NCBI RefSeq assembly: GCF_029962835.1
Contig: NC_080574.1
Coordinates: forward strand, 24,774,001-24,838,000
Origin: Magnolia sinica
Lineage: Eukaryota > Streptophyta > Magnoliopsida > Magnoliales > Magnoliaceae
DNA length: 64,000 nt
Reading direction: 5' to 3'
Shown piece after piece: positions 1 to 64,000 of the stretch. Both the position numbers and the translations under genes were made by a program. Numbering within the stretch: the stretch's first letter is position 1; the number at the start of each line of letters is the position of its first letter. The notes below the pieces were generated by a model, which made no database searches, was not told where the DNA came from, and saw nothing but the letters and a program-made list of their open reading frames with translations.

Positions 1-221
1 ATTTGCATTAACTCAATTAACTACATCTAATCTCAACCAAGTCCCAAATCAAGTAGGATGACTGGTTGAGGTGGAATGATGTACCGACGCAACATATTAG
101 TTAAACTCTAAAAAAGGCCACAATTTACAAGTATCATCATGTCAATAACAACTCCTATACTTTTAGTCTATGTTCCCCAAGTTGACGGTTTTGAATACAC
201 CAAAGTATCGAGTATGGCATA

Positions 222-403
222 TCCTCCAAAACCTGAAATTCTTGAAATATGGGTTGAAGCAATCAGGCCCTCTTCATGAGGGATCCTAAAGAGATTCAGG
301 GTGGGACCCACATCCTCCAAAATCTGAAATTCTCAAAATATGGGTTGACGTAATGAGGCCCTCTTCATGAGGGAACCTAAAGAGATTCAGGGTGGGACCC
401 ATC
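222..403. repeat. 91-bp tandem duplication
   Basis: Two adjacent copies with a 91-bp period (222-312 and 313-403). Each starts TCCTCCAAAA and ends in a GGTGGGACCCA-type block, and each contains the small palindrome CCCTCTTCATGAGGG. The copies differ at only a few bases. No coding potential is seen. Confidence 0.8.
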
Positions 404-2978
404 TGATCCTACATGTTACATGTGTGGGTCCCGCACACTTCTGGGCCCTACTAATCACGCATGTTGACCTTGTGATGATAGATTTAGGGTTTTAATGTTC
501 AGTCTTGTTTTTAATTCTATTTGGGCATTGGAATGACCAAAATACCCATCCTTATGGCAATTGTGGAATAATAATAAGCAATTGCAATTTGATCCCTTCC
601 ACAAGTTATTAGGATTCTCTTTGTTTAAGCCTACACAAGAGCCTTATTGGATGCGTGGCTTCATTATGCATTGGAGAATAAAAATTATGGCTTTGGCTTT
701 GTCGTTATTAAATTCATCTCTAGTATTTAATTAGACACTTAGGATTCTACCACAACCATTATTTCCATTTCCTCTTTTGTTAAAATCTGGGTTTTCCTGG
801 TTTTCGATTCAAAAACGACTCCAGGCTTCAAGATTGAAGAATTCAGATTGAAGAGATCAATTTTTCATGCCAAACAGCCTTTTACTTGCACCATTGGTGC
901 AGCATGGACAGGTTTTATCTCATAAGTGCAATCATGTTGAAATATTTCCTAGAAAAAATATACATTAAAAAGCAAAGCTTGAAGCCCAATAGGTAATTTA
1001 GGGTATACTTCATTCTAAATTCCAAATAACTAGTAGGTATAGAGTTCAAAAGTGAGGAAGATTTAAAGCTCAAGCCTCAAGGAAGGAGGATCCATCATCC
1101 TTATTATCTGAGCTACTCCTTTTTACTCAAGCAACCACGTATCATAGATTTCAGAAATTAGAAGATGAATGATAATGTGAGAAGAAACCCAATATGCCTT
1201 GCCGAACAAATGTCAGAAATGAGAACGAAGAAACCTTGCCAATCGGCCATTAATACTGATCCCTATAATTGCATCAGTCTCCAAACATCAACTCGTGATG
1301 CATTCAAACAAAGTGCATATGTATACAAAAGTCATCAGAAATCCCGAATCATCTTGAATTTTTACATCAAATTAAAAAAAAAAAAATCTCAAATTATCTC
1401 AGAAGCAAAACAAAGTTTTCAGTTGAAATCATTTTCAGATGGGAGTCAACTGCTGTCATGAAATATCAGTTATCAAATCCAAAAAGAATCTCCATTCTAA
1501 AACCAAAAAAAAAAAAAAAAAAGGATCTGGCTGTCAATGGAGGAAAAGTCAGTCTTTAGGGAAAACGTACTGTTTTCCACCAGAATTTGAGAAATCTAGT
1601 TGAAACATTCCAGATCTAGATTATTTTTTTTCTTTGATATCCAGACAAATTTTATTATTACTACCCAGCATGGCTCATTACTGGCTCTAGTATCTTTCGT
1701 TGTATGTGAGAAAACTGACTCCTTTTTCATATGGAATCTCACATATCTGTCTGAAATCTTAAAGTGAGGGACATTGGTGCTACACAAACAAACACAGGCA
1801 TCCACACACATCAATTAGAATTAAATGGAACCAGCAAAGACAGTCCAAGAGCAATGGATGTTTATGAAATGAGAAGAGAAGTACATGAGCCGCTGACCTT
1901 GAAGTGGAATCATTCAGAGTTCAAATGATGAAAGATCATTTTCATCATATAAGGTGGGAAAAAACATACTACAGCTCATCGAACATTCAGTCTGGGGAGG
2001 CGTGATGCTTAAAGAAGTAAAAGAGGAATGGAGAAGATAAAGTGACGTTCCGCTCACCTATTGCAATTTGCAACGGTCATGGCATGTAATCTGATTAAAG
2101 TAGTTAATATCTACACCAGACTTACCACCAGAAAATAAATATCTCAACTGCTTAATGATCGAAGTGTTATCACAGCAGCATATTTAGAGCTTTGCTACGC
2201 CCACATCCGTATACAAGTCATCTAATGCACACACCACCACATTCTTGCCCCACATGTTAAATATCCAAGCTATCCATCATGTGGACATCACTGTCTTGAT
2301 GCAACTGCCGAAAAATAAAGGTTGTCCACTCAGTAGCTGTGCCATGATATTAGACATAAGTTGAAGGGTTAGAAAACTTCAGACAAAATTTTCACAGCCA
2401 TACATTTGTTCAGTTAATTGTTACCCCACCTGACTAGCGACCAACTTGATTTATGGTATAGGGAATCTACATAGTGGTACCCTTAGTGCACCTGTCTTCC
2501 ACGCAGGCATATGTGGTGGCGTGTTCATTAGCTGACTTGTACATGCCTATGAGCTCAGCAAAGCCCACATATTTATATTCAACAAACCCAACTCAAGGAC
2601 CGAGATCACATCCAGCAGATAAACTATCTTTCAACTGATGAGCAAGATGATTAGAGCAAGTAAAAACCACACCATGAGCTTGATTTTGGACGCATGATTT
2701 AATTGAATTGTAATAACTAGTTCAACAGAGAGAAAATAACTAAATTGCAGCTACCTTCCATAGTATTCATAAAAGGAAGGAGCCTCAAATTACAGTCATA
2801 TTCCTTCCAAGTCCAACTCGAAAGTATGATAACTGTAACTTGGAGCCTGCCCCTAGTATGAATACTGAGCAAGGAAATTGCAACTTTGTTATTTCCACTA
2901 TATGCTGAATTAATTATTTCAATCCAATTCAATAGTGCATCCAAACACAAAACAATCACTCGATCGATTCTAGCAGTA
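404..2978. other. No gene recognised
   Basis: AT-rich sequence with short A-runs (about 1373-1386 and 1503-1522). The short open frames here have no recognisable domain and low-complexity composition. The missing downstream exon(s) of the minus-strand gene at 3144-4109 might lie here, but none could be identified with confidence. Confidence 0.5.
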
Positions 2979-3143
2979 TCAGCATAACAAAAGATAAAAA
3001 GATAACAAAAAAATGCAAAGGCAGGATGTTCTATCACGCGCTGCACATTTTATAAAGATTAACGGAAAAGGAAGATTAGTAAAAAAATAAAAAATAAAAT
3101 CGAAACACTCAATAAACATATTACCAGGTGGGTAGGAGCTCAC

Positions 3144-4109
3144 CTTATCGTCGAGGCTAACCTTAAGTGGAATGCTCCGGCTCTTACGCTTCATCCTGTA
3201 CAATCTCCGTCCCAGAATAACAAAGCCCATCACAGCTGCGGCGATGGAGAATGACCAAACAGGGCTAATCCGGAAAGCACAGAACTTCAGAAGCTCCAAA
3301 GGCAGCTTCCACCAAACCACCTTCTTCTTCTCCGCCTCAACCGATTTCACGTGGCTTGTAACAAGATTATCTGTTTCTCCACCTCCCTCTCCTTCAACAA
3401 ACCCATCAGAATCCAACCTCTCTCCTTCCTCAACCTCCGCAACCCCACCAGACTCCGACCCATCTCCCATCTTGAGAAAATCACCAGAACCTAATTCAAT
3501 TTCTTCATCCGTGCCCCTGAATTTGTCATCACCGCTCGAATCAGACCAAAATTCACTGGAATTAGTACGCTTGATTCCAATTCCCTCAAAACTCATTTCC
3601 CCTTTTCCCAAGAAGTCCTTGAATTTCAGAGTATCTGACCAAAAATCACCTGAGTTCTTCCTTGCAGCCCCAATCCCTTCGAAATCTACTTCTCTTCTCC
3701 CATCATCTCCACAATCCAGCTCGCCTTTTCCATCAAAATCCCCGAATTTCCGACCAACTGAACTGTCGCTGCCCGAATCCGACCAAAATTCACCCGAATT
3801 CCTGCATGACAGCTCGATTCCCCCAAAACCCACTTCCGATTTCGCACCACCTGCGTACCGAGGCTCTGATGCAGGATCAACCCAACTTGGATTATCCGAT
3901 TCGACAGAACTCCCTTCTCGATCTCCCTCAGGGGCCTCCTTAGCGTATGAATTCTCGAGAGTGAAGTAATCCGACCTGATCGCACCTTCGGAATCCCCCT
4001 CAACTCCTTCAAAATCCCTGGAATTCTGAGACAAATAGGGCGTTTGAACGAGACCCATGTCGGTTTTTTGGAGCATTTCCCAATCCTGAAACTCTCCCGC
4101 TTCTGCCAT
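3144..4109 (-). CDS. EFQDWE-motif single-pass membrane protein, first exon (322 codons)
   Basis: The ATG at 4109-4107 opens a 322-codon exon. It ends at a good donor (AAG followed by GTGAGC, GT at 3143-3142); the frame beyond this is intron read-through. The protein starts MAEAGEFQDWEML and is acidic and Ser/Gly-rich. It carries three related repeats with the core NSGEFWSDS, NSGDFWSDT and NSSEFWSDS between about residues 105 and 195. A single hydrophobic segment (about 284-300) is followed by a basic stretch RRLYRMKRKSR, and the exon ends in SIPLKVSLDDK. This architecture matches a plant-specific family of uncharacterised membrane proteins (I believe the one catalogued as DUF6821; memory, not a search). 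The basic stretch after the membrane segment suggests a cytosolic C-terminal tail. No enzymatic motif is seen. The C-terminal exon(s) were not found, so the gene is incomplete here. Confidence 0.75.
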
Positions 4110-4218
4110 GGCGATTTTGAGAGAGAAAATGAAGCTGCAGCACGCAGGAGAAAGAGTCTTGTCAGAGATACGAAGAAAGGAGGCAGAAAAGGAAAATTCT
4201 GCTCTGCTCTTGCCTGCC

Positions 4219-4243
4219 GAGAGAGAGAGAGAGAGAGAGAGAG
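4219..4243. repeat. (GA)12 microsatellite in the 5' leader of the membrane-protein gene
   Basis: A perfect GA run lies about 110 bases upstream of the ATG at 4109. Read on the gene strand it is a CT-rich tract, as is common in plant 5' leaders. It could affect transcription or translation (inference). Confidence 0.85.
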
Positions 4244-4304
4244 CAGATGAGAAAAGCCAACAACTGTCAAACGAATGGAGAATAAGTGGCCATCTTCTCC
4301 TCCT

Positions 4305-4655
4305 GAGGACTCGAGGATTTGAACAGAATACTCGAGCTTTTGCTTGTGAAGGTGGGTCCCACCATTAACTGACCCATACCAACGGCCTATTGAGACCCAT
4401 AAATTTCCTCCTCAGGATGATCCTCATCATTCATTTTATGGACCACAAATGGACGGTCAGAAAAAAATGTTGGATCCACATTCCACCCGAGAAAGGCCAA
4501 ACACCGAGAGATTGGTAGTTATGAGCTCCTAGTGTAGGAGATTCTTCTATCGTGTTTGATCCAATATGTGGCCCAGAAAACCAATGGTCCGGATCACTAA
4601 ATCATGGCCCGCTCATGTACAAACTGAAAACTCGAGTATTCTGTGCTCATCCTCG
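4305..4655. mobile_element. Short inverted-repeat element (family D) in the promoter of the membrane-protein gene
   Basis: The ends are inverted copies sharing CAGAATACTCGAG, with GAGGA-type termini: left arm from about 4305, right arm ending about 4655. The interior has GTGGGTCCCACC-like and GGACCACAAATGGACGGT-like words typical of the MITEs in this window. It sits about 200 bases upstream of the start codon, so it probably forms part of the promoter. A second member is at 35380-35750. Confidence 0.6.
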
Positions 4656-5131
4656 GGTGCGGGTATCAAATAATTCGTTCCTTCCCAGAGTGGAAAGGGC
4701 AGGTAATTTATCGCGGGAAATAATACCATAGAGCCGTCTCTATCAGCATAGAGTAATGTGGCATCGTCCACGTGGAAATTTGGACGGTGAATATGAACTT
4801 TCCACGAGGTGGTCTCTGAATTAGATTTTTTCAAAGCATTAAAATACGTTAAAATATAATCCTATCCATCAATATATTTCACCGTTATCTAATGAATGGC
4901 ATATTTTATTTTTCAATTAAATGCAACTGATCGAAAGTTTTAAACATTATCTTTTTTCTGAAATTTCATACACAGTCCATCCAAGATACGTTTCACTAAT
5001 TTTACGGTCAGGATCTTCTCTTTACCCTTCTAAGTTGACAATGAAATGGCAGCTCTATCAGTACCCTTTTTATTGTCCGGTGACGTATCACTTTTCTTAT
5101 CGCGATCTATCGAGGATATGTTATTGAAAGA
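4656..5131. other. No gene recognised
   Basis: Intergenic sequence between two MITEs. No open frame with domain content. Confidence 0.5.
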
Positions 5132-5540
5132 GGAAAAAACTTTGATACTCTTGCAGAGTTGGGTAGATGACACACAGGCACCTATAAATTTCACACATGG
5201 AATATAATAAATCCTAGTTAAATGGCCCAAGTTGTGGGTCCCTGTGTAGATGATTTATGGTGGAAAAAAATTACGCCTATTTGATTATCTGACTATAGGA
5301 CTGGGGCACATTTATTGGACAATTGAAAATGAAAAATCCAACGGTCCTGTTTCAACCAACAAGTGTCCATGTCATGGAGATTAGTAACTCTCAATCAATG
5401 CTATCCTTGACTGTCATTTGGAAACAGTTGATTTCCATAATTTAGTCGGCTCAGTTTGATTTACGATATTCCAAGTGTAAAATTTATCAGTGTCTGCGTA
5501 TCAAGCGATCGAAGCTGCCGGAGTATCAAGTAATCCCCTT
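5132..5540. mobile_element. Family B MITE (TTTGATACTC termini), complete
   Basis: Left end CTTTGATACTCTTGCAGAG followed by a GACACACAGGCACC word. The right end is its inverted counterpart, GTGTCTGCGTATCAAG then GGAGTATCAAG. Length about 0.4 kb, non-coding. No convincing target duplication. Related members: 15980, 34295, 34930, 35826, 38104, 41445, and an end only at 18580. Confidence 0.7.
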
Positions 5541-5553
5541 CCTTTTATTTATA

Positions 5554-5940
5554 GAAGTGTGTTGCGTCCGAACTCCGATCAGACAATAAGCCGTCCGACC
5601 AGAGCTTCTCTAGGGCCCACCATGATGTATCTGTTTATCTATGCCGTCCATCCATTTTAACAGATCATTTTAAGGTATGATTCCAAAAATTAATTAAATA
5701 AAACTATCAAATGGACCACACCAAATAGTGAGCGTAGGTTGCATTAAGTGCATAAAGCGTTAAATGCAAGAGTTATCTATGGTGTGGTCTATTTTATTTT
5801 GTATCTTCTAATTTTCATACATTCAAAATATCTGAAAAAATGGATGGACGGAATGGATGAACAGATACATCAATATGGGACCCACAGGAGCTATGATCGG
5901 ACGGCTTATTGTCCGACCGGGTTCGGACACAATCCGCTTC
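5554..5940. mobile_element. Family A foldback MITE, compact copy
   Basis: Nearly the whole element is palindromic: arms of about 180 bases around a centre near 5740. The termini share GCGTCCGAAC / GTTCGGACAC and ACAATAAGCCGTCC / GGACGGCTTATTGT. The family words GGGCCCACCATGATGTAT and GGACCACACCA recur in inverted form on the right. Confidence 0.8.
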
Positions 5941-6089
5941 GCTCTTTTGCACGGTTTTATTTTATCGCGAGTGCTGATGCTGACGACATCTAAAGCGGAT
6001 GAAAAATCGACAGATACCTGAAAAGGACCGAATCACCCGTGTAGCTGAGGTATCGAGGAATTACATCATAACACGGAAGAGATCTAATC

Positions 6090-7250
6090 CATACGCGTGG
6101 GAAGTGGATTGGCTGGTGTACCGCACACTACCAACCTTGTTGGTGTGTTGACGTCACCAAGTTATGTGGGTTCCATCTTGAGGTATGTCTTATATCCAAA
6201 CCGTCCTTCCATTTTGTGAGCTCGTCGTGAGGCTTGATCCAGAAAATAAGACAGATCCAAAGATCAAGTGGACCGCACTGCAAAAAGCAGTGGGAGATTA
6301 AATGTCTACCATTGAAACCCTTTCGGGGGTCACAGAAGTTTTGGATCAGTACGATATTTGTTTTTCCTAGTCATTCAGGTCTTTATGACATCATGAGCAG
6401 ATTAAATGAAAAATAAACATTATGTGGCCCTGTGAATGTTTTAATGGTGAGAGTCATCGTCTCCACTGCTATTTGTGGTGTGGTTCACTTGAGATTTGCA
6501 TATGCATTTTCTATCTCATGATCTAAAATGATCTCGTCAAATGGATGAACGGTGTGGATATAGTAAATAGATTATTTTGGGGCCCATGTAACTTTGATCT
6601 CTCTGAACCGTTCGAATAACTAGGAGATCAAGCAGCTCGTTTGACGCTCCTGGAGCTCCTGTACAAACGGTTCAAAGGATATCAAAGAGAAAATTACCAC
6701 TGTAGACTCCACCTTTAATCTAGCGTCTTTTATGAAGAATTCAAAACTTACCTTTTCAACTTAGACCTTACACGTACGGGCAGAGCATTTGAAGAGGAAA
6801 ATATCCCTGCTTACGGCTCCAGTGGCTACGGTTATAATTCGTAGCCATAGGTCTAAGGAATCGACGTAACACTTTCCAAGGCAGAGATATTTTCGTCCTC
6901 AAATGCTCTGTCCGTACGTACAAGGTCTAAGTTGGGAAGATAAGTTTCGTATTCTCCAAAAAAAAAAGAAAAAAACGCTGGATAAAAGGTGGGTTCTACG
7001 GTGGTAATTTTTACTTTCAGACTCATTTGGGCCCCACTTTCAATGGTAGACGTTTAATCCCCCAATGCTTTTTTCAGTGGTCCAGTTGATCTTTAGATCT
7101 GTCTTATTTTCGGCTCAAACCTTACAATGAGCTCACCGAATGGATGAACAGTTTGGATATAACGCATACCTCATTATGGGACCCACAGAACTTGCTGACG
7201 TCAGCCACCTAGATAGCTGGTGTACACCAGCCAATCCACTTCCATACGCG
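6090..7250. mobile_element. Composite nest of family A foldback elements
   Basis: Outer arms at about 6090-6345 and 7015-7250 are inverted copies (AAGTGGATTGGCTGGTGTAC on the left and its inverse on the right; ATAAGACAGATC words inside). Between them are another family A right arm (about 6420-6600) and the separate palindrome at 6689-7013. Non-coding. Confidence 0.7.
6689..7013. mobile_element. Nested palindromic element (family C)
   Basis: Left arm AAATTACCACTGTAGA..., then CTTAGACCTTACACGTACGG and AGAGCATTTGA. The right arm is the inverse (CCGTACGTACAAGGTCTAAG and GGTGGTAATTTTTA). The centre holds a small hairpin, TGGCTACGG ... CGTAGCCA. The A-run near 6959-6975 widens one arm. No open frame. 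Confidence 0.75.
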
Positions 7251-7850
7251 TGTGGACACGTGGCATAACTTCTCGGATCCATGTTGGCCCACTGTACATG
7301 GGTCAGACCCCAAAATCACTCCAAAATAAAGGGTCGGAGTTAATCTAGTTCACTTGGACGGTTAAAATGTATAGTGCCATCCATCCAAATTTAAGATAAT
7401 GTCCATTCATGAGAACTAGGATCGTCCAATCAGTCTGATATTGGGGTGATTCTCCACAGTTTAGACGGTTTGGATTGAGGTGCATGTCACTGAAATTACT
7501 CCATCCTATATTGGCCAAACCCAAGAATCTCACAAATCGGACAAACCTAACCATTAGCTTGAAAATTTTAGCTTCCATGGCTCACATCATTGCACATAAA
7601 AGCATTGTTCTCCATCTATAGTATGACTCACCGGATCCATGTTCTTGATTACCGAACCATGGCCCCAACTTGTTAGAAACGGAAGGCTTGTAAGCTTTGG
7701 ATCTACTTCAATTTGAGGCCCATGCCCTAAAATGAGTTGGAAAAAATGAATGAAAGGCTGGGAAAAAACACATAAATCATCGTGGGGCCCATAAAGCTTT
7801 GACACCAGCTACCTGGTTGGGTCACCAGCCACACTGCGCCCCATGTTAAC
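7251..7850. other. Fragments of family B- and family A-like MITEs
   Basis: 7340-7500 resembles the interior of family B (AATCAGTCTGATATTGGGG, TTAGACGGTTTGGATTGAG). 7690-7830 is a family A right arm (GCCCATGCCCTAAAATGAG, CATCGTGGGGCCCA). No gene. Confidence 0.5.
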
Positions 7851-7889
7851 CGCGACGGGGTTAGGTATTAGCCCGTCTGTCCCGAGCTG

Positions 7890-8630
7890 GAAATAGGCTA
7901 GGCCCACCGTGATTTATTTGTTAATCATGACCGTCTATTCATTTTTTATTTTTTTTTATCATTTTATGATAAAAACCAAAAAAAAATAAAAAAGAAAAGA
8001 AAAGAAAAAACATCAGCTCGATCCAAAACTTGTGCAGCTCTTAAGAAGTTTTTGAAAGCAGGAGTTTAGTTTACACTGTGTGGTCCCCTTGAAACTTGAA
8101 TTTACCTCATTTTTTAGCAGTCATCTAAATCTCCCAGAGTCAAAGTAGTGGCACTTGTTTGTTAAAGTGGGGTCAGCGTAGGTGGTGGGAACCCTGTGGG
8201 GGCCACTGTAATAATGTATGTGACTGCATCCACGCCGTCCATCCATATTAAAAGCTCATTTTAAAGCATGATCTAAAAATTGAAGCAGATCCAAATACGA
8301 AATGGGCCATAGTACAGGAAACAATAGTAATTGACCATTAAAAACTTCTTGTCAGCCACGTAAGGTTTGTATCATGATGATATTTATGTGACCTCTTCAT
8401 CTAGGTGTTTGCAACCTTATCACTGAGGTGGAATCCAGGAAGTTTTTAATGGTAGGGATTTAATCATGACTATTTCATGTGGTGTGGTTCTCCTAATATT
8501 TGGGTCAGCTCATTTTAAGGCATGATCCCAAAAATGAAACTGTTAAAATAGTTGGACGGTGTAGATTTAAGTCAAATACAGCATTGTGAGCCCCACAGTT
8601 ACGGGTCCTTCCACCTATGCGGATTCGCGG
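7890..8630. mobile_element. Family A foldback MITEs: a partial copy and a complete copy
   Basis: 7890-8150 is a partial copy interrupted by an A-rich stretch. 8165-8630 is a full copy: left arm with GGGGGCCACTGTAATAATGT and GCCGTCCATCC, right arm with TGGTGTGGTTC and TTGGACGGTGTAGAT, ending at GAGCCCCACAG. Confidence 0.65.
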
Positions 8631-8969
8631 ATCCACCGAAGCCACGCCCGTTGAAAGTAGAGCCAATGGTGCCTTTTTTTTTTTCTTATTTTTGTTTCAA
8701 TACGTCTACTTGCGTGTACATGTGTGTCTCAACAACATGTACGGAGGGTTCGCTGGATTTCAGGGAGCAACTGATGAACAATCCAAAGGTGAAACATGGT
8801 GTGACATGTGTGACTCGCAGTTGCTACCGACCCAATTCCGTGATGGTTTGAATTGGAAAAGCTCCGTGGACCCACCATGCTGTATGCATTTTATCCTACC
8901 CGACCATCCATTTTGCTGGCTCATTTTCAGGCATAAGCTCAACAATGAGGCATATTCAAGTCTTAGTGG

Positions 8970-9573
8970 TAAGAGTGCACACAGGTTGGGTCAGTCCGGC
9001 TCTGGAAAGAAAATAGAATCGAACTGTTTCTAACAATTTTAGGATATTCGGAACCGGAACCGGAACCGGACATTAGCGCCCTAGAACTGAACCGGAACTG
9101 GACTATTAAAACTGGTTCGGTTCCACAGTTATAGGCTTTTTATAATCCTATTTTATAATCTAGCCTATTTCCATTCGTATTGTGATCCATTTGATGAATG
9201 GTTTGGATATTGTATAAGGTGTGCAAAAATACATTTATGGAAACAATCCAATAGTGCATTGTAAACCATAAATCATGAGTCAAATATGGAAACAATCAAA
9301 GAGTTCCTGGTTTGATTCCAAGTTCAGTTTTAGGTTCGGTTCCACGGTTCAGTTCCGTGGTTCAGATCCACAGATGGGTTCTACAGGTCGGATCACTGTT
9401 CTGTTCGGTTCTACATATCTCAAAACCGAGAACCGAACTGATATAATCAGTTCTTTGATATTTGGAACCGGAACTGAAACCGAAACCAGTGCATTCTAGA
9501 ATCAGACCAAACTAGACTGTTTGATCAGTTCCGATCTAGTTCCATGGTTCTACCGGTTCGATGTGCACCCTTA
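8970..9573. mobile_element. hAT-like MITE with GGTTC/GGAAC subterminal words
   Basis: Terminal inverted repeats TAAGAGTGCACA (left) and TGTGCACCCTTA (right). Just inside are many copies of short words such as CGGAACCGGAAC on the left and GGTTCGGTTC / GGTTCTACCGGTTC on the right. The flanking 8-mers cttagtgg and cacggtgg match at 5 of 8 positions, which fits an old target duplication. Non-coding. Confidence 0.6.
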
Positions 9574-9691
9574 CACGGTGGGACTGCACCACAAGAAACA
9601 ATGGTGATTGAATGCCCATAGTTAAAAACTTGCTAACCCTTTCTATGATGTTTCTTTGGCATCCAACTTGTTAATTAAGTCACATAGACCT

Positions 9692-9816
9692 AGAAATACC
9701 TCGTTTCAACACTTGAGGTCTTGGTATAGATCCCTAGCAGGGGTGGCTAACGTGGAGTGTGTGTACTGACATGGGTATGTACTAACAAGCTAACCCCAAA
9801 AAAAAAAAAAAAAAAA
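9692..9816 (+). mobile_element. 5'-truncated tRNA-derived SINE
   Basis: The body contains TTGAGGTCTTGGTATAGATC (degenerate B box) and GGGTGGCTAACGTGGAGTGT, and ends in an A-run of about 20 bases. It is flanked by a 12-base duplication, tcacatagacct and tcgcacagacct (10 of 12 match), in the loop of the surrounding family A element. Relatives are at 18371, 40854 and 48086. Confidence 0.75.
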
Positions 9817-10050
9817 TCGCACAGACCTGGATGAAAGGAAAACACAAATATAAGCTTAATTCAAAACATTTGCAGCGCTAGAAGTTCTTAATGGTGGCAT
9901 TCTATGATCACTGTTTCTTATGGTGTGGTCCACTTGAAATTTGGATCTACCTCATTTTTGGACTCATGCTTTAAAATAAACTGTAAAATTTTATGGACAA
10001 AATAAATAAAACATATACATCATGGCAGGGTCCGCAAAGCTTTTCCAACA

Positions 10051-11884
10051 GAAAGTGCCTACTATAGGGGTCGCTTACGAATTCAAATCCGAATCCGAAT
10101 CTGAGTCTAGTTGACAAATGTAACACTCATACTACGGAAAAAGGTAGGCTCAATAGATAATTGTGAGCAAAATAGAGCATATCCGTCCATCAGGTGGAGA
10201 TCAATCATTTTGAACCACTTATCATAAAGGGAACACTAAATGGACAGTCCGGATTGTAACGTGTACCTCCTATGTTGTGTTTTTTAGAATTAAAATAAAT
10301 TTTTAAAATAAAAGTTATTTTTAGAAAGTAAATAAATATATTAATTATTTAAACTTTCCATAAATAGTGTGTATAGCCGGTCAGTAAGAGAAGAGGTTTT
10401 TTGCTTATGTAACCATAGTTCAAATCTCCTCAAAGGTTGTAGGGCTGCTTAAGCGCACTTAGCACACAAGGAGCTAAGAGAAACTTAGTCTTTTTGGCAC
10501 TCAGTTCAAACTTTTTGGGTCATGGCACCCTAATGTTTTATTACTTTTTTTGTTGATTGAGAGTAATTATGACATGATTATACATGTGGCACCTATGTCA
10601 TGTGTCGCTTATATTGATACAGTTTTTCCTATTGGATAACTGCTTCTATCTGAATGGGTACAAAAACAACTATCATAGTACAAAGAATCATGTCGTTTCA
10701 TGGAAGACAATTAGTTGTTGTGAATGGGTATGGATTTTTTGAAGAAGCACTTTAGCACCGCTTCAGAAAAAAATACATAACCTTTCAATTGATATAAATC
10801 TTGGATACTATAATGTAGAAGAAGATACTCTTAATCCTTAAGATTATATCATCTTCTTTGCGATTACTATTGATTTGATCTCTTGCTGAGTTTTTTCTGA
10901 ATGTCTTCAGGCATATCAGTGTCAAAACTAAAGATCTATTCAACACTTAAATGTACAAATTTTCGTGTTAAAAATCTGATTGAGAGTTCATTATATCCTG
11001 AATACAATTTGCAGATTTCCTTCGTTTGCATTTGCTAGAACTTCCAAAAAAAAGACAGCAAATTTATCTTGAGAAATTGACTATTCAAGTTAAGCCTTGA
11101 ACCTGATAAATCTAATCATTTCGTTATCATTTTCTTCTAATCCGCCGTTGTGTACAAGAAACACTTATATATCTAACATCCAGTTTTTCATTCAAATCAA
11201 TGGTGGGAAAGGAAAACAGTTAATGGTCAACATCAAATTGCTGGAAAGTAAAGATGTCTCGTTATGCATATGATCTTGAAAACATTCCTCATCCATAACG
11301 AGGCCCACTAGCTGGACAGCTCAGAATGATGAATTACCCTTTGCACGTGTTATGTAATGGGATAGCTCTACCGTATTATCTCCTCCTGAAGATTCATGGG
11401 ACGCACATAAAATCTGGCCTCTGGACTTACAGATCACCTGACTATGGTTGGAAAATGGAACCCACTTAACTATTTCAGAAACCAGAACATCTCTACCTGT
11501 ATCCATCTTCACACCTTCAAAAATGTGCAACGGTTTTTTTATTTCCCTTCTTGGTAAAGGCTAGATGTGGATTTTTCTCATACTGCATGTTGAGAATTCA
11601 ACGGTTGGATGGTCATGTAACTTGTAATCAACGAGTCCTATTGTATTTGATGCGGTGCAACAAATGACCTCTAGAGAGCTTTCTCTATGTATCATATATG
11701 TTTCCACACACGGCAAATTCTTCAAAATTATCTAATCCTGTGATGTGTCACATGGAGTAATGCCACATGGTGTGGTTTGATTATGAGCAATTAGTGTGTA
11801 GAGTATGATATAGGTGGAGAAAGGAGGGAAGAGAGAGGGACCTGATGGAAAAGGTGTGGTAAGAGATGGAGAGAGAGGAAATGG
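10051..11884. other. No gene recognised; one coding-like frame at 11321-11530 (minus)
   Basis: Mostly low-complexity intergenic DNA. The minus-strand frame at 11321-11530 (69 residues, containing the stretch VSEIVKWVPFSNHSQVIC) has a protein-like composition, but it matches no family I know and has no neighbouring exon I can place. It may be a gene relic or chance. Confidence 0.3.
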
Positions 11885-12060
11885 GCCATGTTGGTTTCAA
11901 TGGTGGTCATCCCATCCCATCGTTTCTAGTTCTATGGTTCGTTTGAGCTTTGGATCTGCCTTATTTTGAATTAAAAACCTTGTGTGTTGAAAATTGATGA
12001 ATGGACTGAATATCATGAGAACATGATGGTGGGCTTATAGGGCTTTTTGTTGTCTCAGCG
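11885..12060. mobile_element. Family A right-arm fragment
   Basis: Words TCAATGGTGGTCAT, TTTGGATCTGCCTTATTTT and GAACATGATGGTGGGC occur in the order of a family A right arm. The left arm is missing. Confidence 0.5.
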
Positions 12061-12293
12061 AGGAGTTTCGCCAGGGGTAGCTATACATGAAGGGAGAGAA
12101 GTGCAATAGTGAAACTAGCTGGATTTGGAACCCCTGGATTTGAAATCCTGCTGTTATATTTGGCACCCAGGATTCAAAATCCATATAATCCAAAAGTAAC
12201 CATGTATAGTGTATTTATAGGGGTTTGATTTTAATTACAAAATTTGCTAGGAACTTAATATAGCCTCTCCTTTTCTTTGTGTATAAGTATGTT

Positions 12294-12555
12294 TAGAGCT
12301 GTACACGAGCAGACTAAGGCTCGAGTACTCGCTCGACTCGACTCGGAATACTCGACTCGTACTCAACTCGTGTGATTTTGAGCCGAGTACGAGCGGGTTT
12401 ATAAGGCTCGTTTAGAAAACGAGTAGAGTACGAGTTGAGAAGTACTCAGACTCGGTACTCGACTCGTGTACCGGTATATATAACACGCTTTAAAAAAAAA
12501 CCCTACTCGTCTGGGTCGTTTTCAAACAGCGCCCGTTCAAAAACGAAAACCCCCT

Positions 12556-12605
<50 letters not shown>

Positions 12606-13287
12606 CCAGCGACCGGCCGGCCGTCCCTCTTCTTCCCTCTCTCTCTCTCTCACTCCTCCCCTGTCCCCTGTCCGGCCGTCCCTCTTCTTCCCTCTCTCTC
12701 TCTCGTCCCTGTGGCCTGTCCGGTGCCCTGCACCGCTGGTCCGCTGCACGCAAAGGGTGGAGATACTCGTCCGTCGTCCCTGCCCTGCACGCTCGTCCCT
12801 GCCCTACTCATCCGTCGTCCTTGCCCTGCACGCTCGTCCCTGCCCTACTCGTCCGCAAAGAGTATGAGTCCCTAATCCTTATCCATACTTTCTTTTTCTT
12901 TTTATTATTGTATGCCTAATGTGATTCAAATCTGCCCAATTTTTTGCCATGAGAAAGGCCCACAATCTGTCCATTTTGGACAGCGAGGATGGCCTTAAAT
13001 CTGTCCAATTTTTGGACTGTTAGACGGCCCACAAATTTGTCCAAAATATGGACCTTGGATGGCCTTAAATCTGGCCAATTTCTGCTCGTACTCGAACTCA
13101 CCTCAAAAACTTGGACTCTACTCGACTCGTTTTCTACTCATACTCGGCTTGTACTCGGGCGAGTAGAGTACGAGCAAGGAGTCCATGCTCGTTGGCCGAG
13201 TAGAGTCGAGTACGAGCATGATCGGGCATTAAGAGCCGAGTACGAGTAGTGTGATACTCGGCTCGACTCGACTCGTGTACAGCTCTA
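12294..13287. mobile_element. hAT-like MITE with ACTCG subterminal words
   Basis: Terminal inverted repeats TAGAGCTGTACACGAG and CTCGTGTACAGCTCTA (16 of 16 complementary). The first and last roughly 170 bases are dense in CTCGACTCG / GAGTACGAG words. The interior has a CT microsatellite and a region of repeated CTCGTCCCTGCCCT units (12720-12855). No clear target duplication (4 of 8). Confidence 0.75.
12559..12603. repeat. (CT)22 microsatellite
   Basis: Uninterrupted CT run inside the hAT-like element. More imperfect CT runs follow at about 12640-12705. Confidence 0.95.
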
Positions 13288-13801
13288 CATATCATTCATT
13301 GAAATATATACTTTGCCCGCAAATGATGAAATTACAGGTCTCGGATGGGCCACAAGCACAAAATCACATCCGAGTGACTAAGCAACCATTTTTAACCGTC
13401 GATTTACATGGACAATGTTTGGACGGCATAGATCATTGTATTAAAGTAATTATACTGATGCAATTGACAATCTGATTGTTTTGGAATGTCATTAGTGGGC
13501 TACGTGTCTAATAGATTAATAGCCTAGTGACACACATATTACACATGTAACTCAATCTTGGAAGGATTTATATATAATCCAAGCTTTCGTTTTGGATTTA
13601 GAACCCTTTCTTTGAGGGGATTTGAAACCCAGGTTACTTTATGTGCCAAATATACTAGGGGATTTGAAATCCCCTCGAACCATTGTGCCAAATGATCCCT
13701 TAAGATAAGCTATTATACCTCAAGTTATCTTAGTTATTAAGAAGATGAATGTATTCGGTAAACAACAAACTTACCAACATCTTCTCTTTCGTCTGTCCTT
13801 A

Positions 13802-14314
13802 GGAAGCGGATTGCGTACTGAGTAAACTCTGTGGAATTTACCATGATCTATGTATTTTATCCACTCCGTCCATCTATTTTATTAGATACTTTTATAACAC
13901 GGTTCCAAAATTTAAGGATATCCAAATCTCAAATGCACCACACCACATGAAACAGTGTGAATTGAACTTATACCGTTGCATAATTCTTGATGTCACAGAA
14001 TTTTTATATTAATCTTATATTTGTTTTTTTCCCTTCATCCATGTCTTTGTGATATTATTAACAGCTTGGATGACAAATAGACATCACTGTAGGGCCTAGG
14101 AAGGTTTCAACGGTGGAAATCATTATTCCCACTGTTTCCTGTGGTATGATCCACTTGAGAGTTGGATATGCTTCAACTTTGGGCTCAACGCCTTAAATGA
14201 GCTGAAAAAACGTATGGACGGTGTGGATAAACCACTTATTTTCACGGTGGGCCCAACAGAGTTTACTCAGTACGATAAGAGCGTACTGAGTAACTCAGTA
14301 CGCAATCCGATTCC
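13802..14314. mobile_element. Family A foldback MITE with 9-bp target duplication
   Basis: The termini are inverted: GGAAGCGGATTGCGTACTGA on the left, and CAGTACGCAATCCGATTCC on the right. The flanking 9-mers ctgtcctta (13793-13801) and ctatcctta (14315-14323) match at 8 of 9. The right end carries an extra duplicated GTACTGAGT block. A 9-bp duplication with long inverted arms is typical of Mutator-like elements (established); membership here is inferred. Confidence 0.8.
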
Positions 14315-14500
14315 CTATCCTTATGGCTCTCTTGAAGGTAACTTATGAAAGCAAAAAAACTAAAAATAAATAATTAAAGTAATTAGGTACTTTTGAGTAA
14401 AATATAACTTATAACTAATCATAAAACAAACTTACTTACCTGAAATAAGTCACTTACCTACTATTGTAAGTAAAAGAAATAACTTATTTAGTGGTATTCG

Positions 14501-15766
14501 AGCCCATTTGGATACTACCAAATAAGTTACTTTTCAACTGATATAAAGTAATTAAGTTATTTTTTTCACTTAGGTTAGTTTTGTAAGTATTATTATAAAA
14601 GTAATTTATTAGTTAAAAGCTACTTATCTTAATAAGTTTTTTTTTTAACTTTTTTACTTTTTTCACTCTCATGGTACATGTCTAAGGAAGGTCACTCTCA
14701 CAATCCATATCCAAGATGGGCCTCCATGATAGATGACCTCATGTATAAATATGGCTCAAATGGATGGTCCACATCAAAGGTCGGCTCATAATGATAAAAG
14801 GCCGACATCTAAAGCGAGCTGATATGATAGACAACCCACTTTAAAGGTGAGGCCTACATGGTAGATGATCCATATCAAAGGTGGGGTCCGCATAATGGGC
14901 ATTGGACATTAAAGTTGGGCCCCACATGATGGATGACCCATATTGAGGTGGCCCCACATGATGGACGATCCATATCAAAGATCAACCCCTAATAATGAAT
15001 GACCCATATCCAAGGCAAGCTCTGAAGGATGGGCGACCCATATAAAAGGTGGGGCACATATGATGAATAGTCCACATCAAAGTTGGGCTCCACATAATGG
15101 GCAATTAATAATGGTATGCCTCACATGATGAATGGTTCACTTCAATGTGAGCTCCACATGATGGATGGTCCACATCAAAGGCCCACACTAATTATGAGTA
15201 GCCCATATTGAAGGCAAGTTCCGCATGATGGATGGCCGACATCAGAGGTGGGGCCACCTCAATATGGATCATCAATCATGTGGGGCCCAACATCAATGTC
15301 CATTGCCCATTATGTGGAGCTCGCCTTTATGTAAACCATCTATCATGCAAGCCCCACCTTCGAAGTAGGTCGTCCATTATGCATGCCCACTTTGGATATG
15401 GGTTATTTCTCAGTATGGGCTTACCTTTAATATGGACCATCCATTACATGGGCCCGCATTGATATGGGTTCATCCAACATGTGGGACCCACTTTTGATGT
15501 GGATCATCTATCATGTTAGCCACACCTTTGATGGGGAGGGTCCGATATGTGGGGCCATGTTTGATATTGACCAAGAGAGCTCTTTTAACATGGATACAAA
15601 GAAAGGAAAGTGAAAAAATAATAACTACAAAAGCTAAAACTAAAAAACTTATTGAAATAAGTAACTTTTGGCACATAAGTTACTTTTACAATAATGTATA
15701 CTAAACTAACTTAAGTGCAAAAAAAGAGTAAATAAGTTAAAACCTAACTTATTTGGTGGTATGCCC
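14501..15766. mobile_element. TIR element with arms of about 170 bp enclosing an inverted minisatellite
   Basis: Left end ATACTACCAAATAAGTTAC; right end AACTTATTTGGTGGTATGCC, inverted. The arms are AT-rich and complementary for about 170 bases. Between them, 14690-15250 is a degenerate repeat of about 35 bp with the core CATGATGGATGGTCCACATC. 15250-15590 carries the same unit inverted (core GATGTGGATCATCTATCATG). The element as a whole could fold into one long hairpin. No transposase frame. Confidence 0.75.
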
Positions 15767-16212
15767 TTAAATCTATTTTAAAACCCAAAGTTATAACTCT
15801 TCCACTGATTAATTACATAGATAAAATTGTCATAGATACTTACCTTATATATAAATAAAAATTGGACTTGATTATCAAAACTAATTTTTGTCTTAATTTC
15901 GGTTTATGATGTGGCCACGGATGAAGCCTTTGAGTTTCCCAGTTTCCTGCGTCTGTGGTCCTGGTTTCCTCACCTCCAAAAGAGAAGAACTTTGATACTC
16001 TTTAGAGTGTGACGGATGGTACGCAATCATACAAAAGTTTCACACATGCCACCTTAAACTATATAGGCTTGGATAGTGGGGCCCACTTTTTAGATGGTTT
16101 ATAAAACACTTAACTGGTCGATTACTTGATATCTAATGGACCTAAACATGAAAAATAATCATTGGCTTTGAATTTTTAGAAGAGATTTCTCATTATTATT
16201 AATAGTAATTTA

Positions 16213-16811
16213 GGGGGTGTTTGGAGCATGGTATTGGGAAGGATTAGGTGGGATGAGATTAGAAAAACCTAATTATTATGTATGGCAGCAATTGTCCCCT
16301 GTCACTATGGGATAAGCTAAGCTTAACTCCATGCTATGTTTGTAATACAGTGGTACATTGAATGGATATACTCAGTATCATTTCAAACTATTGAGAATAA
16401 CACATGTTATATCTAAATAGTTCATCTGTTTTGTAACCTCATTTTATGGCATGAGCCTAAAAACGAGGCAGATCCAAAACTTATGTAGTCCCAAAGAAGT
16501 TTTCAACGGTAGGTATTCAATGCCCACTGCTTTCTATGGTGGGGTCCACTTGAGCTTTAGATCTATCTGACTTTTTGGCCCATGCTCTAAAATGATTTCA
16601 AAAAATGGGTGGACAGTGTAGATATAGCCCACACATTATGGTGGGACCTATACAACTTGTTAACATTGAGTGGAATTGGCACAAGACCAATGCAATTCCA
16701 TCTAATCTAATTCCAAGCTTTTTCATTTTTCACGATGAGAGGAATCGGCACTTGGCCAAATGCAATTCCATCCCACCTAATCCCATCTAATACAATGGGC
16801 CAAACGCCTCC
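16213..16811. mobile_element. PIF/Harbinger-like MITE (TTA target site)
   Basis: Left terminus GGGGGTGTTTGGAGCATGG, right terminus GGGCCAAACGCCTCC, with GGGATTAGGTGGGAT words inside both arms. TTA is present on both flanks (16210-16212 and 16812-16814). A 3-bp TTA duplication is typical of PIF/Harbinger and Tourist-like elements. Part of a family A element (about 16385-16665) lies inside. A related fragment is at 24950-25125. Confidence 0.75.
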
Positions 16812-16814
16812 TTA

Positions 16815-17177
16815 GGGCTTGTTTGCCCGGGCAGATCCCTTGATATTAGGTGGGATGAGATCAATTTTAAGGCAATGATGGTGGTATCAAGGGATTGTCT
16901 TAAGATCCATGGGATTGCTTATATTCGTTACAAGTTCATTGGGTCCGTTTGGCCCGCCGTGCATATCTCAAGATTTTACTTTCCAATCCATCCAACCAAG
17001 GGATAGGATCAATTTTAAGGTAATGATGGTGACGTCAGTGGATTGTCTTAGGATCCATGGGATTGCTCATTTCCCGAGACAAGTTCACCGGATCTGTTTG
17101 GCTGGTCCTGCCTATCCCAGAATATTGCCGATCCCATCCCTCCTAATACCGTGGGATCTGCCTGGCCAAACAGGCCC
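16815..17177. mobile_element. PIF/Harbinger-like MITE, abutting its neighbour across one shared TTA
   Basis: Termini GGGCTTGTTTGCCCGGGCAG and CTGCCTGGCCAAACAGGCCC are inverted. TTA flanks at 16812-16814 and 17178-17180. Internally it is a partial direct duplication: GATCCATGGGATTGCT occurs twice. The close relative in PP2C intron 1 is 31320-31680. Confidence 0.8.
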
Positions 17178-17739
17178 TTAGGTTATGAGCTATCTACGGC
17201 GGCTTCCATGAGTTAGACGGTTCAATTTGAGTTACATATATGCACGTGAACAAATGCAAGCGCCTGCATATTATCCATCATACTCTGCCAGAGTATCAAT
17301 TAACTCCACAAAAGTCAGGGTTGTTGAGGCTTGAGAGTTTGGGCCTACAACTATTTATAGCTGTAGTATCTGATCACGTTGATTTGTCCTTTCATTTTCA
17401 ACCAAGTGGGAGGTTTTGAGTTTGGACGGTTGGATCCGGAAGGGATGTTTACGTTCGACGGCTAAAATGCGGGAGGTGGTTTGGTGAATCCAAACCGTCC
17501 ATGTAGTGAAACATTACCATTGACGGTGGTTTCCTACCACAAACAATAGTATGGATTACATTATCCATATGAACAGAAGCCTTTAAATGGAGGGTCAACG
17601 TGAAAATGGATTCAACCGAAGAAATTCATCAGTTCGATGTGATTTTCAACCTAGCGCCACTCACTTTACCACTAGAGGCAGAGATCGGATCCAGGACGCG
17701 GATTTCCCGCGAAAGCATTCCGCAGGAAAGTATGCTGGG

Positions 17740-17990
17740 TGGGGCGCACCGCCATGTTTGTGGGAAATCTACACCGTTCATTCGTTTTTTGAGATCAATT
17801 TAAGCTAAGAGAAAAAAAAAAGGAGGTGATACAAAACTCAAGTAGGCCACACGAGAGGGAAATTTGGGGAAAGAAATGCCTACCGTTGAAACCTTTCTGG
17901 GCTCCACCTTGATGTTTATGTACCATCCAAACCGATCCACCTCCGTCACTTGTATGTGTCCCTTCCTGATCCAGTAGATCATAGTGGGCC
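17740..17990. mobile_element. Family A fragment
   Basis: Contains the left-arm words CTACACCGTTCATTCG and TACCGTTGAAACCTTTCTGG plus part of the loop (CACCTTGATGTTTATGTACC). The right arm is absent. The region 17308-17739 before it holds no recognisable gene. Confidence 0.5.
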
Positions 17991-18370
17991 CCTTTGTACT
18001 AACTCCCTGGCCATTTTTATTTAATAGGAAGGAGGAATTTATGACGTTGGGCCACCTTCTAAAACGTTATCGACTTTGGGAGCTATTTATAGCCCGCTAT
18101 CCATTTTTATTTAATAGGGAAGAGGAATTTAAGACGTTGGATGGTGATCCACTTTGGCAGCTATTTATACCCATGCAGCGTATGAGGCTTGATACTCAGG
18201 CCCAAAATCAGATTGGTTGAGCAAATGGTAACTTCTGGAGTTTGAGCTGGGGGACAGCTTGACTCGACTTGGATCAAACCGAGCTCAAATCGTGTGCATA
18301 TGAAACAAATATCATTTTTTTTCTTAATTTTTATGTTCCTTAATCTTTAAACCTATTGCTTTTGTTTTAC

Positions 18371-18515
18371 AAACAGTGGGCGAAGGTCAGCCTAACTCTA
18401 GCCCTAGTTCACACTTCACTGTTAGCACCGCCACTAGGGAATCAATACCAAGACCTCAGTGTTGAAACTAGGTATATTTCACTTAGTTTACCACTTGAGC
18501 CATGGATCAGCTGTA
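18371..18515 (-). mobile_element. tRNA-derived SINE with A and B boxes
   Basis: On the minus strand: a head with CATGGCTCAAGTGG (A-box-like), then GGTCTTGGTATTGATTCCC (B-box-like), then GGTGCTAACAGTGAAGTGTG. A T-rich stretch lies on the low-coordinate side, where the A-rich tail is expected. Same family as 9692, 40854 and 48086. Confidence 0.7.
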
Positions 18516-18579
18516 TGCTGCATTTGTAGTTATACAATCAAATAGGCATAAAATTTGGTTCGTGGTACATCTAAAATTG

Positions 18580-18690
18580 GACCGAACATTTAAATATAGT
18601 TTAATCTTAATTACTCATATACCACGTGCACAATGTCTAAGTGCCTGCGTATCACCATCACCCTATGCAAGAGTATCAAAGTTTATCAAC
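18580..18690. mobile_element. Family B right-end fragment
   Basis: AAGTGCCTGCGTATCACCAT followed by GCAAGAGTATCAAAGTTT is the typical family B right terminus. The matching left end was not found. Confidence 0.5.
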
Positions 18691-19259
18691 TTAGTCTGCG
18701 TGAGTTAAAGCACTTTAAGTGTTTCGAACAACCTAACACGTGGTGGTCATCTGTCTCTCTCTCTGGCATGACATCTACGTTAATAGTTAGGTGGGGCCCA
18801 ACGTAAATAATGCCCTGACCCATAGCTCATGTTAGTCCTCTCATCTTGTGGAACTCGGATTGCGTCCTACCCCGCCGTCTCCGGCTGGGAACGGGCAGGA
18901 GCTTTGAGTGGCCACCGTGATGCACTGGTCTTATCCACACCGTCCACCCATTCTTCCGTGTCGTTTCATGATATAACATCAAAATTTAGGCATATCCAAG
19001 GCTCAGGTGGATCACACCACAGGAAGCAGTAGTGATAATGGTTCTAACCGTTGAACACTTTTTTAGCACCCACCGTGATGTTTATTTTCCATTTAACCTG
19101 TTCATAAAGTTACATAGACTTGATGAAGAGAAAACTCAAATATCAGCTTCATCCAAAACTTATGTGGCCTTTAGAAAATATCAACAGTAGGAATTTAATC
19201 TCTATTGTGTATTCCACATCTGTCTTGGATCTGCCTCAACTTTCAGCTTATATCCTAAA

Positions 19260-20068
19260 TGTTGGGGGCCTTGCACAAAACCTTAGGATCTAGCCTCCCA
19301 AAACAAATCAGAATTATGGGATAATAAAGCAATAAAATAAATCAAAGCATAAACCATACCACACAAGAGATTTTTACGTAGAAAACCCTCAAAGAGGTAA
19401 AAATCATAGGACCTAGTCTAAATCAACAATCCACTATAAAGTAGAACGTTACAACCTTCTTCACTCACGTAGAAGTAGATAAATAATAAAAGAATAGAAG
19501 AAAAATGGAGAGATCTAACTAATTACGAGGACGTAAAAGCGCTGAGATATCGAGTGCACAATAGATCACCTATATGAGCACAATCTCCCTTACACAAGCT
19601 TCCTCTCTCTTTTTCTCTATCTCTCTTTCTCTCTCTCACATTTGATAGCTTTAATCTCTTTAGTAAACCCTTGCAAAGCTTTAGAAAACTCTCTTACATT
19701 GCTTAGAAAGGCCCTAAGCACCCCTATTTATAGTTTAGGAAACTCCCTTTCGCACCCCTTGCGAAAGGGCCTCAGATTTCCGTAGTTCGTGCAAGATCTA
19801 GACTCAAATCTGTGTAGCCTCGACTGGTTAAGCAGGCTGCTCGACTGGTCGAGACTATTCACTCGACCTGTCGAGTCAAGCCCTCGATTGGTCGAGCACT
19901 GTTCACTGAGCTCGCTGGACTTTGAGTCGAGTGACCCTCGACTAGTCAAGCACTGTTCACTCGACCGGTCGAGCAGTCCACTCGATTGGTCGAGCAACAC
20001 AGTGAAACACTCCAATTTTCAACCGCCTGCACTATCCCTCCTCTGAACTGAGGAGGAAAACCCCATCA
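19260..20068 (-). repeat. 3' LTR of the copia element
   Basis: Starts TGTTGGGGGCC and ends CCCCATCA on the plus strand. Contains CT-rich runs (about 19600-19640) and several TCGACTGGTCGAG-like words (19850-20000). The adjacent polypurine tract is at 20069-20083. Confidence 0.9.
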
Positions 20069-20632
20069 AATCTCCCCCTTTCCGACTAAGGAGGGATTCA
20101 CTTTCTTCAAGCCAGCCTGGTTTCTACAAACCTCAAACTTACCCTTGAGCAAAGCCTTGGTCATCATGTCTGACCCATTATCGTCTGTATGGACCTTCTC
20201 AAGTTGTAACACCTTTTGTTCTAAAGTATCCCTGATCCAGTGATACCGAATCTCTATGGGCTTCAACTTGCAATACTGACTTGGATTCTTACTCAAGTGT
20301 ATAGTACTTTGACTATCGCAATAGACCACGTGTTGCTCCTGCTTCAGGCTAAATTCATGTAGGAACCTTTTCATTCAAAGCATCTCTTTACATGCCTCTG
20401 TGACTGTAATGTATTCGGCCTCTGTTGTCAACAATGCTATGACCTTCTGTAGCTTGCTCTGCCAAGAAACCGCTCCCCCCACAAATGTGAACATGAACCC
20501 CGATGTAGACTTCCTGGAGTCTGTGTCGCCTGCCATATCTACATCTGTGTAGCCCTCTAACACAGGTTTTTCGTCACCATAGTATAGGCTCAACCTGGAT
20601 GAGCCTCTTAGATACCGCAGTATCCATTTCAC
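20066..20632 (-). pseudogene. Copia RNase H domain, in pieces
   Basis: Two consecutive minus-strand frames. The first (20375-20632) has MKWILRYLRG, GYTDVDMAGDTDSRKSTSG and TTEAEYI; the second (20066-20374) has YCDSQSTIHLSKNP and RYHWIRD. These are the catalytic and flanking motifs of copia RNase H. Interrupted between the two frames (stop near 20375). Confidence 0.88.
20069..20083 (-). other. Copia polypurine tract
   Basis: Reads GGAAAGGGGGAGATT on the minus strand, directly next to the 3' LTR. This is the expected plus-strand primer site for reverse transcription. Confidence 0.8.
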
Positions 20633-20761
20633 CGTTGCTTAATGCTCTTTGCTAGGATTGGCAAGATACCGGTTGACAACACCAACCGCATATGTTATGT
20701 CTAGGCATGTACACACCATAACATACATTAAACTTCCTACTGCTGACGTGTAGGGTATCTT

Positions 20762-21733
20762 CTACATCTCTTCCACCTCTGTCTTCGTCCTGGGACACTG
20801 CCTGTCGCTCAATCTGAAGTGACAATCCAGTGGAGTACTGACCGGCTTCGCTGCATTCATATTAAACCGCTCTAGGACTTTCTCAATATACCCCTCTTGT
20901 GACAGCCAAAGCTTCCTGCTGCTTCTGTCACGAGTTATCTTCATGCCTAAGATCTGTTTAGCCAGGTCCAAGTCTTTCATCGCAAACGACTTGCCCAGCT
21001 CCTGTTTCAACCTGTCGATCTTCTTGATGTCTTTTCCCATGATGAGTATATCATCAACGTATAATGGCAAAACTAAGAAATCACCATCTAAAAATTTACG
21101 CGTGAACACACAGTGATCCGACTCCGTTTTGTCATACCCATGCTTCAACATAAACGAGTCGAACTTCTTGTACCATTGTCGTGGAGCTTGTTTCAGCCCA
21201 TACAAGCTCTTCCTCAGCCTACACACCATATGCTCTTTGCCCTTGACTTCGAACCCCTCTGGTTGGTGCATGTAGATCTCTTCTTCCAGCTCACCATGGA
21301 GAAAAGTAGTTTTAACATTTAACTGCTCTATCTCTAGATCCATGCTAATCGCCAACCCAAGCAACACCCGTATGGATGTTATCTTCACCACTGGTGAGAA
21401 TATTTTCTCGAAGTCTATGCCTTTCCTCTGACCAAACCCATTCACCACAAGTCTGGCTTTGAACCTCGTTTGTGAATTCTTCTTCTCAACCTTCTTTCCG
21501 AACACCCACTTGTTGCTCAAAGCTTTCTTGCCCTTAGGCAATTTCACCATTTCATAGGTGTGGTTATTATGCAAAGATTTCATATCTTCTTGCACAGCTT
21601 TCAACCACTCCCCCTTATGCTCCTCGACTATGACCTCAGAATAATCTTCTGGCTCTCCCCCATCAATGAGCATAATGTACTCATGCGGCGAGTATCTCTT
21701 GGACAGCTGTCCGTCCCTAGATGATTTCCTCAC
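20762..21733 (-). pseudogene. Copia reverse transcriptase domain
   Basis: A 323-residue open frame with the classic run of copia motifs: WLKAVQEDMKSL, KWVFGKKVE, FKARLVVNGF, FSPVVKITSIR, LNVKTTFLHGELEEEIYM, PEGFE, SLYGLKQAPRQWY, and the catalytic YVDD at 21050-21061. Where most copia elements read DVKTAFL, this copy has NVKTTFL, so the first metal-binding aspartate appears mutated. Frames up- and downstream are broken by stops. Confidence 0.92.
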
Positions 21734-21829
21734 CTATGCCTCAAGAAGTGGATCAAGTGGGGGCTGCTCCCCTGGTCCATCTTCTAAAGGAACTCCCTTG
21801 TCCTCTACACCTTGTTGTACTCTCCCGTC

Positions 21830-22862
21830 ATCAGACACTACGGGAGGAATAATCGGATCTGTCCTCTAACTCACCTGAACTAGGCTGGTTCTTCTCTGAC
21901 TTACCAATTTCTTCTATATAGTGATCTTCAAAGAAAACCACATTTCTGCTCCTCACGAGTTTCTTTTCGGTCGAATTCCACAATCTGTAACCGAACTTTT
22001 CATCACCGTACCCCAAGAATACACACTACATGATCTTCATATCGAGCTTGGACCTCTCGTCCTTTGGTACGTGAACAGATGCCCTGCATCCAAACACCCT
22101 GAGATGACTGTACAATGGATCATGTCCGGTTCACACCTTCTCAGGCACTTCTCCATTCAACGGGGCTAATGAAGACCTGTTTATCAGATACACTGCTGTA
22201 TACATTGCTTTTCCTCAGAACGTCTTGGGCAATTTCGTATGGGATAACATGTATCTGATTCTCTCTACAATGGTGCGATTCATTCGCTCAGCTACATCAT
22301 TATGTTGGGGGGTCTTGGGAACCGTCTATTCATGTCGTATATCCAGGGACTTACAATACTCATAAAAGTCGCCAATGTATTCACTACCATTGTCAGTGCG
22401 GATGCACTTCAATGATCTGCCTATCTCTCTCTCGACCATAGCATGAAATAATTTAAATACACCAAAGACCTCGTCCTTAGATTTCAAAGCATAAACTCAA
22501 ACCTTCTTAGATGCATCATCTATAAAAGTGACAAAATACAATGCCCCACCCAAGATTTTTATCCTCATAGGACCACAAACATCAGAATAAACAAAATCTA
22601 ATGCATGCACTTTATTAATAAGAGAAACAGTTTTAACAAATGAAACTCTATACTATTTTCCTGATAAACAATTAATACAAGTTTTGAGAGGTATACATGC
22701 CACGTCTGTAAGGAGCCGCTTCCTCGCTAGTACCTGAAGCCCTTTTCCACTCATGTGACCTAAATGCCTGTGCCACATGTCAATAGTTGAATCTTCCACT
22801 ACGTTCAACCCACCCTTGCACACACTGACACTTGCCTTGTAAAAGATGCAACAATTCTTTCC
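21830..22862 (-). pseudogene. Copia integrase region with in-frame stops
   Basis: On the minus strand the translation shows a zinc-finger stretch with WHRHLGH and CINCLSGK, then YSDVCGPM, FIDDAS, RTDNGSEY and PQHNDVAERMNRTI, then FLGYGDEKFGYRLWN. These are integrase core and C-terminal motifs. Several in-frame stops interrupt it. Confidence 0.85.
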
Positions 22863-23162
22863 TCAGACTGCAATCAACGAACCCTTGATGAGCTTCCAGC
22901 GCCCACAAGCAAACCGGCTTTCATAGCCATCATTATTCAACCTTCCCGTCGACATCAAGTTGAAGCGAAGGTCTGGGATATGCCTCACATCCCTGAGAAC
23001 CAATGTGCAGCCCACATCGGTCTTCACACAAATATCATCGACCCCTGCGATCTTCGATACGTCATAATTTTTCATCTTCATGGTCCCATAGTCACCTAAC
23101 TTATAGCTTGTGAAGAAGTCTCTACGTGGAGTCACATGAAAAGAGGCTCCCGAGTCAATCAC
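22863..23162 (-). pseudogene. Copia aspartic protease region
   Basis: The open frame begins MIDSGASFHVTPRRDFF, which has the active-site DSGAS motif of copia proteases. It continues with LVLRDVRHIPDLRFNL, the usual sequence near the protease/integrase boundary. Confidence 0.9.
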
Positions 23163-23299
23163 CCAGTCAGTATCTTAACTCGTAGCCGTAAGACATATTG
23201 TGATCCGCTGAAAGAATAACTACAATGTCGCCATCAGAAGCGACCGTAGTAGAGTCTGATTCATCTTCCTTCTCCTTTCATTTTCCTTTCTTGTCGTTC

Positions 23300-24039
23300 T
23301 TATTCTTACGACATTCATGCTTATAGTGGTCATTCTTGCCACAATTCCAGCATTCAACATCTTTCCTAGTACTCGACTTGTCTCTTGATTTATCTCGAAC
23401 CTTCCTGCCCTTCCTGTTCTTTCCTCTCTCCCGTTCTTGTGTCACAAGGGCCTCTTGCTGAGTAGACCCCTAAGACTTCCTCCTTGTCTCCTCATTAAAG
23501 AGACAGCTAGTTACCTGTTTCATGAATATCTTTCTGTCTGGCGCGGAGTTACTTAGAGACATCACCAATGTCTCCCAACTGTCAGGCAACGAACTAAGCA
23601 ATAGTAAAGTCTGCAATTCATCATCCAAGACCATCTTCATAGCTGAGAGCTGGTTCACTATATTGCTGACCTTATTCATGTGCTCGGCCACAGAATCAAC
23701 ATCTTTGAACTTAAGATTCACAAGTCGTCTAATCAGAAAAATCTTATTACCGGCTGTCTTCCTCTCATACAGCCCTTGTAATTTCCATTATAAGCTAGCG
23801 GCTGAGGTCTCTGTAGACACATGGTGGAATACAGAATCGTCCAACCATTGTCTAATAAACTCCACCACCTTTCAGTCCATCTTCTTCCAATCATCATCAT
23901 ACATATTCTTAAATTTTGTTGATATGCCTAAAATTGGAAAATATAAGTCTTTGTAATAAAGGAAGACATCCATTTTAGCCTTCCATATGGTCCAGTTAGA
24001 ACCGTTGAGGCTGATCATCCTTGATGAGCCACCTTCCAT
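23300..24039 (-). pseudogene. Copia gag with in-frame stops
   Basis: A gag-type start (ATG at 24039-24037) gives NWTIWKAKMDVFLYYKD, typical of copia gag. In-frame stops follow near 23868 and 23790. A later open part (23470-23721) has LLLLSSLPDSWETLV. The zinc knuckle CWNCGKNDHYKHEC (CX2CX4HX4C) is at about 23311-23352. Confidence 0.85.
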
Positions 24040-24074
24040 AATTCAAAACTGATCCTACCCGTTCAATGAACTTA

Positions 24075-24086
24075 GCTTTGATACCA
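24075..24086 (-). other. Copia primer binding site
   Basis: TGGTATCAAAGC on the minus strand, next to the 5' LTR. It matches the 3' end complement of initiator methionine tRNA (TGGTATCAGAGC) at 11 of 12 bases. Confidence 0.8.
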
Positions 24087-24089
24087 CTT

Positions 24090-24879
24090 TTTTAGGGGCC
24101 TTGCACAAAACCTTGGGATCTAGCATCCCAAAACAAATCAGAATTATGAAATAATAAAGCAATGAAATAAATCAAAGCATAAATCACACCACACAAGAGA
24201 TTTTTACGTGGAAAACCCTCAAAGAGGTAAAACCTACGGGACCTAGTCCATATCAACAATCCACTATAAAGTAGAACGTTACAACCTTCTTCACTCACGC
24301 AGGAGTGGATAAACAATAAGAGAATAGAAGAAAAACGGAGAGATTTAACCGATTACGAGGACGTTGAAGCGCTGAGATATCGAGTACACAATAGATCACT
24401 TATATGAGCATAACCTCCCTTCCACAAGCTTCCTCTCTCTCTTTCTCTCTCTCTCTCTTACACCTTTGATAGCCCTAAACCCTTTAGCAAACCATTGCAA
24501 AGATTTAGGGAACCCTTTTGCATTGCTTAGAAAAGTCATAGGCACCCCTATTTATAGTTTAGGAAACTCCCTTTCGCACCCCTTGCGAAAGGGCCTCGGA
24601 TTTCCGCAGTCCGCACAAGATCCGGACTCAAATCTACGTAAGCTCAGCTGGTTGAGCCGAGTCCTCGATCGGTTGAGCTCCTCTCTCGACTAGTCAACCA
24701 CCTCGGAGAAAATACATCAATTGGTCGCTGGACTTTAAGTCGAACCCCACTCGACTGGTCGAGCGTCACCCACAACCGGTCGAGCAGCCCACTCGACCGA
24801 TCGAGCAACGCGATGAACTACTCTGAATTTTCAACTCGCTACACCGTATCTCCCCTGAACTGAGGAGGAAACCCCATCA
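24090..24879 (-). repeat. 5' LTR of the copia element
   Basis: Aligns with the 3' LTR throughout: GGGGCCTTGCACAAAACC near one end and AACCCCATCA at the other. The TG at its inner end is mutated (TTTTAGGGG where the 3' LTR has TGTTGGGGG). Confidence 0.88.
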
Positions 24880-24949
24880 CTAAAACAATAGAAAGTGTGG
24901 ATAAGACCCATACATCGGAATAGGACGCAATCCACGTCCTCATCTTGTT

Positions 24950-25125
24950 AGCTATATTCAATGAGAGAAGCTGATTGGCATGAGACCCAATACAATTCCA
25001 GCTAATCTAATTCAAAGCTTTTCCATTCTTCCCAAGCATGGAGTGAAATTAGCGCGGGAACAAATACAATTCTATCCCACTTAATCCCATCTGATACCAT
25101 GCGCCAAACGCCGGCCAGATCTGTA
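24950..25125. mobile_element. Fragment of the PIF/Harbinger-like MITE seen at 16213
   Basis: AATACAATTCCAGCTAATCT, AAGCTTTTCCATTCTTC and GGCGTTTGGCG-type words match the right third of 16213-16811. Confidence 0.65.
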
Positions 25126-25200
25126 TGAGGCCCGCAGTAATGAATCTGCTTACGCCATTCATTTCTTTTCTGTGTTATGTATAGTATGCGCCCAGAAATA

Positions 25201-25721
25201 GGAGGCGGAACAGGTTCGGTAGCTAGACGTAACCAGGTTACGTGGGCTTAATATAATGTATGTGTTATATCCACACCGTACATCCATTTGGAGATATCAT
25301 TTTAGGGCATGAGCTAAAGAATTAGACAGATCCAAAGCTTTAGTGGACCCACCACAGAAAATAATGAGGAGATTGATGCCTACTGTTGAAACCTTTCTAA
25401 GGCCCACCATGATGTTTATTTGAAATCCAACCTGTTCACAAGTTACAAAAGATATGAAAGAAGGGAAAACACATATATCAGCTTGATCGAAAAACTTTCA
25501 TAACTTTTAAAAGTTTTTAATTGTGGCCGTTACTCTCCCCATTATTTTCTATGGCGGGTCTACTGGAGCTTTAGATTTGACTCATTCTTTTTCTCTTGAC
25601 CTAAAATGATCTCTTTAAATGGATGGACGGCGGTGGATACAAAATATACATGATGGTGGAGCCCACCAAACTTGGTGACATAGAGTATTCTACTCAACCT
25701 GTCAGTAGCTAATCCGCGTCC
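25201..25721. mobile_element. Family A foldback MITE, complete
   Basis: Left end GGAGGCGGAACAGG, right end AATCCGCGTCC; full left arm, loop and right arm. The flanking 9-mers ccagaaata and caaaaaatg match at only 6 of 9, so the duplication is weak. Confidence 0.75.
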
Positions 25722-26687
25722 CAAAAAATGAGATATATCCGGCGCTCAAATAATAAATTTAGGCAGCATTAAATGCACAAAGTAAAGTTTCAAAATGTGA
25801 GAGTCCAGCGTTGGATCTACCTCACGGTCCTGATGAGTCGAATGACCTGAATTTTGAAAAAGAACATGTTTACATGGAGCCCCTACTGACACATGGTCTG
25901 GATCTCACACAAGCATACCTTTTCAATTGGTACCCTCTAAAATAATAGCATGCGGCAGAGGAGCTTTCATGAACTCGCACCCATCATCCGGGCGCTGTTG
26001 CAGGTGGGCCATGATCCAATCGATAACTGTGAAGTGAATGTGAACCTTTGAATTTTTATTTTTTTTTTCTAACTGTAAATATCAATGCTCTGAATTTCAG
26101 CATGAGCTTGCAATATGGCCCATCCGCTAGTAGTGCCCGAAGATGGACAGCTCTGATCGGTCTAGATTTGATTTGGACCTAGTAATTTTTGAAAAACTCA
26201 GTCTGGGCCCATCCATTGGCAGCTAACCAAGATCAAGCTAAATAAAGGGTTTTTCATTAAATAAAAATATACATGCTATGAAATAAAATTTTACTTGTTG
26301 TTGGAACCTTTTAATTGCATCCTTGTCCAAAATGCACCAGCTTTCTTCTACCACTGCCCCATGATTTAGATCTCCTAACCCTTTTATCAAAGGCGTGTCA
26401 TCTCTTTACACAATCCGAGCCGTTCATCTACAAAGTCTCACTATAGATAGGCCATAATGCAAAAAAAAAACATCACTGATCAAAGATCCTTACCATACAT
26501 AGCAAGGTAAGCTACAACAAATTAAGGCACAGATCTCAACATATGTAAGAACAAGAACAATCGCGAGTCAGTGGATTTTGCAATGTGGGTCATCCACAAT
26601 GGGGCCTACTTAATGAACAGCCTAGATTGCCATTTGGAAGGGCAGAAGGGGCCACCCTAGTAAAAACTCATGTTTGAACTGTAACAT
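25722..26687. other. Downstream flank of the PP2C gene
   Basis: No gene recognised. It should contain the 3' untranslated region of the minus-strand PP2C gene, but no polyadenylation signal stands out enough to be assigned. Confidence 0.4.
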
Positions 26688-26843
26688 TCAACCACCCATA
26701 TGTGTGAAATGTTGTAGGTGGACCACAATCACTGTTATATCATCCTCACTGCCTCTACCCCAAGAAAGATCCACAAGCTTCTTGCATGATTCAATGGAGT
26801 TCTTGTTTCTCAAGACCACATCAACAGCCTCTTGATTAGTGAC
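26688..26843 (-). CDS. PP2C exon 5 (C-terminus)
   Basis: Encodes [10 protein letters not shown] through [12 protein letters not shown] and the stop. It contains the last metal-binding motif (GSEDDITV). The acceptor reads AAAATCAG before GTC. The stretch after VDVV is shorter than in the Arabidopsis relatives I recall. Confidence 0.93.
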   Translation of the reverse strand, partial: VTNQEAVDVVLRNKNSIESCKKLVDLSWGRGSEDDITVIVVHLQHFTHMGG

Positions 26844-29800
26844 CTGATTTTCCCAAACTAATGAAAATTAGAGGTATTGTAACATTTAAACGAATTTCTC
26901 TAATTGAAATAAAACAAAATATTAGAATTAATCATACCTTCTCCCATAACCCATCAGAAGCCATAATTAAAAACTCGCAATCGGATGTTAATCGAATCTT
27001 ATTAGTTTCCGGTTCCGAAATTATCCATTCTTTCATATGCATGTCGCCGATCGCTCTCGAAACTGCCAGTGAGCCTTGAACTCTCCATACTCCCTTGCAA
27101 CATGCCACATACCCTCCCTATAACAGAATTTGAGTACAATGTATGTGATTTTCAAACTCTACTAGAAACTTGTTGCGTAAAAAACATTAACATTGATTAC
27201 TTAAAGCTCACCGTTCTTTCGATTCGCAGCCGTTCATCTTCTCTTCCGGCACTGTGGTCGTTCGTTAGGGCTTCAGCTATGCCCTTCCTACTCAAAATCA
27301 CTCTACAATCACCCACATTTGCTACATTTAGCTCCCCATCCTTCAAAATCACAGTAGCTACACAAGCCCCACTGCCTAGTGCCTGTTAATGACAAATCCC
27401 ATCAATGCATATATATAAATCACACAATCTTTTCTTTGGTGGGTCAGATGGGATCGAACCAATGATGCCAAAACTGCAGCCATTGGTTCAAGCCACTGGC
27501 TCACAAAGCTCGATCACAAGATGTAATAAGTAGAAATTGCATACATGTAAGCCAATCTAGAGCATCCAAATCATGGACCCGAATGTGGATGGAGCATGGC
27601 CTTAAATGACATCTATTGTTGTTTGTCTTAAATCCCTAAACAATAGGGTCTATCAATGCTATTGAGTAGAGGACGATGTGATCGACAATTGCTTGATGCC
27701 TTAGGAAAATTTTGAAAGAAATTCATGTTGGTTGCTAGGATGTTTTGGTGTTAACACTCAACGTAATCGAAAGTATTCGATGCCATCGACATACTGTCGA
27801 TGCCATCGAAGTCCCATTGAAGTCTCATCGAGCAGGCACAGAGTTGCGTAGGTGCGAAATTTGTTTCTTATTTCAGTTGTAATACTTTATATATTAGGTG
27901 TAATCGGAATTTGAAAGTATGTGAGGGCTTTCTAAATCGTTCCTAAAGGTTTTAAGGGCATAGATAGGGCTTGTGAAGTGGATTTGAGGCTTTTTCGAAC
28001 TGGTAATGTTCTACCTCTTATAATTTTTACTTTTATAGTGCATACTTGTCGTTTTGTGCCATAATTTTTTTCCCCACAAAGATTTTTCTATATAAAATTT
28101 GAATTATGTGTGTTTGAACTTTGTGCAATTGTGTATACTTTACTTGATTCATTTATGTGTGCTTCTGCAATTCCCCAACATTTATAAGTCAGTCCTCACC
28201 AGCCAATTGATGAATATTGAGTGTCCATCTAAAAAACTTGGTATGAGTGATCCAATTTAAAAAGGGAATGTGTGTTCAAACTATGCTCCAACTAGAATGG
28301 GCCCACCAATACCGTGGACGGACCATAACCCGCATTCATACATATATAGCACGTGTAGAGTGGATGAATTTTAGAATAGGACCAACATTCTTTTAATATT
28401 AAACATCTAGTAAACATTTCAAGATGCATTTGATTCAAGTTATATTATACCTTACTAAGAAAATTCTTGTCTGTAGTAAGGTAGCCTGCCCTAATTGCTT
28501 CCTCGAGCTGGCTGTCTCCCCTCTCAGTCTCTCCAAGAGCTGCTATAATGTTTTTTCCCAGCTTTTCAGTAACATAGTCTACGGCAGCACGGCCTCCGTG
28601 ACCATCAAACACACCAAAATATGCCTGGTACAAAACACACAAGATACTTAGGGCACGTTTGGATGATAAGTTACTTAATATAAGTAACTTATGACTCGAT
28701 TAAGTAATGGTTTCTACCTAACCAGCAGATAAATACATTTTTAAAACACCTTAACAGAAAGCCTCATATTGAGTTAGGTAATGCCATAGGGCCCCACTTT
28801 AATATGTGTGTGTGTGTTTGATATCAACTCTATTCATATGTTTTGTTAGCTCATTTTAAAGTTTTGGCCCAATAATGAGCTCGATTCAAATCTAAGGTCC
28901 ACTGCACCACGGGAAATAGTGGTAATTAATGCTCACCATTAAAAACCGCCGAAGGCCCGCTAGCTGTAATATTTATTTTCCATCCAACCTATTGATAAGG
29001 TCACATAGACTAAGATGAAGGGAAACACAAATACCAGCTTGCTCCAAAACTTTTGTGGCCAGAAGAAGTTTTTAATGGTGGGCGTTCATTGACGATGTTT
29101 CCTATGGTGTGGTCCACCTGAGAGTTGGATTTGCTTCATTTTTGGGCCACGCCCTAAAATAAACTAGCAAAATGGATGGAAGGCATGGATATGCAACACA
29201 AACACCAAGGTGGGTCCACAATCACACCCTGACTCAACAGGTTACTTCCCCGTTGGTCTTCTGGCTAGAGGTGGATTGGTGGGTGAACCTAATTCCACGT
29301 GTGTAGGTTGATCATGATGCTTCTTAGAAATCCAACCTGTCCATCCATCTTTCTAGGTTATGTTAAGAAGTGAGCCAAAAATTGAGACAGATCCAAAGCT
29401 CTTTGGGCCACATTGAAGGAAACAATGGAGATTAAACGACCACCATTGAAATCTTCCCGGGGCCTACTATTTTGATTATACGACATCATATGTCATAAAG
29501 TTATTCCTACACCCATAAAATCATATGAAGAAACCGGTGCATGGCTGTACCTTTCAAAAAATTAATGTAGGCCGTGACTATTTCAACAGTGGAAGTTCAA
29601 TACCATGGTTTCAAGTAATGTGGGCCACTTGAGTGTTAGATCTGTCTCGTATTTGGGCCCACAGCCTACAATGAGCTGACAAAAATGGTGGACAGGGTGG
29701 ATTTCTCAAAAAGATCAAGGTGGGAATTCTAGTTTTTTTAGCTCCTTCTGTCCAATGCAGTGGTTCAATAACACTGTTTCAAGTTGCTTGGTTTATTTGA

Positions 29801-32800
29801 GTTTCTGATCTTCATTATATTTTGTTCCACCCATTAAAATCAGCTTAAAAAATTGGTGGACGGGTTGGATTATCAGAAACATCGTGGCGGGCCACACAAC
29901 AATGGATGCAGTTCAATGGTGAGCATTCAATACCACTGATGAAAGTCATGTGGATCACTTAGTAATGGATCTAAAACATATTTGGGTCCACCTTCTAAAA
30001 TGAGATGAATAAAAGTATCAACAGTGTACATTTCTCAAAAACATCAAGGATGGATTTTGCAACATGGCACATCCATTCATGACAATTAGAGCACACTGCT
30101 CACAATAACGATGGTTTTAGTTACTTTTCATAAGTTAAAAAGCAATAAAAATAATTTAAGAAAATAAGTTATTTTATTGAATAAACTACTTATTTAAAAT
30201 GATCAATCAAACTAAATTAAGACATTTTCTTTAATAAACTACTTATTTAAAATTATTAATCAAACTAGCTTAATTAAGAAAATTACTTATTGACTTCCAT
30301 AAGTTTTACATATATATTCTGGTATCCAAACGGGCCTGTAATATCCTTCTCCAAAAGCTGAAATTCCAACGGTATAGTTTTTAAATTAAGAAAAAGGTAT
30401 TGTAGTCTGCGGACTACCAAGTAGTCTCCAAGTTGGGTCATCCAATTGGATGATCGGAACCGTTGAAGAGTTAGATCCAACCATGAATAGGCCACAGGCA
30501 GAGAATCAGTTATGGACTGATGAAGCATAAAATGGTTAGTTGTTTGCGTTTAAGTTCCATTCGTTTATGTTTAGGATACTCTTTATAAACAGAGGACCAT
30601 CATGACCTATGGATGAGGACTACCTCCTGAAGTGGCTCCTTCACTGATCCACATAGCCCGGTTGGAGGACTTGCCATTTCACTTCAGTAGTCCCAGGATC
30701 ACCTTCCTTTCTACCCTCGGTTTTAACACCATACTTGTTTGATAGTTTTGTAATTTTTACATAATGGAATGTTTTTCTACTTTGGGTTATGAAAGAGTGC
30801 AACCTCATACTTCTGTGTTACCAAAAGTAGTAAAAAAAAAACAAGTTGCATCTATCAAAAGGAAATGGATTGTGTACTGAGTGAGTAAACTGTGTGAGGT
30901 TCACCATTATTTATATATTTTATCCCCTCCGTCCAGCCATTTTACCAGATAATTTTAGTGCTTGAGTCCAAAAATGAAGCATATCTAAAAATTAAATGGA
31001 CCACACCATAGGAAACATCATAAATTGAACATCTACTGTTGAAAATTTATTGAGAGCCACGGAAGTTTTGGATCAAGCTTATATTTGTGTTTTCCCTTCA
31101 TCAATATTTGTATGATCTTATGAATAGGTTGGATGACAAGAAACATCACTGTGGGGCTCATAAAGGTTTCAGCGTTGGAAATCATTATTTCCACTGTTTC
31201 CTGTGGTATGATTCACTTGAGGATATGCTTAAATTTTGTATTCAACCTTTGATGTGGTCCATCCACCATGCAGGGCCCACCTTTGATGTGGTCCATCCAT
31301 CATTAGGGGCCGACCTTTAGGGCCTGTTTGGCCAGGCGAATCCCATGGGATTAGGAGGGATGGGATGGATTTTAAGGTAATGATGGTGGTGTTAGTGGAT
31401 TGGTTTAAGATCCATGGGATTGCTATATCCCGGGACAAGTTCACTGGGTCTGTTTGGCATGCCCGGCATATCCCGGGATTTTACCTTCCAATCCGTCCAA
31501 CCAAACATGTCCCAGGCACGATTGAACGAGATTGGGCAGGATGGGATTGTTTTAAGATCCATGGGATTGCTTATATCCCAGGACAAGTTCACCGAGTCTG
31601 TTTGGCTCGTCATGCATATCCTGGGATATCGCGATCCCATCCCTCTTAATACCGTCGGATCAGTCTGGCCAAACAGGCCCTGAGTAACCTAGTACGCATT
31701 CTGATTTCCTGTAAAACGTCGATGTGTGGCATCTTGTTTAGCATAAAATCGTCTGGAATATATATCATCAATTCAGACCATCTATTTTCTCATGCAATCA
31801 TGTACAAGCCATGGTGCAAAATTGATACCAATCGGATGATGTAAGCACCTTATTAATAGCATGGAAAAGGGACAGTTGAACGGATAAACAACATAGGTCT
31901 AATCATCCTCTTTAAAATAATTCCACTTTGTATTGTTTATGATCTTAAACTAGCACTTTAATTGGTTTGATGACTCTAATGATAAGATCTATAACTAACA
32001 AAAAGCAAACGGTTAAAACAAATTGATCCGAGCATGAACTGAAACATTTTAGAGCTACAAGGATAGTTATTGAATCATTAATGCCGTGTAAAAACATTCC
32101 TCCTAGAGTAATTGATAAAATAAAGAGGTACTCTGTGTGAATCACTCACATATTCTTCTAAATTATATGTACCCACAAGGTTAATTTGGAAAACCAACAT
32201 AGATATGCAAGAACAGACCATATTTATTGGAAACATTTTTCTAATGAATTCCCTAAGAACTTCTTATAATAAATAGAATATACAGAATTGTGATCAGTCA
32301 GATATTGCAAAGCCCCGGTATTCATAGAGTTATGATCATTCAACCAGTATGTTTCAAGCACCATGGCTTTCTTCCAATGATACTAAAAAATGAACTGTCT
32401 GAATTAATGATTGGGCATCCCCATGAATAAATTGAAAGCTTTAGAGAATAAGGTGAGAAAAATTGGCAAAACCCATATATGCATACACGTACACATATAA
32501 ATATATAAATATATATGCACATATAATTGAATATGCTCTTACCTGCTTAGAGTCTCCATGAATATTGGTTATGACTTCATAGCCATCTTCCATCACCATT
32601 CTTCTTCCTCTCTTACTTGCAACATAATAATCTTTCCCTTCAACCAGACATTCCTTCTCTGCCAAATCCAATCCCACTTGATCGAAAATAAAATCTGGTT
32701 GACATTGCGGTATGATGATTCTAGCCGGCCTTTTCCGTGCATTGCTCGACACTTTAACTTCTCCTCCTTTGCATGTGCCCATAGAATTCAATCCTTCTAC

Positions 32801-33244
32801 CACTGGAACACTGGATTTCTCTAGTAGGATCGGACTCTTTATAAAACTTATGTCTTTATCAATGAAATTCTGCCGCCGAAAGTGCGAATTCTCTTGTGGG
32901 TTTTCCTCAATATCAAAGATGGTGGCTTTCGTTGTTAAATCTTGCGGCTGGAAACGTAAATTCTGTAATGGGTACTTCCCAGATGCGAAAACAAGACCTT
33001 CCGGAACTGGCACTTGACACTTAGAATGTGAATTCCCTTGCAGGCATTTCTCAGACGCAGAGATACAATGCTTTAGAGCGGAATCTGGGGACTGAAGATG
33101 CATCCATGGTAAAGAAGGAGATGAAGAAGGAAGAGGAGAACTAGAGCTTAGAGTCATGGAGATGATCTTTCTAAGCATTTGAGGAAAGCGTAAAAGGAAA
33201 GAAATAAGAGAGAGATTCCATGGAAACTCAGTCATGTCTATCAT
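26688..33244 (-). CDS. Clade-B protein phosphatase 2C (AP2C-type), five exons, 460 residues
   Basis: Exons, in coding order: 33244-32543, 28624-28451, 27382-27212, 27117-26938, 26843-26688. All introns are GT-AG, every junction is in phase 0, and the stop is TGA at 26690-26688. The product is a Mg/Mn-dependent Ser/Thr phosphatase. PP2C motifs (residues): VMEDG 217-221, FGVFDGHGG 237-245 (metal-binding Asp and Gly), NVGDCR 314-319, [15 protein letters not shown] 360-374, ASDGLW 402-407, SEDDITV 441-447. The N-terminal about 200 residues are Ser/Pro-rich and non-catalytic. They contain RKRPARIII (170-178), which fits the MAPK-interaction motif (basic cluster, spacer, hydrophobic-x-hydrophobic) of Arabidopsis AP2C phosphatases. 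By family knowledge a role in switching off stress MAPKs is likely (inference). The start could instead be Met4 (33235). The longer open frame at the 5' end begins with GTG, so it was not used. Confidence 0.93.
26938..27117 (-). CDS. PP2C exon 4
   Basis: 180 bases, 60 codons: [15 protein letters not shown], then [10 protein letters not shown], then [12 protein letters not shown]. Acceptor TTATAG, donor GTATGA. The intron on its 5' side is 94 bases (27118-27211). Confidence 0.93.
27212..27382 (-). CDS. PP2C exon 3
   Basis: 171 bases, 57 codons: [20 protein letters not shown], then [10 protein letters not shown], then the [19 protein letters not shown] region. Acceptor ATTAACAG, donor GTGAGC. 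Confidence 0.93.
27440..27511 (-). mobile_element. tRNA-like (SINE-head) sequence in PP2C intron 2
   Basis: On the minus strand GTGAGCCAGTGG (A-box-like) and GGTTCGATCCC (perfect B-box core) lie about 35 bases apart, the spacing of an internal RNA polymerase III promoter. There is no full cloverleaf, so I read it as a tRNA-derived SINE head and not a tRNA gene. Confidence 0.45.
28451..28624 (-). CDS. PP2C exon 2 (DGHGG motif)
   Basis: 174 bases, 58 codons: [20 protein letters not shown] through [12 protein letters not shown]. Acceptor TTTTGTACCAG, donor GTATAA. Holds the main metal-binding aspartate (residue 241). Confidence 0.94.
28790..29240. mobile_element. Family A foldback MITE (nested in intron 1)
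   Basis: Left arm from GGGCCCCACTTTAATATGTG, right arm ending CACCAAGGTGGGTCCAC. Loop words TATTTTCCATCCAACC and CAAATACCAGCTTG are present. Confidence 0.7.
29265..29720. mobile_element. Family A foldback MITE (nested in intron 1)
   Basis: Left arm with AAATCCAACCTGTCCATCC and GAGACAGATCCAAAGCTC; right arm with GATCTGTCTCGTATTTGGGC and GGACAGGGTGGATTTCTC. A partial further arm follows to about 30080. Confidence 0.65.
30861..31709. mobile_element. Family A foldback MITE in intron 1, carrying a PIF/Harbinger-like MITE
   Basis: Termini GGAAATGGATTGTGTACTGA and AGTACGCATTCTGATTTCC are inverted, matching the 13802 sub-family. The right arm is interrupted from about 31245 by two minisatellite units (TTTGATGTGGTCCATCC) and by the MITE at 31320-31680. 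Confidence 0.7.
31320..31680. mobile_element. PIF/Harbinger-like MITE in PP2C intron 1
   Basis: Termini GGGCCTGTTTGGCCAGGC and GTCTGGCCAAACAGGCCC are inverted. The flanks are TTA and TGA. Same length (361 versus 363) and same internal duplication (GATCCATGGGATTGCT) as 16815-17177. Confidence 0.78.
32543..33244 (-). CDS. PP2C exon 1 (N-terminal extension and start of the catalytic domain)
   Basis: 702 bases, 234 codons. Begins [11 protein letters not shown], passes through a Ser/Pro-rich region and the [11 protein letters not shown] docking-like motif, and ends in [14 protein letters not shown]...GDSKQ before a consensus donor (CAG followed by GTAAGA). The 3.9-kb intron 1 follows. Confidence 0.92.
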
Positions 33245-33416
33245 CTTTGAATTCTTTGCTTTGTTGAAATTGGCTTTTAGATACTTCCACACTAATGCTA
33301 TGGTCAGGGGGTTTTTGTAGGATTGCGAAGGGTGGAAGGAGTGTTATCATCTAATGAGACATGGATGCATGAGAACTTAAACAGACTACACTTTCTTTCC
33401 CACCAACCTGTCCCTT

Positions 33417-33423
33417 TTTTATA
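33417..33423 (-). promoter_or_regulatory. Possible TATA box of the PP2C gene
   Basis: TATAAAA on the minus strand (GTTATAAAAAA context), about 175 bases upstream of the ATG. The position fits a short 5' leader, but nothing else confirms it. Confidence 0.35.
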
Positions 33424-34294
33424 ACATCTGAACCGTTCAAAAGTGGGAAACACCATAAAGTTGAAACTAAAATAAGAATTTCATCAAACAGCCTAAATCA
33501 CTAAAATAAATGAACAGCCAATGGTCCGACTATTGTATTTCTGTAGCCCTATCAACGTTGGATCGTTCCAATTTTTGTTCCAGATGATCCTAATTAGATG
33601 GACCACCATTTTAACGGATCAGATTTTCCAAAATATCAATACATCACTAGAAAATAAAAAGTTGTATATTAAAATTTCCATACACGCTTTACGTGAATAT
33701 TTCACGGATGTAACGTGATCATGTCATTATTTTGACTAGTCAACCTAAATATCTAAATGACACCGAACAGTTTCTTAATCGTAAAAAGTAGAACTTGAAT
33801 ATAGTCTGGCAGAGTACCATACAAAATACACATGCATGACCCTAATCTGGCATACATTTACTTTAATCGGAAATTTACACATCATGGGCCCCGCTTGTGA
33901 GTGGGGCATAACATAAAGATCATACAGATCAGACAGTTGAAAGTGAATTTGACTGTTCTTGGAGAATATCAGCCGTTGATCATTTTTTAGCCGTATATTT
34001 GATGATGACTAATTTAAGGCTGTGATCAAACCGCTCTGGAATAATGTGGTATCAGTGGTGGAGCCCATGACATGGAAGGCCTGGATTGAGCTACATGCAA
34101 GACATGATCACTCAAAATGCATGTACGTACGGCCTACAACACTCATCCGTGTATGATATAATTCCTTTTGTAGACAACACGCAACGGTGTTGGAAGCGTT
34201 CAATGCGGAGAAAGGGATTGCGAGGAAACGCCCAGGAAGTCCATTCTCATCGCCGATTATTTACCAATTGGTTTAACATGATTGTGGTTACCCC
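33424..34294. other. Upstream flank of the PP2C gene, no gene recognised
   Basis: Contains a weak family B-like remnant (CTGGCAGAGTACCATAC near 33810). No supported open frame. Confidence 0.45.
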
Positions 34295-34640
34295 GAGAAA
34301 AACTTTGATACTCTGTCAGAGTGTGATAGTTGGTACGCAGGCACTGCCAAACTGCGAATATGAAATATCAGAAACTTAAGTTAAACCGTTAACATCGTGG
34401 GCCCCAGTTTAGATGGCTCTGAGGTTGAAAATTACACTGACTTAATTTTCTAATTTATTCGAACCAAGATATTTAATGGATGGTCGAAATGAAAAATCAT
34501 AAACGGTCCAATTTTGACCAAAAAAAAAATCATTAATCAGAGGCTAAGATCGTTTGATCAATCTGAGTTTCAGAAAACTGGACGGCTTAAATTGAGTTAA
34601 TGCATTCTACATGTCAACCATCGAATGACTCCCTTGTTAG
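34295..34640. mobile_element. Family B MITE, right end missing
   Basis: Left end AAACTTTGATACTCTGTCAG followed by TTGGTACGCAGGCACTGCC. The interior matches the family up to about 34640, but no terminal right repeat is found. Confidence 0.6.
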
Positions 34641-34929
34641 AATTAATCACAGGATACAAGTACTAAAAGCATGCTGATCAAGCAATCCTGACCACCCAAT
34701 AGATGCTAAAAATAATATAGTAAGCGTTCTAAACTCCAAGGGAAAAATCCTATGGTCACGATTATCTTCTCACTGTAATTTCTAGGGGTTTGGATGGTCT
34801 GAAATGACGTATTGAAAAGTGACCATCATTAGAAGAAACAAAAGAAAAAAAAATAAAAATAAAAATAAAAATCTCTCTTATGGCATTTGGTATTGGGCGG
34901 TTGCTGAGAAAAGAGGGGGCCAAAAAAAA

Positions 34930-35330
34930 GACTTTGATACTGTGGCGCAGTGGGACCTTTCATACGCATGCCTTCAGAACTCGTACGCTTGGTGTATACG
35001 TTGCTCAAACTAAACCGTCCAAATTGTGGGCCACATGTTAGATGAATTACAAACCATCAACTAGACAGAACTAGCGTCTTAACTAGTATATTTATGGACA
35101 TCTGATGGACGGTTAAAATGAAATCTAGGCAAAATTTTGAAGCCAACACGAAAATTGTCCATCAATCATAGGCTTGGGCCGTCGAATCAATCTGATTTTG
35201 GGGTTAAGACCCATCTAAAGTAGTAATCAAGACCGTCTAATACGAGTTAATTGGTGCCATTTGTACAATTCCTTAGTACATGCGTATGAACCATCGGACT
35301 TCCAGAGCATCAAATAAACCTCCCCATTCT
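34930..35330. mobile_element. Family B MITE, complete
   Basis: Left end GACTTTGATACTGTGGCGCA with TTTCATACGCATGCCTTC. Right end TACATGCGTATGAACCATCG and CCAGAGCATCAAATAAACC, inverted. Confidence 0.7.
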
Positions 35331-35379
35331 AGCGTGCAATAGCCGCTAGAAAGCATCGTTTTAGGAATAATATGACCGG

Positions 35380-35750
35380 AATCCGAGGATATGTACACTG
35401 TACTTTAGGCTTTGAGTTTGTGCAGGTGGGCCCATGGTTTAGTTATCCAGACCATTGATCTGTCAGAGGATGGACGTTCCTTCTTTTAAAAAAATCTCTT
35501 GGATTGGAAAATCATGGCCTCTATTCTCTGTGCTTTTGTAAGTTGCATTTCTCTTCTTGTTTGATTATTTGGTAGGACATGAATTAAAGGTTAAAACTGT
35601 TCATTCAAATTGATTTTCAGCCCACGGTTCATCTGGGAAAGGGCCCAACAAACCGTTGATCCGGATCACTTATCCATGCATGGGACCCACTTTTACAACT
35701 GAAAACCCAAATATTATGCTACTACAATTGGGTAGGATCATGTAACACCT
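35380..35750. mobile_element. Family D inverted-repeat element, second copy
   Basis: Left end near CGAGGATATG with TTTGAGTTTGTGCAGGTGGG. Right end with GGGACCCACTTTTACAACTG and AATTGGGTAGG, inverted. Related to the promoter element at 4305. Confidence 0.5.
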
Positions 35751-35825
35751 CTCGTTCGTTGCCTAACTTCTCTTTCGGCTGATTAAGATAGGCAATTAGA
35801 CTAGTTTTGAGATCATAAAGATTAT

Positions 35826-36170
35826 AAAAAGGGGAGTTATTTGATACTCTAACAGCGTATGATCCTCGTTGCGGGTGCATTTGGAAGTATAACACATGCC
35901 ACGTATTAATTCAAATTAAATTGACTAAATTATGGAACTATTTGAGCTAAGTTATAGTCCAAAAAATTAAATTGGTTTAACGATGCAAACCTCTGAATTA
36001 TAGGCACTTATTTGTAGAAATAAAGATCATTGGATATTTTTTATTCTTTTTCATCTAATAAATGCCCCCCAATATGATAGCTAGATAATAAAATCTTTTT
36101 TTGTTTATAATATCTAAACTAGTAGCTATAATTTAAACAATTTAATTTTAATTACTTATATGTCATTTGT
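35826..36170. mobile_element. Family B MITE, truncated
   Basis: Left end GGGGAGTTATTTGATACTCT. The interior parallels the complete copy at 38104 until about 36170, where similarity stops without a right terminus. Confidence 0.55.
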
Positions 36171-37279
36171 TGAAATTTATATTCTTGTAGTTGTTATTTT
36201 AGTTGAATAAATTATATTTTTTCTTCATTAATGCTTTGTGTATCTCTCATTATTATTATAAATATATAGAATAGATATAATTGGAATGTATTGTTAGCGA
36301 CTCCGTCAAGGTCTCTGTATCTCTAGAAAATGAAGTAGATTTGAAATACATTGGCAAGGCCTAATTTGTATAATTCTTCATGGACCTAAAATATTTGATT
36401 GGTGGTTGAGTTAGAATAGCTTAATCGAGGGGCTACTGTATATAGTATGGTTGTTATGTGTGTGATGATATTCTATCATGGGCTAGTGTCCTCACACATG
36501 TATAGGTGTGTACGTGTATGCACATTAACTGCAGTAGAAATTATCTAAGTTAAATTTAATTGTTTAATATTAGCTTGTACTTATTATGCTTATTTTTAGA
36601 CTAGAGAGAATTTAATTTCCTAAAAAAAATTTAATTGATTACTTTGATTTATTGATATTTGAGCTTATTAGATAGATTATGATAAGTTAGGTGGTCGAAT
36701 ATATCTAACGAATACTAAAATTCTCATTGAATGATCTGCAGCCCTAATGAGTTTTGTCCAATATTAAGATTGAAATAATTGAACAATATGATTCTTTAAA
36801 TGAATTTTGTAAATTGTTGAGTACTTAATTGATTTCAAAATTATCATATACATTGTTTTATAGAAGTATATGTATATAATAACATTATGGTTGTGGGATA
36901 TGGTGAGCTTAAGATAATAAGCCTTAAAATCTACATAGAAGTATATGTATATGATAACATATAAGACTGGATAATCACGTATATCCATGCAGTTTATACA
37001 TGAAAATAGCCAAACTTGAAAAGGTTTGATTAGGTCAAAAGTTTTGAGTGATTATGCAATCACATTATGAGTGTTGCATAGGCAACCTATAAAGATAAGA
37101 GATCTATTTATAATAGAAAAGCTTAATAGTAAAAGTTTACAAGTTTATAAATGTTGAAAAGCATCTTAGTAAGTCTCATAAAATTCCACACCACCAAAAA
37201 ACTTTCTTTATGCATAAAGTAGAAGCCTAAAAGTATATCTAATTTAATTTGTTTCTTCCATGCTTAAATACCTTCAACA

Positions 37280-37323
37280 TATATATATATATATAGACAC
37301 ACACACACACACACACACACACA
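37280..37323. repeat. (TA)8 and (CA)13 microsatellites
   Basis: A TA run (37280-37295) is followed directly by a CA run (37297-37323). Confidence 0.9.
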
Positions 37324-37768
37324 ACAAATGTTGCTAAGATTTTAAACATCTCACAATAATATCATGAGAAATACACTTTTATAGTATTATTTTGATGTCA
37401 TTGCAAGATTTTTGCAAATTTTAAAATATCAAGGTCTTATCACGATGTTATTGCCATATTAACTCAAAATTAGTAAAAATATTAAGGAATTTGCTATATT
37501 AACAAATATTTGAATTTTAAATTTATTTAATAATTTAAAATAAGTATTTTTGGCAAGATTTTCTCGACATTTGAAATCTCCGGATACTTTCCAGCGACAA
37601 ATTTCTACCACAACGAGGACAGTTCCTCGCATCACTTCTACTATATTGGAAAATGGTATAACCCTAACAACTGACAAAATGAAAGAATGTGCAATCAATC
37701 CGATTGGACCAACCGATCTCCATCTCATGTATGGGCCAATGTTCAAAAATTATACTGATTGAATGTTT

Positions 37769-37773
<5 letters not shown>

Positions 37774-37838
<65 letters not shown>
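37774..37838. repeat. (TA)32 microsatellite
   Basis: 65 uninterrupted bases of alternating T and A. It can extrude as a cruciform and is likely length-polymorphic. Confidence 0.97.
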
Positions 37839-37841
<3 letters not shown>

Positions 37842-38103
37842 TGCTCCCAACTTTTCCTAACCGTCCAAAGGTGGCCATGGAATGTATAAGTATGAAGTTG
37901 TACTAGGATAAATCTATATGACTTGTCCCGGAGGTGACCCACTAATTGGGTGGTCGAGATTCTTTGCCTAAGTAGTGCACCGACCAAGTACTTGTACGGT
38001 TGATATTATTTACTAAATGATATTGGACGCACACTTGATCCAATTCTAGTAATTTTCATCGTGTAATCGCCGATGTTGTGACGACTAATCGCGAGTAAAA
38101 GGC

Positions 38104-38480
38104 AAAGGAGAGTTATTTGATACTCTGGCCGCATAGAACGCGTGATACGCAAGCACTTTGAAATGATATACGTGGCATGCATTAACTTTAAAAAAACGTA
38201 TAAACTATGGAAACGACTAGATCAAAGATATAGTCCCTAACCTCTGATTCATGGCACTTGTTGAAAAATCACCATTGGATATTTTTCGTTTTTACTTTTA
38301 ATAAACGTTCGCTAATCTGATGGTCGAGTAATAAAATAACGGTAATTTTTTGTTTATAACACGGATGAACTGATACCCATTGTTTGAACGGTTTAATTTG
38401 AATTAAATGTATCTCACATAATCAATTTTTAAGTGCTTGAGTATCATCCATCACACTCCACCAGAGTATCAAAGTTTTTC
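38104..38480. mobile_element. Family B MITE, complete
   Basis: Left end GAGTTATTTGATACTCTGGC with GTGATACGCAAGCACTT. Right end AGTGCTTGAGTATCATCC and CCAGAGTATCAAAGTTTTT, inverted. Confidence 0.72.
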
Positions 38481-38719
38481 TCAAAGGAAATATATTCTAG
38501 AACGATGACGTAGTTCCAGGGGGTTTCTGTCACTTTCGATCTATTCGTTTGGGTGGCTGACGTGGCACGTGCCGTTACCGCAAACTAGTTTGACGCCCGT
38601 ATAATGGCATAAGAGAGGTCGGTTTGACCATTGGTTGCATGGCCGGCCCGGCAGATGAACCGGTCACCGACATTTGATTAGTTTCACCTGTGCCTCTTAT
38701 GGTGATCTAGAAACTTCTT

Positions 38720-39498
38720 TTCGGTTGCGGATTGAGTAGTCTAAACCTATGTCGGCATTGTCTGTTACTGGAAAAGATCCATGGGCCTCAACATGATGTG
38801 ATTATCCACATTGTCTATGTATTTTTCAGGATAATTTTATGATATGAGCGCAAAAAAGCATATCTAAATCTTTGGTGGACCGACAAGAAACAGTAGTGAT
38901 TCAACACCCACCATTAGAAATGTTTATTTGTCATTTAGTATATTAATTAAGTTATGAATGGAGGGAAAATGCAAATATCAACTTCATCCAAAACTTTCAT
39001 AACTCAAGAAGTTTTGAATGGTGGGCATCTAATGGCTAATACTTCCTATGGTGTGGCCTCTGATATTTTAATCCGACTCACTTTCAGAATAGTGAATCGC
39101 ATACTTAAATTTAATGTGGACCATTGTGATGTGTGTGTCTTATCCACACCCTCTACTCATTTTATCACCTCATTTTATAGCGTGAAATATCGTAAATTAG
39201 ACTTCTACCATTGAAAATTTCCCTACAGGTAAAAGATGTTCTGGAGGAAGTTTTCAGTCATATAAGTCTAATTTGTATGGCAAATAAATATCATGGTTTT
39301 AATGGTGAATGTTGTTATTTTTCTTTTTCTTTTTTGTTTTTGGTGTGGTCTACTTGTGCTTTTTATATGCTTCAATTTTGGATTCCACTGATCATAAATT
39401 GAGCTGGTAAAAGAGATGAATGGCGTGCATAAGACAACCCACGGAATTTATTTGATACACTATAAAATACTGAGTTACTTAGTATGCAATTCGCTTCT
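38720..39498. mobile_element. Composite family A foldback element
   Basis: Outer termini near GGTTGCGGATTGAGTAGTC and TTAGTATGCAATTCGCTTC. The length (about 780 bases) and extra internal arms (about 39110-39240) suggest one family A copy inside another. A right-arm fragment follows at 39500-39640. Confidence 0.6.
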
Positions 39499-39893
39499 TA
39501 ATTTTGGATTTGTGCCCTAACTTAAATTCAGAGGTAAAATGGATGGACAACATAGATAAAACGCATACATCATTGTGGCTTTGTGGAGATTTTCTAGCAG
39601 CACATTGTACTGATGTCAGTGTTCCATGCTACATTAGGCAAATCCCCGATCCTTCTTTTCCTTAGATATTCGATTGGCTCCCCTGGCCAACCCCCTGTCT
39701 AATATGTTGGTTTGATCTTCGAAAATAGATTTCCAACCCAGTCATCTTAGCCATCCAAGTTCAAATATGAACTTTGAACAGTGTGTTTCTTCACCGGACA
39801 ATTTGCAGGGAGCTTTGAGCCACATGCATCTACAGACATGCCAGCACATGCGCCATCATGTCACATAGGTACAAGTTCCAAGCCATCAAATGC

Positions 39894-40795
39894 AGGGAGC
39901 AGATTCGGTGAGGCCCAAAAAACAATGGTCTAATTGAATGCCCACTGTCAAAAACTTCGTATGGACTACAAAAGTTAGAGGTAGATTTTGTAGACAACAC
40001 CCTCAGCAGTGGTGTGTGATGCTTTGGGTGTTGTGGGGATCACCATGACATGTACGTTTTATATTCATACTATGTATCTGTTTTCCAAGCTCATTTTAGG
40101 GAATGAAGTCAAAAATTAACTAGATTTGAAGTTCAAGTGGACCACACTACTGAAAACCATGGTGATTGAATGCCCACTATAAAACAAAATATTTGAATTT
40201 AGTAGATATTTGTATTTTCAGTTCATCTAGGTTTGTCTGAACTTATTAATAGGTTGGATGGAAAATAAACATTATGACAAGCCCTTGGAAGGTTTCAAAG
40301 ATGGGCGTCATTGTCCCCACTTTTTGTGTGGTGTGGTCCACCTGAGCTTTGGTTCTGGTTCATTTTTGGATTCGTATCTTAAATTGAGCGGGTAAAATAG
40401 ATGGACACCGTGGATATAAAATACATACATTAGGGTATGCCCCAAAGCACCCAATACATCATGCACACTGTTGAGGTGGGGCAACACCACCTAATCCATG
40501 TCCACAAAAGTTTCCTTTGAAGTGGATATTTGTGTTTTGCCTTTATCGAGGTAGGTCCGTGTGAACTTATGAACAGGTTCGATGGGAAATAAGTATTATG
40601 GTGGGCCTACAAAGTCAAATGATGAGTGTTCAATCGCCATGGTTTACTGTAGTGAGTTCACCTTAATTAGATTTGTATCAACTTCATATTTTGGCTCATG
40701 CCCTAAAATATACTGGCAACACGAATCTACAGCATGGTGGGCCATGGTCACAATCTCACAGAAGTTGTGTTTCCCAGCCTCACTGAATCCGCCCT
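39894..40795. mobile_element. Family A foldback MITE with perfect 9-bp target duplication, carrying a second copy
   Basis: Termini AGGGAGCAGATTCGGTGAGG and CCTCACTGAATCCGCCCT are inverted. Both flanks carry atcaaatgc (39885-39893 and 40796-40804). A second complete family A element lies inside at about 40000-40482; without it the outer element is about 0.42 kb. Confidence 0.85.
40000..40482. mobile_element. Inner family A foldback MITE
   Basis: Termini GCTTTGGGTGTTGTGGGG and CCCCAAAGCACCCAATAC are inverted, with GTGGTGTGTGATG / CATCATGCACAC outside them. It sits inside the left part of the outer element. Confidence 0.7.
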
Positions 40796-40853
40796 ATCAA
40801 ATGCAGGGATAATACTATGTAGTTTGGCTCACCAGTCAAGTGGACCACAGTTA

Positions 40854-41010
40854 CACTCTGATCCATAGTTCAAGTGATAGAATGAGTGAAGATACCGACG
40901 TTTCAACATTGAGGTCTTGGCACCCTGGTGGAGTGGCAAACAGTGGAGTGTGAACTGACAGTGGGGTGCGTGCTACCAGGTTAAACTAAAAGAAATAAAT
41001 AAAATAAAAT
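40854..41010 (+). mobile_element. tRNA-derived SINE with target duplication
   Basis: The head has CATAGTTCAAGTGATAG (A-box-like) and TTGAGGTCTTGGCACCCTGG (B-box region), then GTGGCAAACAGTGGAGTGTG. The tail is A-rich (AAATAAATAAAATAAAAT). The flanks gtggaccacagtta and gtgggaccacagttta are a target duplication with two single-base differences in length. Confidence 0.8.
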
Positions 41011-41444
41011 GTGGGACCACAGTTTATAAAAGGCATATGCCACCGGGAGGGTAAGTTTTTAGTATAAACCCGATGGAGCACCTACTTTTTTTTACTTTGA
41101 CCCGGACAAAACCTACTAAATCAAAGTAACCTCTACCCATACAGATGAACCCATGAATATGAAAATACCTCCACTTTTCCAGCTGCTTTACCCTAAACGC
41201 TAAGGGTATTTTTGTCCATAACCCTATTTCTGTATCTTAAAAATGTCCGTAAGTAGCATAAGGTTTTGAGTGTCAAAAAAAAAGACAGTACGGAAGAGTC
41301 TACAGTGCTAATTTTTTCACTGAACATCTATACAGTCAAAACCACCCGATGGACGGGTTGGATTTTGCACCGAGATGCCAAGCTGCACGTGTGGTAGCGT
41401 GTGCACGAGCTGCCTTCTACACGCGAGTGGTCAAAACCAATCTC

Positions 41445-41810
41445 CTTGAGAAAAGCTTTTATACTCGGGAAGAGTACGATGGATGATATGCGGGCAATAA
41501 AAGCAATTCAAATTAAACCGTTCAAATTATACGTATCAGTTTAGATGTATCACGAGCCAGAAAATTAAAATTATTTGACCACGTGACTGTCAGATTAGTA
41601 GACATTGATTGGACAGTTAACACCGAAAAATATCGACCTGACATGTTTCAACCAACAAGAAACAAAAGGCCACGAATGAGGGTTTAGATTGCGGTAGAAA
41701 TCTGATTTTGATTTCAGATGACGTACCCCACGTATACAATTTGTGGGTGCCTGCGCATCAGGCGTGATCAAATACGCTGCCAGAGTATTAAACAGCTACC
41801 CGAGCTCATT
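41445..41810. mobile_element. Family B MITE, complete
   Basis: Left end AAGCTTTTATACTCGGGAAG with ATGATATGCGGGCA. Right end GTGCCTGCGCATCAGGCG and CTGCCAGAGTATTAAACAGC, inverted. Confidence 0.68.
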
Positions 41811-43276
41811 TGAAAGCTCTTGAAAAAACGGTCAGGATCTTTCCAGTTCGAGCAACTTCTGGCCATGGGCCATCTCAGGTGGGGCCGGTAGGCCCGTCAT
41901 TTGTGTTGGATTTCATGCACTTACACACTATTTTCATGGCATAATTATTTGTGAATTTTCCTCTTAAACAAACGCCTTTCCAAAGTCATTATTAGTAATT
42001 ATTTATTCCAATTTACATTTGTAATTGAAAAAACAAACACCCTTAGGAATCTTTATATTTTTTTAGACTTGAATTTCTAGGAAGGAAGATATTTTTCCAT
42101 ATTAGAGCTTAAGAGGTGAAAGAAATATGTCAAACAAAAGTCTTACACCCATCTTATGTACTTAAAGCCCTAATATGGAGACTAATTGTTGGACATACGC
42201 CAATGGGGCCCACTTGTGAGCAATCACTAGTGGGTGGGTCCCATGCATTTAGGCCTCTTCCAGCCTTTTCTTTTCATTTTTTTTTAACACACCCCACACA
42301 CTCACACTAGTGGAATTTCACCACCTATGGCATCTTCTTTTCGGTTGGTTTTTAAATTCAAAATTGAATTTGATTTTAGACGGAGAGATGGGAATAAAAT
42401 CAAATAACTTCTGGTGTCATTCAAACTTGAGACGATCTAAACCATAGATCGTAATTCGGGGCCATCTATATCGTTGAATCAGAGAGGTGAATAGACACAT
42501 CTGCTCCAGTAGTAAATAGGCGGCCGCTGGATTTGGAGCGTTAATCTTCGACTTCGTGAGAATTCCATATCGTGTAGACCATCAGATATTGAGGCTCACA
42601 CTTCTGCATTTTTTTCACTAATTACCACTTCTCTTAAGTTATGATGGTAATGAGGTATACTAAATTACATTGCTCCCTCCAATCAAGTAGATCTAAAGTG
42701 GGAGATTTAAGGTTGTAAATTATAATCCTTCGTAATAAAATGACACCTCATCAAAAACTCGACAGGTCGACACAAAATAATTTATTTCATTCTCTAACCA
42801 CTTGTCCCATATCGTTGATTTGATCACACTCAATCAAACATGTTTGGTTCCATATATGCACTTATACAAATTTCAATGCTCTAATTATAACACACTCATC
42901 TACTTTTGAAATTGAATAGATTTTATCTTAACAAACTTGATCTATTGAAGCTCATTGAAAATATTAATATAATAATATATAAATATATATTTTTTTAAAT
43001 GCTTGCAATAAAATTTGACCATAAATTCAATCTAACGCCTTAGATAAGTCTTTTATAGGGGGTATTTAGGGCTTCTAATCATTTACCCTTCTCTTTATAA
43101 TATCATCTTATACGAGGAGGAGTTTGAATTTCAGGAGTACATGTAAGAATGGTGCATCTCCACTCTAAACCTTGATATATCCCACTATGAAGAAAAATCG
43201 TAAAAATACTTTTTTCATGCATATTCTGACAATCCAATCCTTCTACTATCATGACCGTCCACTAGATATCTCTATT
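41811..43276. other. No gene recognised
   Basis: AT-rich intergenic DNA with a T-run at about 42280-42290. Open frames are short and featureless. Confidence 0.5.
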
Positions 43277-43678
43277 CAATGATGATCAAATAGTGTACTA
43301 TCAGATCTAGGTCATCGTGTCATCATTAAATGCAACCAAAAATGTTTTATCGATTATAATAAATTTCAATGGTTGAAAAGATTTGAAAACCAGTTAAAAA
43401 CCTTTTAAGTATTAGGCTCAGTAATAAAATCACTTGATTAGTGTTGATCTGATTAAAATCTAGCCATATATATGCCCCTAAGTAAATCTAATAGATTCCT
43501 TATTGGCCTTTGCAAGAACTAATAGATTATAATGGAAGAACCCAACTACGTCTACTTTTAATGTCTTTGTATTAATCTTGTAAGAAGAGCTAAAATCAAT
43601 CAATCAGAATCAAAAACCTTGCATATTATCAAGTTTAAGAGTTGATAGTCTTTTATGCACCATTAAGTTCACAATCAC
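43277..43678. repeat. 0.4-kb dispersed repeat, copy 1
   Basis: 402 bases nearly identical to 63601-64000: five or so substitutions and one 2-base difference (AACTACGTCTAC versus AACTGTCTAC). Similarity begins abruptly at CAATGATGATCAA. No open frame, LTR end or terminal repeat is visible, so the class is unknown. Confidence 0.92.
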
Positions 43679-45039
43679 ATTGATCATAGTATAAGCTAAT
43701 CGGCCCCTCAAACCCATGACTTGATGTCGATTCAACAAATGTAAGTATCCAAAGGTCCACCATCAATCCTATATCATGGAACGCATACACTCCTATGTGG
43801 GTTAAAGGAAAAGGCACACCAACATCAAGTTGGTCATGATGGTGGAGAGTGCCCATCCTCACCCATTTGAGTCCACTCGCATAGGATAACCATACATCTC
43901 ATAATATGATGCTTATAAGTGTGTCGTTAGTACATGTGTCAATTATAATATACTGGGGTACTAAGATTCATAGACCACAACTATTCTTAATAAAAAATCA
44001 TAATGTCCAATCTCAAATTCCGAAGCACATTTTAAGAAATCGATGCTCTATATAATTTAACACATTATTTTAAACATTACATTGAATGAATGCTTATTTA
44101 TTATAGTGTAATTTTTATGAAATTGTGGTTGTCATCGTTTGAAATTTAATCACAACTTTAAATTTGGAGTTGAGTTTAGCCAACTTCGGCACCGAATTTC
44201 AAGGCGTAATCGTTGAGATGGAAAAATGCCTCGAAATACATGAAAAGGTACTAACGAGAATTTTATTCTTGTTAGTTCCCAAAAAATGCACCTATCAACC
44301 AAGACAACTCTTATAACTCGATAGACCTTGAAAGGCACAAAAAGTTATAACATAAGCATTGGTCTATAATATAAAAGTGTAGCTTGTTTCCCTCATTTAT
44401 CATGACTCCTCATGCCCAATAGAGGCCAGGGGAGATGGTAAGAGGTGAATAAGTGGGTTTAAGAGTGAGGGTATTTGGGTAAGAAGTGTGCTCATAGAGG
44501 TTTTACGGGAGATCTCCCTTCACTACACCATAAAGGTTGCCAGCTTCAAGAAAGAAAAAGAGAGAAAATTACAAGGAAAGAAAAGGCCCGCTAAAGTTTA
44601 CGAGTAGGGTTAAGGTTGGAAATGCAAGATCATCTCTTTGAGATAAGAGTATCGAGCCTCCCATTCTCTTTCTCACATCTCAAATTAAGTTACATTTTAG
44701 TTCACACATTTTGTCTTCAATTTCTATTACTGATGTTTTCTTTTTCTTACTTATTTTTTATTTTAGGGTTTGTCCACTTAGACCATAGATGTAGGCCTGT
44801 TTGTTAACACTGAATTTTTTTTCACTTAATGCGGAATTTGGAAAGCATTCTATTTAATGGTGTTTGTTAACGCCGAACAAAGAAAGCACTCTCTAATTTT
44901 ATGCTAACTTTTTTCGACAAACAAGGTCTAACTTAACAGTGAATCTAGAACGCACTCCACCAAATCTTTAAAAAATTCCAATATTGACATTAGTAAGAGA
45001 GATTTTCTTCTTTACTAATACACAACTAAACTTTTAATG
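43679..45039. other. No gene recognised
   Basis: Unassigned intergenic sequence. Part may belong to the longer unit that contains the 0.4-kb repeat, but the other copy is cut off by the window end. Confidence 0.45.
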
Positions 45040-45495
45040 CACCGCCCTTCTCTAGGCCCACTATAATTTATGTGTAACATCCATACCGCCTATCAATTTT
45101 TCTATATCATTCTAGAGCATGATCCCATAAAATAAGCACACCCAACGCTTAAGTCAGCCATATCACATAAAGTTGTGGGAATGGAATGGCTAACGTTAAA
45201 ACCTTTTTGAAGTCCACATTGGAGCTTATTTGTCATCTAAACTCTTTATAAGGTCACACAAACATGTATTAAGGAAAAATACAAAAATCAGCTTGATTAG
45301 ATCCTCACCTGGCCTCAAGAAGTTTTCAATGATAGGCACCCAATTCTCACGGTTTCTTGTAGTGTGCCCACTTAAGTCTTAGATCTACGTTATTTTTTGT
45401 GTTAATTTCTAAAGTGATATGAAAAAAATGGATTAACGGTGTGGATAAAATATATACATCACGGTAGGCCCCACAAAGCTCCTTTATAGGACCGT
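45040..45495. mobile_element. Family A foldback MITE
   Basis: Left arm from TAGGCCCACTATAATTTATG, right arm ending CATCACGGTAGGCCCCAC. Confidence 0.7.
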
Positions 45496-45524
45496 CTGTC
45501 TCTGGCTCGATTAGGGTGGAAACG

Positions 45525-46085
45525 GAGTGGCTAGTGTACCTGACGTAGGTACGTATCGTGCGAATACAAAGCTGCCGTACCAACAATTCAAAAGGATATT
45601 AAAGTTTCATGGCCCCAAAATGATGTATGTATCATATCCACACCATTCTGAGATCATTTTAGAGAATGGTACCAAAAATTATTCATATCCAAATCTTAAA
45701 TGGACCATACCAGAAATAGCAGTGGGATGATAATTCTCACCGTTAAAACATTCATAGGGCCCACCATAGTGTTTATTTTCCATCCAATCTATTCATAAGG
45801 TCACAAAGACCTGGATGAAGAGGAAAAACAAATATCATATTAATCCAAAACTTCTGTGACCCTGGAAAGGGTTTCAATGGTAGACGATCAATCCCCCACA
45901 ACTTTTTACAGTATGGTCCACTTGATCATTGGATATGTCTTAGTTTTCAGTTCAAGTTTAGGATGAGGTCTCCAAATGGAAGAACGGTTGGGATATAACA
46001 CATACCTTATGATGGGAGCACGTCAACCCACCATCTCGATTGGCTATGTGTGGTACACCAGGCCTCCGGCTGGTGGGCGCAGCAC
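45525..46085. mobile_element. Family A foldback MITE
   Basis: Outer termini CTAGTGTACCTGACGTAGG and CTATGTGTGGTACACCAGG. Inner arms have the usual CACACCATTC / GAACGGTTGGGATAT words. Its sub-terminal GTGTAC words recall the 6090 sub-family. Confidence 0.65.
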
Positions 46086-46104
46086 GCAATTCCTATCTGG
46101 GGAG

Positions 46105-46450
46105 CAGATTAGGTGAGACCCTTGATCCACCGAGGTGGGTGGGATACCTGACTGTGGGGCCCACTGTGATGTTATGACTACATCCACACCCTTCATCGGT
46201 ATTGAAAGCTCATTTCAGGGCATTGTAATAAAAAAAATTTATGCGAATCTAAATATCAAGTAGACCATAACATAGAAAACGGTGATGATTATCCATTAAT
46301 GGGCCATGAAAGTTCTGTGCCATATGAGATTTGGATCATCTTCATTTTTGGGATAATTCCTTAAAATGATATGGAAAAATGAATGAATGGCATGAATAAA
46401 ACACATACATTAAAAATTTATCATGGGCTACAAAAGCTTAGGATTAACAT
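46105..46450. mobile_element. Family A element, partly degraded
   Basis: Left terminus GGGAGCAGATTAGGTGAG, like the 39894 copy. Left arm and a shortened right arm (CATATGAGATTTGGATCATC) are present, but the right terminus is unclear. 46451-47029 holds no gene. Confidence 0.5.
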
Positions 46451-47029
46451 GATATTTATGTGGTCTCTTCATCAGGGTCTTTTTCACCATATCAACGGGT
46501 TAGATAGCAAATAAACATTCCAGAATCTATGAAAATTTTAATGTAGAAATTCAATTACAATTATTTTATATGGGTAAATATGTCAAATGATAATATTTCA
46601 AATATTCTCAACATTGCTCTAGATTCACTGCTACTTTTCCAACTTTAGATTCAAACTTCGAACTTTAAATTTAACCCATAGTCACTCTTGTAGAACCCTT
46701 TGAATTCCTAAAAAAATCAAAATAACGTAAAGACCAGACCCCAACACTATATATGAGAGAGTGCCTAACTCGTTCATTTTCGGCCACTGGGGCCCTTACG
46801 TAGAGTCTTCGCCAATAGACTAATTGTAGGAGTCATTTGAGTCGAAAGATCTTTTGTTCTTTCATTCCTTAAGAGATTATACAATTTCTATTTGACCATA
46901 AATTTTAATATTTCATATTGGTTAATGATGACTCTAAGTTAATTGCATTATCATATTTGAGTCAATAGTGCACCCCAATAGCATCCAACATCAAGAAGAA
47001 AACTAAGAGCGTGTAACACTTGCTCGCGG

Positions 47030-47440
47030 GGTAGCATTTATAGTCCACTCCATCCATCCATTTACACCAAATATGTAAGACATGAGGTAAAACATGAAGC
47101 AAATCCACAGCTCAAATGGGTCACACCACAAGAAACAATAAGGACAAAGACGACCACCGTAAAAGCCTTCTTAGCACCCACTGTGATTTTTATATGCCAC
47201 CCAACCCATTCAAAAGGTGACTCCAATGGGGATGAGGGGAAAACATAAATATCAACTTGAGCTTAAAATTTTGTGGCCTCCAAGAAATTTCAGAGGTGGA
47301 TGTTCAATCCCTACTATTTCTTATAGTGGGATCAACTTAATATTTGGATTTAATTCATGCTTGAGCTTATGTCTTAAAATGACATGATGAAATGGATGGA
47401 CATAGTAGATAAAACACAAATCATGGTGGGCCCACCAACC
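47030..47440. mobile_element. Family A foldback MITE
   Basis: Left arm GTAGCATTTATAGTCCACTC, right arm GTAGATAAAACACAAATCAT then GGTGGGCCCACC. Confidence 0.68.
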
Positions 47441-47489
47441 CTCAGCTGCAAGGATTCAGAGACCCCTCCAGATCTCAGCATTGGTTGGT

Positions 47490-47935
47490 GATGGAAAAGC
47501 TTTGTGGGCCCTACCATGATGTATGTTTTCCATCCATGTTGTCCATCCATTTTTTCCGGCTCATTTTAGGGCATGAGCCAAAAAATGAGGTAGATCTAAA
47601 TCTCGGGTGGATCACACAACATGAAATAGTGGTGATTGAACACCCACAATTAAAAAGTTCTTAGGGCCACTATAATGTTTATTTGCCATCCAACATGTTG
47701 ATTAGGTCACCTAGATGAAGGAAAAACACAAATATCAGCTTGATCCAAAACTTTTATGGCCCCCAAATAGCTTTTAATGGTGGGTGTTCAATCACCACAA
47801 TTTCCTATGGTGTTGTTCACTTGAGATTTGATTCTATCTCATTTTTGGGACAATGCCCTAAAATGAGGTGGCAAAAATGAATGGATGGCATTGTTAAAAC
47901 ACATACATCATTGTGGGGAGGCATCATTGACGTCG
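47490..47935. mobile_element. Family A foldback MITE, reference copy
   Basis: I compared the arms base by base. The left arm (GTGGGCCCTACCATGATGTA ... AAGTTCTTAGGGCC) and the inverted right arm (CCCCACAATGATGTATGTG ... AAGCTATTTGGGGGCC) align over about 170 bases, around a loop of about 130 bases. Confidence 0.85.
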
Positions 47936-47936
47936 G

Positions 47937-48015
47937 TACTAGAGGGTCACTATCGAATCCTAGTCCTGTAGGCAGGTTACTAGAGGGTCACTTTCGAATC
48001 CTAGTCCTGTAGGCA
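47937..48015. repeat. 41-bp tandem duplication
   Basis: Two copies of a unit starting TACTAGAGGGTCACT, sharing TCGAATCCTAGTCCTGTAGG, with one clear substitution. Confidence 0.85.
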
Positions 48016-48085
48016 ATTCATGCCCCGACCGGGTTAGGTGCTGCCCCACCTCACCCAAGCCAGTGCAACCCTCATCGTGAAGCTC

Positions 48086-48153
48086 TTTTTTTTTTTCTTA
48101 GGTTGTTAGTACACCCCACTGTCAGTTGACACTTCACTGTTAGCCACCCCCTT
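48086..48153 (-). mobile_element. Very short 5'-truncated SINE with target duplication
   Basis: The minus strand reads GGGGGTGGCTAACAGTGAAG..., then an A-rich tail (a T-run on the plus strand). Perfect 12-base flanks atcgtgaagctc at 48074-48085 and 48154-48165. Confidence 0.78.
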
Positions 48154-48164
48154 ATCGTGAAGCT

Positions 48165-48570
48165 CACACTGATGTATGTGTTATATATCCATATGATCTT
48201 TTCCAAGTCATTTTAGGATACAAGCCTAAAAAATGAAACATATCCAAATCTCAAGTGGACCATACAATAGGAAACAATGATGATTGAATGCCTCACCATT
48301 AAAAACTTCATAAGGCCCACCATAATGTTTACTTGCCATGCAGTCAGCTGATAAGGTCATATAAACCTGGATGAAGAGAAAAAACAAATATCATCTTGAT
48401 CCAAAACATTCGTGGCCCACAATAAGTTTTTAATGGTCAATCACTCTCCTAAGGTATGGTCCACCTGAGATTTGGATTTGTTTCATTTTTTGGCTATTGC
48501 CCTAAAATGATCTAGAAAAACTGATGGGCAACTTGGATATTGAATACATCCATCAAGGTGGGCCCATGGT
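48165..48570. mobile_element. Family A foldback MITE
   Basis: Left arm CACACTGATGTATGTG, right arm ACATCCATCAAGGTGGGCCC. The SINE at 48086 sits at its left edge. Confidence 0.7.
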
Positions 48571-48599
48571 AAGGGCCGCACCTAATATGCTCCTATGCA

Positions 48600-49040
48600 C
48601 CTGGCCTCACCAAAGATGGCATGGCTCTTGTGTGGGGCCCACCTTGATGTATGTATTCTATATCTACACCATCCATCTATTTTTTAGAAATCATTTTAGG
48701 ACATGAGCCCAAAAATGAAGCAAATATGAATCTCAAGTGAACAATATTATAGGAAACAATGGTGATTGAACGACTCACCATTAAAAACTTCCTAGGGTCC
48801 ACCTGAGTGTTTATTTGGCATCCAACATATTGAAAAGGTCACATAAACCTGGATGAAGGGAAAAAACAAATATTAGCTTGATCTAAAACTTATTATCAAA
48901 ACTTTTGTGACATATGATAATAAGTTTTTAATGGTCAATCACCATTGTCTCATACAATATGATACACTTGAGATTTGGATGGACAACATGGATGTTGAAT
49001 ACATATATCAAGGTGGGCCCCAAGGCCACACCATCTTGGG
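48600..49040. mobile_element. Family A foldback MITE
   Basis: Left terminus GTGTGGGGCCCACCTTGATG, right terminus TATCAAGGTGGGCCCCAAGG. Contains a small internal duplication near 48885-48925 (AAAACTT...TGTGACATATGATAATAAG). Confidence 0.72.
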
Positions 49041-49059
49041 TGAGTCTGGGTTGCACGGC

Positions 49060-50240
49060 CTCAGTGCGACCCTTACTGCAGGGCCCACCTTGATGTATGT
49101 ATTTGATATCCACTTTGTCCATCCGTTTTGACAAATTATTTTAGGGCATAATCCAAAAAAATGAAATAGATCCAAAACTAAGGCAGACCATACTATTAGA
49201 AACATTGGTGAACAAATGGCCTACGTTTAAAAATTTCCTATGACCCATCGTAATGTTTCGGTAATGTTTATTTGCCATCCAACTGGTTGATGAGGTCACA
49301 CTAATCCAGATGATGGGAAAAAACAAATATCAGCTTGATTTAAAACTTTTGTGGCCTACAGGAAGTTTTTTACGGTCAATCACCACTATTTCCTATACAA
49401 GGTATTCCGTATGTGTAATAGCCGTAGTAATGGTCACTATTATTATTGATATGGGTGTAATGGCCGTTATAAGTCCTATAATAGTTGAAATTTTTTCTTG
49501 CTTGAAAAATTCTGATTTTTTTTATTTTATTGTTTTACAGATTTTAGATTGATTTAAATATTTCAAATATGTATTTATTTATTGTTTTGAACAAGTTGAT
49601 GCCAGTGTAACGGGCTACTCTTTTTTTAGAGTGTTGTATCAGGTTGTCTGGCAATTTTATGAACATATATAGTTATATGTCTCTAATATTTACACATCAT
49701 AATCAAACATTAACACTAGAAATAAAAAACCGTATAAAATGCTACTTTTTTAATTTTTAAAAACAATGCCCCTTGGAGCTTCCATTCACTTAAATCGCTT
49801 CAATATACTGTTTTAATATTAAAAACTATAGTAAGATTGTCAAAATATGCTGTAAAATAATATAAAAAAAATTATAGAATGAGAAAATTGAAAAAATGAA
49901 GAGAAAAATGGATTTAAATAGAAATAAATGACATTTTTTTCCGGTCTTTACAGTATTGACAGTTGTGATGCCCCATAATAACCGCATAATGATCAATACA
50001 GTCCCAAAAAACTAACTGCCCCATTGAATCCCATACCGCATAACAGTAATGACCGTTACCTATGTGTATTGACTTCTATGGCCATTTCATAATAAACACA
50101 AAACACCTTATTTTTATATCATAATGTAGCTTAGATTTGGATATGTTTATTTTTAGTCTCATGCCCTTAAATAATATAGAAAAGCAGATGAACGACATGG
50201 ACGTAGCATACACGCATCAATGCGAGCCTAACGGTAACGG
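49060..50240. mobile_element. Family A foldback MITE interrupted by an insertion of about 0.7 kb
   Basis: Left arm from CAGGGCCCACCTTGATGTAT, loop to about 49403; the remaining right arm is at about 50112-50240 (AGATTTGGATATGTTTATTT, ACGACATGGACGTAGC). The insertion (about 49404-50108) starts and ends with GTAATGGTCA / TAATGACCGTTAC-like words. It is unclassified. Confidence 0.6.
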
Positions 50241-50339
50241 TCTGATGGTCTTGGGTGAGGTCCAGCCACACCTAATCGGCTCCCGTTCGAAAAATGGGAT
50301 AATGTGGGCATTGTATGGCACAAAGATATACTTATGCCG

Positions 50340-50765
50340 AAGCTATGTGGGGACACAAAGATGTTCTTGACAAATCTCCTCCGTCCATCTATTTTTAAAG
50401 GCTACAATAATATAGGAAACTAAAAATTAGGCATATCCAAAACTGACGTGGGACACACCACATAAAATAGCGGGGATTGAATGATTGGGGGTGATAGAAG
50501 TTTTGATCAGGATGATATTTGTTCCTATAGTTTATCTTATTGGTAATAACCATATGAACGATCTGGATGGAATATACACATAACGGTCAGTTCCAGGAAG
50601 GTTTCAACGGTGGATGTTTCCGTTCCCATTGTTTCATTTGTGGTGGCCCACATGAGCTTTGAATTTGCCTGATTTAAAAAAATTTAACCTATTGTGAGAT
50701 TTAAAAACAGATGGATGAAGTGGATTTATCATGTGCATCTATGTGGGCCCACATAGCCCTGGGGA
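50340..50765. mobile_element. Family A foldback MITE
   Basis: Left arm CAAATCTCCTCCGTCCATC; right arm GATGGATGAAGTGGATTTATC, ending ATGTGGGCCCACATAG. Confidence 0.65.
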
Positions 50766-51020
50766 CATGGATTTCGAAAGTTCTTGCGTTGGGATTGTAG
50801 ATGGGTCCCAACGTGATGTTTCTGATAAATCCACACCATCTATCCATTTTGGGAGGTTATTTTAGAACATGTGACCAAAAATGAGGTGTATCCAAAAGCC
50901 AAGTGGGCCGTATGAGATGAAACAATGTAGATTCAGTGACCACCGTTTGAAACATTCTTATGGCCACAAAGTTTTATATCAGGTGAAGTTTCTGGTGATT
51001 TCACTACATCCGAGTGGGAA

Positions 51021-51610
51021 TAGGGGTGTACATCAGGCTGAACCGAGTTGAACTGGGCTCAACCCAGTTCGCCCCGGTCACCAGCCAAACCAGCCCGAAC
51101 TTGGCCCGGCCCGGTCACCGAGCCAACACATCCAGCCTAAATCCAGCCTGGTAAGCAATCGGGCGAGTTCGGGCCGAGTTCGGGCTAGTTTTGGACCCAC
51201 GATTTGGACGGCCTTGATTTTTTGACTCTGCTCCATCTACTCCATAGGAAGAGCTTTGGCAGGTAACTTGAACGACCTTGATTTTTGGGAAGGGCTTTTG
51301 TCATAGATTTTTTGGACTTTGCTCCATCTATAAAGGGACCCACGATTTGGACGGCCTGGATTGTTGTAAATGGTTAGGGTAACTGGGTAAGAATTTAGGA
51401 AAAAGTATAATATATATAGGCAAAGTCGGGCCAAGTCGAGTTGGGTTTTGGGCCGAACTGGAACCTATCCAAACTCGACTTGAACTCAGTTTCAGGCTGA
51501 AGAAAATGGCCCGTCCCGACCTGAACTTAGCTCCAGGTCAGGCCGAGTCAAACTTTTTCGGGCCGAGTCGAGTGAGTTAATGGGGCTAGCCCGGTTCGTG
51601 TACAACCCTA
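51021..51610. mobile_element. hAT-like MITE with 8-bp target duplication and visible empty sites
   Basis: Termini TAGGGGTGTACA and TGTACAACCCTA are inverted. Flanks agtgggaa at 51013-51020 and 51611-51618. The neighbouring tandem units read CGAGTGGGAATGACC at the same place without the insert. Subterminal regions are dense in CCGAGTCGGGC / GGGCCGAGTTCGGGC words. The 8-bp duplication is typical of hAT elements. Confidence 0.88.
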
Positions 51611-51830
51611 AGTGGGAATGACCTTATAAAAGGTTTGGATGACATATAAATATCAAGGTAGATCCTAGGAAAGTTTCAACAGTAAGAAACTCTTTCCCCA
51701 GTTTCCCCTCTCGTCCGGTCCACTTGAGTCTTAGATCCACCTAATTATTGGTCTCATATTCGAGCTCCCACAACGGATGGACAGTGTGGATTTCTCAAAA
51801 ACATTATTGGGGGCCCCCACCTAACATCCT

Positions 51831-51877
51831 AGCGCAGGAACTTACTGCAAAAGGCTTTCGCAGGAAGTTCCTGCGCT
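51831..51877. repeat. Palindromic junction between tandem units
   Basis: AGCGCAGGAACTT and AAGTTCCTGCGCT are perfect 13-base inverted repeats, 21 bases apart (ACTGCAAAAGGCTTTCGCAGG). A copy with a mutated right arm is at 52325-52371. Confidence 0.9.
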
Positions 51878-53063
51878 GGGATGCTAGATGGGTCCCAACG
51901 GGATATTTGTGATAAATCCACAACGTCCATCCGTTTTGGGAGGTTATTTTAGAACATGCGACCAAAAATGAGGTGTATCCAAAAGCCAAGTGGGCCGTAT
52001 GAGAGGAAACAATGTAGATTCAGTGACCACCGTTTGAAACATTCCTATGGCCACAAAGTTTGATATCTGGTGAAGTTTCTGGTGATTTCATTACATCCGA
52101 GTGGGAATGACCTTATAAAAGGTTTGGATAACATATAAATATCAAGGTAGATCCCAAGAAAGTTTCAACGGTAGGAAACTCTTTCCCCAAATTCCCCTCT
52201 TGTTCGGTCCACTTGAGTCTTAGATCTACCTAATTATTGGTCTCATATTTTAAAATGAGCTCCCACAACGGATGGAGGGTATGAATTTCTCAAAAACATC
52301 ATTGTGGTCCCCACCTAACATCCCAGCGCAGGAACTTACTGCAAAAGGCTTTCGCAGGAAGTTCTTGTGTTGGAATGCTAGATGGGTCCCAACGTGATGT
52401 TTATGATAAATCCACACCATCCATCTATTTTGGAAGGTTATTTTAGAACATGCAATAAAAAATGAGGTGTATCCAAAAGCCAAGTGGGCTGTACGAGAGG
52501 AAATAGTGTAGATTCAATGACCATCATTTGAAACATTCCTATGTCCACAAAGTTTGATATCCGGTAAAGTTTATGGTGATTTCACTACATCCGAGTGGGA
52601 ATGACCTTATAAAAGGTTTGGATGACATATAAATATCAAGGTAGATTCCAGGAAAGTTTCAACGGTAGGAAACTCTTTCCCCAGTTTCCTCTCTCGTTCA
52701 GTCCACTTGAGTCTTAGATCCACCTAATTATTGGTCTCATATTCTAAAATGAGCTCCCATGATGGATGGACAGTGTGGATTTTTCAAAACCATCATTTTG
52801 GCCCCACCTAACATCCAGTGCAGAAACTTACTGCAAAAGGCTTTTGCTGGGATGCTATATGCGTCTCAACGTGATGCCCACATCGTCCATCCATTTTGGG
52901 AGGTTATTTTAGAACATGCTACCAAAAATGAGGTGTATCCAAAAGCTAAGTGAGCTGTGTGAGAGTAAGCATTGTAGATACAGTGACCACCGTTTGAAAC
53001 ATTCCCATGTCCACTAAGTTTGATATCAGGAATAGTATACATGTGAAATCCACCCTAGGTGAT

Positions 53064-53606
53064 TGTTGGGGACAAAAATACAAGTCCGAAGACTCGGACT
53101 TAATGCCTCGAGACTCGGACTTAATACCTCGGGTCACCGAAGGATGTGTCAAATCCGAGGCATGGTTCGCTAAACCGAGACAACGGTTGAGTCGGTTCGG
53201 ACGACTTATCAGCGTTCCGGGCATGTGTCGGGCGGACCACCTTACAAGACCGACCGTCGCTAGGTCAGATCTCATCCCGGATATCTTGGGATAAGATCTC
53301 CGACCCCGAAGCTCACGGGATCGGATGACGGCTCAAGATGGGCACGATCCTATCTCCGTGATACCAGGAGAAGATCCCGCGCTCAATATCAGGAGGACCC
53401 CAGCAGCTATAAAAGGAGGACCCCTGTCACCTTGAGAGGTACGAAACAAATTCCCTCTAAAAAAACCTTTCAATACTTTGAGACCCCGAGTCCAGGCCTG
53501 ACTTTGGCATCGGAGGGTCCCCTGATCGAGTCAGGGTCTCCTTTGTCCTCTTTCTGTGCAGGCATACAAGGGTCAAAGGAGGACGAACCAGACATTTGCA
53601 TCAACA
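53064..53606 (+). repeat. 5' LTR of the gypsy element
   Basis: Starts TGTTGGGGAC and ends CATCAACA: perfect TGTTG/CAACA ends. Contains two nearby AGACTCGGACTTAAT units (53091 and 53113) and a TATA box (CTATAAAAG, 53407-53415). Its length is 543 bases. Confidence 0.88.
53407..53415 (+). promoter_or_regulatory. TATA box of the gypsy LTR
   Basis: CTATAAAAG within the 5' LTR, about 200 bases before its end, where an LTR promoter is expected. Confidence 0.6.
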
Positions 53607-53609
53607 GTT

Positions 53610-53627
53610 TGGCGCCGTCTGTGGGAA
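53610..53627 (+). other. Gypsy primer binding site
   Basis: TGGCGCCGTCTGTGGGAA lies 3 bases after the LTR end. The TGGCGCC start is usual for tRNA-primed plant gypsy elements. I do not assign the exact tRNA. Confidence 0.75.
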
Positions 53628-53665
53628 CGTGCAAAAAGCCATCTCGTATCTCTATACTGAGTCCA

Positions 53666-55230
53666 ATGGTGATGACTAGAAGGACGGTCCCAGAGGAAGA
53701 TTTAAATGGGATTGAAGGACCGGTGGGTCCAGTCGCGGCCCCCGCGGCCCAGAACCCACCTAACAACCGCCAACGAGGAGCGACCCGGACAAGCAACAAT
53801 CAGCGGGATCGCGACGATGGCCGGTTGGATAAGGAGGTTCAAGAAATCCGGTCTGATATGAATATGATGAAGCAGATGCTGGAACGAATGTATCAGCAAC
53901 AAATGCAGCCGCTCCCTCATCCTCAAGGGGAGACGGCACGGGCTCCAGCTACGGCTACGGCGGTTGATCCTCAACCTCCCGCGCCGCAGTCTGTCCGCCC
54001 AAGCCAACCCCAAGGCGGATCAGAACCATCTCCGGCGCAGTCAGCCCCCCGACTGATCTTCGGCACGAAATAGAGCGAAGAAGGCGCAATCGCCCTTCCA
54101 TGGAAGGCACGGTAGAAAGCAGCGAACCGACATTCAAAATTTCAAAAAAGAAGTGCGGGAAGAGATGGCAAAAGAGATGGCGGACATAAAGCACGGCAGG
54201 AATGTATAACCGGGTCCGAAGCGAAGGCATCCCCCTTTGTGGACTCGTTGAAGGCCCGATTGCCCGAGAGGTTTCGATTACCTCAAATCACTCCTTTCAC
54301 CTGCAAGACCGACCCGACGGAGCATATCGGTGCTTCAGAACCTATATGGAACTTCACGACGCCTCGGATGCGAATGTGTCGGGCCTTTTCTCTTACATTG
54401 ATCGATGTAGCTCGACCGTGGTTCAAACAGTTGAAAGTCCATCAGTTCATTCGTTGAGTTGAGCGACGCCTTCCTCACCAACTTCATCGGAAAGAAGAAA
54501 TTGAAGCCCCCGGCACATCTGAATAAAGAAGAATCGGGAGAGCTATTGAAAGATTACATCAGCGTTTTAATTTCGAATCCCTTCAAGTTCGAAAACATTC
54601 GGAAGAAACGGCCCTCAATGCGCTCATGCAAGGAGTTAGGGATAAGCCATTCTTGGCATCTCTAGACAAAACTCCGCCCGATACACTGGCAGAGTTTATG
54701 GCCCGATCCGATAAATATGCCAACGCCGAGGAAGCGCGAATCCTGCGTGAAACAAAAACCTTGGCCAAAGAGTCGGCCAAAAAAGAGGCCGACTCGGCCG
54801 GAGGGAGGAAACGCAAAGAGGATCAAGCGCGTGACGAGCGAAGGTCAGGAAAACGGCCGGATCAAAGATTTTCCACATATACTCCCCTGAATAAGACTCG
54901 GGAAGAGGTACTGATGGAAATAAAAAACGAAGGCTTTGTTAGCTGGCCCAGTAAGCTCAGGAGTAATCCTAATCGGCGGGACAAGGATAAGTACTGCCAT
55001 TATCACCGCGATCACGGGCATAACACAAGTGATTGCCGTCACTTAAAAGAAGAGATCGAACGACTCATAAAAGACGGCCGACTCAGAGAACATATGGTCA
55101 AAGCTGGGGCAGCTGAGGCGCGCCCGACCGAGAGTCAGCCCATGGAAGAAATCCGGACGATTATCGGCGGTCCACAATGTGGGGGCGACTCAAACAACGC
55201 GCGAAGGAATCATGCACGAAAGCTTAGTCA
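53666..55230 (+). pseudogene. Gypsy gag, interrupted
   Basis: Likely start at 53666 (MVMTRRTVPEEDLNG). The first part is Gln/Pro-rich and ends in a stop at 54071-54073. The capsid-like core follows in pieces (RLPQITPFTCKTDPTEHI about 54260-54310; FLTNFIGKKKLKPPAHLNK about 54470-54530). The zinc-knuckle-like KYCHYHRDHGHNTSDCRHL is at about 54990-55045. At least one frame change is needed near 54460. Confidence 0.82.
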
Positions 55231-55339
55231 GCCTCAGTCCGAGCTCATGATTATTGATCGGCCATCAAAGGAAAAGAAAAGAGAAAAATATTGCATATCG
55301 TTCACTGAGGAAGACGCCCGAGGTATCCATCACCCCCAC

Positions 55340-55492
55340 GATGATGCGTTGATCGTCTCCTTGGCGATCGCTAACCGAAAAGTGTTCCGAATACTCGTCG
55401 ATACAGGATCATCTGCAGACGTATTGTTTACTGGGGCGTTCGACAAAATGGGGATCGAACGATCCACGTTACGCCGGTTCGGACCCCATTGA
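55340..55492 (+). pseudogene. Gypsy aspartic protease
   Basis: RKVFRILVDTGSSADVLFTG contains the active-site DTGSS. The frame ends shortly after, at 55492, and continues in another frame from about 55516 with [19 protein letters not shown]. Confidence 0.88.
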
Positions 55493-55734
55493 TCGGTTTT
55501 TCCGGAGGATAAGTATTGCCCGAGGGGACTGTCTCATTACCACTCACTGCTGGCACTGCCCCACATCAGACGACGATGATGGTTGACTTGGTCGTCGATC
55601 AACCCTCGGTATACAACGCGATACTCGGCCGACCTTCATTGAGTCTCCTCCAGGCCGTGGTATCCACATACCATCTTACAATGAAATTCCCGACCGAGTC
55701 AGGAGTCGGAATTGTCAAGGGAGACTAGCAAGAC

Positions 55735-56590
55735 ATGATAGCTGTAAAAGGAGCCGCCGACAAGAATCCGACCAACATATTAACAATCGAATCATTGGAC
55801 CCTCGGGGCGAGAATTATGAACGAGGACAGCCGGTCGAAGATCTTGTCTCAATCCCCTTAGTCGAAACAGATGAATCCAAGACAGTACGAATTGGCTCAT
55901 CTCTGCAATCCCCTTTGAGAGAAAAGCTGATCGCCCTGCTCCGAAGGCACGCCGACGTATTTGCTTGGAGTCATGAAGATATGCAAGGGATCGACCCTTC
56001 CGTGGTGACTCACCGACTTAACGTCGATCCGTCATATCGACCGATCCGACAGAAGCGACGACCGCTCGGCCCCGAACGATACGCCATCATTGAGAAAGAA
56101 GTCAACAAACTACTCCAGGCTAATTTCATAGAAGAAATACACTATCCAGAGTGGGTCGCAAATGTCGTGCTTGTAAAGAAGTCCAACGGGAAGTGGCGAG
56201 TCTGTATTGACTATACCGACTTAAATAAAGCCTGCCCCAAAGATAGCTTTCCGCTTCCGAGGATAGACCTGTAGATAGTACAGCCTGACATGAGCTCCTT
56301 AGCTTCATGGATGCTTATTCGGATATAATCAAATTGTAATGCATCAAACAGGATAAATCAAAAACTACCTTTGTCACCGACAAAGGCCTTTATTGTTATT
56401 GAGTGATGCCATTTGGGTTAAGAATGCCGGCGCGACTTATCAAAGGTTAGTTAACAAAATCTTTGCTCGGCTTATAGTAGAACCATGGAAGTATACATCG
56501 ACGACATGCTCGTCAAAAGCAACACGGCAGATCATGTGAATGATTTGGAAGAAATGTTTCTAATCCTCCGCGGAAGTTCCTGATGAAGAT
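55735..56590 (+). pseudogene. Gypsy reverse transcriptase, interrupted
   Basis: The open part up to 56274 has HEDMQGIDPSVVTHRLNVD, VRKK-type VLVKKSNGKWRVCIDYTDLN and KACPKDSFPLPRID. Several stops follow. The catalytic box YIDD is still readable at 56494-56505 in another frame. Confidence 0.88.
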
Positions 56591-57209
56591 AAATAAAAGT
56601 AAATTTGCTTTTGGAGTAGGCTCAGGTAAATTCCTCGGTTTCTTGGTCAGTCAGAGAGGAATAGAGGCAAACCATGAGAAGATAAAGGCTCTGATTGATA
56701 TGGAATCCCCCAAAACCATTAAGGACGTCCAAAGGTTGACCGGACGAGTCGCAGCACTTAATCGGTTCCTGTCCAGAGCAACGGATAAGTGTCTCCCTTT
56801 CTTCAAACAATTGAAAGGAAGACAAGCGATGGGTTGGACGGAAGAGTGTGAAGCAGCATTCCAGCAATTAAAATCATATCTCGGTTCTGCACCTCTCTTA
56901 TCAAAACCCGAACCGGGGGAGTCGTTGCTCCTCTACCTAGCGGTATCCGAGGCAGCGGTGAGCTCGGCTTTGATACGAGAATCCGAAGAAAAGCAACTGC
57001 CGGTTTACTACGTCAGCAAAGCGTTATTGCCAGCAGAAACGAGATACCCAAGCTTGGAAAAAGTGGCCATGGCTTTAATAACTTCCTCTCGCCGACTCAG
57101 GCCGTATTTTCATGCCCATACCATCATCGTGATGACCGATCTTCCGCTCGGTGCTGCAGAAACCAGAAGCTTCCGGCCGACTCACCAAATGGGCTATCGA
57201 GCTGAGTGA
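56583..57209 (+). pseudogene. Gypsy RT thumb and first RNase H domain
   Basis: KCKFGV-type start KSKFAFGVGSGKFLGFLVS, then IKDVQRLTGRVAALNRF and the RNase H-like LLYLAVSEAAVSSALIRE with TRYPSLEKVAMAL. The frame is lost near 57165. Confidence 0.85.
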
Positions 57210-57790
57210 GTTTGATATTCAATACCGACCAAAGGCAACAATCAAAGGGCAAGCCGTAGCTGATTTTATCGCCGAGGGAACGTCTTCAACCGAACTTTCA
57301 GTAAATGATACACCGAAGGACGGTGCAGTTCCGACCTCGACCGCTCCCCCTTGCCCTATTCCGTGGAATCTGTATGTCGACGGTTCTTCCAACTCGAAGG
57401 CCAGTGGGGCTGGGGTTGTGCTTGAAACCCCCGATCATACCTATATACAGTACGCCTTACGACTTGGGTTCCAAGCGTCGAACAATACGGCGGAATATGA
57501 AGCGTTGTTACTCGGCCTCCGACTCGCCGCTAGCATGGAAGTCACGCACCTAAGTGTTTTCAGCGACTCTCAGTTGGTTGTTAACCAAGTTACCGGTGTA
57601 TACCAGACACGGAAAGACCGGCTAAGGGCTTACATGGAGAAAGCGAAAGAACTTATCAACGGATTTCAATTCTGTCGTGTGACTCGGATCCCTCGCACGG
57701 AAAACAGCAAAGCCGATTTGCTAGCGAAGCTCGCCTCGGCCAAAGAAGATGAAATACCCAGGTCCGTCCCTGTCGAATACGTTGACAAGC
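57151..57790 (+). pseudogene. Gypsy second (archaeal-type) RNase H domain
   Basis: WNLYVDGSSNSKASGAGVVL (first Asp), NNTAEYEALLLGLRLA (Glu), VFSDSQLVVNQV (second Asp) and RTENSKADLLAKLAS (late Asp). All the expected acidic residues are present. This extra domain is characteristic of Tat elements. Confidence 0.9.
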
Positions 57791-57799
57791 CAAGCATAG

Positions 57800-59066
57800 A
57801 TGAGCCAATTAGCGAGGCTGTCAATACAATCGACTCGGAACCTTCCTGGATTGATCCAATCCGCCAATACCTTAACGAAGGAAAGTTGCCCGAGGATCGG
57901 GCCGAGGCTCGACGAATTAAGATTCGAGCCTCCCGTTATACCATATTCAACGGAACCCTCTACAAGAAAGGTTACTACGCCCCGTTGCTGCGGTGCCTCA
58001 AACCCAGCGAGGCAAACTATGTGTTACGGGAAATGAATCTGCGGAAACCACTCTGGAGGGCGATCCCTCGCCTACAAGGTCCTACGACAGGGATACTACT
58101 GGCCCACTATCCAACACGACGCTCGCGAGCTCGTTCAAAAATGCGACAGATGCCAACGGTTCGCGGCAATTCCGAGGCAAGCGCCCGAAGCACTAACGCC
58201 GATGACCGGTCCCTGGCCTTTCGCACAGTGGGGCATCGACATCATAGGACCGCTCCCTATGGGAAAAGGTCAGACCAAGTTTGCTGTGGTGGCGGTTGAC
58301 TATTTCACGAAGTGGGCCGAGGCAGAACCATTAGCTAAAATAACCGAGCAGAGAATTTGTATGGAAAAACATTATCTGCCGATTCGGGGTACCCCGTACC
58401 ATCGTTACAGACAATGGAAGGCAATTTGATAACAGAAGCTTTCGCGGGATGTGCGACAACCTCGGAATCAGAAACGTTTATTCTTCGCCTCATCATCCTC
58501 AAACCAACGGACAAGTTGAGGCGGTTAATAAGATTATCAAGCAACATCTTCGGACCAAGCTTGGCCGAGCCAAAGGAGCGTGGGCCGAAGAGCTCCCGAA
58601 AATTCTTTGGGCCTACCGAACCACCGCTCGAACAGCCACAGGGGAGACCCCATTTTCACTAGCCTATGGCTCGGAAGCCGTCACTCCCGTTGAAATCGGA
58701 TTACCGTCGGCTCGGATCACCACGTTCAGTGCAGAAGCAAACGAAGAACTCCTTGCACTCGGACTTGACCTTCTGGACGAACAAAGAGAAGTGGCACGGC
58801 TGCGCACGGAGGCGCGGCAGCGACAAGTGGCTCGGTTCTACAACACCCGAGTTAGGATTAGAAGATTTCGAATGGGGGACATGGTTCTTCGAAAAGTGTT
58901 TTCTAACACCAAGGAATTTGGTTCGGGTACATTGGGACCCAACTGGGAAGGACCCTACATCGTCTCGGGCACCATTAGACCGGGAACGTATCAGCTAGAA
59001 GACCTAAACGGACAACCGTTGCCCCACCCTTGGAACGCTGAACACCTCAAAGTCTACTATCCCTAG
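57800..59066 (+). pseudogene. Gypsy integrase, interrupted
   Basis: The zinc-binding CDRCQRF is at about 58143-58163. The core has QWGIDIIGPLP and VVAVDYFTKWAEAEPL, then a shift, then SSPHHPQTNGQVEAVNKII. The C-terminus has NWEGPYIVSG and WNAEHLKVYYP with a stop at 59064-59066. There are two or more frame changes between 58030 and 58450. Confidence 0.88.
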
Positions 59067-60100
59067 TTCTGTCTTCAACGATTAAAGACTCTGGGAGATC
59101 TTTATGCCTACTTCAAAAATCATGGAACTTAAACTGAACTTCCTCTGATATAATTTTCAAAGAGATGAAAGGTATATGAATTAGAATGAATTTCATCACC
59201 AAACCATGCCCAGGAGACAAAGTAAATAACAGAATTAAACTAATTACCAACCAACCAACAATGTATGAAGATCGAGAAGGGTATTGTTATCCTACCATGC
59301 CCATGGAACAATGATGAACAACAGGGCTTCCTGACTTCATAACATAACAAGGGGAAAGAAATACTCAAAGCCATTGCAAACCCATTGTAATTTCAGTCAC
59401 AACGGACCATTAAAGACTAAGAAAAATATTTCTTTAATAATTAACTAAAATCATATTCAGTGTATGAATTAAAAGCACAAAATATAATCTCCCATCTCGC
59501 TACAGGCTTCACCTCTTAGCCCTAGCTAAGAGGTTCAGCCACACACAGGCATGATGCGGCTGGACCCCTTAAACAAAGTAAAATAAAAATAAAAAGAAAA
59601 AGAAATAAACAGAAAAAAATACTAAACTCCACCACTTTTTCTCTTGTTCAATCGTCCAAGCCAAACCGTTGCTCACGTGCCACCCCTTCTTCTTTCTTTC
59701 TTTCCTTTTCTTATAGGTAAAGCAGGCCCTGGAGAGGTGTGCTGCCGTCCGTAATTGAGTTGGAGTTGGTTTCGCTTGAGTTTACGCAGCTGAGTTTGTA
59801 TGCGTAGACAAAGCGCAAAACGACTTGTGTTTGGAGTGTATTTGCGGCATGATATCGACCTACCCATCAATTCTGAAATCTTGGCTAGGGTATTGGCCTC
59901 CCTGTGTCTCTTCTGGACGGTCCGGATCACATATTCGACCATGAGCAAGATCGCACAATGGCCCAACAGCGGCCGATTTTCTCGGACGCAGGCCTGCGAA
60001 TTTTCTTGCGCTGTGAAGTGCAGTGGGCCCATGATCGCTGTCGGAGGAGAAATCTACGTCGTCCATTGATTTCCCCTCGAAAAACCGGTTGGGAATGGTC
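59067..60100. other. No gene or 3' LTR recognised
   Basis: Sequence after the gypsy stop. It contains neither the TGTTGGGGAC LTR start nor a clear polypurine tract. There is a short inverted repeat, CTCTTAGCC / GGCTAAGAG-like, near 59513-59530. Confidence 0.45.
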
Positions 60101-60109
60101 AGTTTTGGA

Positions 60110-60640
60110 CTGATTTAGGTGTGGCCCACAGAATTTTCTCCCTACCGTTCGTCCTGCGTTTGGACTGTTAAAATCCGATCCATGCTTTTTTCAGGAAAAA
60201 CTCCACCTAGGGGAGGGTCACGCCCTCCCTCTGGACTCAATGGTCGGTTCAGATGAACGATCTGGATGAAAGGTGGGCCCCACTACATGAGATCAGCGGA
60301 CGCTGGTGCGTCCGCTAGTTGTCCGTGCTCTAGAAGGAGAGGGAGACGGGTCTCCGTCGTTGACTGGGAGACTCTGGTCCAGTGCACAGCGGGCGTACGC
60401 CTGCCGTGTGCACAGGCCATGTAAAGTGGGCCCCACCTTGATGTTTTATAGAAATCTGCTCCGTCCATCTGACTTCTCATCTACTTTAAGGAGATGAGAC
60501 CAAAATCAAGGTATATCCAGAGATCAGGTGGGCCCCAAATCGCTGTTCTATGGGCTGATCTAACTATTGGGCCACTTCCATAGTGATCTGAGGGCTGAAA
60601 TTTGACGTGTACGGTTAATTTGTGGTTCTTAGGCCATTTA
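60110..60640. mobile_element. Degraded family A-like sequence
   Basis: Family words AAATCTGCTCCGTCCATCTG, AAGGTATATCCAGAGATCAG and GTGGGCCCCACCTTGATG are present, but the arms are poorly matched. Confidence 0.4.
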
Positions 60641-63600
60641 TGAAGTTTCAAGCCCAACGAATGGTGGGAACCCTGTGATCTAGCATTCTGGACCAATTTC
60701 GGGCCACTTGAGCTTCAGTTTTTCGATTTTCTCAAGTCTCTGGCATGTAAATTCGTCGATCTCAGTCCCTTGGAGTCCGTCCCTTGCCTTGGTGCATTCT
60801 GAATGTTAATTCCATGCTTTTAGCATCCCGATCCAGTCCCAGCTTACATCCCGCAACAAAAACACGATTAAAATGAGCTATTAAACGGTACCATGTTCAT
60901 AAATCTAGGCAACACTGGGTTCGATATGCAATATTTGACCCTCAACAGTGAGTCTCAACGATGCATTAATTAAACCTAAAATTTAGGGTGTAAAGGTATG
61001 AATTATCCTACAAAATCCTCACAATATGGTGGGTTATACAACACATCAAGGTGGGCCCACGAAGCAGGCTGGATGGCCTTATGGGCCACTCCCAGCCGCA
61101 CTACGGTCAGATCAAATGTCCGTTGGGTCTAAAATTTTGTAAGGTGACACTTTTGTGGGTGGACCAAACCCTTAAAAATTTTCAAGATTTTTGGACACCA
61201 AAAATAATTTAATTAATTTAAATAAAACAATCTGTCTAGAAGATCAAACTGACCTGGACGTCCCAACGTGGTGGGCCAGTCCGGCCTTTGCCACGGTGTG
61301 CATAGGGGTCTAATGGCCCCAAAAATTTGTAGGTGGGTCCCACCATGGGTAGGTCACATCTCTGTAAATTTTATAATTTTTAGAGACCCTAAAATATTTT
61401 AATCAATTTTAGAATTCCAACCGTCAAGGGTGGAATGCTGCTGGAAAAATAGATGTCCACTGTCCTGAATTTGGGTCATCCAAATGGGTGGGTTCTGGGC
61501 CTCCAAAATTCCTGAAATTTGGGCCCAAGGTCCCTCATCAAGCTTAAAACAAGTTGGGACCTAGAAATATGGCCCACCTTCTGAGAAAATATTTTTAAAA
61601 TTTTATTTTTATGGAACTATGCTGCTGGACTGCACAGCAGGAATTTCTGGCAGCCCACTATGTTGGATGCCCAAATGGGGTCCATTGGCCTTAAAATTTT
61701 GCAGATAGGTCCTACCATGGATGGGACACCTTTCTGAAAAATTTTAAAAATTTTGAGTTAATATAAGTATTTTATTTAATTCATATAAAATATGGACAGC
61801 AAGGTCCAAATTTTATTTTTCTGCTGCAGCAATGCTGCTATCCCCTAATGGGGTGGGCCCTGGATGTCCAAAAATTGAGGAAATTAAATTTAAACATTCT
61901 TTTATATATGTAGTAAAGGTGGGGTTCACCAAAGTGTCCCACCTGATCAGAAACTATTTTAAAATTTTACATTTCCAAATTACAACCTTGTCGGAATTAC
62001 AGTAGAAAACCCCGCAAGTACCCATATTGGCCCACCCTTTTGGGGACCCAAATGAGGTCAATTGGGGCTGAAATTTGGCATGCTTATAGGTGGGATACCC
62101 ATATTCAAAAATCGTATTTCACTTGTTATACAATTCCCACCAAAAGCCCCAAATCGTGGCCTTAAGTCGGCCCAAATATCTGTCCAGACAGATTTGGACA
62201 ACAACATGTAATAGAAAGAATTAAAATATAAACATTGTTTTCCATGGGATTTAACCCCAGGAATTTGTGTGGTGGACCACCCCAGTGGGCCCCACAAATG
62301 TCCAGACCTTCCCCATCATCAAATACCCTTTGCATGTGTCCCATTTAGGTGGATTTTGGGGCCACATGTCTAAGGATGGACCGCTATGGGCGTCCAAGCT
62401 CCATGGTTGGTCTGGATTTTTGTTGGCCTACAAGGTGGGCCACACATGCAAGATCAGAATTCTATCATTAGAAAAATAAAGAATCGGCCACAAGAAGAGG
62501 GGCTCCGCCACATTGAGGCCCTCCCCTTCATCAATCACACCATACATTCCTTCTATTCATATGTTACAACAAAGATCCACCACATGCATGTCCTAGATTC
62601 AAGATCAATGGTTGGGATGCCATCCCAACCATGATTCTAAGGTCTAGATGACCTATCATGCCATGGAATCCAAGTAATCCTCCATAATGGGGGCCCATAG
62701 AGGGAAAACTCCATGCATGGGCATGCATGCATCAAATAGGCCATTTGGCCACAACTAAGGGATGATGTAGGATCTCCACCATTGATTGGTGGGTCCTACA
62801 CTTCCCATAAAAAAAAAGAGATCTAAGAACATGAAAATAAAAATCCTAAATTCTAGGAACACACTCACCTTAGATTGCTCCAAACTTGGACCTCCTGGCT
62901 CCTAGTGCACCAAGGGATCCATATCAATGGGTGAGATTGGATTTAGATGGTTAAATTTAGAGGATTAAAGGGGAAATGAGGCTGGAATGGAGGGAGGATG
63001 GGATAGAATAATGGAGGGAAATTGCTAGGGAAGAAGAGAAGAGAGAGAGAAATGAGAGGAAAAGAGAGAGAAACTTCTTTTAAGCTAAGTAATCATTACT
63101 TTCTTACCTTGGTTAGAGAGGAGAGATGATTGTAAGTAGGGAGTTACAACCAAAATTGTAGGTTTAATAGGTTATAGTAGGCATGTGGGTGGTGTTTGGG
63201 TGGTGGTAGTGTAGGTTATGAAAATTTTAGGTGGTGTTGGGTAGTGTGTGTTGAAACTGTGCATTAGGGATTGGACCATATAGGAAAATTTGCACATCAC
63301 TCCTAGGTGGGTCATGCGATCATGATCAAGGACTATAACATGAGATACACACAACTTATGATCTATACATCGGATGGACACATAAGACGCGTCGTTGGAA
63401 CCGCAACGATGATGCGATCAGAATGGCATAGTTTTCACATCGATCCGAGTCGGGTCTACGTGACCGAACTCAAGGATGACCACAAACACTACTCGAAGGT
63501 CGCGGGTCGCTGAAATTTGACCGGTAGGACCGTGGGACCCAAATAAACGAAATGCATACTCACACACACACATGCATACATGCGAACTCGGGTCGGGTCT
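60641..63600. other. AT-rich, LTR-like repetitive DNA, no gene recognised
   Basis: From about 61020 to 62000 a loose pattern recurs: AAAATTTTGYAGRTGGGTCC-like words, then short AAATTTTAAAATTTT runs, then GGTGGGCC-like words. This is how long plant retrotransposon LTRs often look. CATGCATGGGCATGCATGCA is at 62712. A GA-rich tract is at about 63010-63075 and a CA run at 63560-63572. No LTR ends were fixed. Confidence 0.4.
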
Positions 63601-64000
63601 CAATGATGATCAAGTAGTGTACTATCAGATCTAGGTCATCGTGTCATCATTAAATGCAACCAAAAATGTTTTATCGATTATAATAAATTTCAATGGTTGA
63701 AAAGATTTGAAAACCAGTTAAAAACCTTTTAAGTATTAGGCTCAGTAATAAAATCACTTGATTAGTGTTGATCTGATTAAAATCTAGCCATATATATGCC
63801 CCTAAGTAAATCTAATAGATTCCTTATTGGCCTTTGCAAGAACTAATAGATTATAATGGAAGAACCCAACTGTCTACTTTTAATGTCTTTGTATTGATCT
63901 TGTAAGAAGAGCTAAAATCAATCAATCATAATCAAAAACCTTGCATATTATCAAGTTTAAGAGTTGATAGTCTTTTATGCACCATTAAGTTCACGATCAC
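63601..64000. repeat. 0.4-kb dispersed repeat, copy 2 (runs off the window)
   Basis: Nearly identical to 43277-43678, same orientation. Begins at CAATGATGATCAAG after an unrelated left flank and is cut by the window end, so the true repeat is longer than 400 bases. Confidence 0.92.

Follow-up and report, generated by a model that had tools for sequence, protein, structure and literature searches.

The window analysed here, a stretch of DNA of 64,000 bp taken as a whole, carries many copies of a repeat with inverted arms, raising the question of what kind of element this is, which part of it differs between subfamilies and how that difference arose.

Extent and anatomy of the family

We searched the window with a profile of family A using nhmmer, yielding 91 matches in 32 merged loci (most loci were matched on both strands) that together covered 12,444 of 64,000 bp (19.4%), with 0 matches in the reversed window used as a control. 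The inverted arms were also recovered by two further searches of the window, confirming that the dispersed repeat family is real. The sequence-only reading had it making up much of the window; with 32 loci the family stands, and its extent comes down to about one fifth. Copies were found on many contigs of the genome at 72-97% identity, with 40 places scored per query out of 4,066-10,471 first-look candidates; the element at 5554-5941 has end-to-end copies (best match per place 72-79%) and that at 13802-14314 full-length relatives at up to 97%. On 30 MULE-centred loci, which are not a random sample, the same profile covered just 711 of 98,541 bases. Rfam gave no match at gathering scores. The family may be one that occurs in magnoliid genomes.

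Table 1. Family elements and associated features, by position in the window
Feature	Position	Strand	Ends, target site duplication (TSD) or evidence
Subfamily G foldback element	5554-5941 (~388 bp)	.	ends GAAGTGTGTTGCGTCCGAAC / CGAAGCGGATTGTGTCCGAAC
Subfamily E element	6100-7243 (1,144 bp)	.	TSD ATACGCGTG, 9/9
Family arm and loop fragments with gaps	7691-10044	.	profile matches
Subfamily B element	13802-14314 (513 bp)	.	TSD CTGTCCTTA/CTATCCTTA, 8/9
Family fragments	16406-17932	.	among them a left end of subfamily F, GGACGCGGATTTCCCGCGAAAGC, at 17694
Subfamily A element, left part	18850-19261	+	split by LTR retrotransposon
Ty1/copia-type LTR retrotransposon within subfamily A element	~19262-24879	-	LTR match and RVT_2
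Subfamily A element, right end	24880-24939	+	much of module missing
Foldback element with subfamily D tip at right end	25229-25721	.	tip GGACGCGGATTAGCTACTGACAGG
Several family copies	28811-31244	.	between PP2C frames and likely first exon
Family copies and fragments	38720-39580	.	profile matches
Subfamily H element	39894-40795 (902 bp)	.	TSD ATCAAATGC, 9/9; tips AGGGAGCAGATTCGGTGAGG / AGGGCGGATTCAGTGAGG
Dense cluster of foldback copies	45056-49395	.	inverted-arm searches and profile
Further family copies	50127-53020	.	inverted-arm searches and profile

The subfamily G element retains its tips, its flanks agreeing at only 4 of 9 positions with no TSD, and a further palindrome is nested in the subfamily E element at 6684-7017. 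The split subfamily A element is flanked by the TSD TCATCTTGT (9/9, left copy at 18841-18849); the LTRs of the retrotransposon inside it (19262-20068 and 24092-24879) are 82% identical, with RVT_2 between them at 20762-21733. The left end of the split element, GGAACTCGGATT, had been listed as a subfamily of its own, which we withdraw, the opposite end reading GGACGTGGATTGCGTCC and the family consensus GGACGCGGATTGCGTCC. PP2C coding frames at 28445-28699 flank the copies at 28811-31244 on one side; on the other, the minus-strand stretch at 32441-33343, which has no Pfam match, is in our reading likely a first exon. At ~51619-53020 we read subfamily F units as following one another head to tail, with a common junction like AAAGGCTTTCGCAGGAAGTTCCTGCG.

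Built from 27 genome copies, the family A consensus measures 528 bp, with arms that are identical over ~110 bp and near-identical up to 160 bp, after which identity drops to 0.52. The ends of subfamilies B, C, D and E are mostly 0.6-0.96 alike over 160-210 bp; as exceptions to such long terminal inverted repeats (TIRs), similarity falls off past ~135 bp in G, and in the subfamily H element the arms give no end-to-end alignment and the ends match poorly past the first 35 bp. Among 36 elements, 31 measure 471-551 bp, one 387 bp and four 902-1,173 bp (the element at 18850 being taken without its insert), and the size of 0.4-0.5 kb first given for the family fails for the subfamily E and H elements. 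As in MITEs, the elements are short, non-coding, bounded by TIRs and a TSD, and numerous; non-coding status was judged by size and the list of open reading frames in the window, where one frame overlapping family copies (8590-9033) was scanned against Pfam without a match. As in foldback elements, most of the element consists of its arms, and self-complementary alignments and folding indicate that it can fold on itself. The double-stranded RNA that the arms had been said to give is retained as a predicted folding potential of two elements (folding z = -11.8 and -20.3). A typical element runs from an 11-bp tip (GGRNGCGGATT) through a module of 37-56 bp, often a small palindrome, and an inner arm of ~100 bp to the loop, and out again through arm, module and tip, the 9-bp TSD flanking the whole.

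Target site duplications and superfamily

We scored 9-bp TSDs between pairs of tips in the 1.84-Gb genome, yielding 29 of 92 pairs with at least 8/9 matches in register and 0-2 at each of 12 shifts, the 92 pairs including overlapping loci and every tip combination within 2.5 kb. In a smaller genome set, the corresponding numbers were 11 of 21 pairs, of which two loci (L003 and L004) have one TSD in common, and 0-1 at each of 24 shifts. All nine bases match in 15 of the 33 elements listed. The three TSDs that the sequence-only reading had reported (at 13802, 18850 and 39894) all held. We added a fourth, that of the subfamily E element, which was one of 14 candidates in a whole-window scan for TIRs with 9-bp TSDs (run without a shuffled control) and the only one with a 20/20 TIR. 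The scan also catches TA repeats.

The TSD length lies within the 9-11 bp, and the length of the family A consensus arms within the 100-500 bp of TIR, that typically mark MULEs (Ferguson and Jiang 2012; PMC3310237). The in-register TSDs, the long inverted arms and the many copies support the identity originally proposed, that of Mutator-like foldback MITEs, here read as non-autonomous. Insertion into TA repeats, as seen with MuTAnT, was not found: 0 of 30 TSDs are a TA repeat, and their AT fraction is 0.57. A separate MULE of the same genome does sit in (TA)n.

That these foldback elements come from some other cut-and-paste superfamily is very unlikely: no transposase is directly tied to them, which would allow it, but the TSD signal is confined to 9 bp in register and the inverted arms are long. 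hAT elements have an 8-bp TSD and short TIRs, and membership in that group was rejected given the arms and the nine-base matches in 15 of 33 elements. Low-complexity palindromes or assembly repeats, which the TA repeats among the catches of the scan could suggest, are scarcely credible given the empty reversed window, tips ~35-fold and >2,000-fold over reversed patterns and copies at 72-97% on many contigs, and the reversed controls already refute them.

A shared tip, variable modules and shared arms

The tip GGRNGCGGATT occurs in 49,071 exact copies in the genome versus 1,405 for the reversed pattern, and the tip GGANGCGGATTGCGT in 7,975 versus 3, so that most exact tips go on otherwise than GCGT, the ratio being rough, as a single base separates the two patterns. 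Each of the 11 module representatives agrees with GGRNGCGGATT to within one mismatch; since their tips were sought with such a motif, it is the genome count that provides independent evidence.

Using alignment z-scores, we found arms to be related (z>3) in 54 of 54 between-subfamily pairs (z from 5.7 to 18.6, with a median of 11.0); modules reached that level in 6 of 54 (median 0.8), the compared lengths being 105 bp for arms and 37-56 bp for modules. Several of the module representatives are single copies, and some were chosen by eye. Module sequence is common at about z 3 or more to B (left) and D, C and E, D and E, and H, I and J. These scores replaced an earlier identity measure that was too blunt (modules 0.28-0.59 with a shuffled mean of 0.50, arms 0.35-0.74 with a shuffled mean of 0.55). 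Arms do stay recognisable across subfamilies, as the sequence-only reading had noted. It had also described the outermost bases as differing, where we find the outer ~11 bp mostly shared and the next 37-56 bp different; the exchange of termini it suggested survives as a pattern and moves inward, to a subterminal module that varies between a tip and an inner arm that stay.

Of 36 elements, 31, for the most part A and B, have a single module class at their two ends; among the remaining five, one end is unclassed in three, and two are insertions nested in other copies. Subfamily B ends have a common module at z 13.3 over 46-49 bp, and from end to end the module is 0.84-0.96 alike versus 0.60-0.76 at positions 61-135. 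When the two ends of an element are compared, the module surpasses the arm in similarity in B and in one C copy; it does not do so in a second C copy or in D, E and A', and in G module and arm are about level. For the 20 family A copies with both arms, arms within a copy are 0.839 alike, and between copies 0.839 (left with left) and 0.823 (right with right); arms of one copy being no closer than same-side arms, conversion after insertion was ruled out in this family.

A tendency of the modules to form hairpins is partly shown. Folding z summed over 10 subfamilies is -5.5 (-3.7 without B) versus +3.3 for the arm control, and a test on stem length gave a combined p of 4e-5. By subfamily, B and J give a strong signal, G, C and E a nominal one and A, F and I a weak one; D and H give none. 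Automatic clustering, a weaker test that kept 118 of 219 tip rows (from 353 arm hits) and lumped several modules, yielded -2.75 for 14 clusters, with B as the driver.

Possible origins of the modules

These patterns suggest several replacements of the part of the element that may serve a mobilising enzyme as its recognition site. We put repeated replacement of the subterminal module at both ends of these MULE-MITEs at even chances. For its course, we infer that a MULE transposase would cleave at the shared tip and integrate the element with a 9-bp stagger, taking the module as its putative recognition site; in a source element the module would be swapped for an unrelated one, and the new end copied, presumably from arm to arm, onto the opposite side before the source amplified, leaving each subfamily with matched ends on a common body. 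More tentatively, and with some doubt on our part, this may be a cassette exchange, in which cleavage tip and palindromic body stay fixed while the recognition palindrome is replaced wholesale at both ends via folded-arm copying, so that the body would pass between transposases.

A serious rival, holding a sizeable minority of our confidence, is plain descent: each subfamily would have arisen from an autonomous MULE of its own through internal deletion, with no replacement, modules having diverged by fast co-evolution of binding site and transposase and the inner arm having stayed alike for promoter or structural reasons. Matched ends follow from it directly, the six module pairs still with common sequence are what gradual divergence predicts, and in several subfamilies the module matches from one end to the other no better than the arm does. 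MULE transposase domains are also plentiful (1,104 and 804 first-look candidates genome-wide). Against it, no module z exceeds 3 in 48 of 54 pairs whose nearby arms are strongly homologous and whose tip is nearly fixed, and no autonomous element with these arms was seen among those inspected.

Weighing against the replacement reading are the uneven hairpin signal, the modules that still have common sequence, the poorly matching ends of the subfamily H element, the family A arms, and the failure to find an autonomous element with these tips among the loci inspected. A motif search of 30 PF10551 MULE loci (3.3 kb each) yielded no MULE with these tips as its own, the single tip found, in L088, belonging to a neighbour since it points away from the MULE. 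Of two wider MULE loci (9 kb and 11.2 kb), one showed no convincing TIR and the other a different tip, which lies in TA repeats; two mudrA-type upstream stretches yielded 2-mismatch tips only, and tblastn of 30 MULE ORFs against the window and loci L001-L058 gave nothing at E 1e-4. A 4.2-kb tip pair tried as an autonomous element proved to be two separate MITEs. In favour of replacement, the TIRs of a FAR1-type MULE in this genome extend over 1.68 kb, are 97% alike and each contain family arms, placed as mirror images, an arrangement that needs arm-to-arm copying or inverted duplication; directly inside the tip of this MULE lies a palindrome with a perfect 9-bp stem.

Capture of the palindromic body, as an independent repeat, by several unrelated MULE families would explain a body common to subfamilies with unrelated modules; we think it improbable, as unrelated MULEs are expected to have unrelated tips and the 11-bp tip outside the modules is near-constant.

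A foldback MULE-MITE is a known kind of element, to which, in our best reading, repeated module replacement at both ends would be added. SoFT is another element with foldback architecture. FARE1 from Arabidopsis and Tnr8 from rice have it in common too (PMC4486113, PMC3169594), as does Drosophila Foldback4, with a reported modular organisation that mostly keeps the extremities and varies inside, whereas the Magnolia family varies just inside the tip and keeps the body (PMC2955051). MuTAnT of Medicago truncatula (218 copies, two subfamilies, (TA)n targets, with AutoMuTAnT as a Jittery-like autonomous relative) likewise consists of short foldback MULE-MITEs with long near-identical arms, some in introns, and a 9-nt TSD outside perfect microsatellites (PMC4486113). 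The Magnolia family differs in its 30 non-TA TSDs, tens of thousands of exact tips and many modules, and a constant tip over unrelated subterminal modules does not feature in the parts of that paper available to us. Tm1 Mutator/Foldback elements of root-knot nematodes also have foldback-like composite TIRs, mostly a 9-bp TSD, MITE-like members, short terminal motifs and a MULE-like transposase, but their terminal motifs (A1/A2) are 7 bp long and subterminal palindrome replacement is not described in the accessible portion (PMC3169594). Plant MULEs with multiple TIRs can hold extra TIR sequence at both ends, but as far as the available text goes the second TIR lies in tandem, with no swapped subterminal module beneath a constant tip (PMC3310237). 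Muta1 of Aedes aegypti differs as an animal element with tandem 12-bp repeats in one family, and, in the sections available, lacks a constant tip paired with many unrelated modules (PMC5225508). A literature search with partial coverage, over titles and abstracts, returned a 207-genome MITE survey (PMC12550479) and nothing on these tips or on subterminal replacement in MULE-MITEs.

Copies of the family appear to lie between PP2C exons, so that long hairpins could enter the pre-mRNA. How MITEs persist beyond the life of their transposase is still debated, and a body that keeps its tip while changing its recognition site would, if true, be a direct answer. The idea lends itself to testing in this genome, given the many module types found next to tens of thousands of exact tips.

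Occurrence of the family and its target site duplications

The inverted arms were detected in the window by two separate searches. A family profile, for which 27 genome copies of 18850-type elements (subfamily A) were used, gave 91 matches over both strands of the window (12,444 bp, 32 merged loci) and none on the reversed window. Against 30 MULE-centred loci it covered 711 of 98,541 bases, and from this low coverage the window may perhaps be enriched in the family. The genome comprises 1.84 Gb in 127 contigs, the window being G000:C2:24774001-24838000.

The target site duplications (TSDs) that the sequence-only reading had assigned at 13802, 18850 and 39894 were all confirmed after placing the far ends, and a whole-window scan for TIRs and TSDs yielded an additional one at 6100-7243. 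The 18850 element is interrupted by an LTR retrotransposon with LTRs 82% alike. In genome loci L001-L028, a TSD of at least 8/9 was found in register in 11/21 tip pairs, versus 0-1 per shifted register (24 registers); for L001-L088 plus the window the figures were 29/92 and 0-2 per shift (12 shifts), these counts taking in a few overlapping loci and every tip combination up to 2.5 kb, many not partners. Both tips were present in 25 of 30 loci of the 13802 family, 18 of the 25 with a TSD of at least 8/9; here the boundary was selected in favour of the TSD, and the count contains one element twice. Judged by eye, 30 distinct TSDs showed no strong motif.

Features of the window and of related loci
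Feature	Location	Strand	Description
Element 13802 (subfamily B)	13802-14314		TSD 8/9
Element 18850 (A)	18850-24939		TSD 9/9
Element 39894 (H)	39894-40795		TSD 9/9
Element of subfamily E	6100-7243		TSD 9/9
Subfamily F units	51619-53020		by our reading, head-to-tail with one palindromic junction in common, without outer tip
Nested inverted repeats	14348-15762		complex set, repeat type other than the foldback family
Small element	31319-31681		distinct from the family; arms AGGGCCTGTTTGGCCAGGCGAATCCC
PP2C gene	26688-33343	-	three collinear frames match Pfam PP2C
FAR1-type MULE (L091, L090, L092)	G000:C3:47317800-47329000		772-aa ORF; FAR1, MULE and SWIM domains
mudrA-type run	G000:C5:104.68-105.20 Mb	+	at least 15 DNA-binding-domain matches in a row, open frames 634-843 aa

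Tip, module and arm

The common tip, GGRNGCGGATT, has 49,071 exact genome copies versus 1,405 for the backward pattern, and GGANGCGGATTGCGT has 7,975 versus 3; the two patterns are one base apart, but most exact GGRNGCGGATT tips clearly continue otherwise than GCGT. Directly inside the tip, a subterminal module of 37-56 bp sets the subfamily (A to J), and the arm then starts near GGGCCCACCATGATGTATG. All 11 module representatives (consensus for A, B-right, C and D; single copies for B-left, E, F, G, H, I and J) fit the tip exactly or with a single mismatch, an agreement that is partly selection since they were found via the tip motif. Alignment z-scores exceeded 3 for arms in 54/54 between-subfamily pairs (median 11.0) and for modules in 6/54 (median 0.8), a comparison favouring the arms, which at 105 bp are longer. 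The six module pairs were B-left/D, C-E, D-E and three H-I-J pairs; additional pairs among the 54 reached nominal p<0.05. In subfamily B the module is common to both ends (z 13.3) despite its short length.

Module folding, compared with dinucleotide shuffles, gave a summed z of -5.5 over 10 subfamilies (-3.7 without B), versus +3.3 for control arm segments of equal length, and the combined stem-length test gave p 4e-5. Automatically clustered modules gave z -2.75 over 14 clusters, mainly due to B. The hairpin signal is strong in B and J, nominal in G, C and E, weak in A, F and I, and absent from D and H in the shuffle comparison.

GGANGCGGATTGCGT tip pairs on G000:C1 are evenly spaced at 412-414 bp (e.g. 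219808-220219, 3179484-3179896, 3344326-3344739, 3536756-3537169), which suggests a subfamily that is shorter and perhaps younger. In L093, an element of 413 bp was read.

Neighbouring genes and MULE-related loci

Two of the three PP2C frames exceed the curated cut-off and the third is slightly under it (19 versus 20.3 bits); 32441-33343, with no Pfam match, is by our reading likely the first exon. Several foldback copies apparently lie between the exons. In the window, Pfam also identified a Ty1/copia frame and a second retroelement with RNase H and integrase-like frames, the integrase match slightly under cut-off. Locus L094, on the upstream side of G000:C10:71519253, where a mudrA-type DNA-binding domain lies, carries repeats GTTTGGCACGCCCGGCCAATCCCGGGATT resembling the arms of the 31319-31681 element and is possibly an autonomous relative. 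The mudrA-type run on G000:C5 is perhaps a tandem domesticated gene family.

The FAR1-type MULE sits in a (TA)n tract, with TIRs of 1.68 kb (97% alike) and, directly inside the tip, a palindrome whose 9-bp stem is perfect. Arms of the foldback family occupy mirror positions in both TIRs, so sequence was copied between, or duplicated into, both ends. As the family's partner this MULE was ruled out, its end being GAGGAACGCTCAGC within TA repeats.

Comparison of the two ends and origin of the modules

Of the 36 elements classed, 33 come from tip pairs with a TSD of at least 7/9 and three, from the window, were included manually; B accounts for 17, and the left end is A in 9. Module class was identical at both ends in 31/36. 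The other five have one unclassable end (L015, L022, 18850) or are nested insertions (L016:585-1666, L035:226-1398). Arms of the A consensus are identical over their first ~110 bp and almost identical as far as 160 bp, beyond which likeness drops to 0.52. Between B ends, modules are 0.84-0.96 alike, positions 61-135 0.60-0.76 and positions 136-185 0.80-0.84. One C copy repeats this pattern, which is absent from D, E, the second C copy and the 413-bp A'; in G, module and arm are about equally alike. Among 20 copies of family A, the two arms of a copy resemble each other (0.839) no more than arms from the same side of different copies do (0.839 and 0.823); copying, if any, therefore predates amplification and belongs to the source.

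Elements at L016:1109-1650, L035, L050 and L058 are apparently inserted into another member's tip or module, the first with TSD GACGCAATC (9/9) inside an A tip; an insertion preference for these parts is possible from such few cases.

Full-length genome copies of the 13802 family are at 85-97%, those of the 18850 family 81-85% to the window's copy, the 5554 family (subfamily G) 72-79% (best match per place) and the 39894 family 69-78% (inner part only). We infer that the superfamily is old and also recently active.

The best explanation, which we credit about as far as we doubt it, is that these are foldback MULE-MITEs whose subterminal module, a putative transposase site, was replaced at both ends. 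Read as MULEs, they would be cut by a transposase at the shared tip and inserted with a 9-bp TSD. PMC3310237 reports binding of MURA to a ~32-bp motif within the TIRs of Mutator, and additional TIRs at MULE ends; the module's candidate role follows from its position and the MURA analogy. Its replacement may have proceeded by arm-to-arm copying in the source element, a route drawn from the matched ends and the FAR1-type MULE TIRs. Plain descent of the subfamilies from several autonomous MULEs is still a serious rival, as no autonomous relative was found in the MULE loci covered; the end-versus-end likeness of modules and arms raised it slightly, to a level still below even odds, and brought module replacement down from somewhat probable to evenly balanced.

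That foldback MULEs can have TSDs of 9 bp (or 8-9 bp) is already known from MuTAnT of Medicago truncatula (PMC4486113), Tm1 of root-knot nematodes (PMC3169594) and Muta1 of Aedes aegypti (PMC5225508). In titles and abstracts of a partial literature we found no description of unrelated modules lying between an unvarying tip and an unvarying body.
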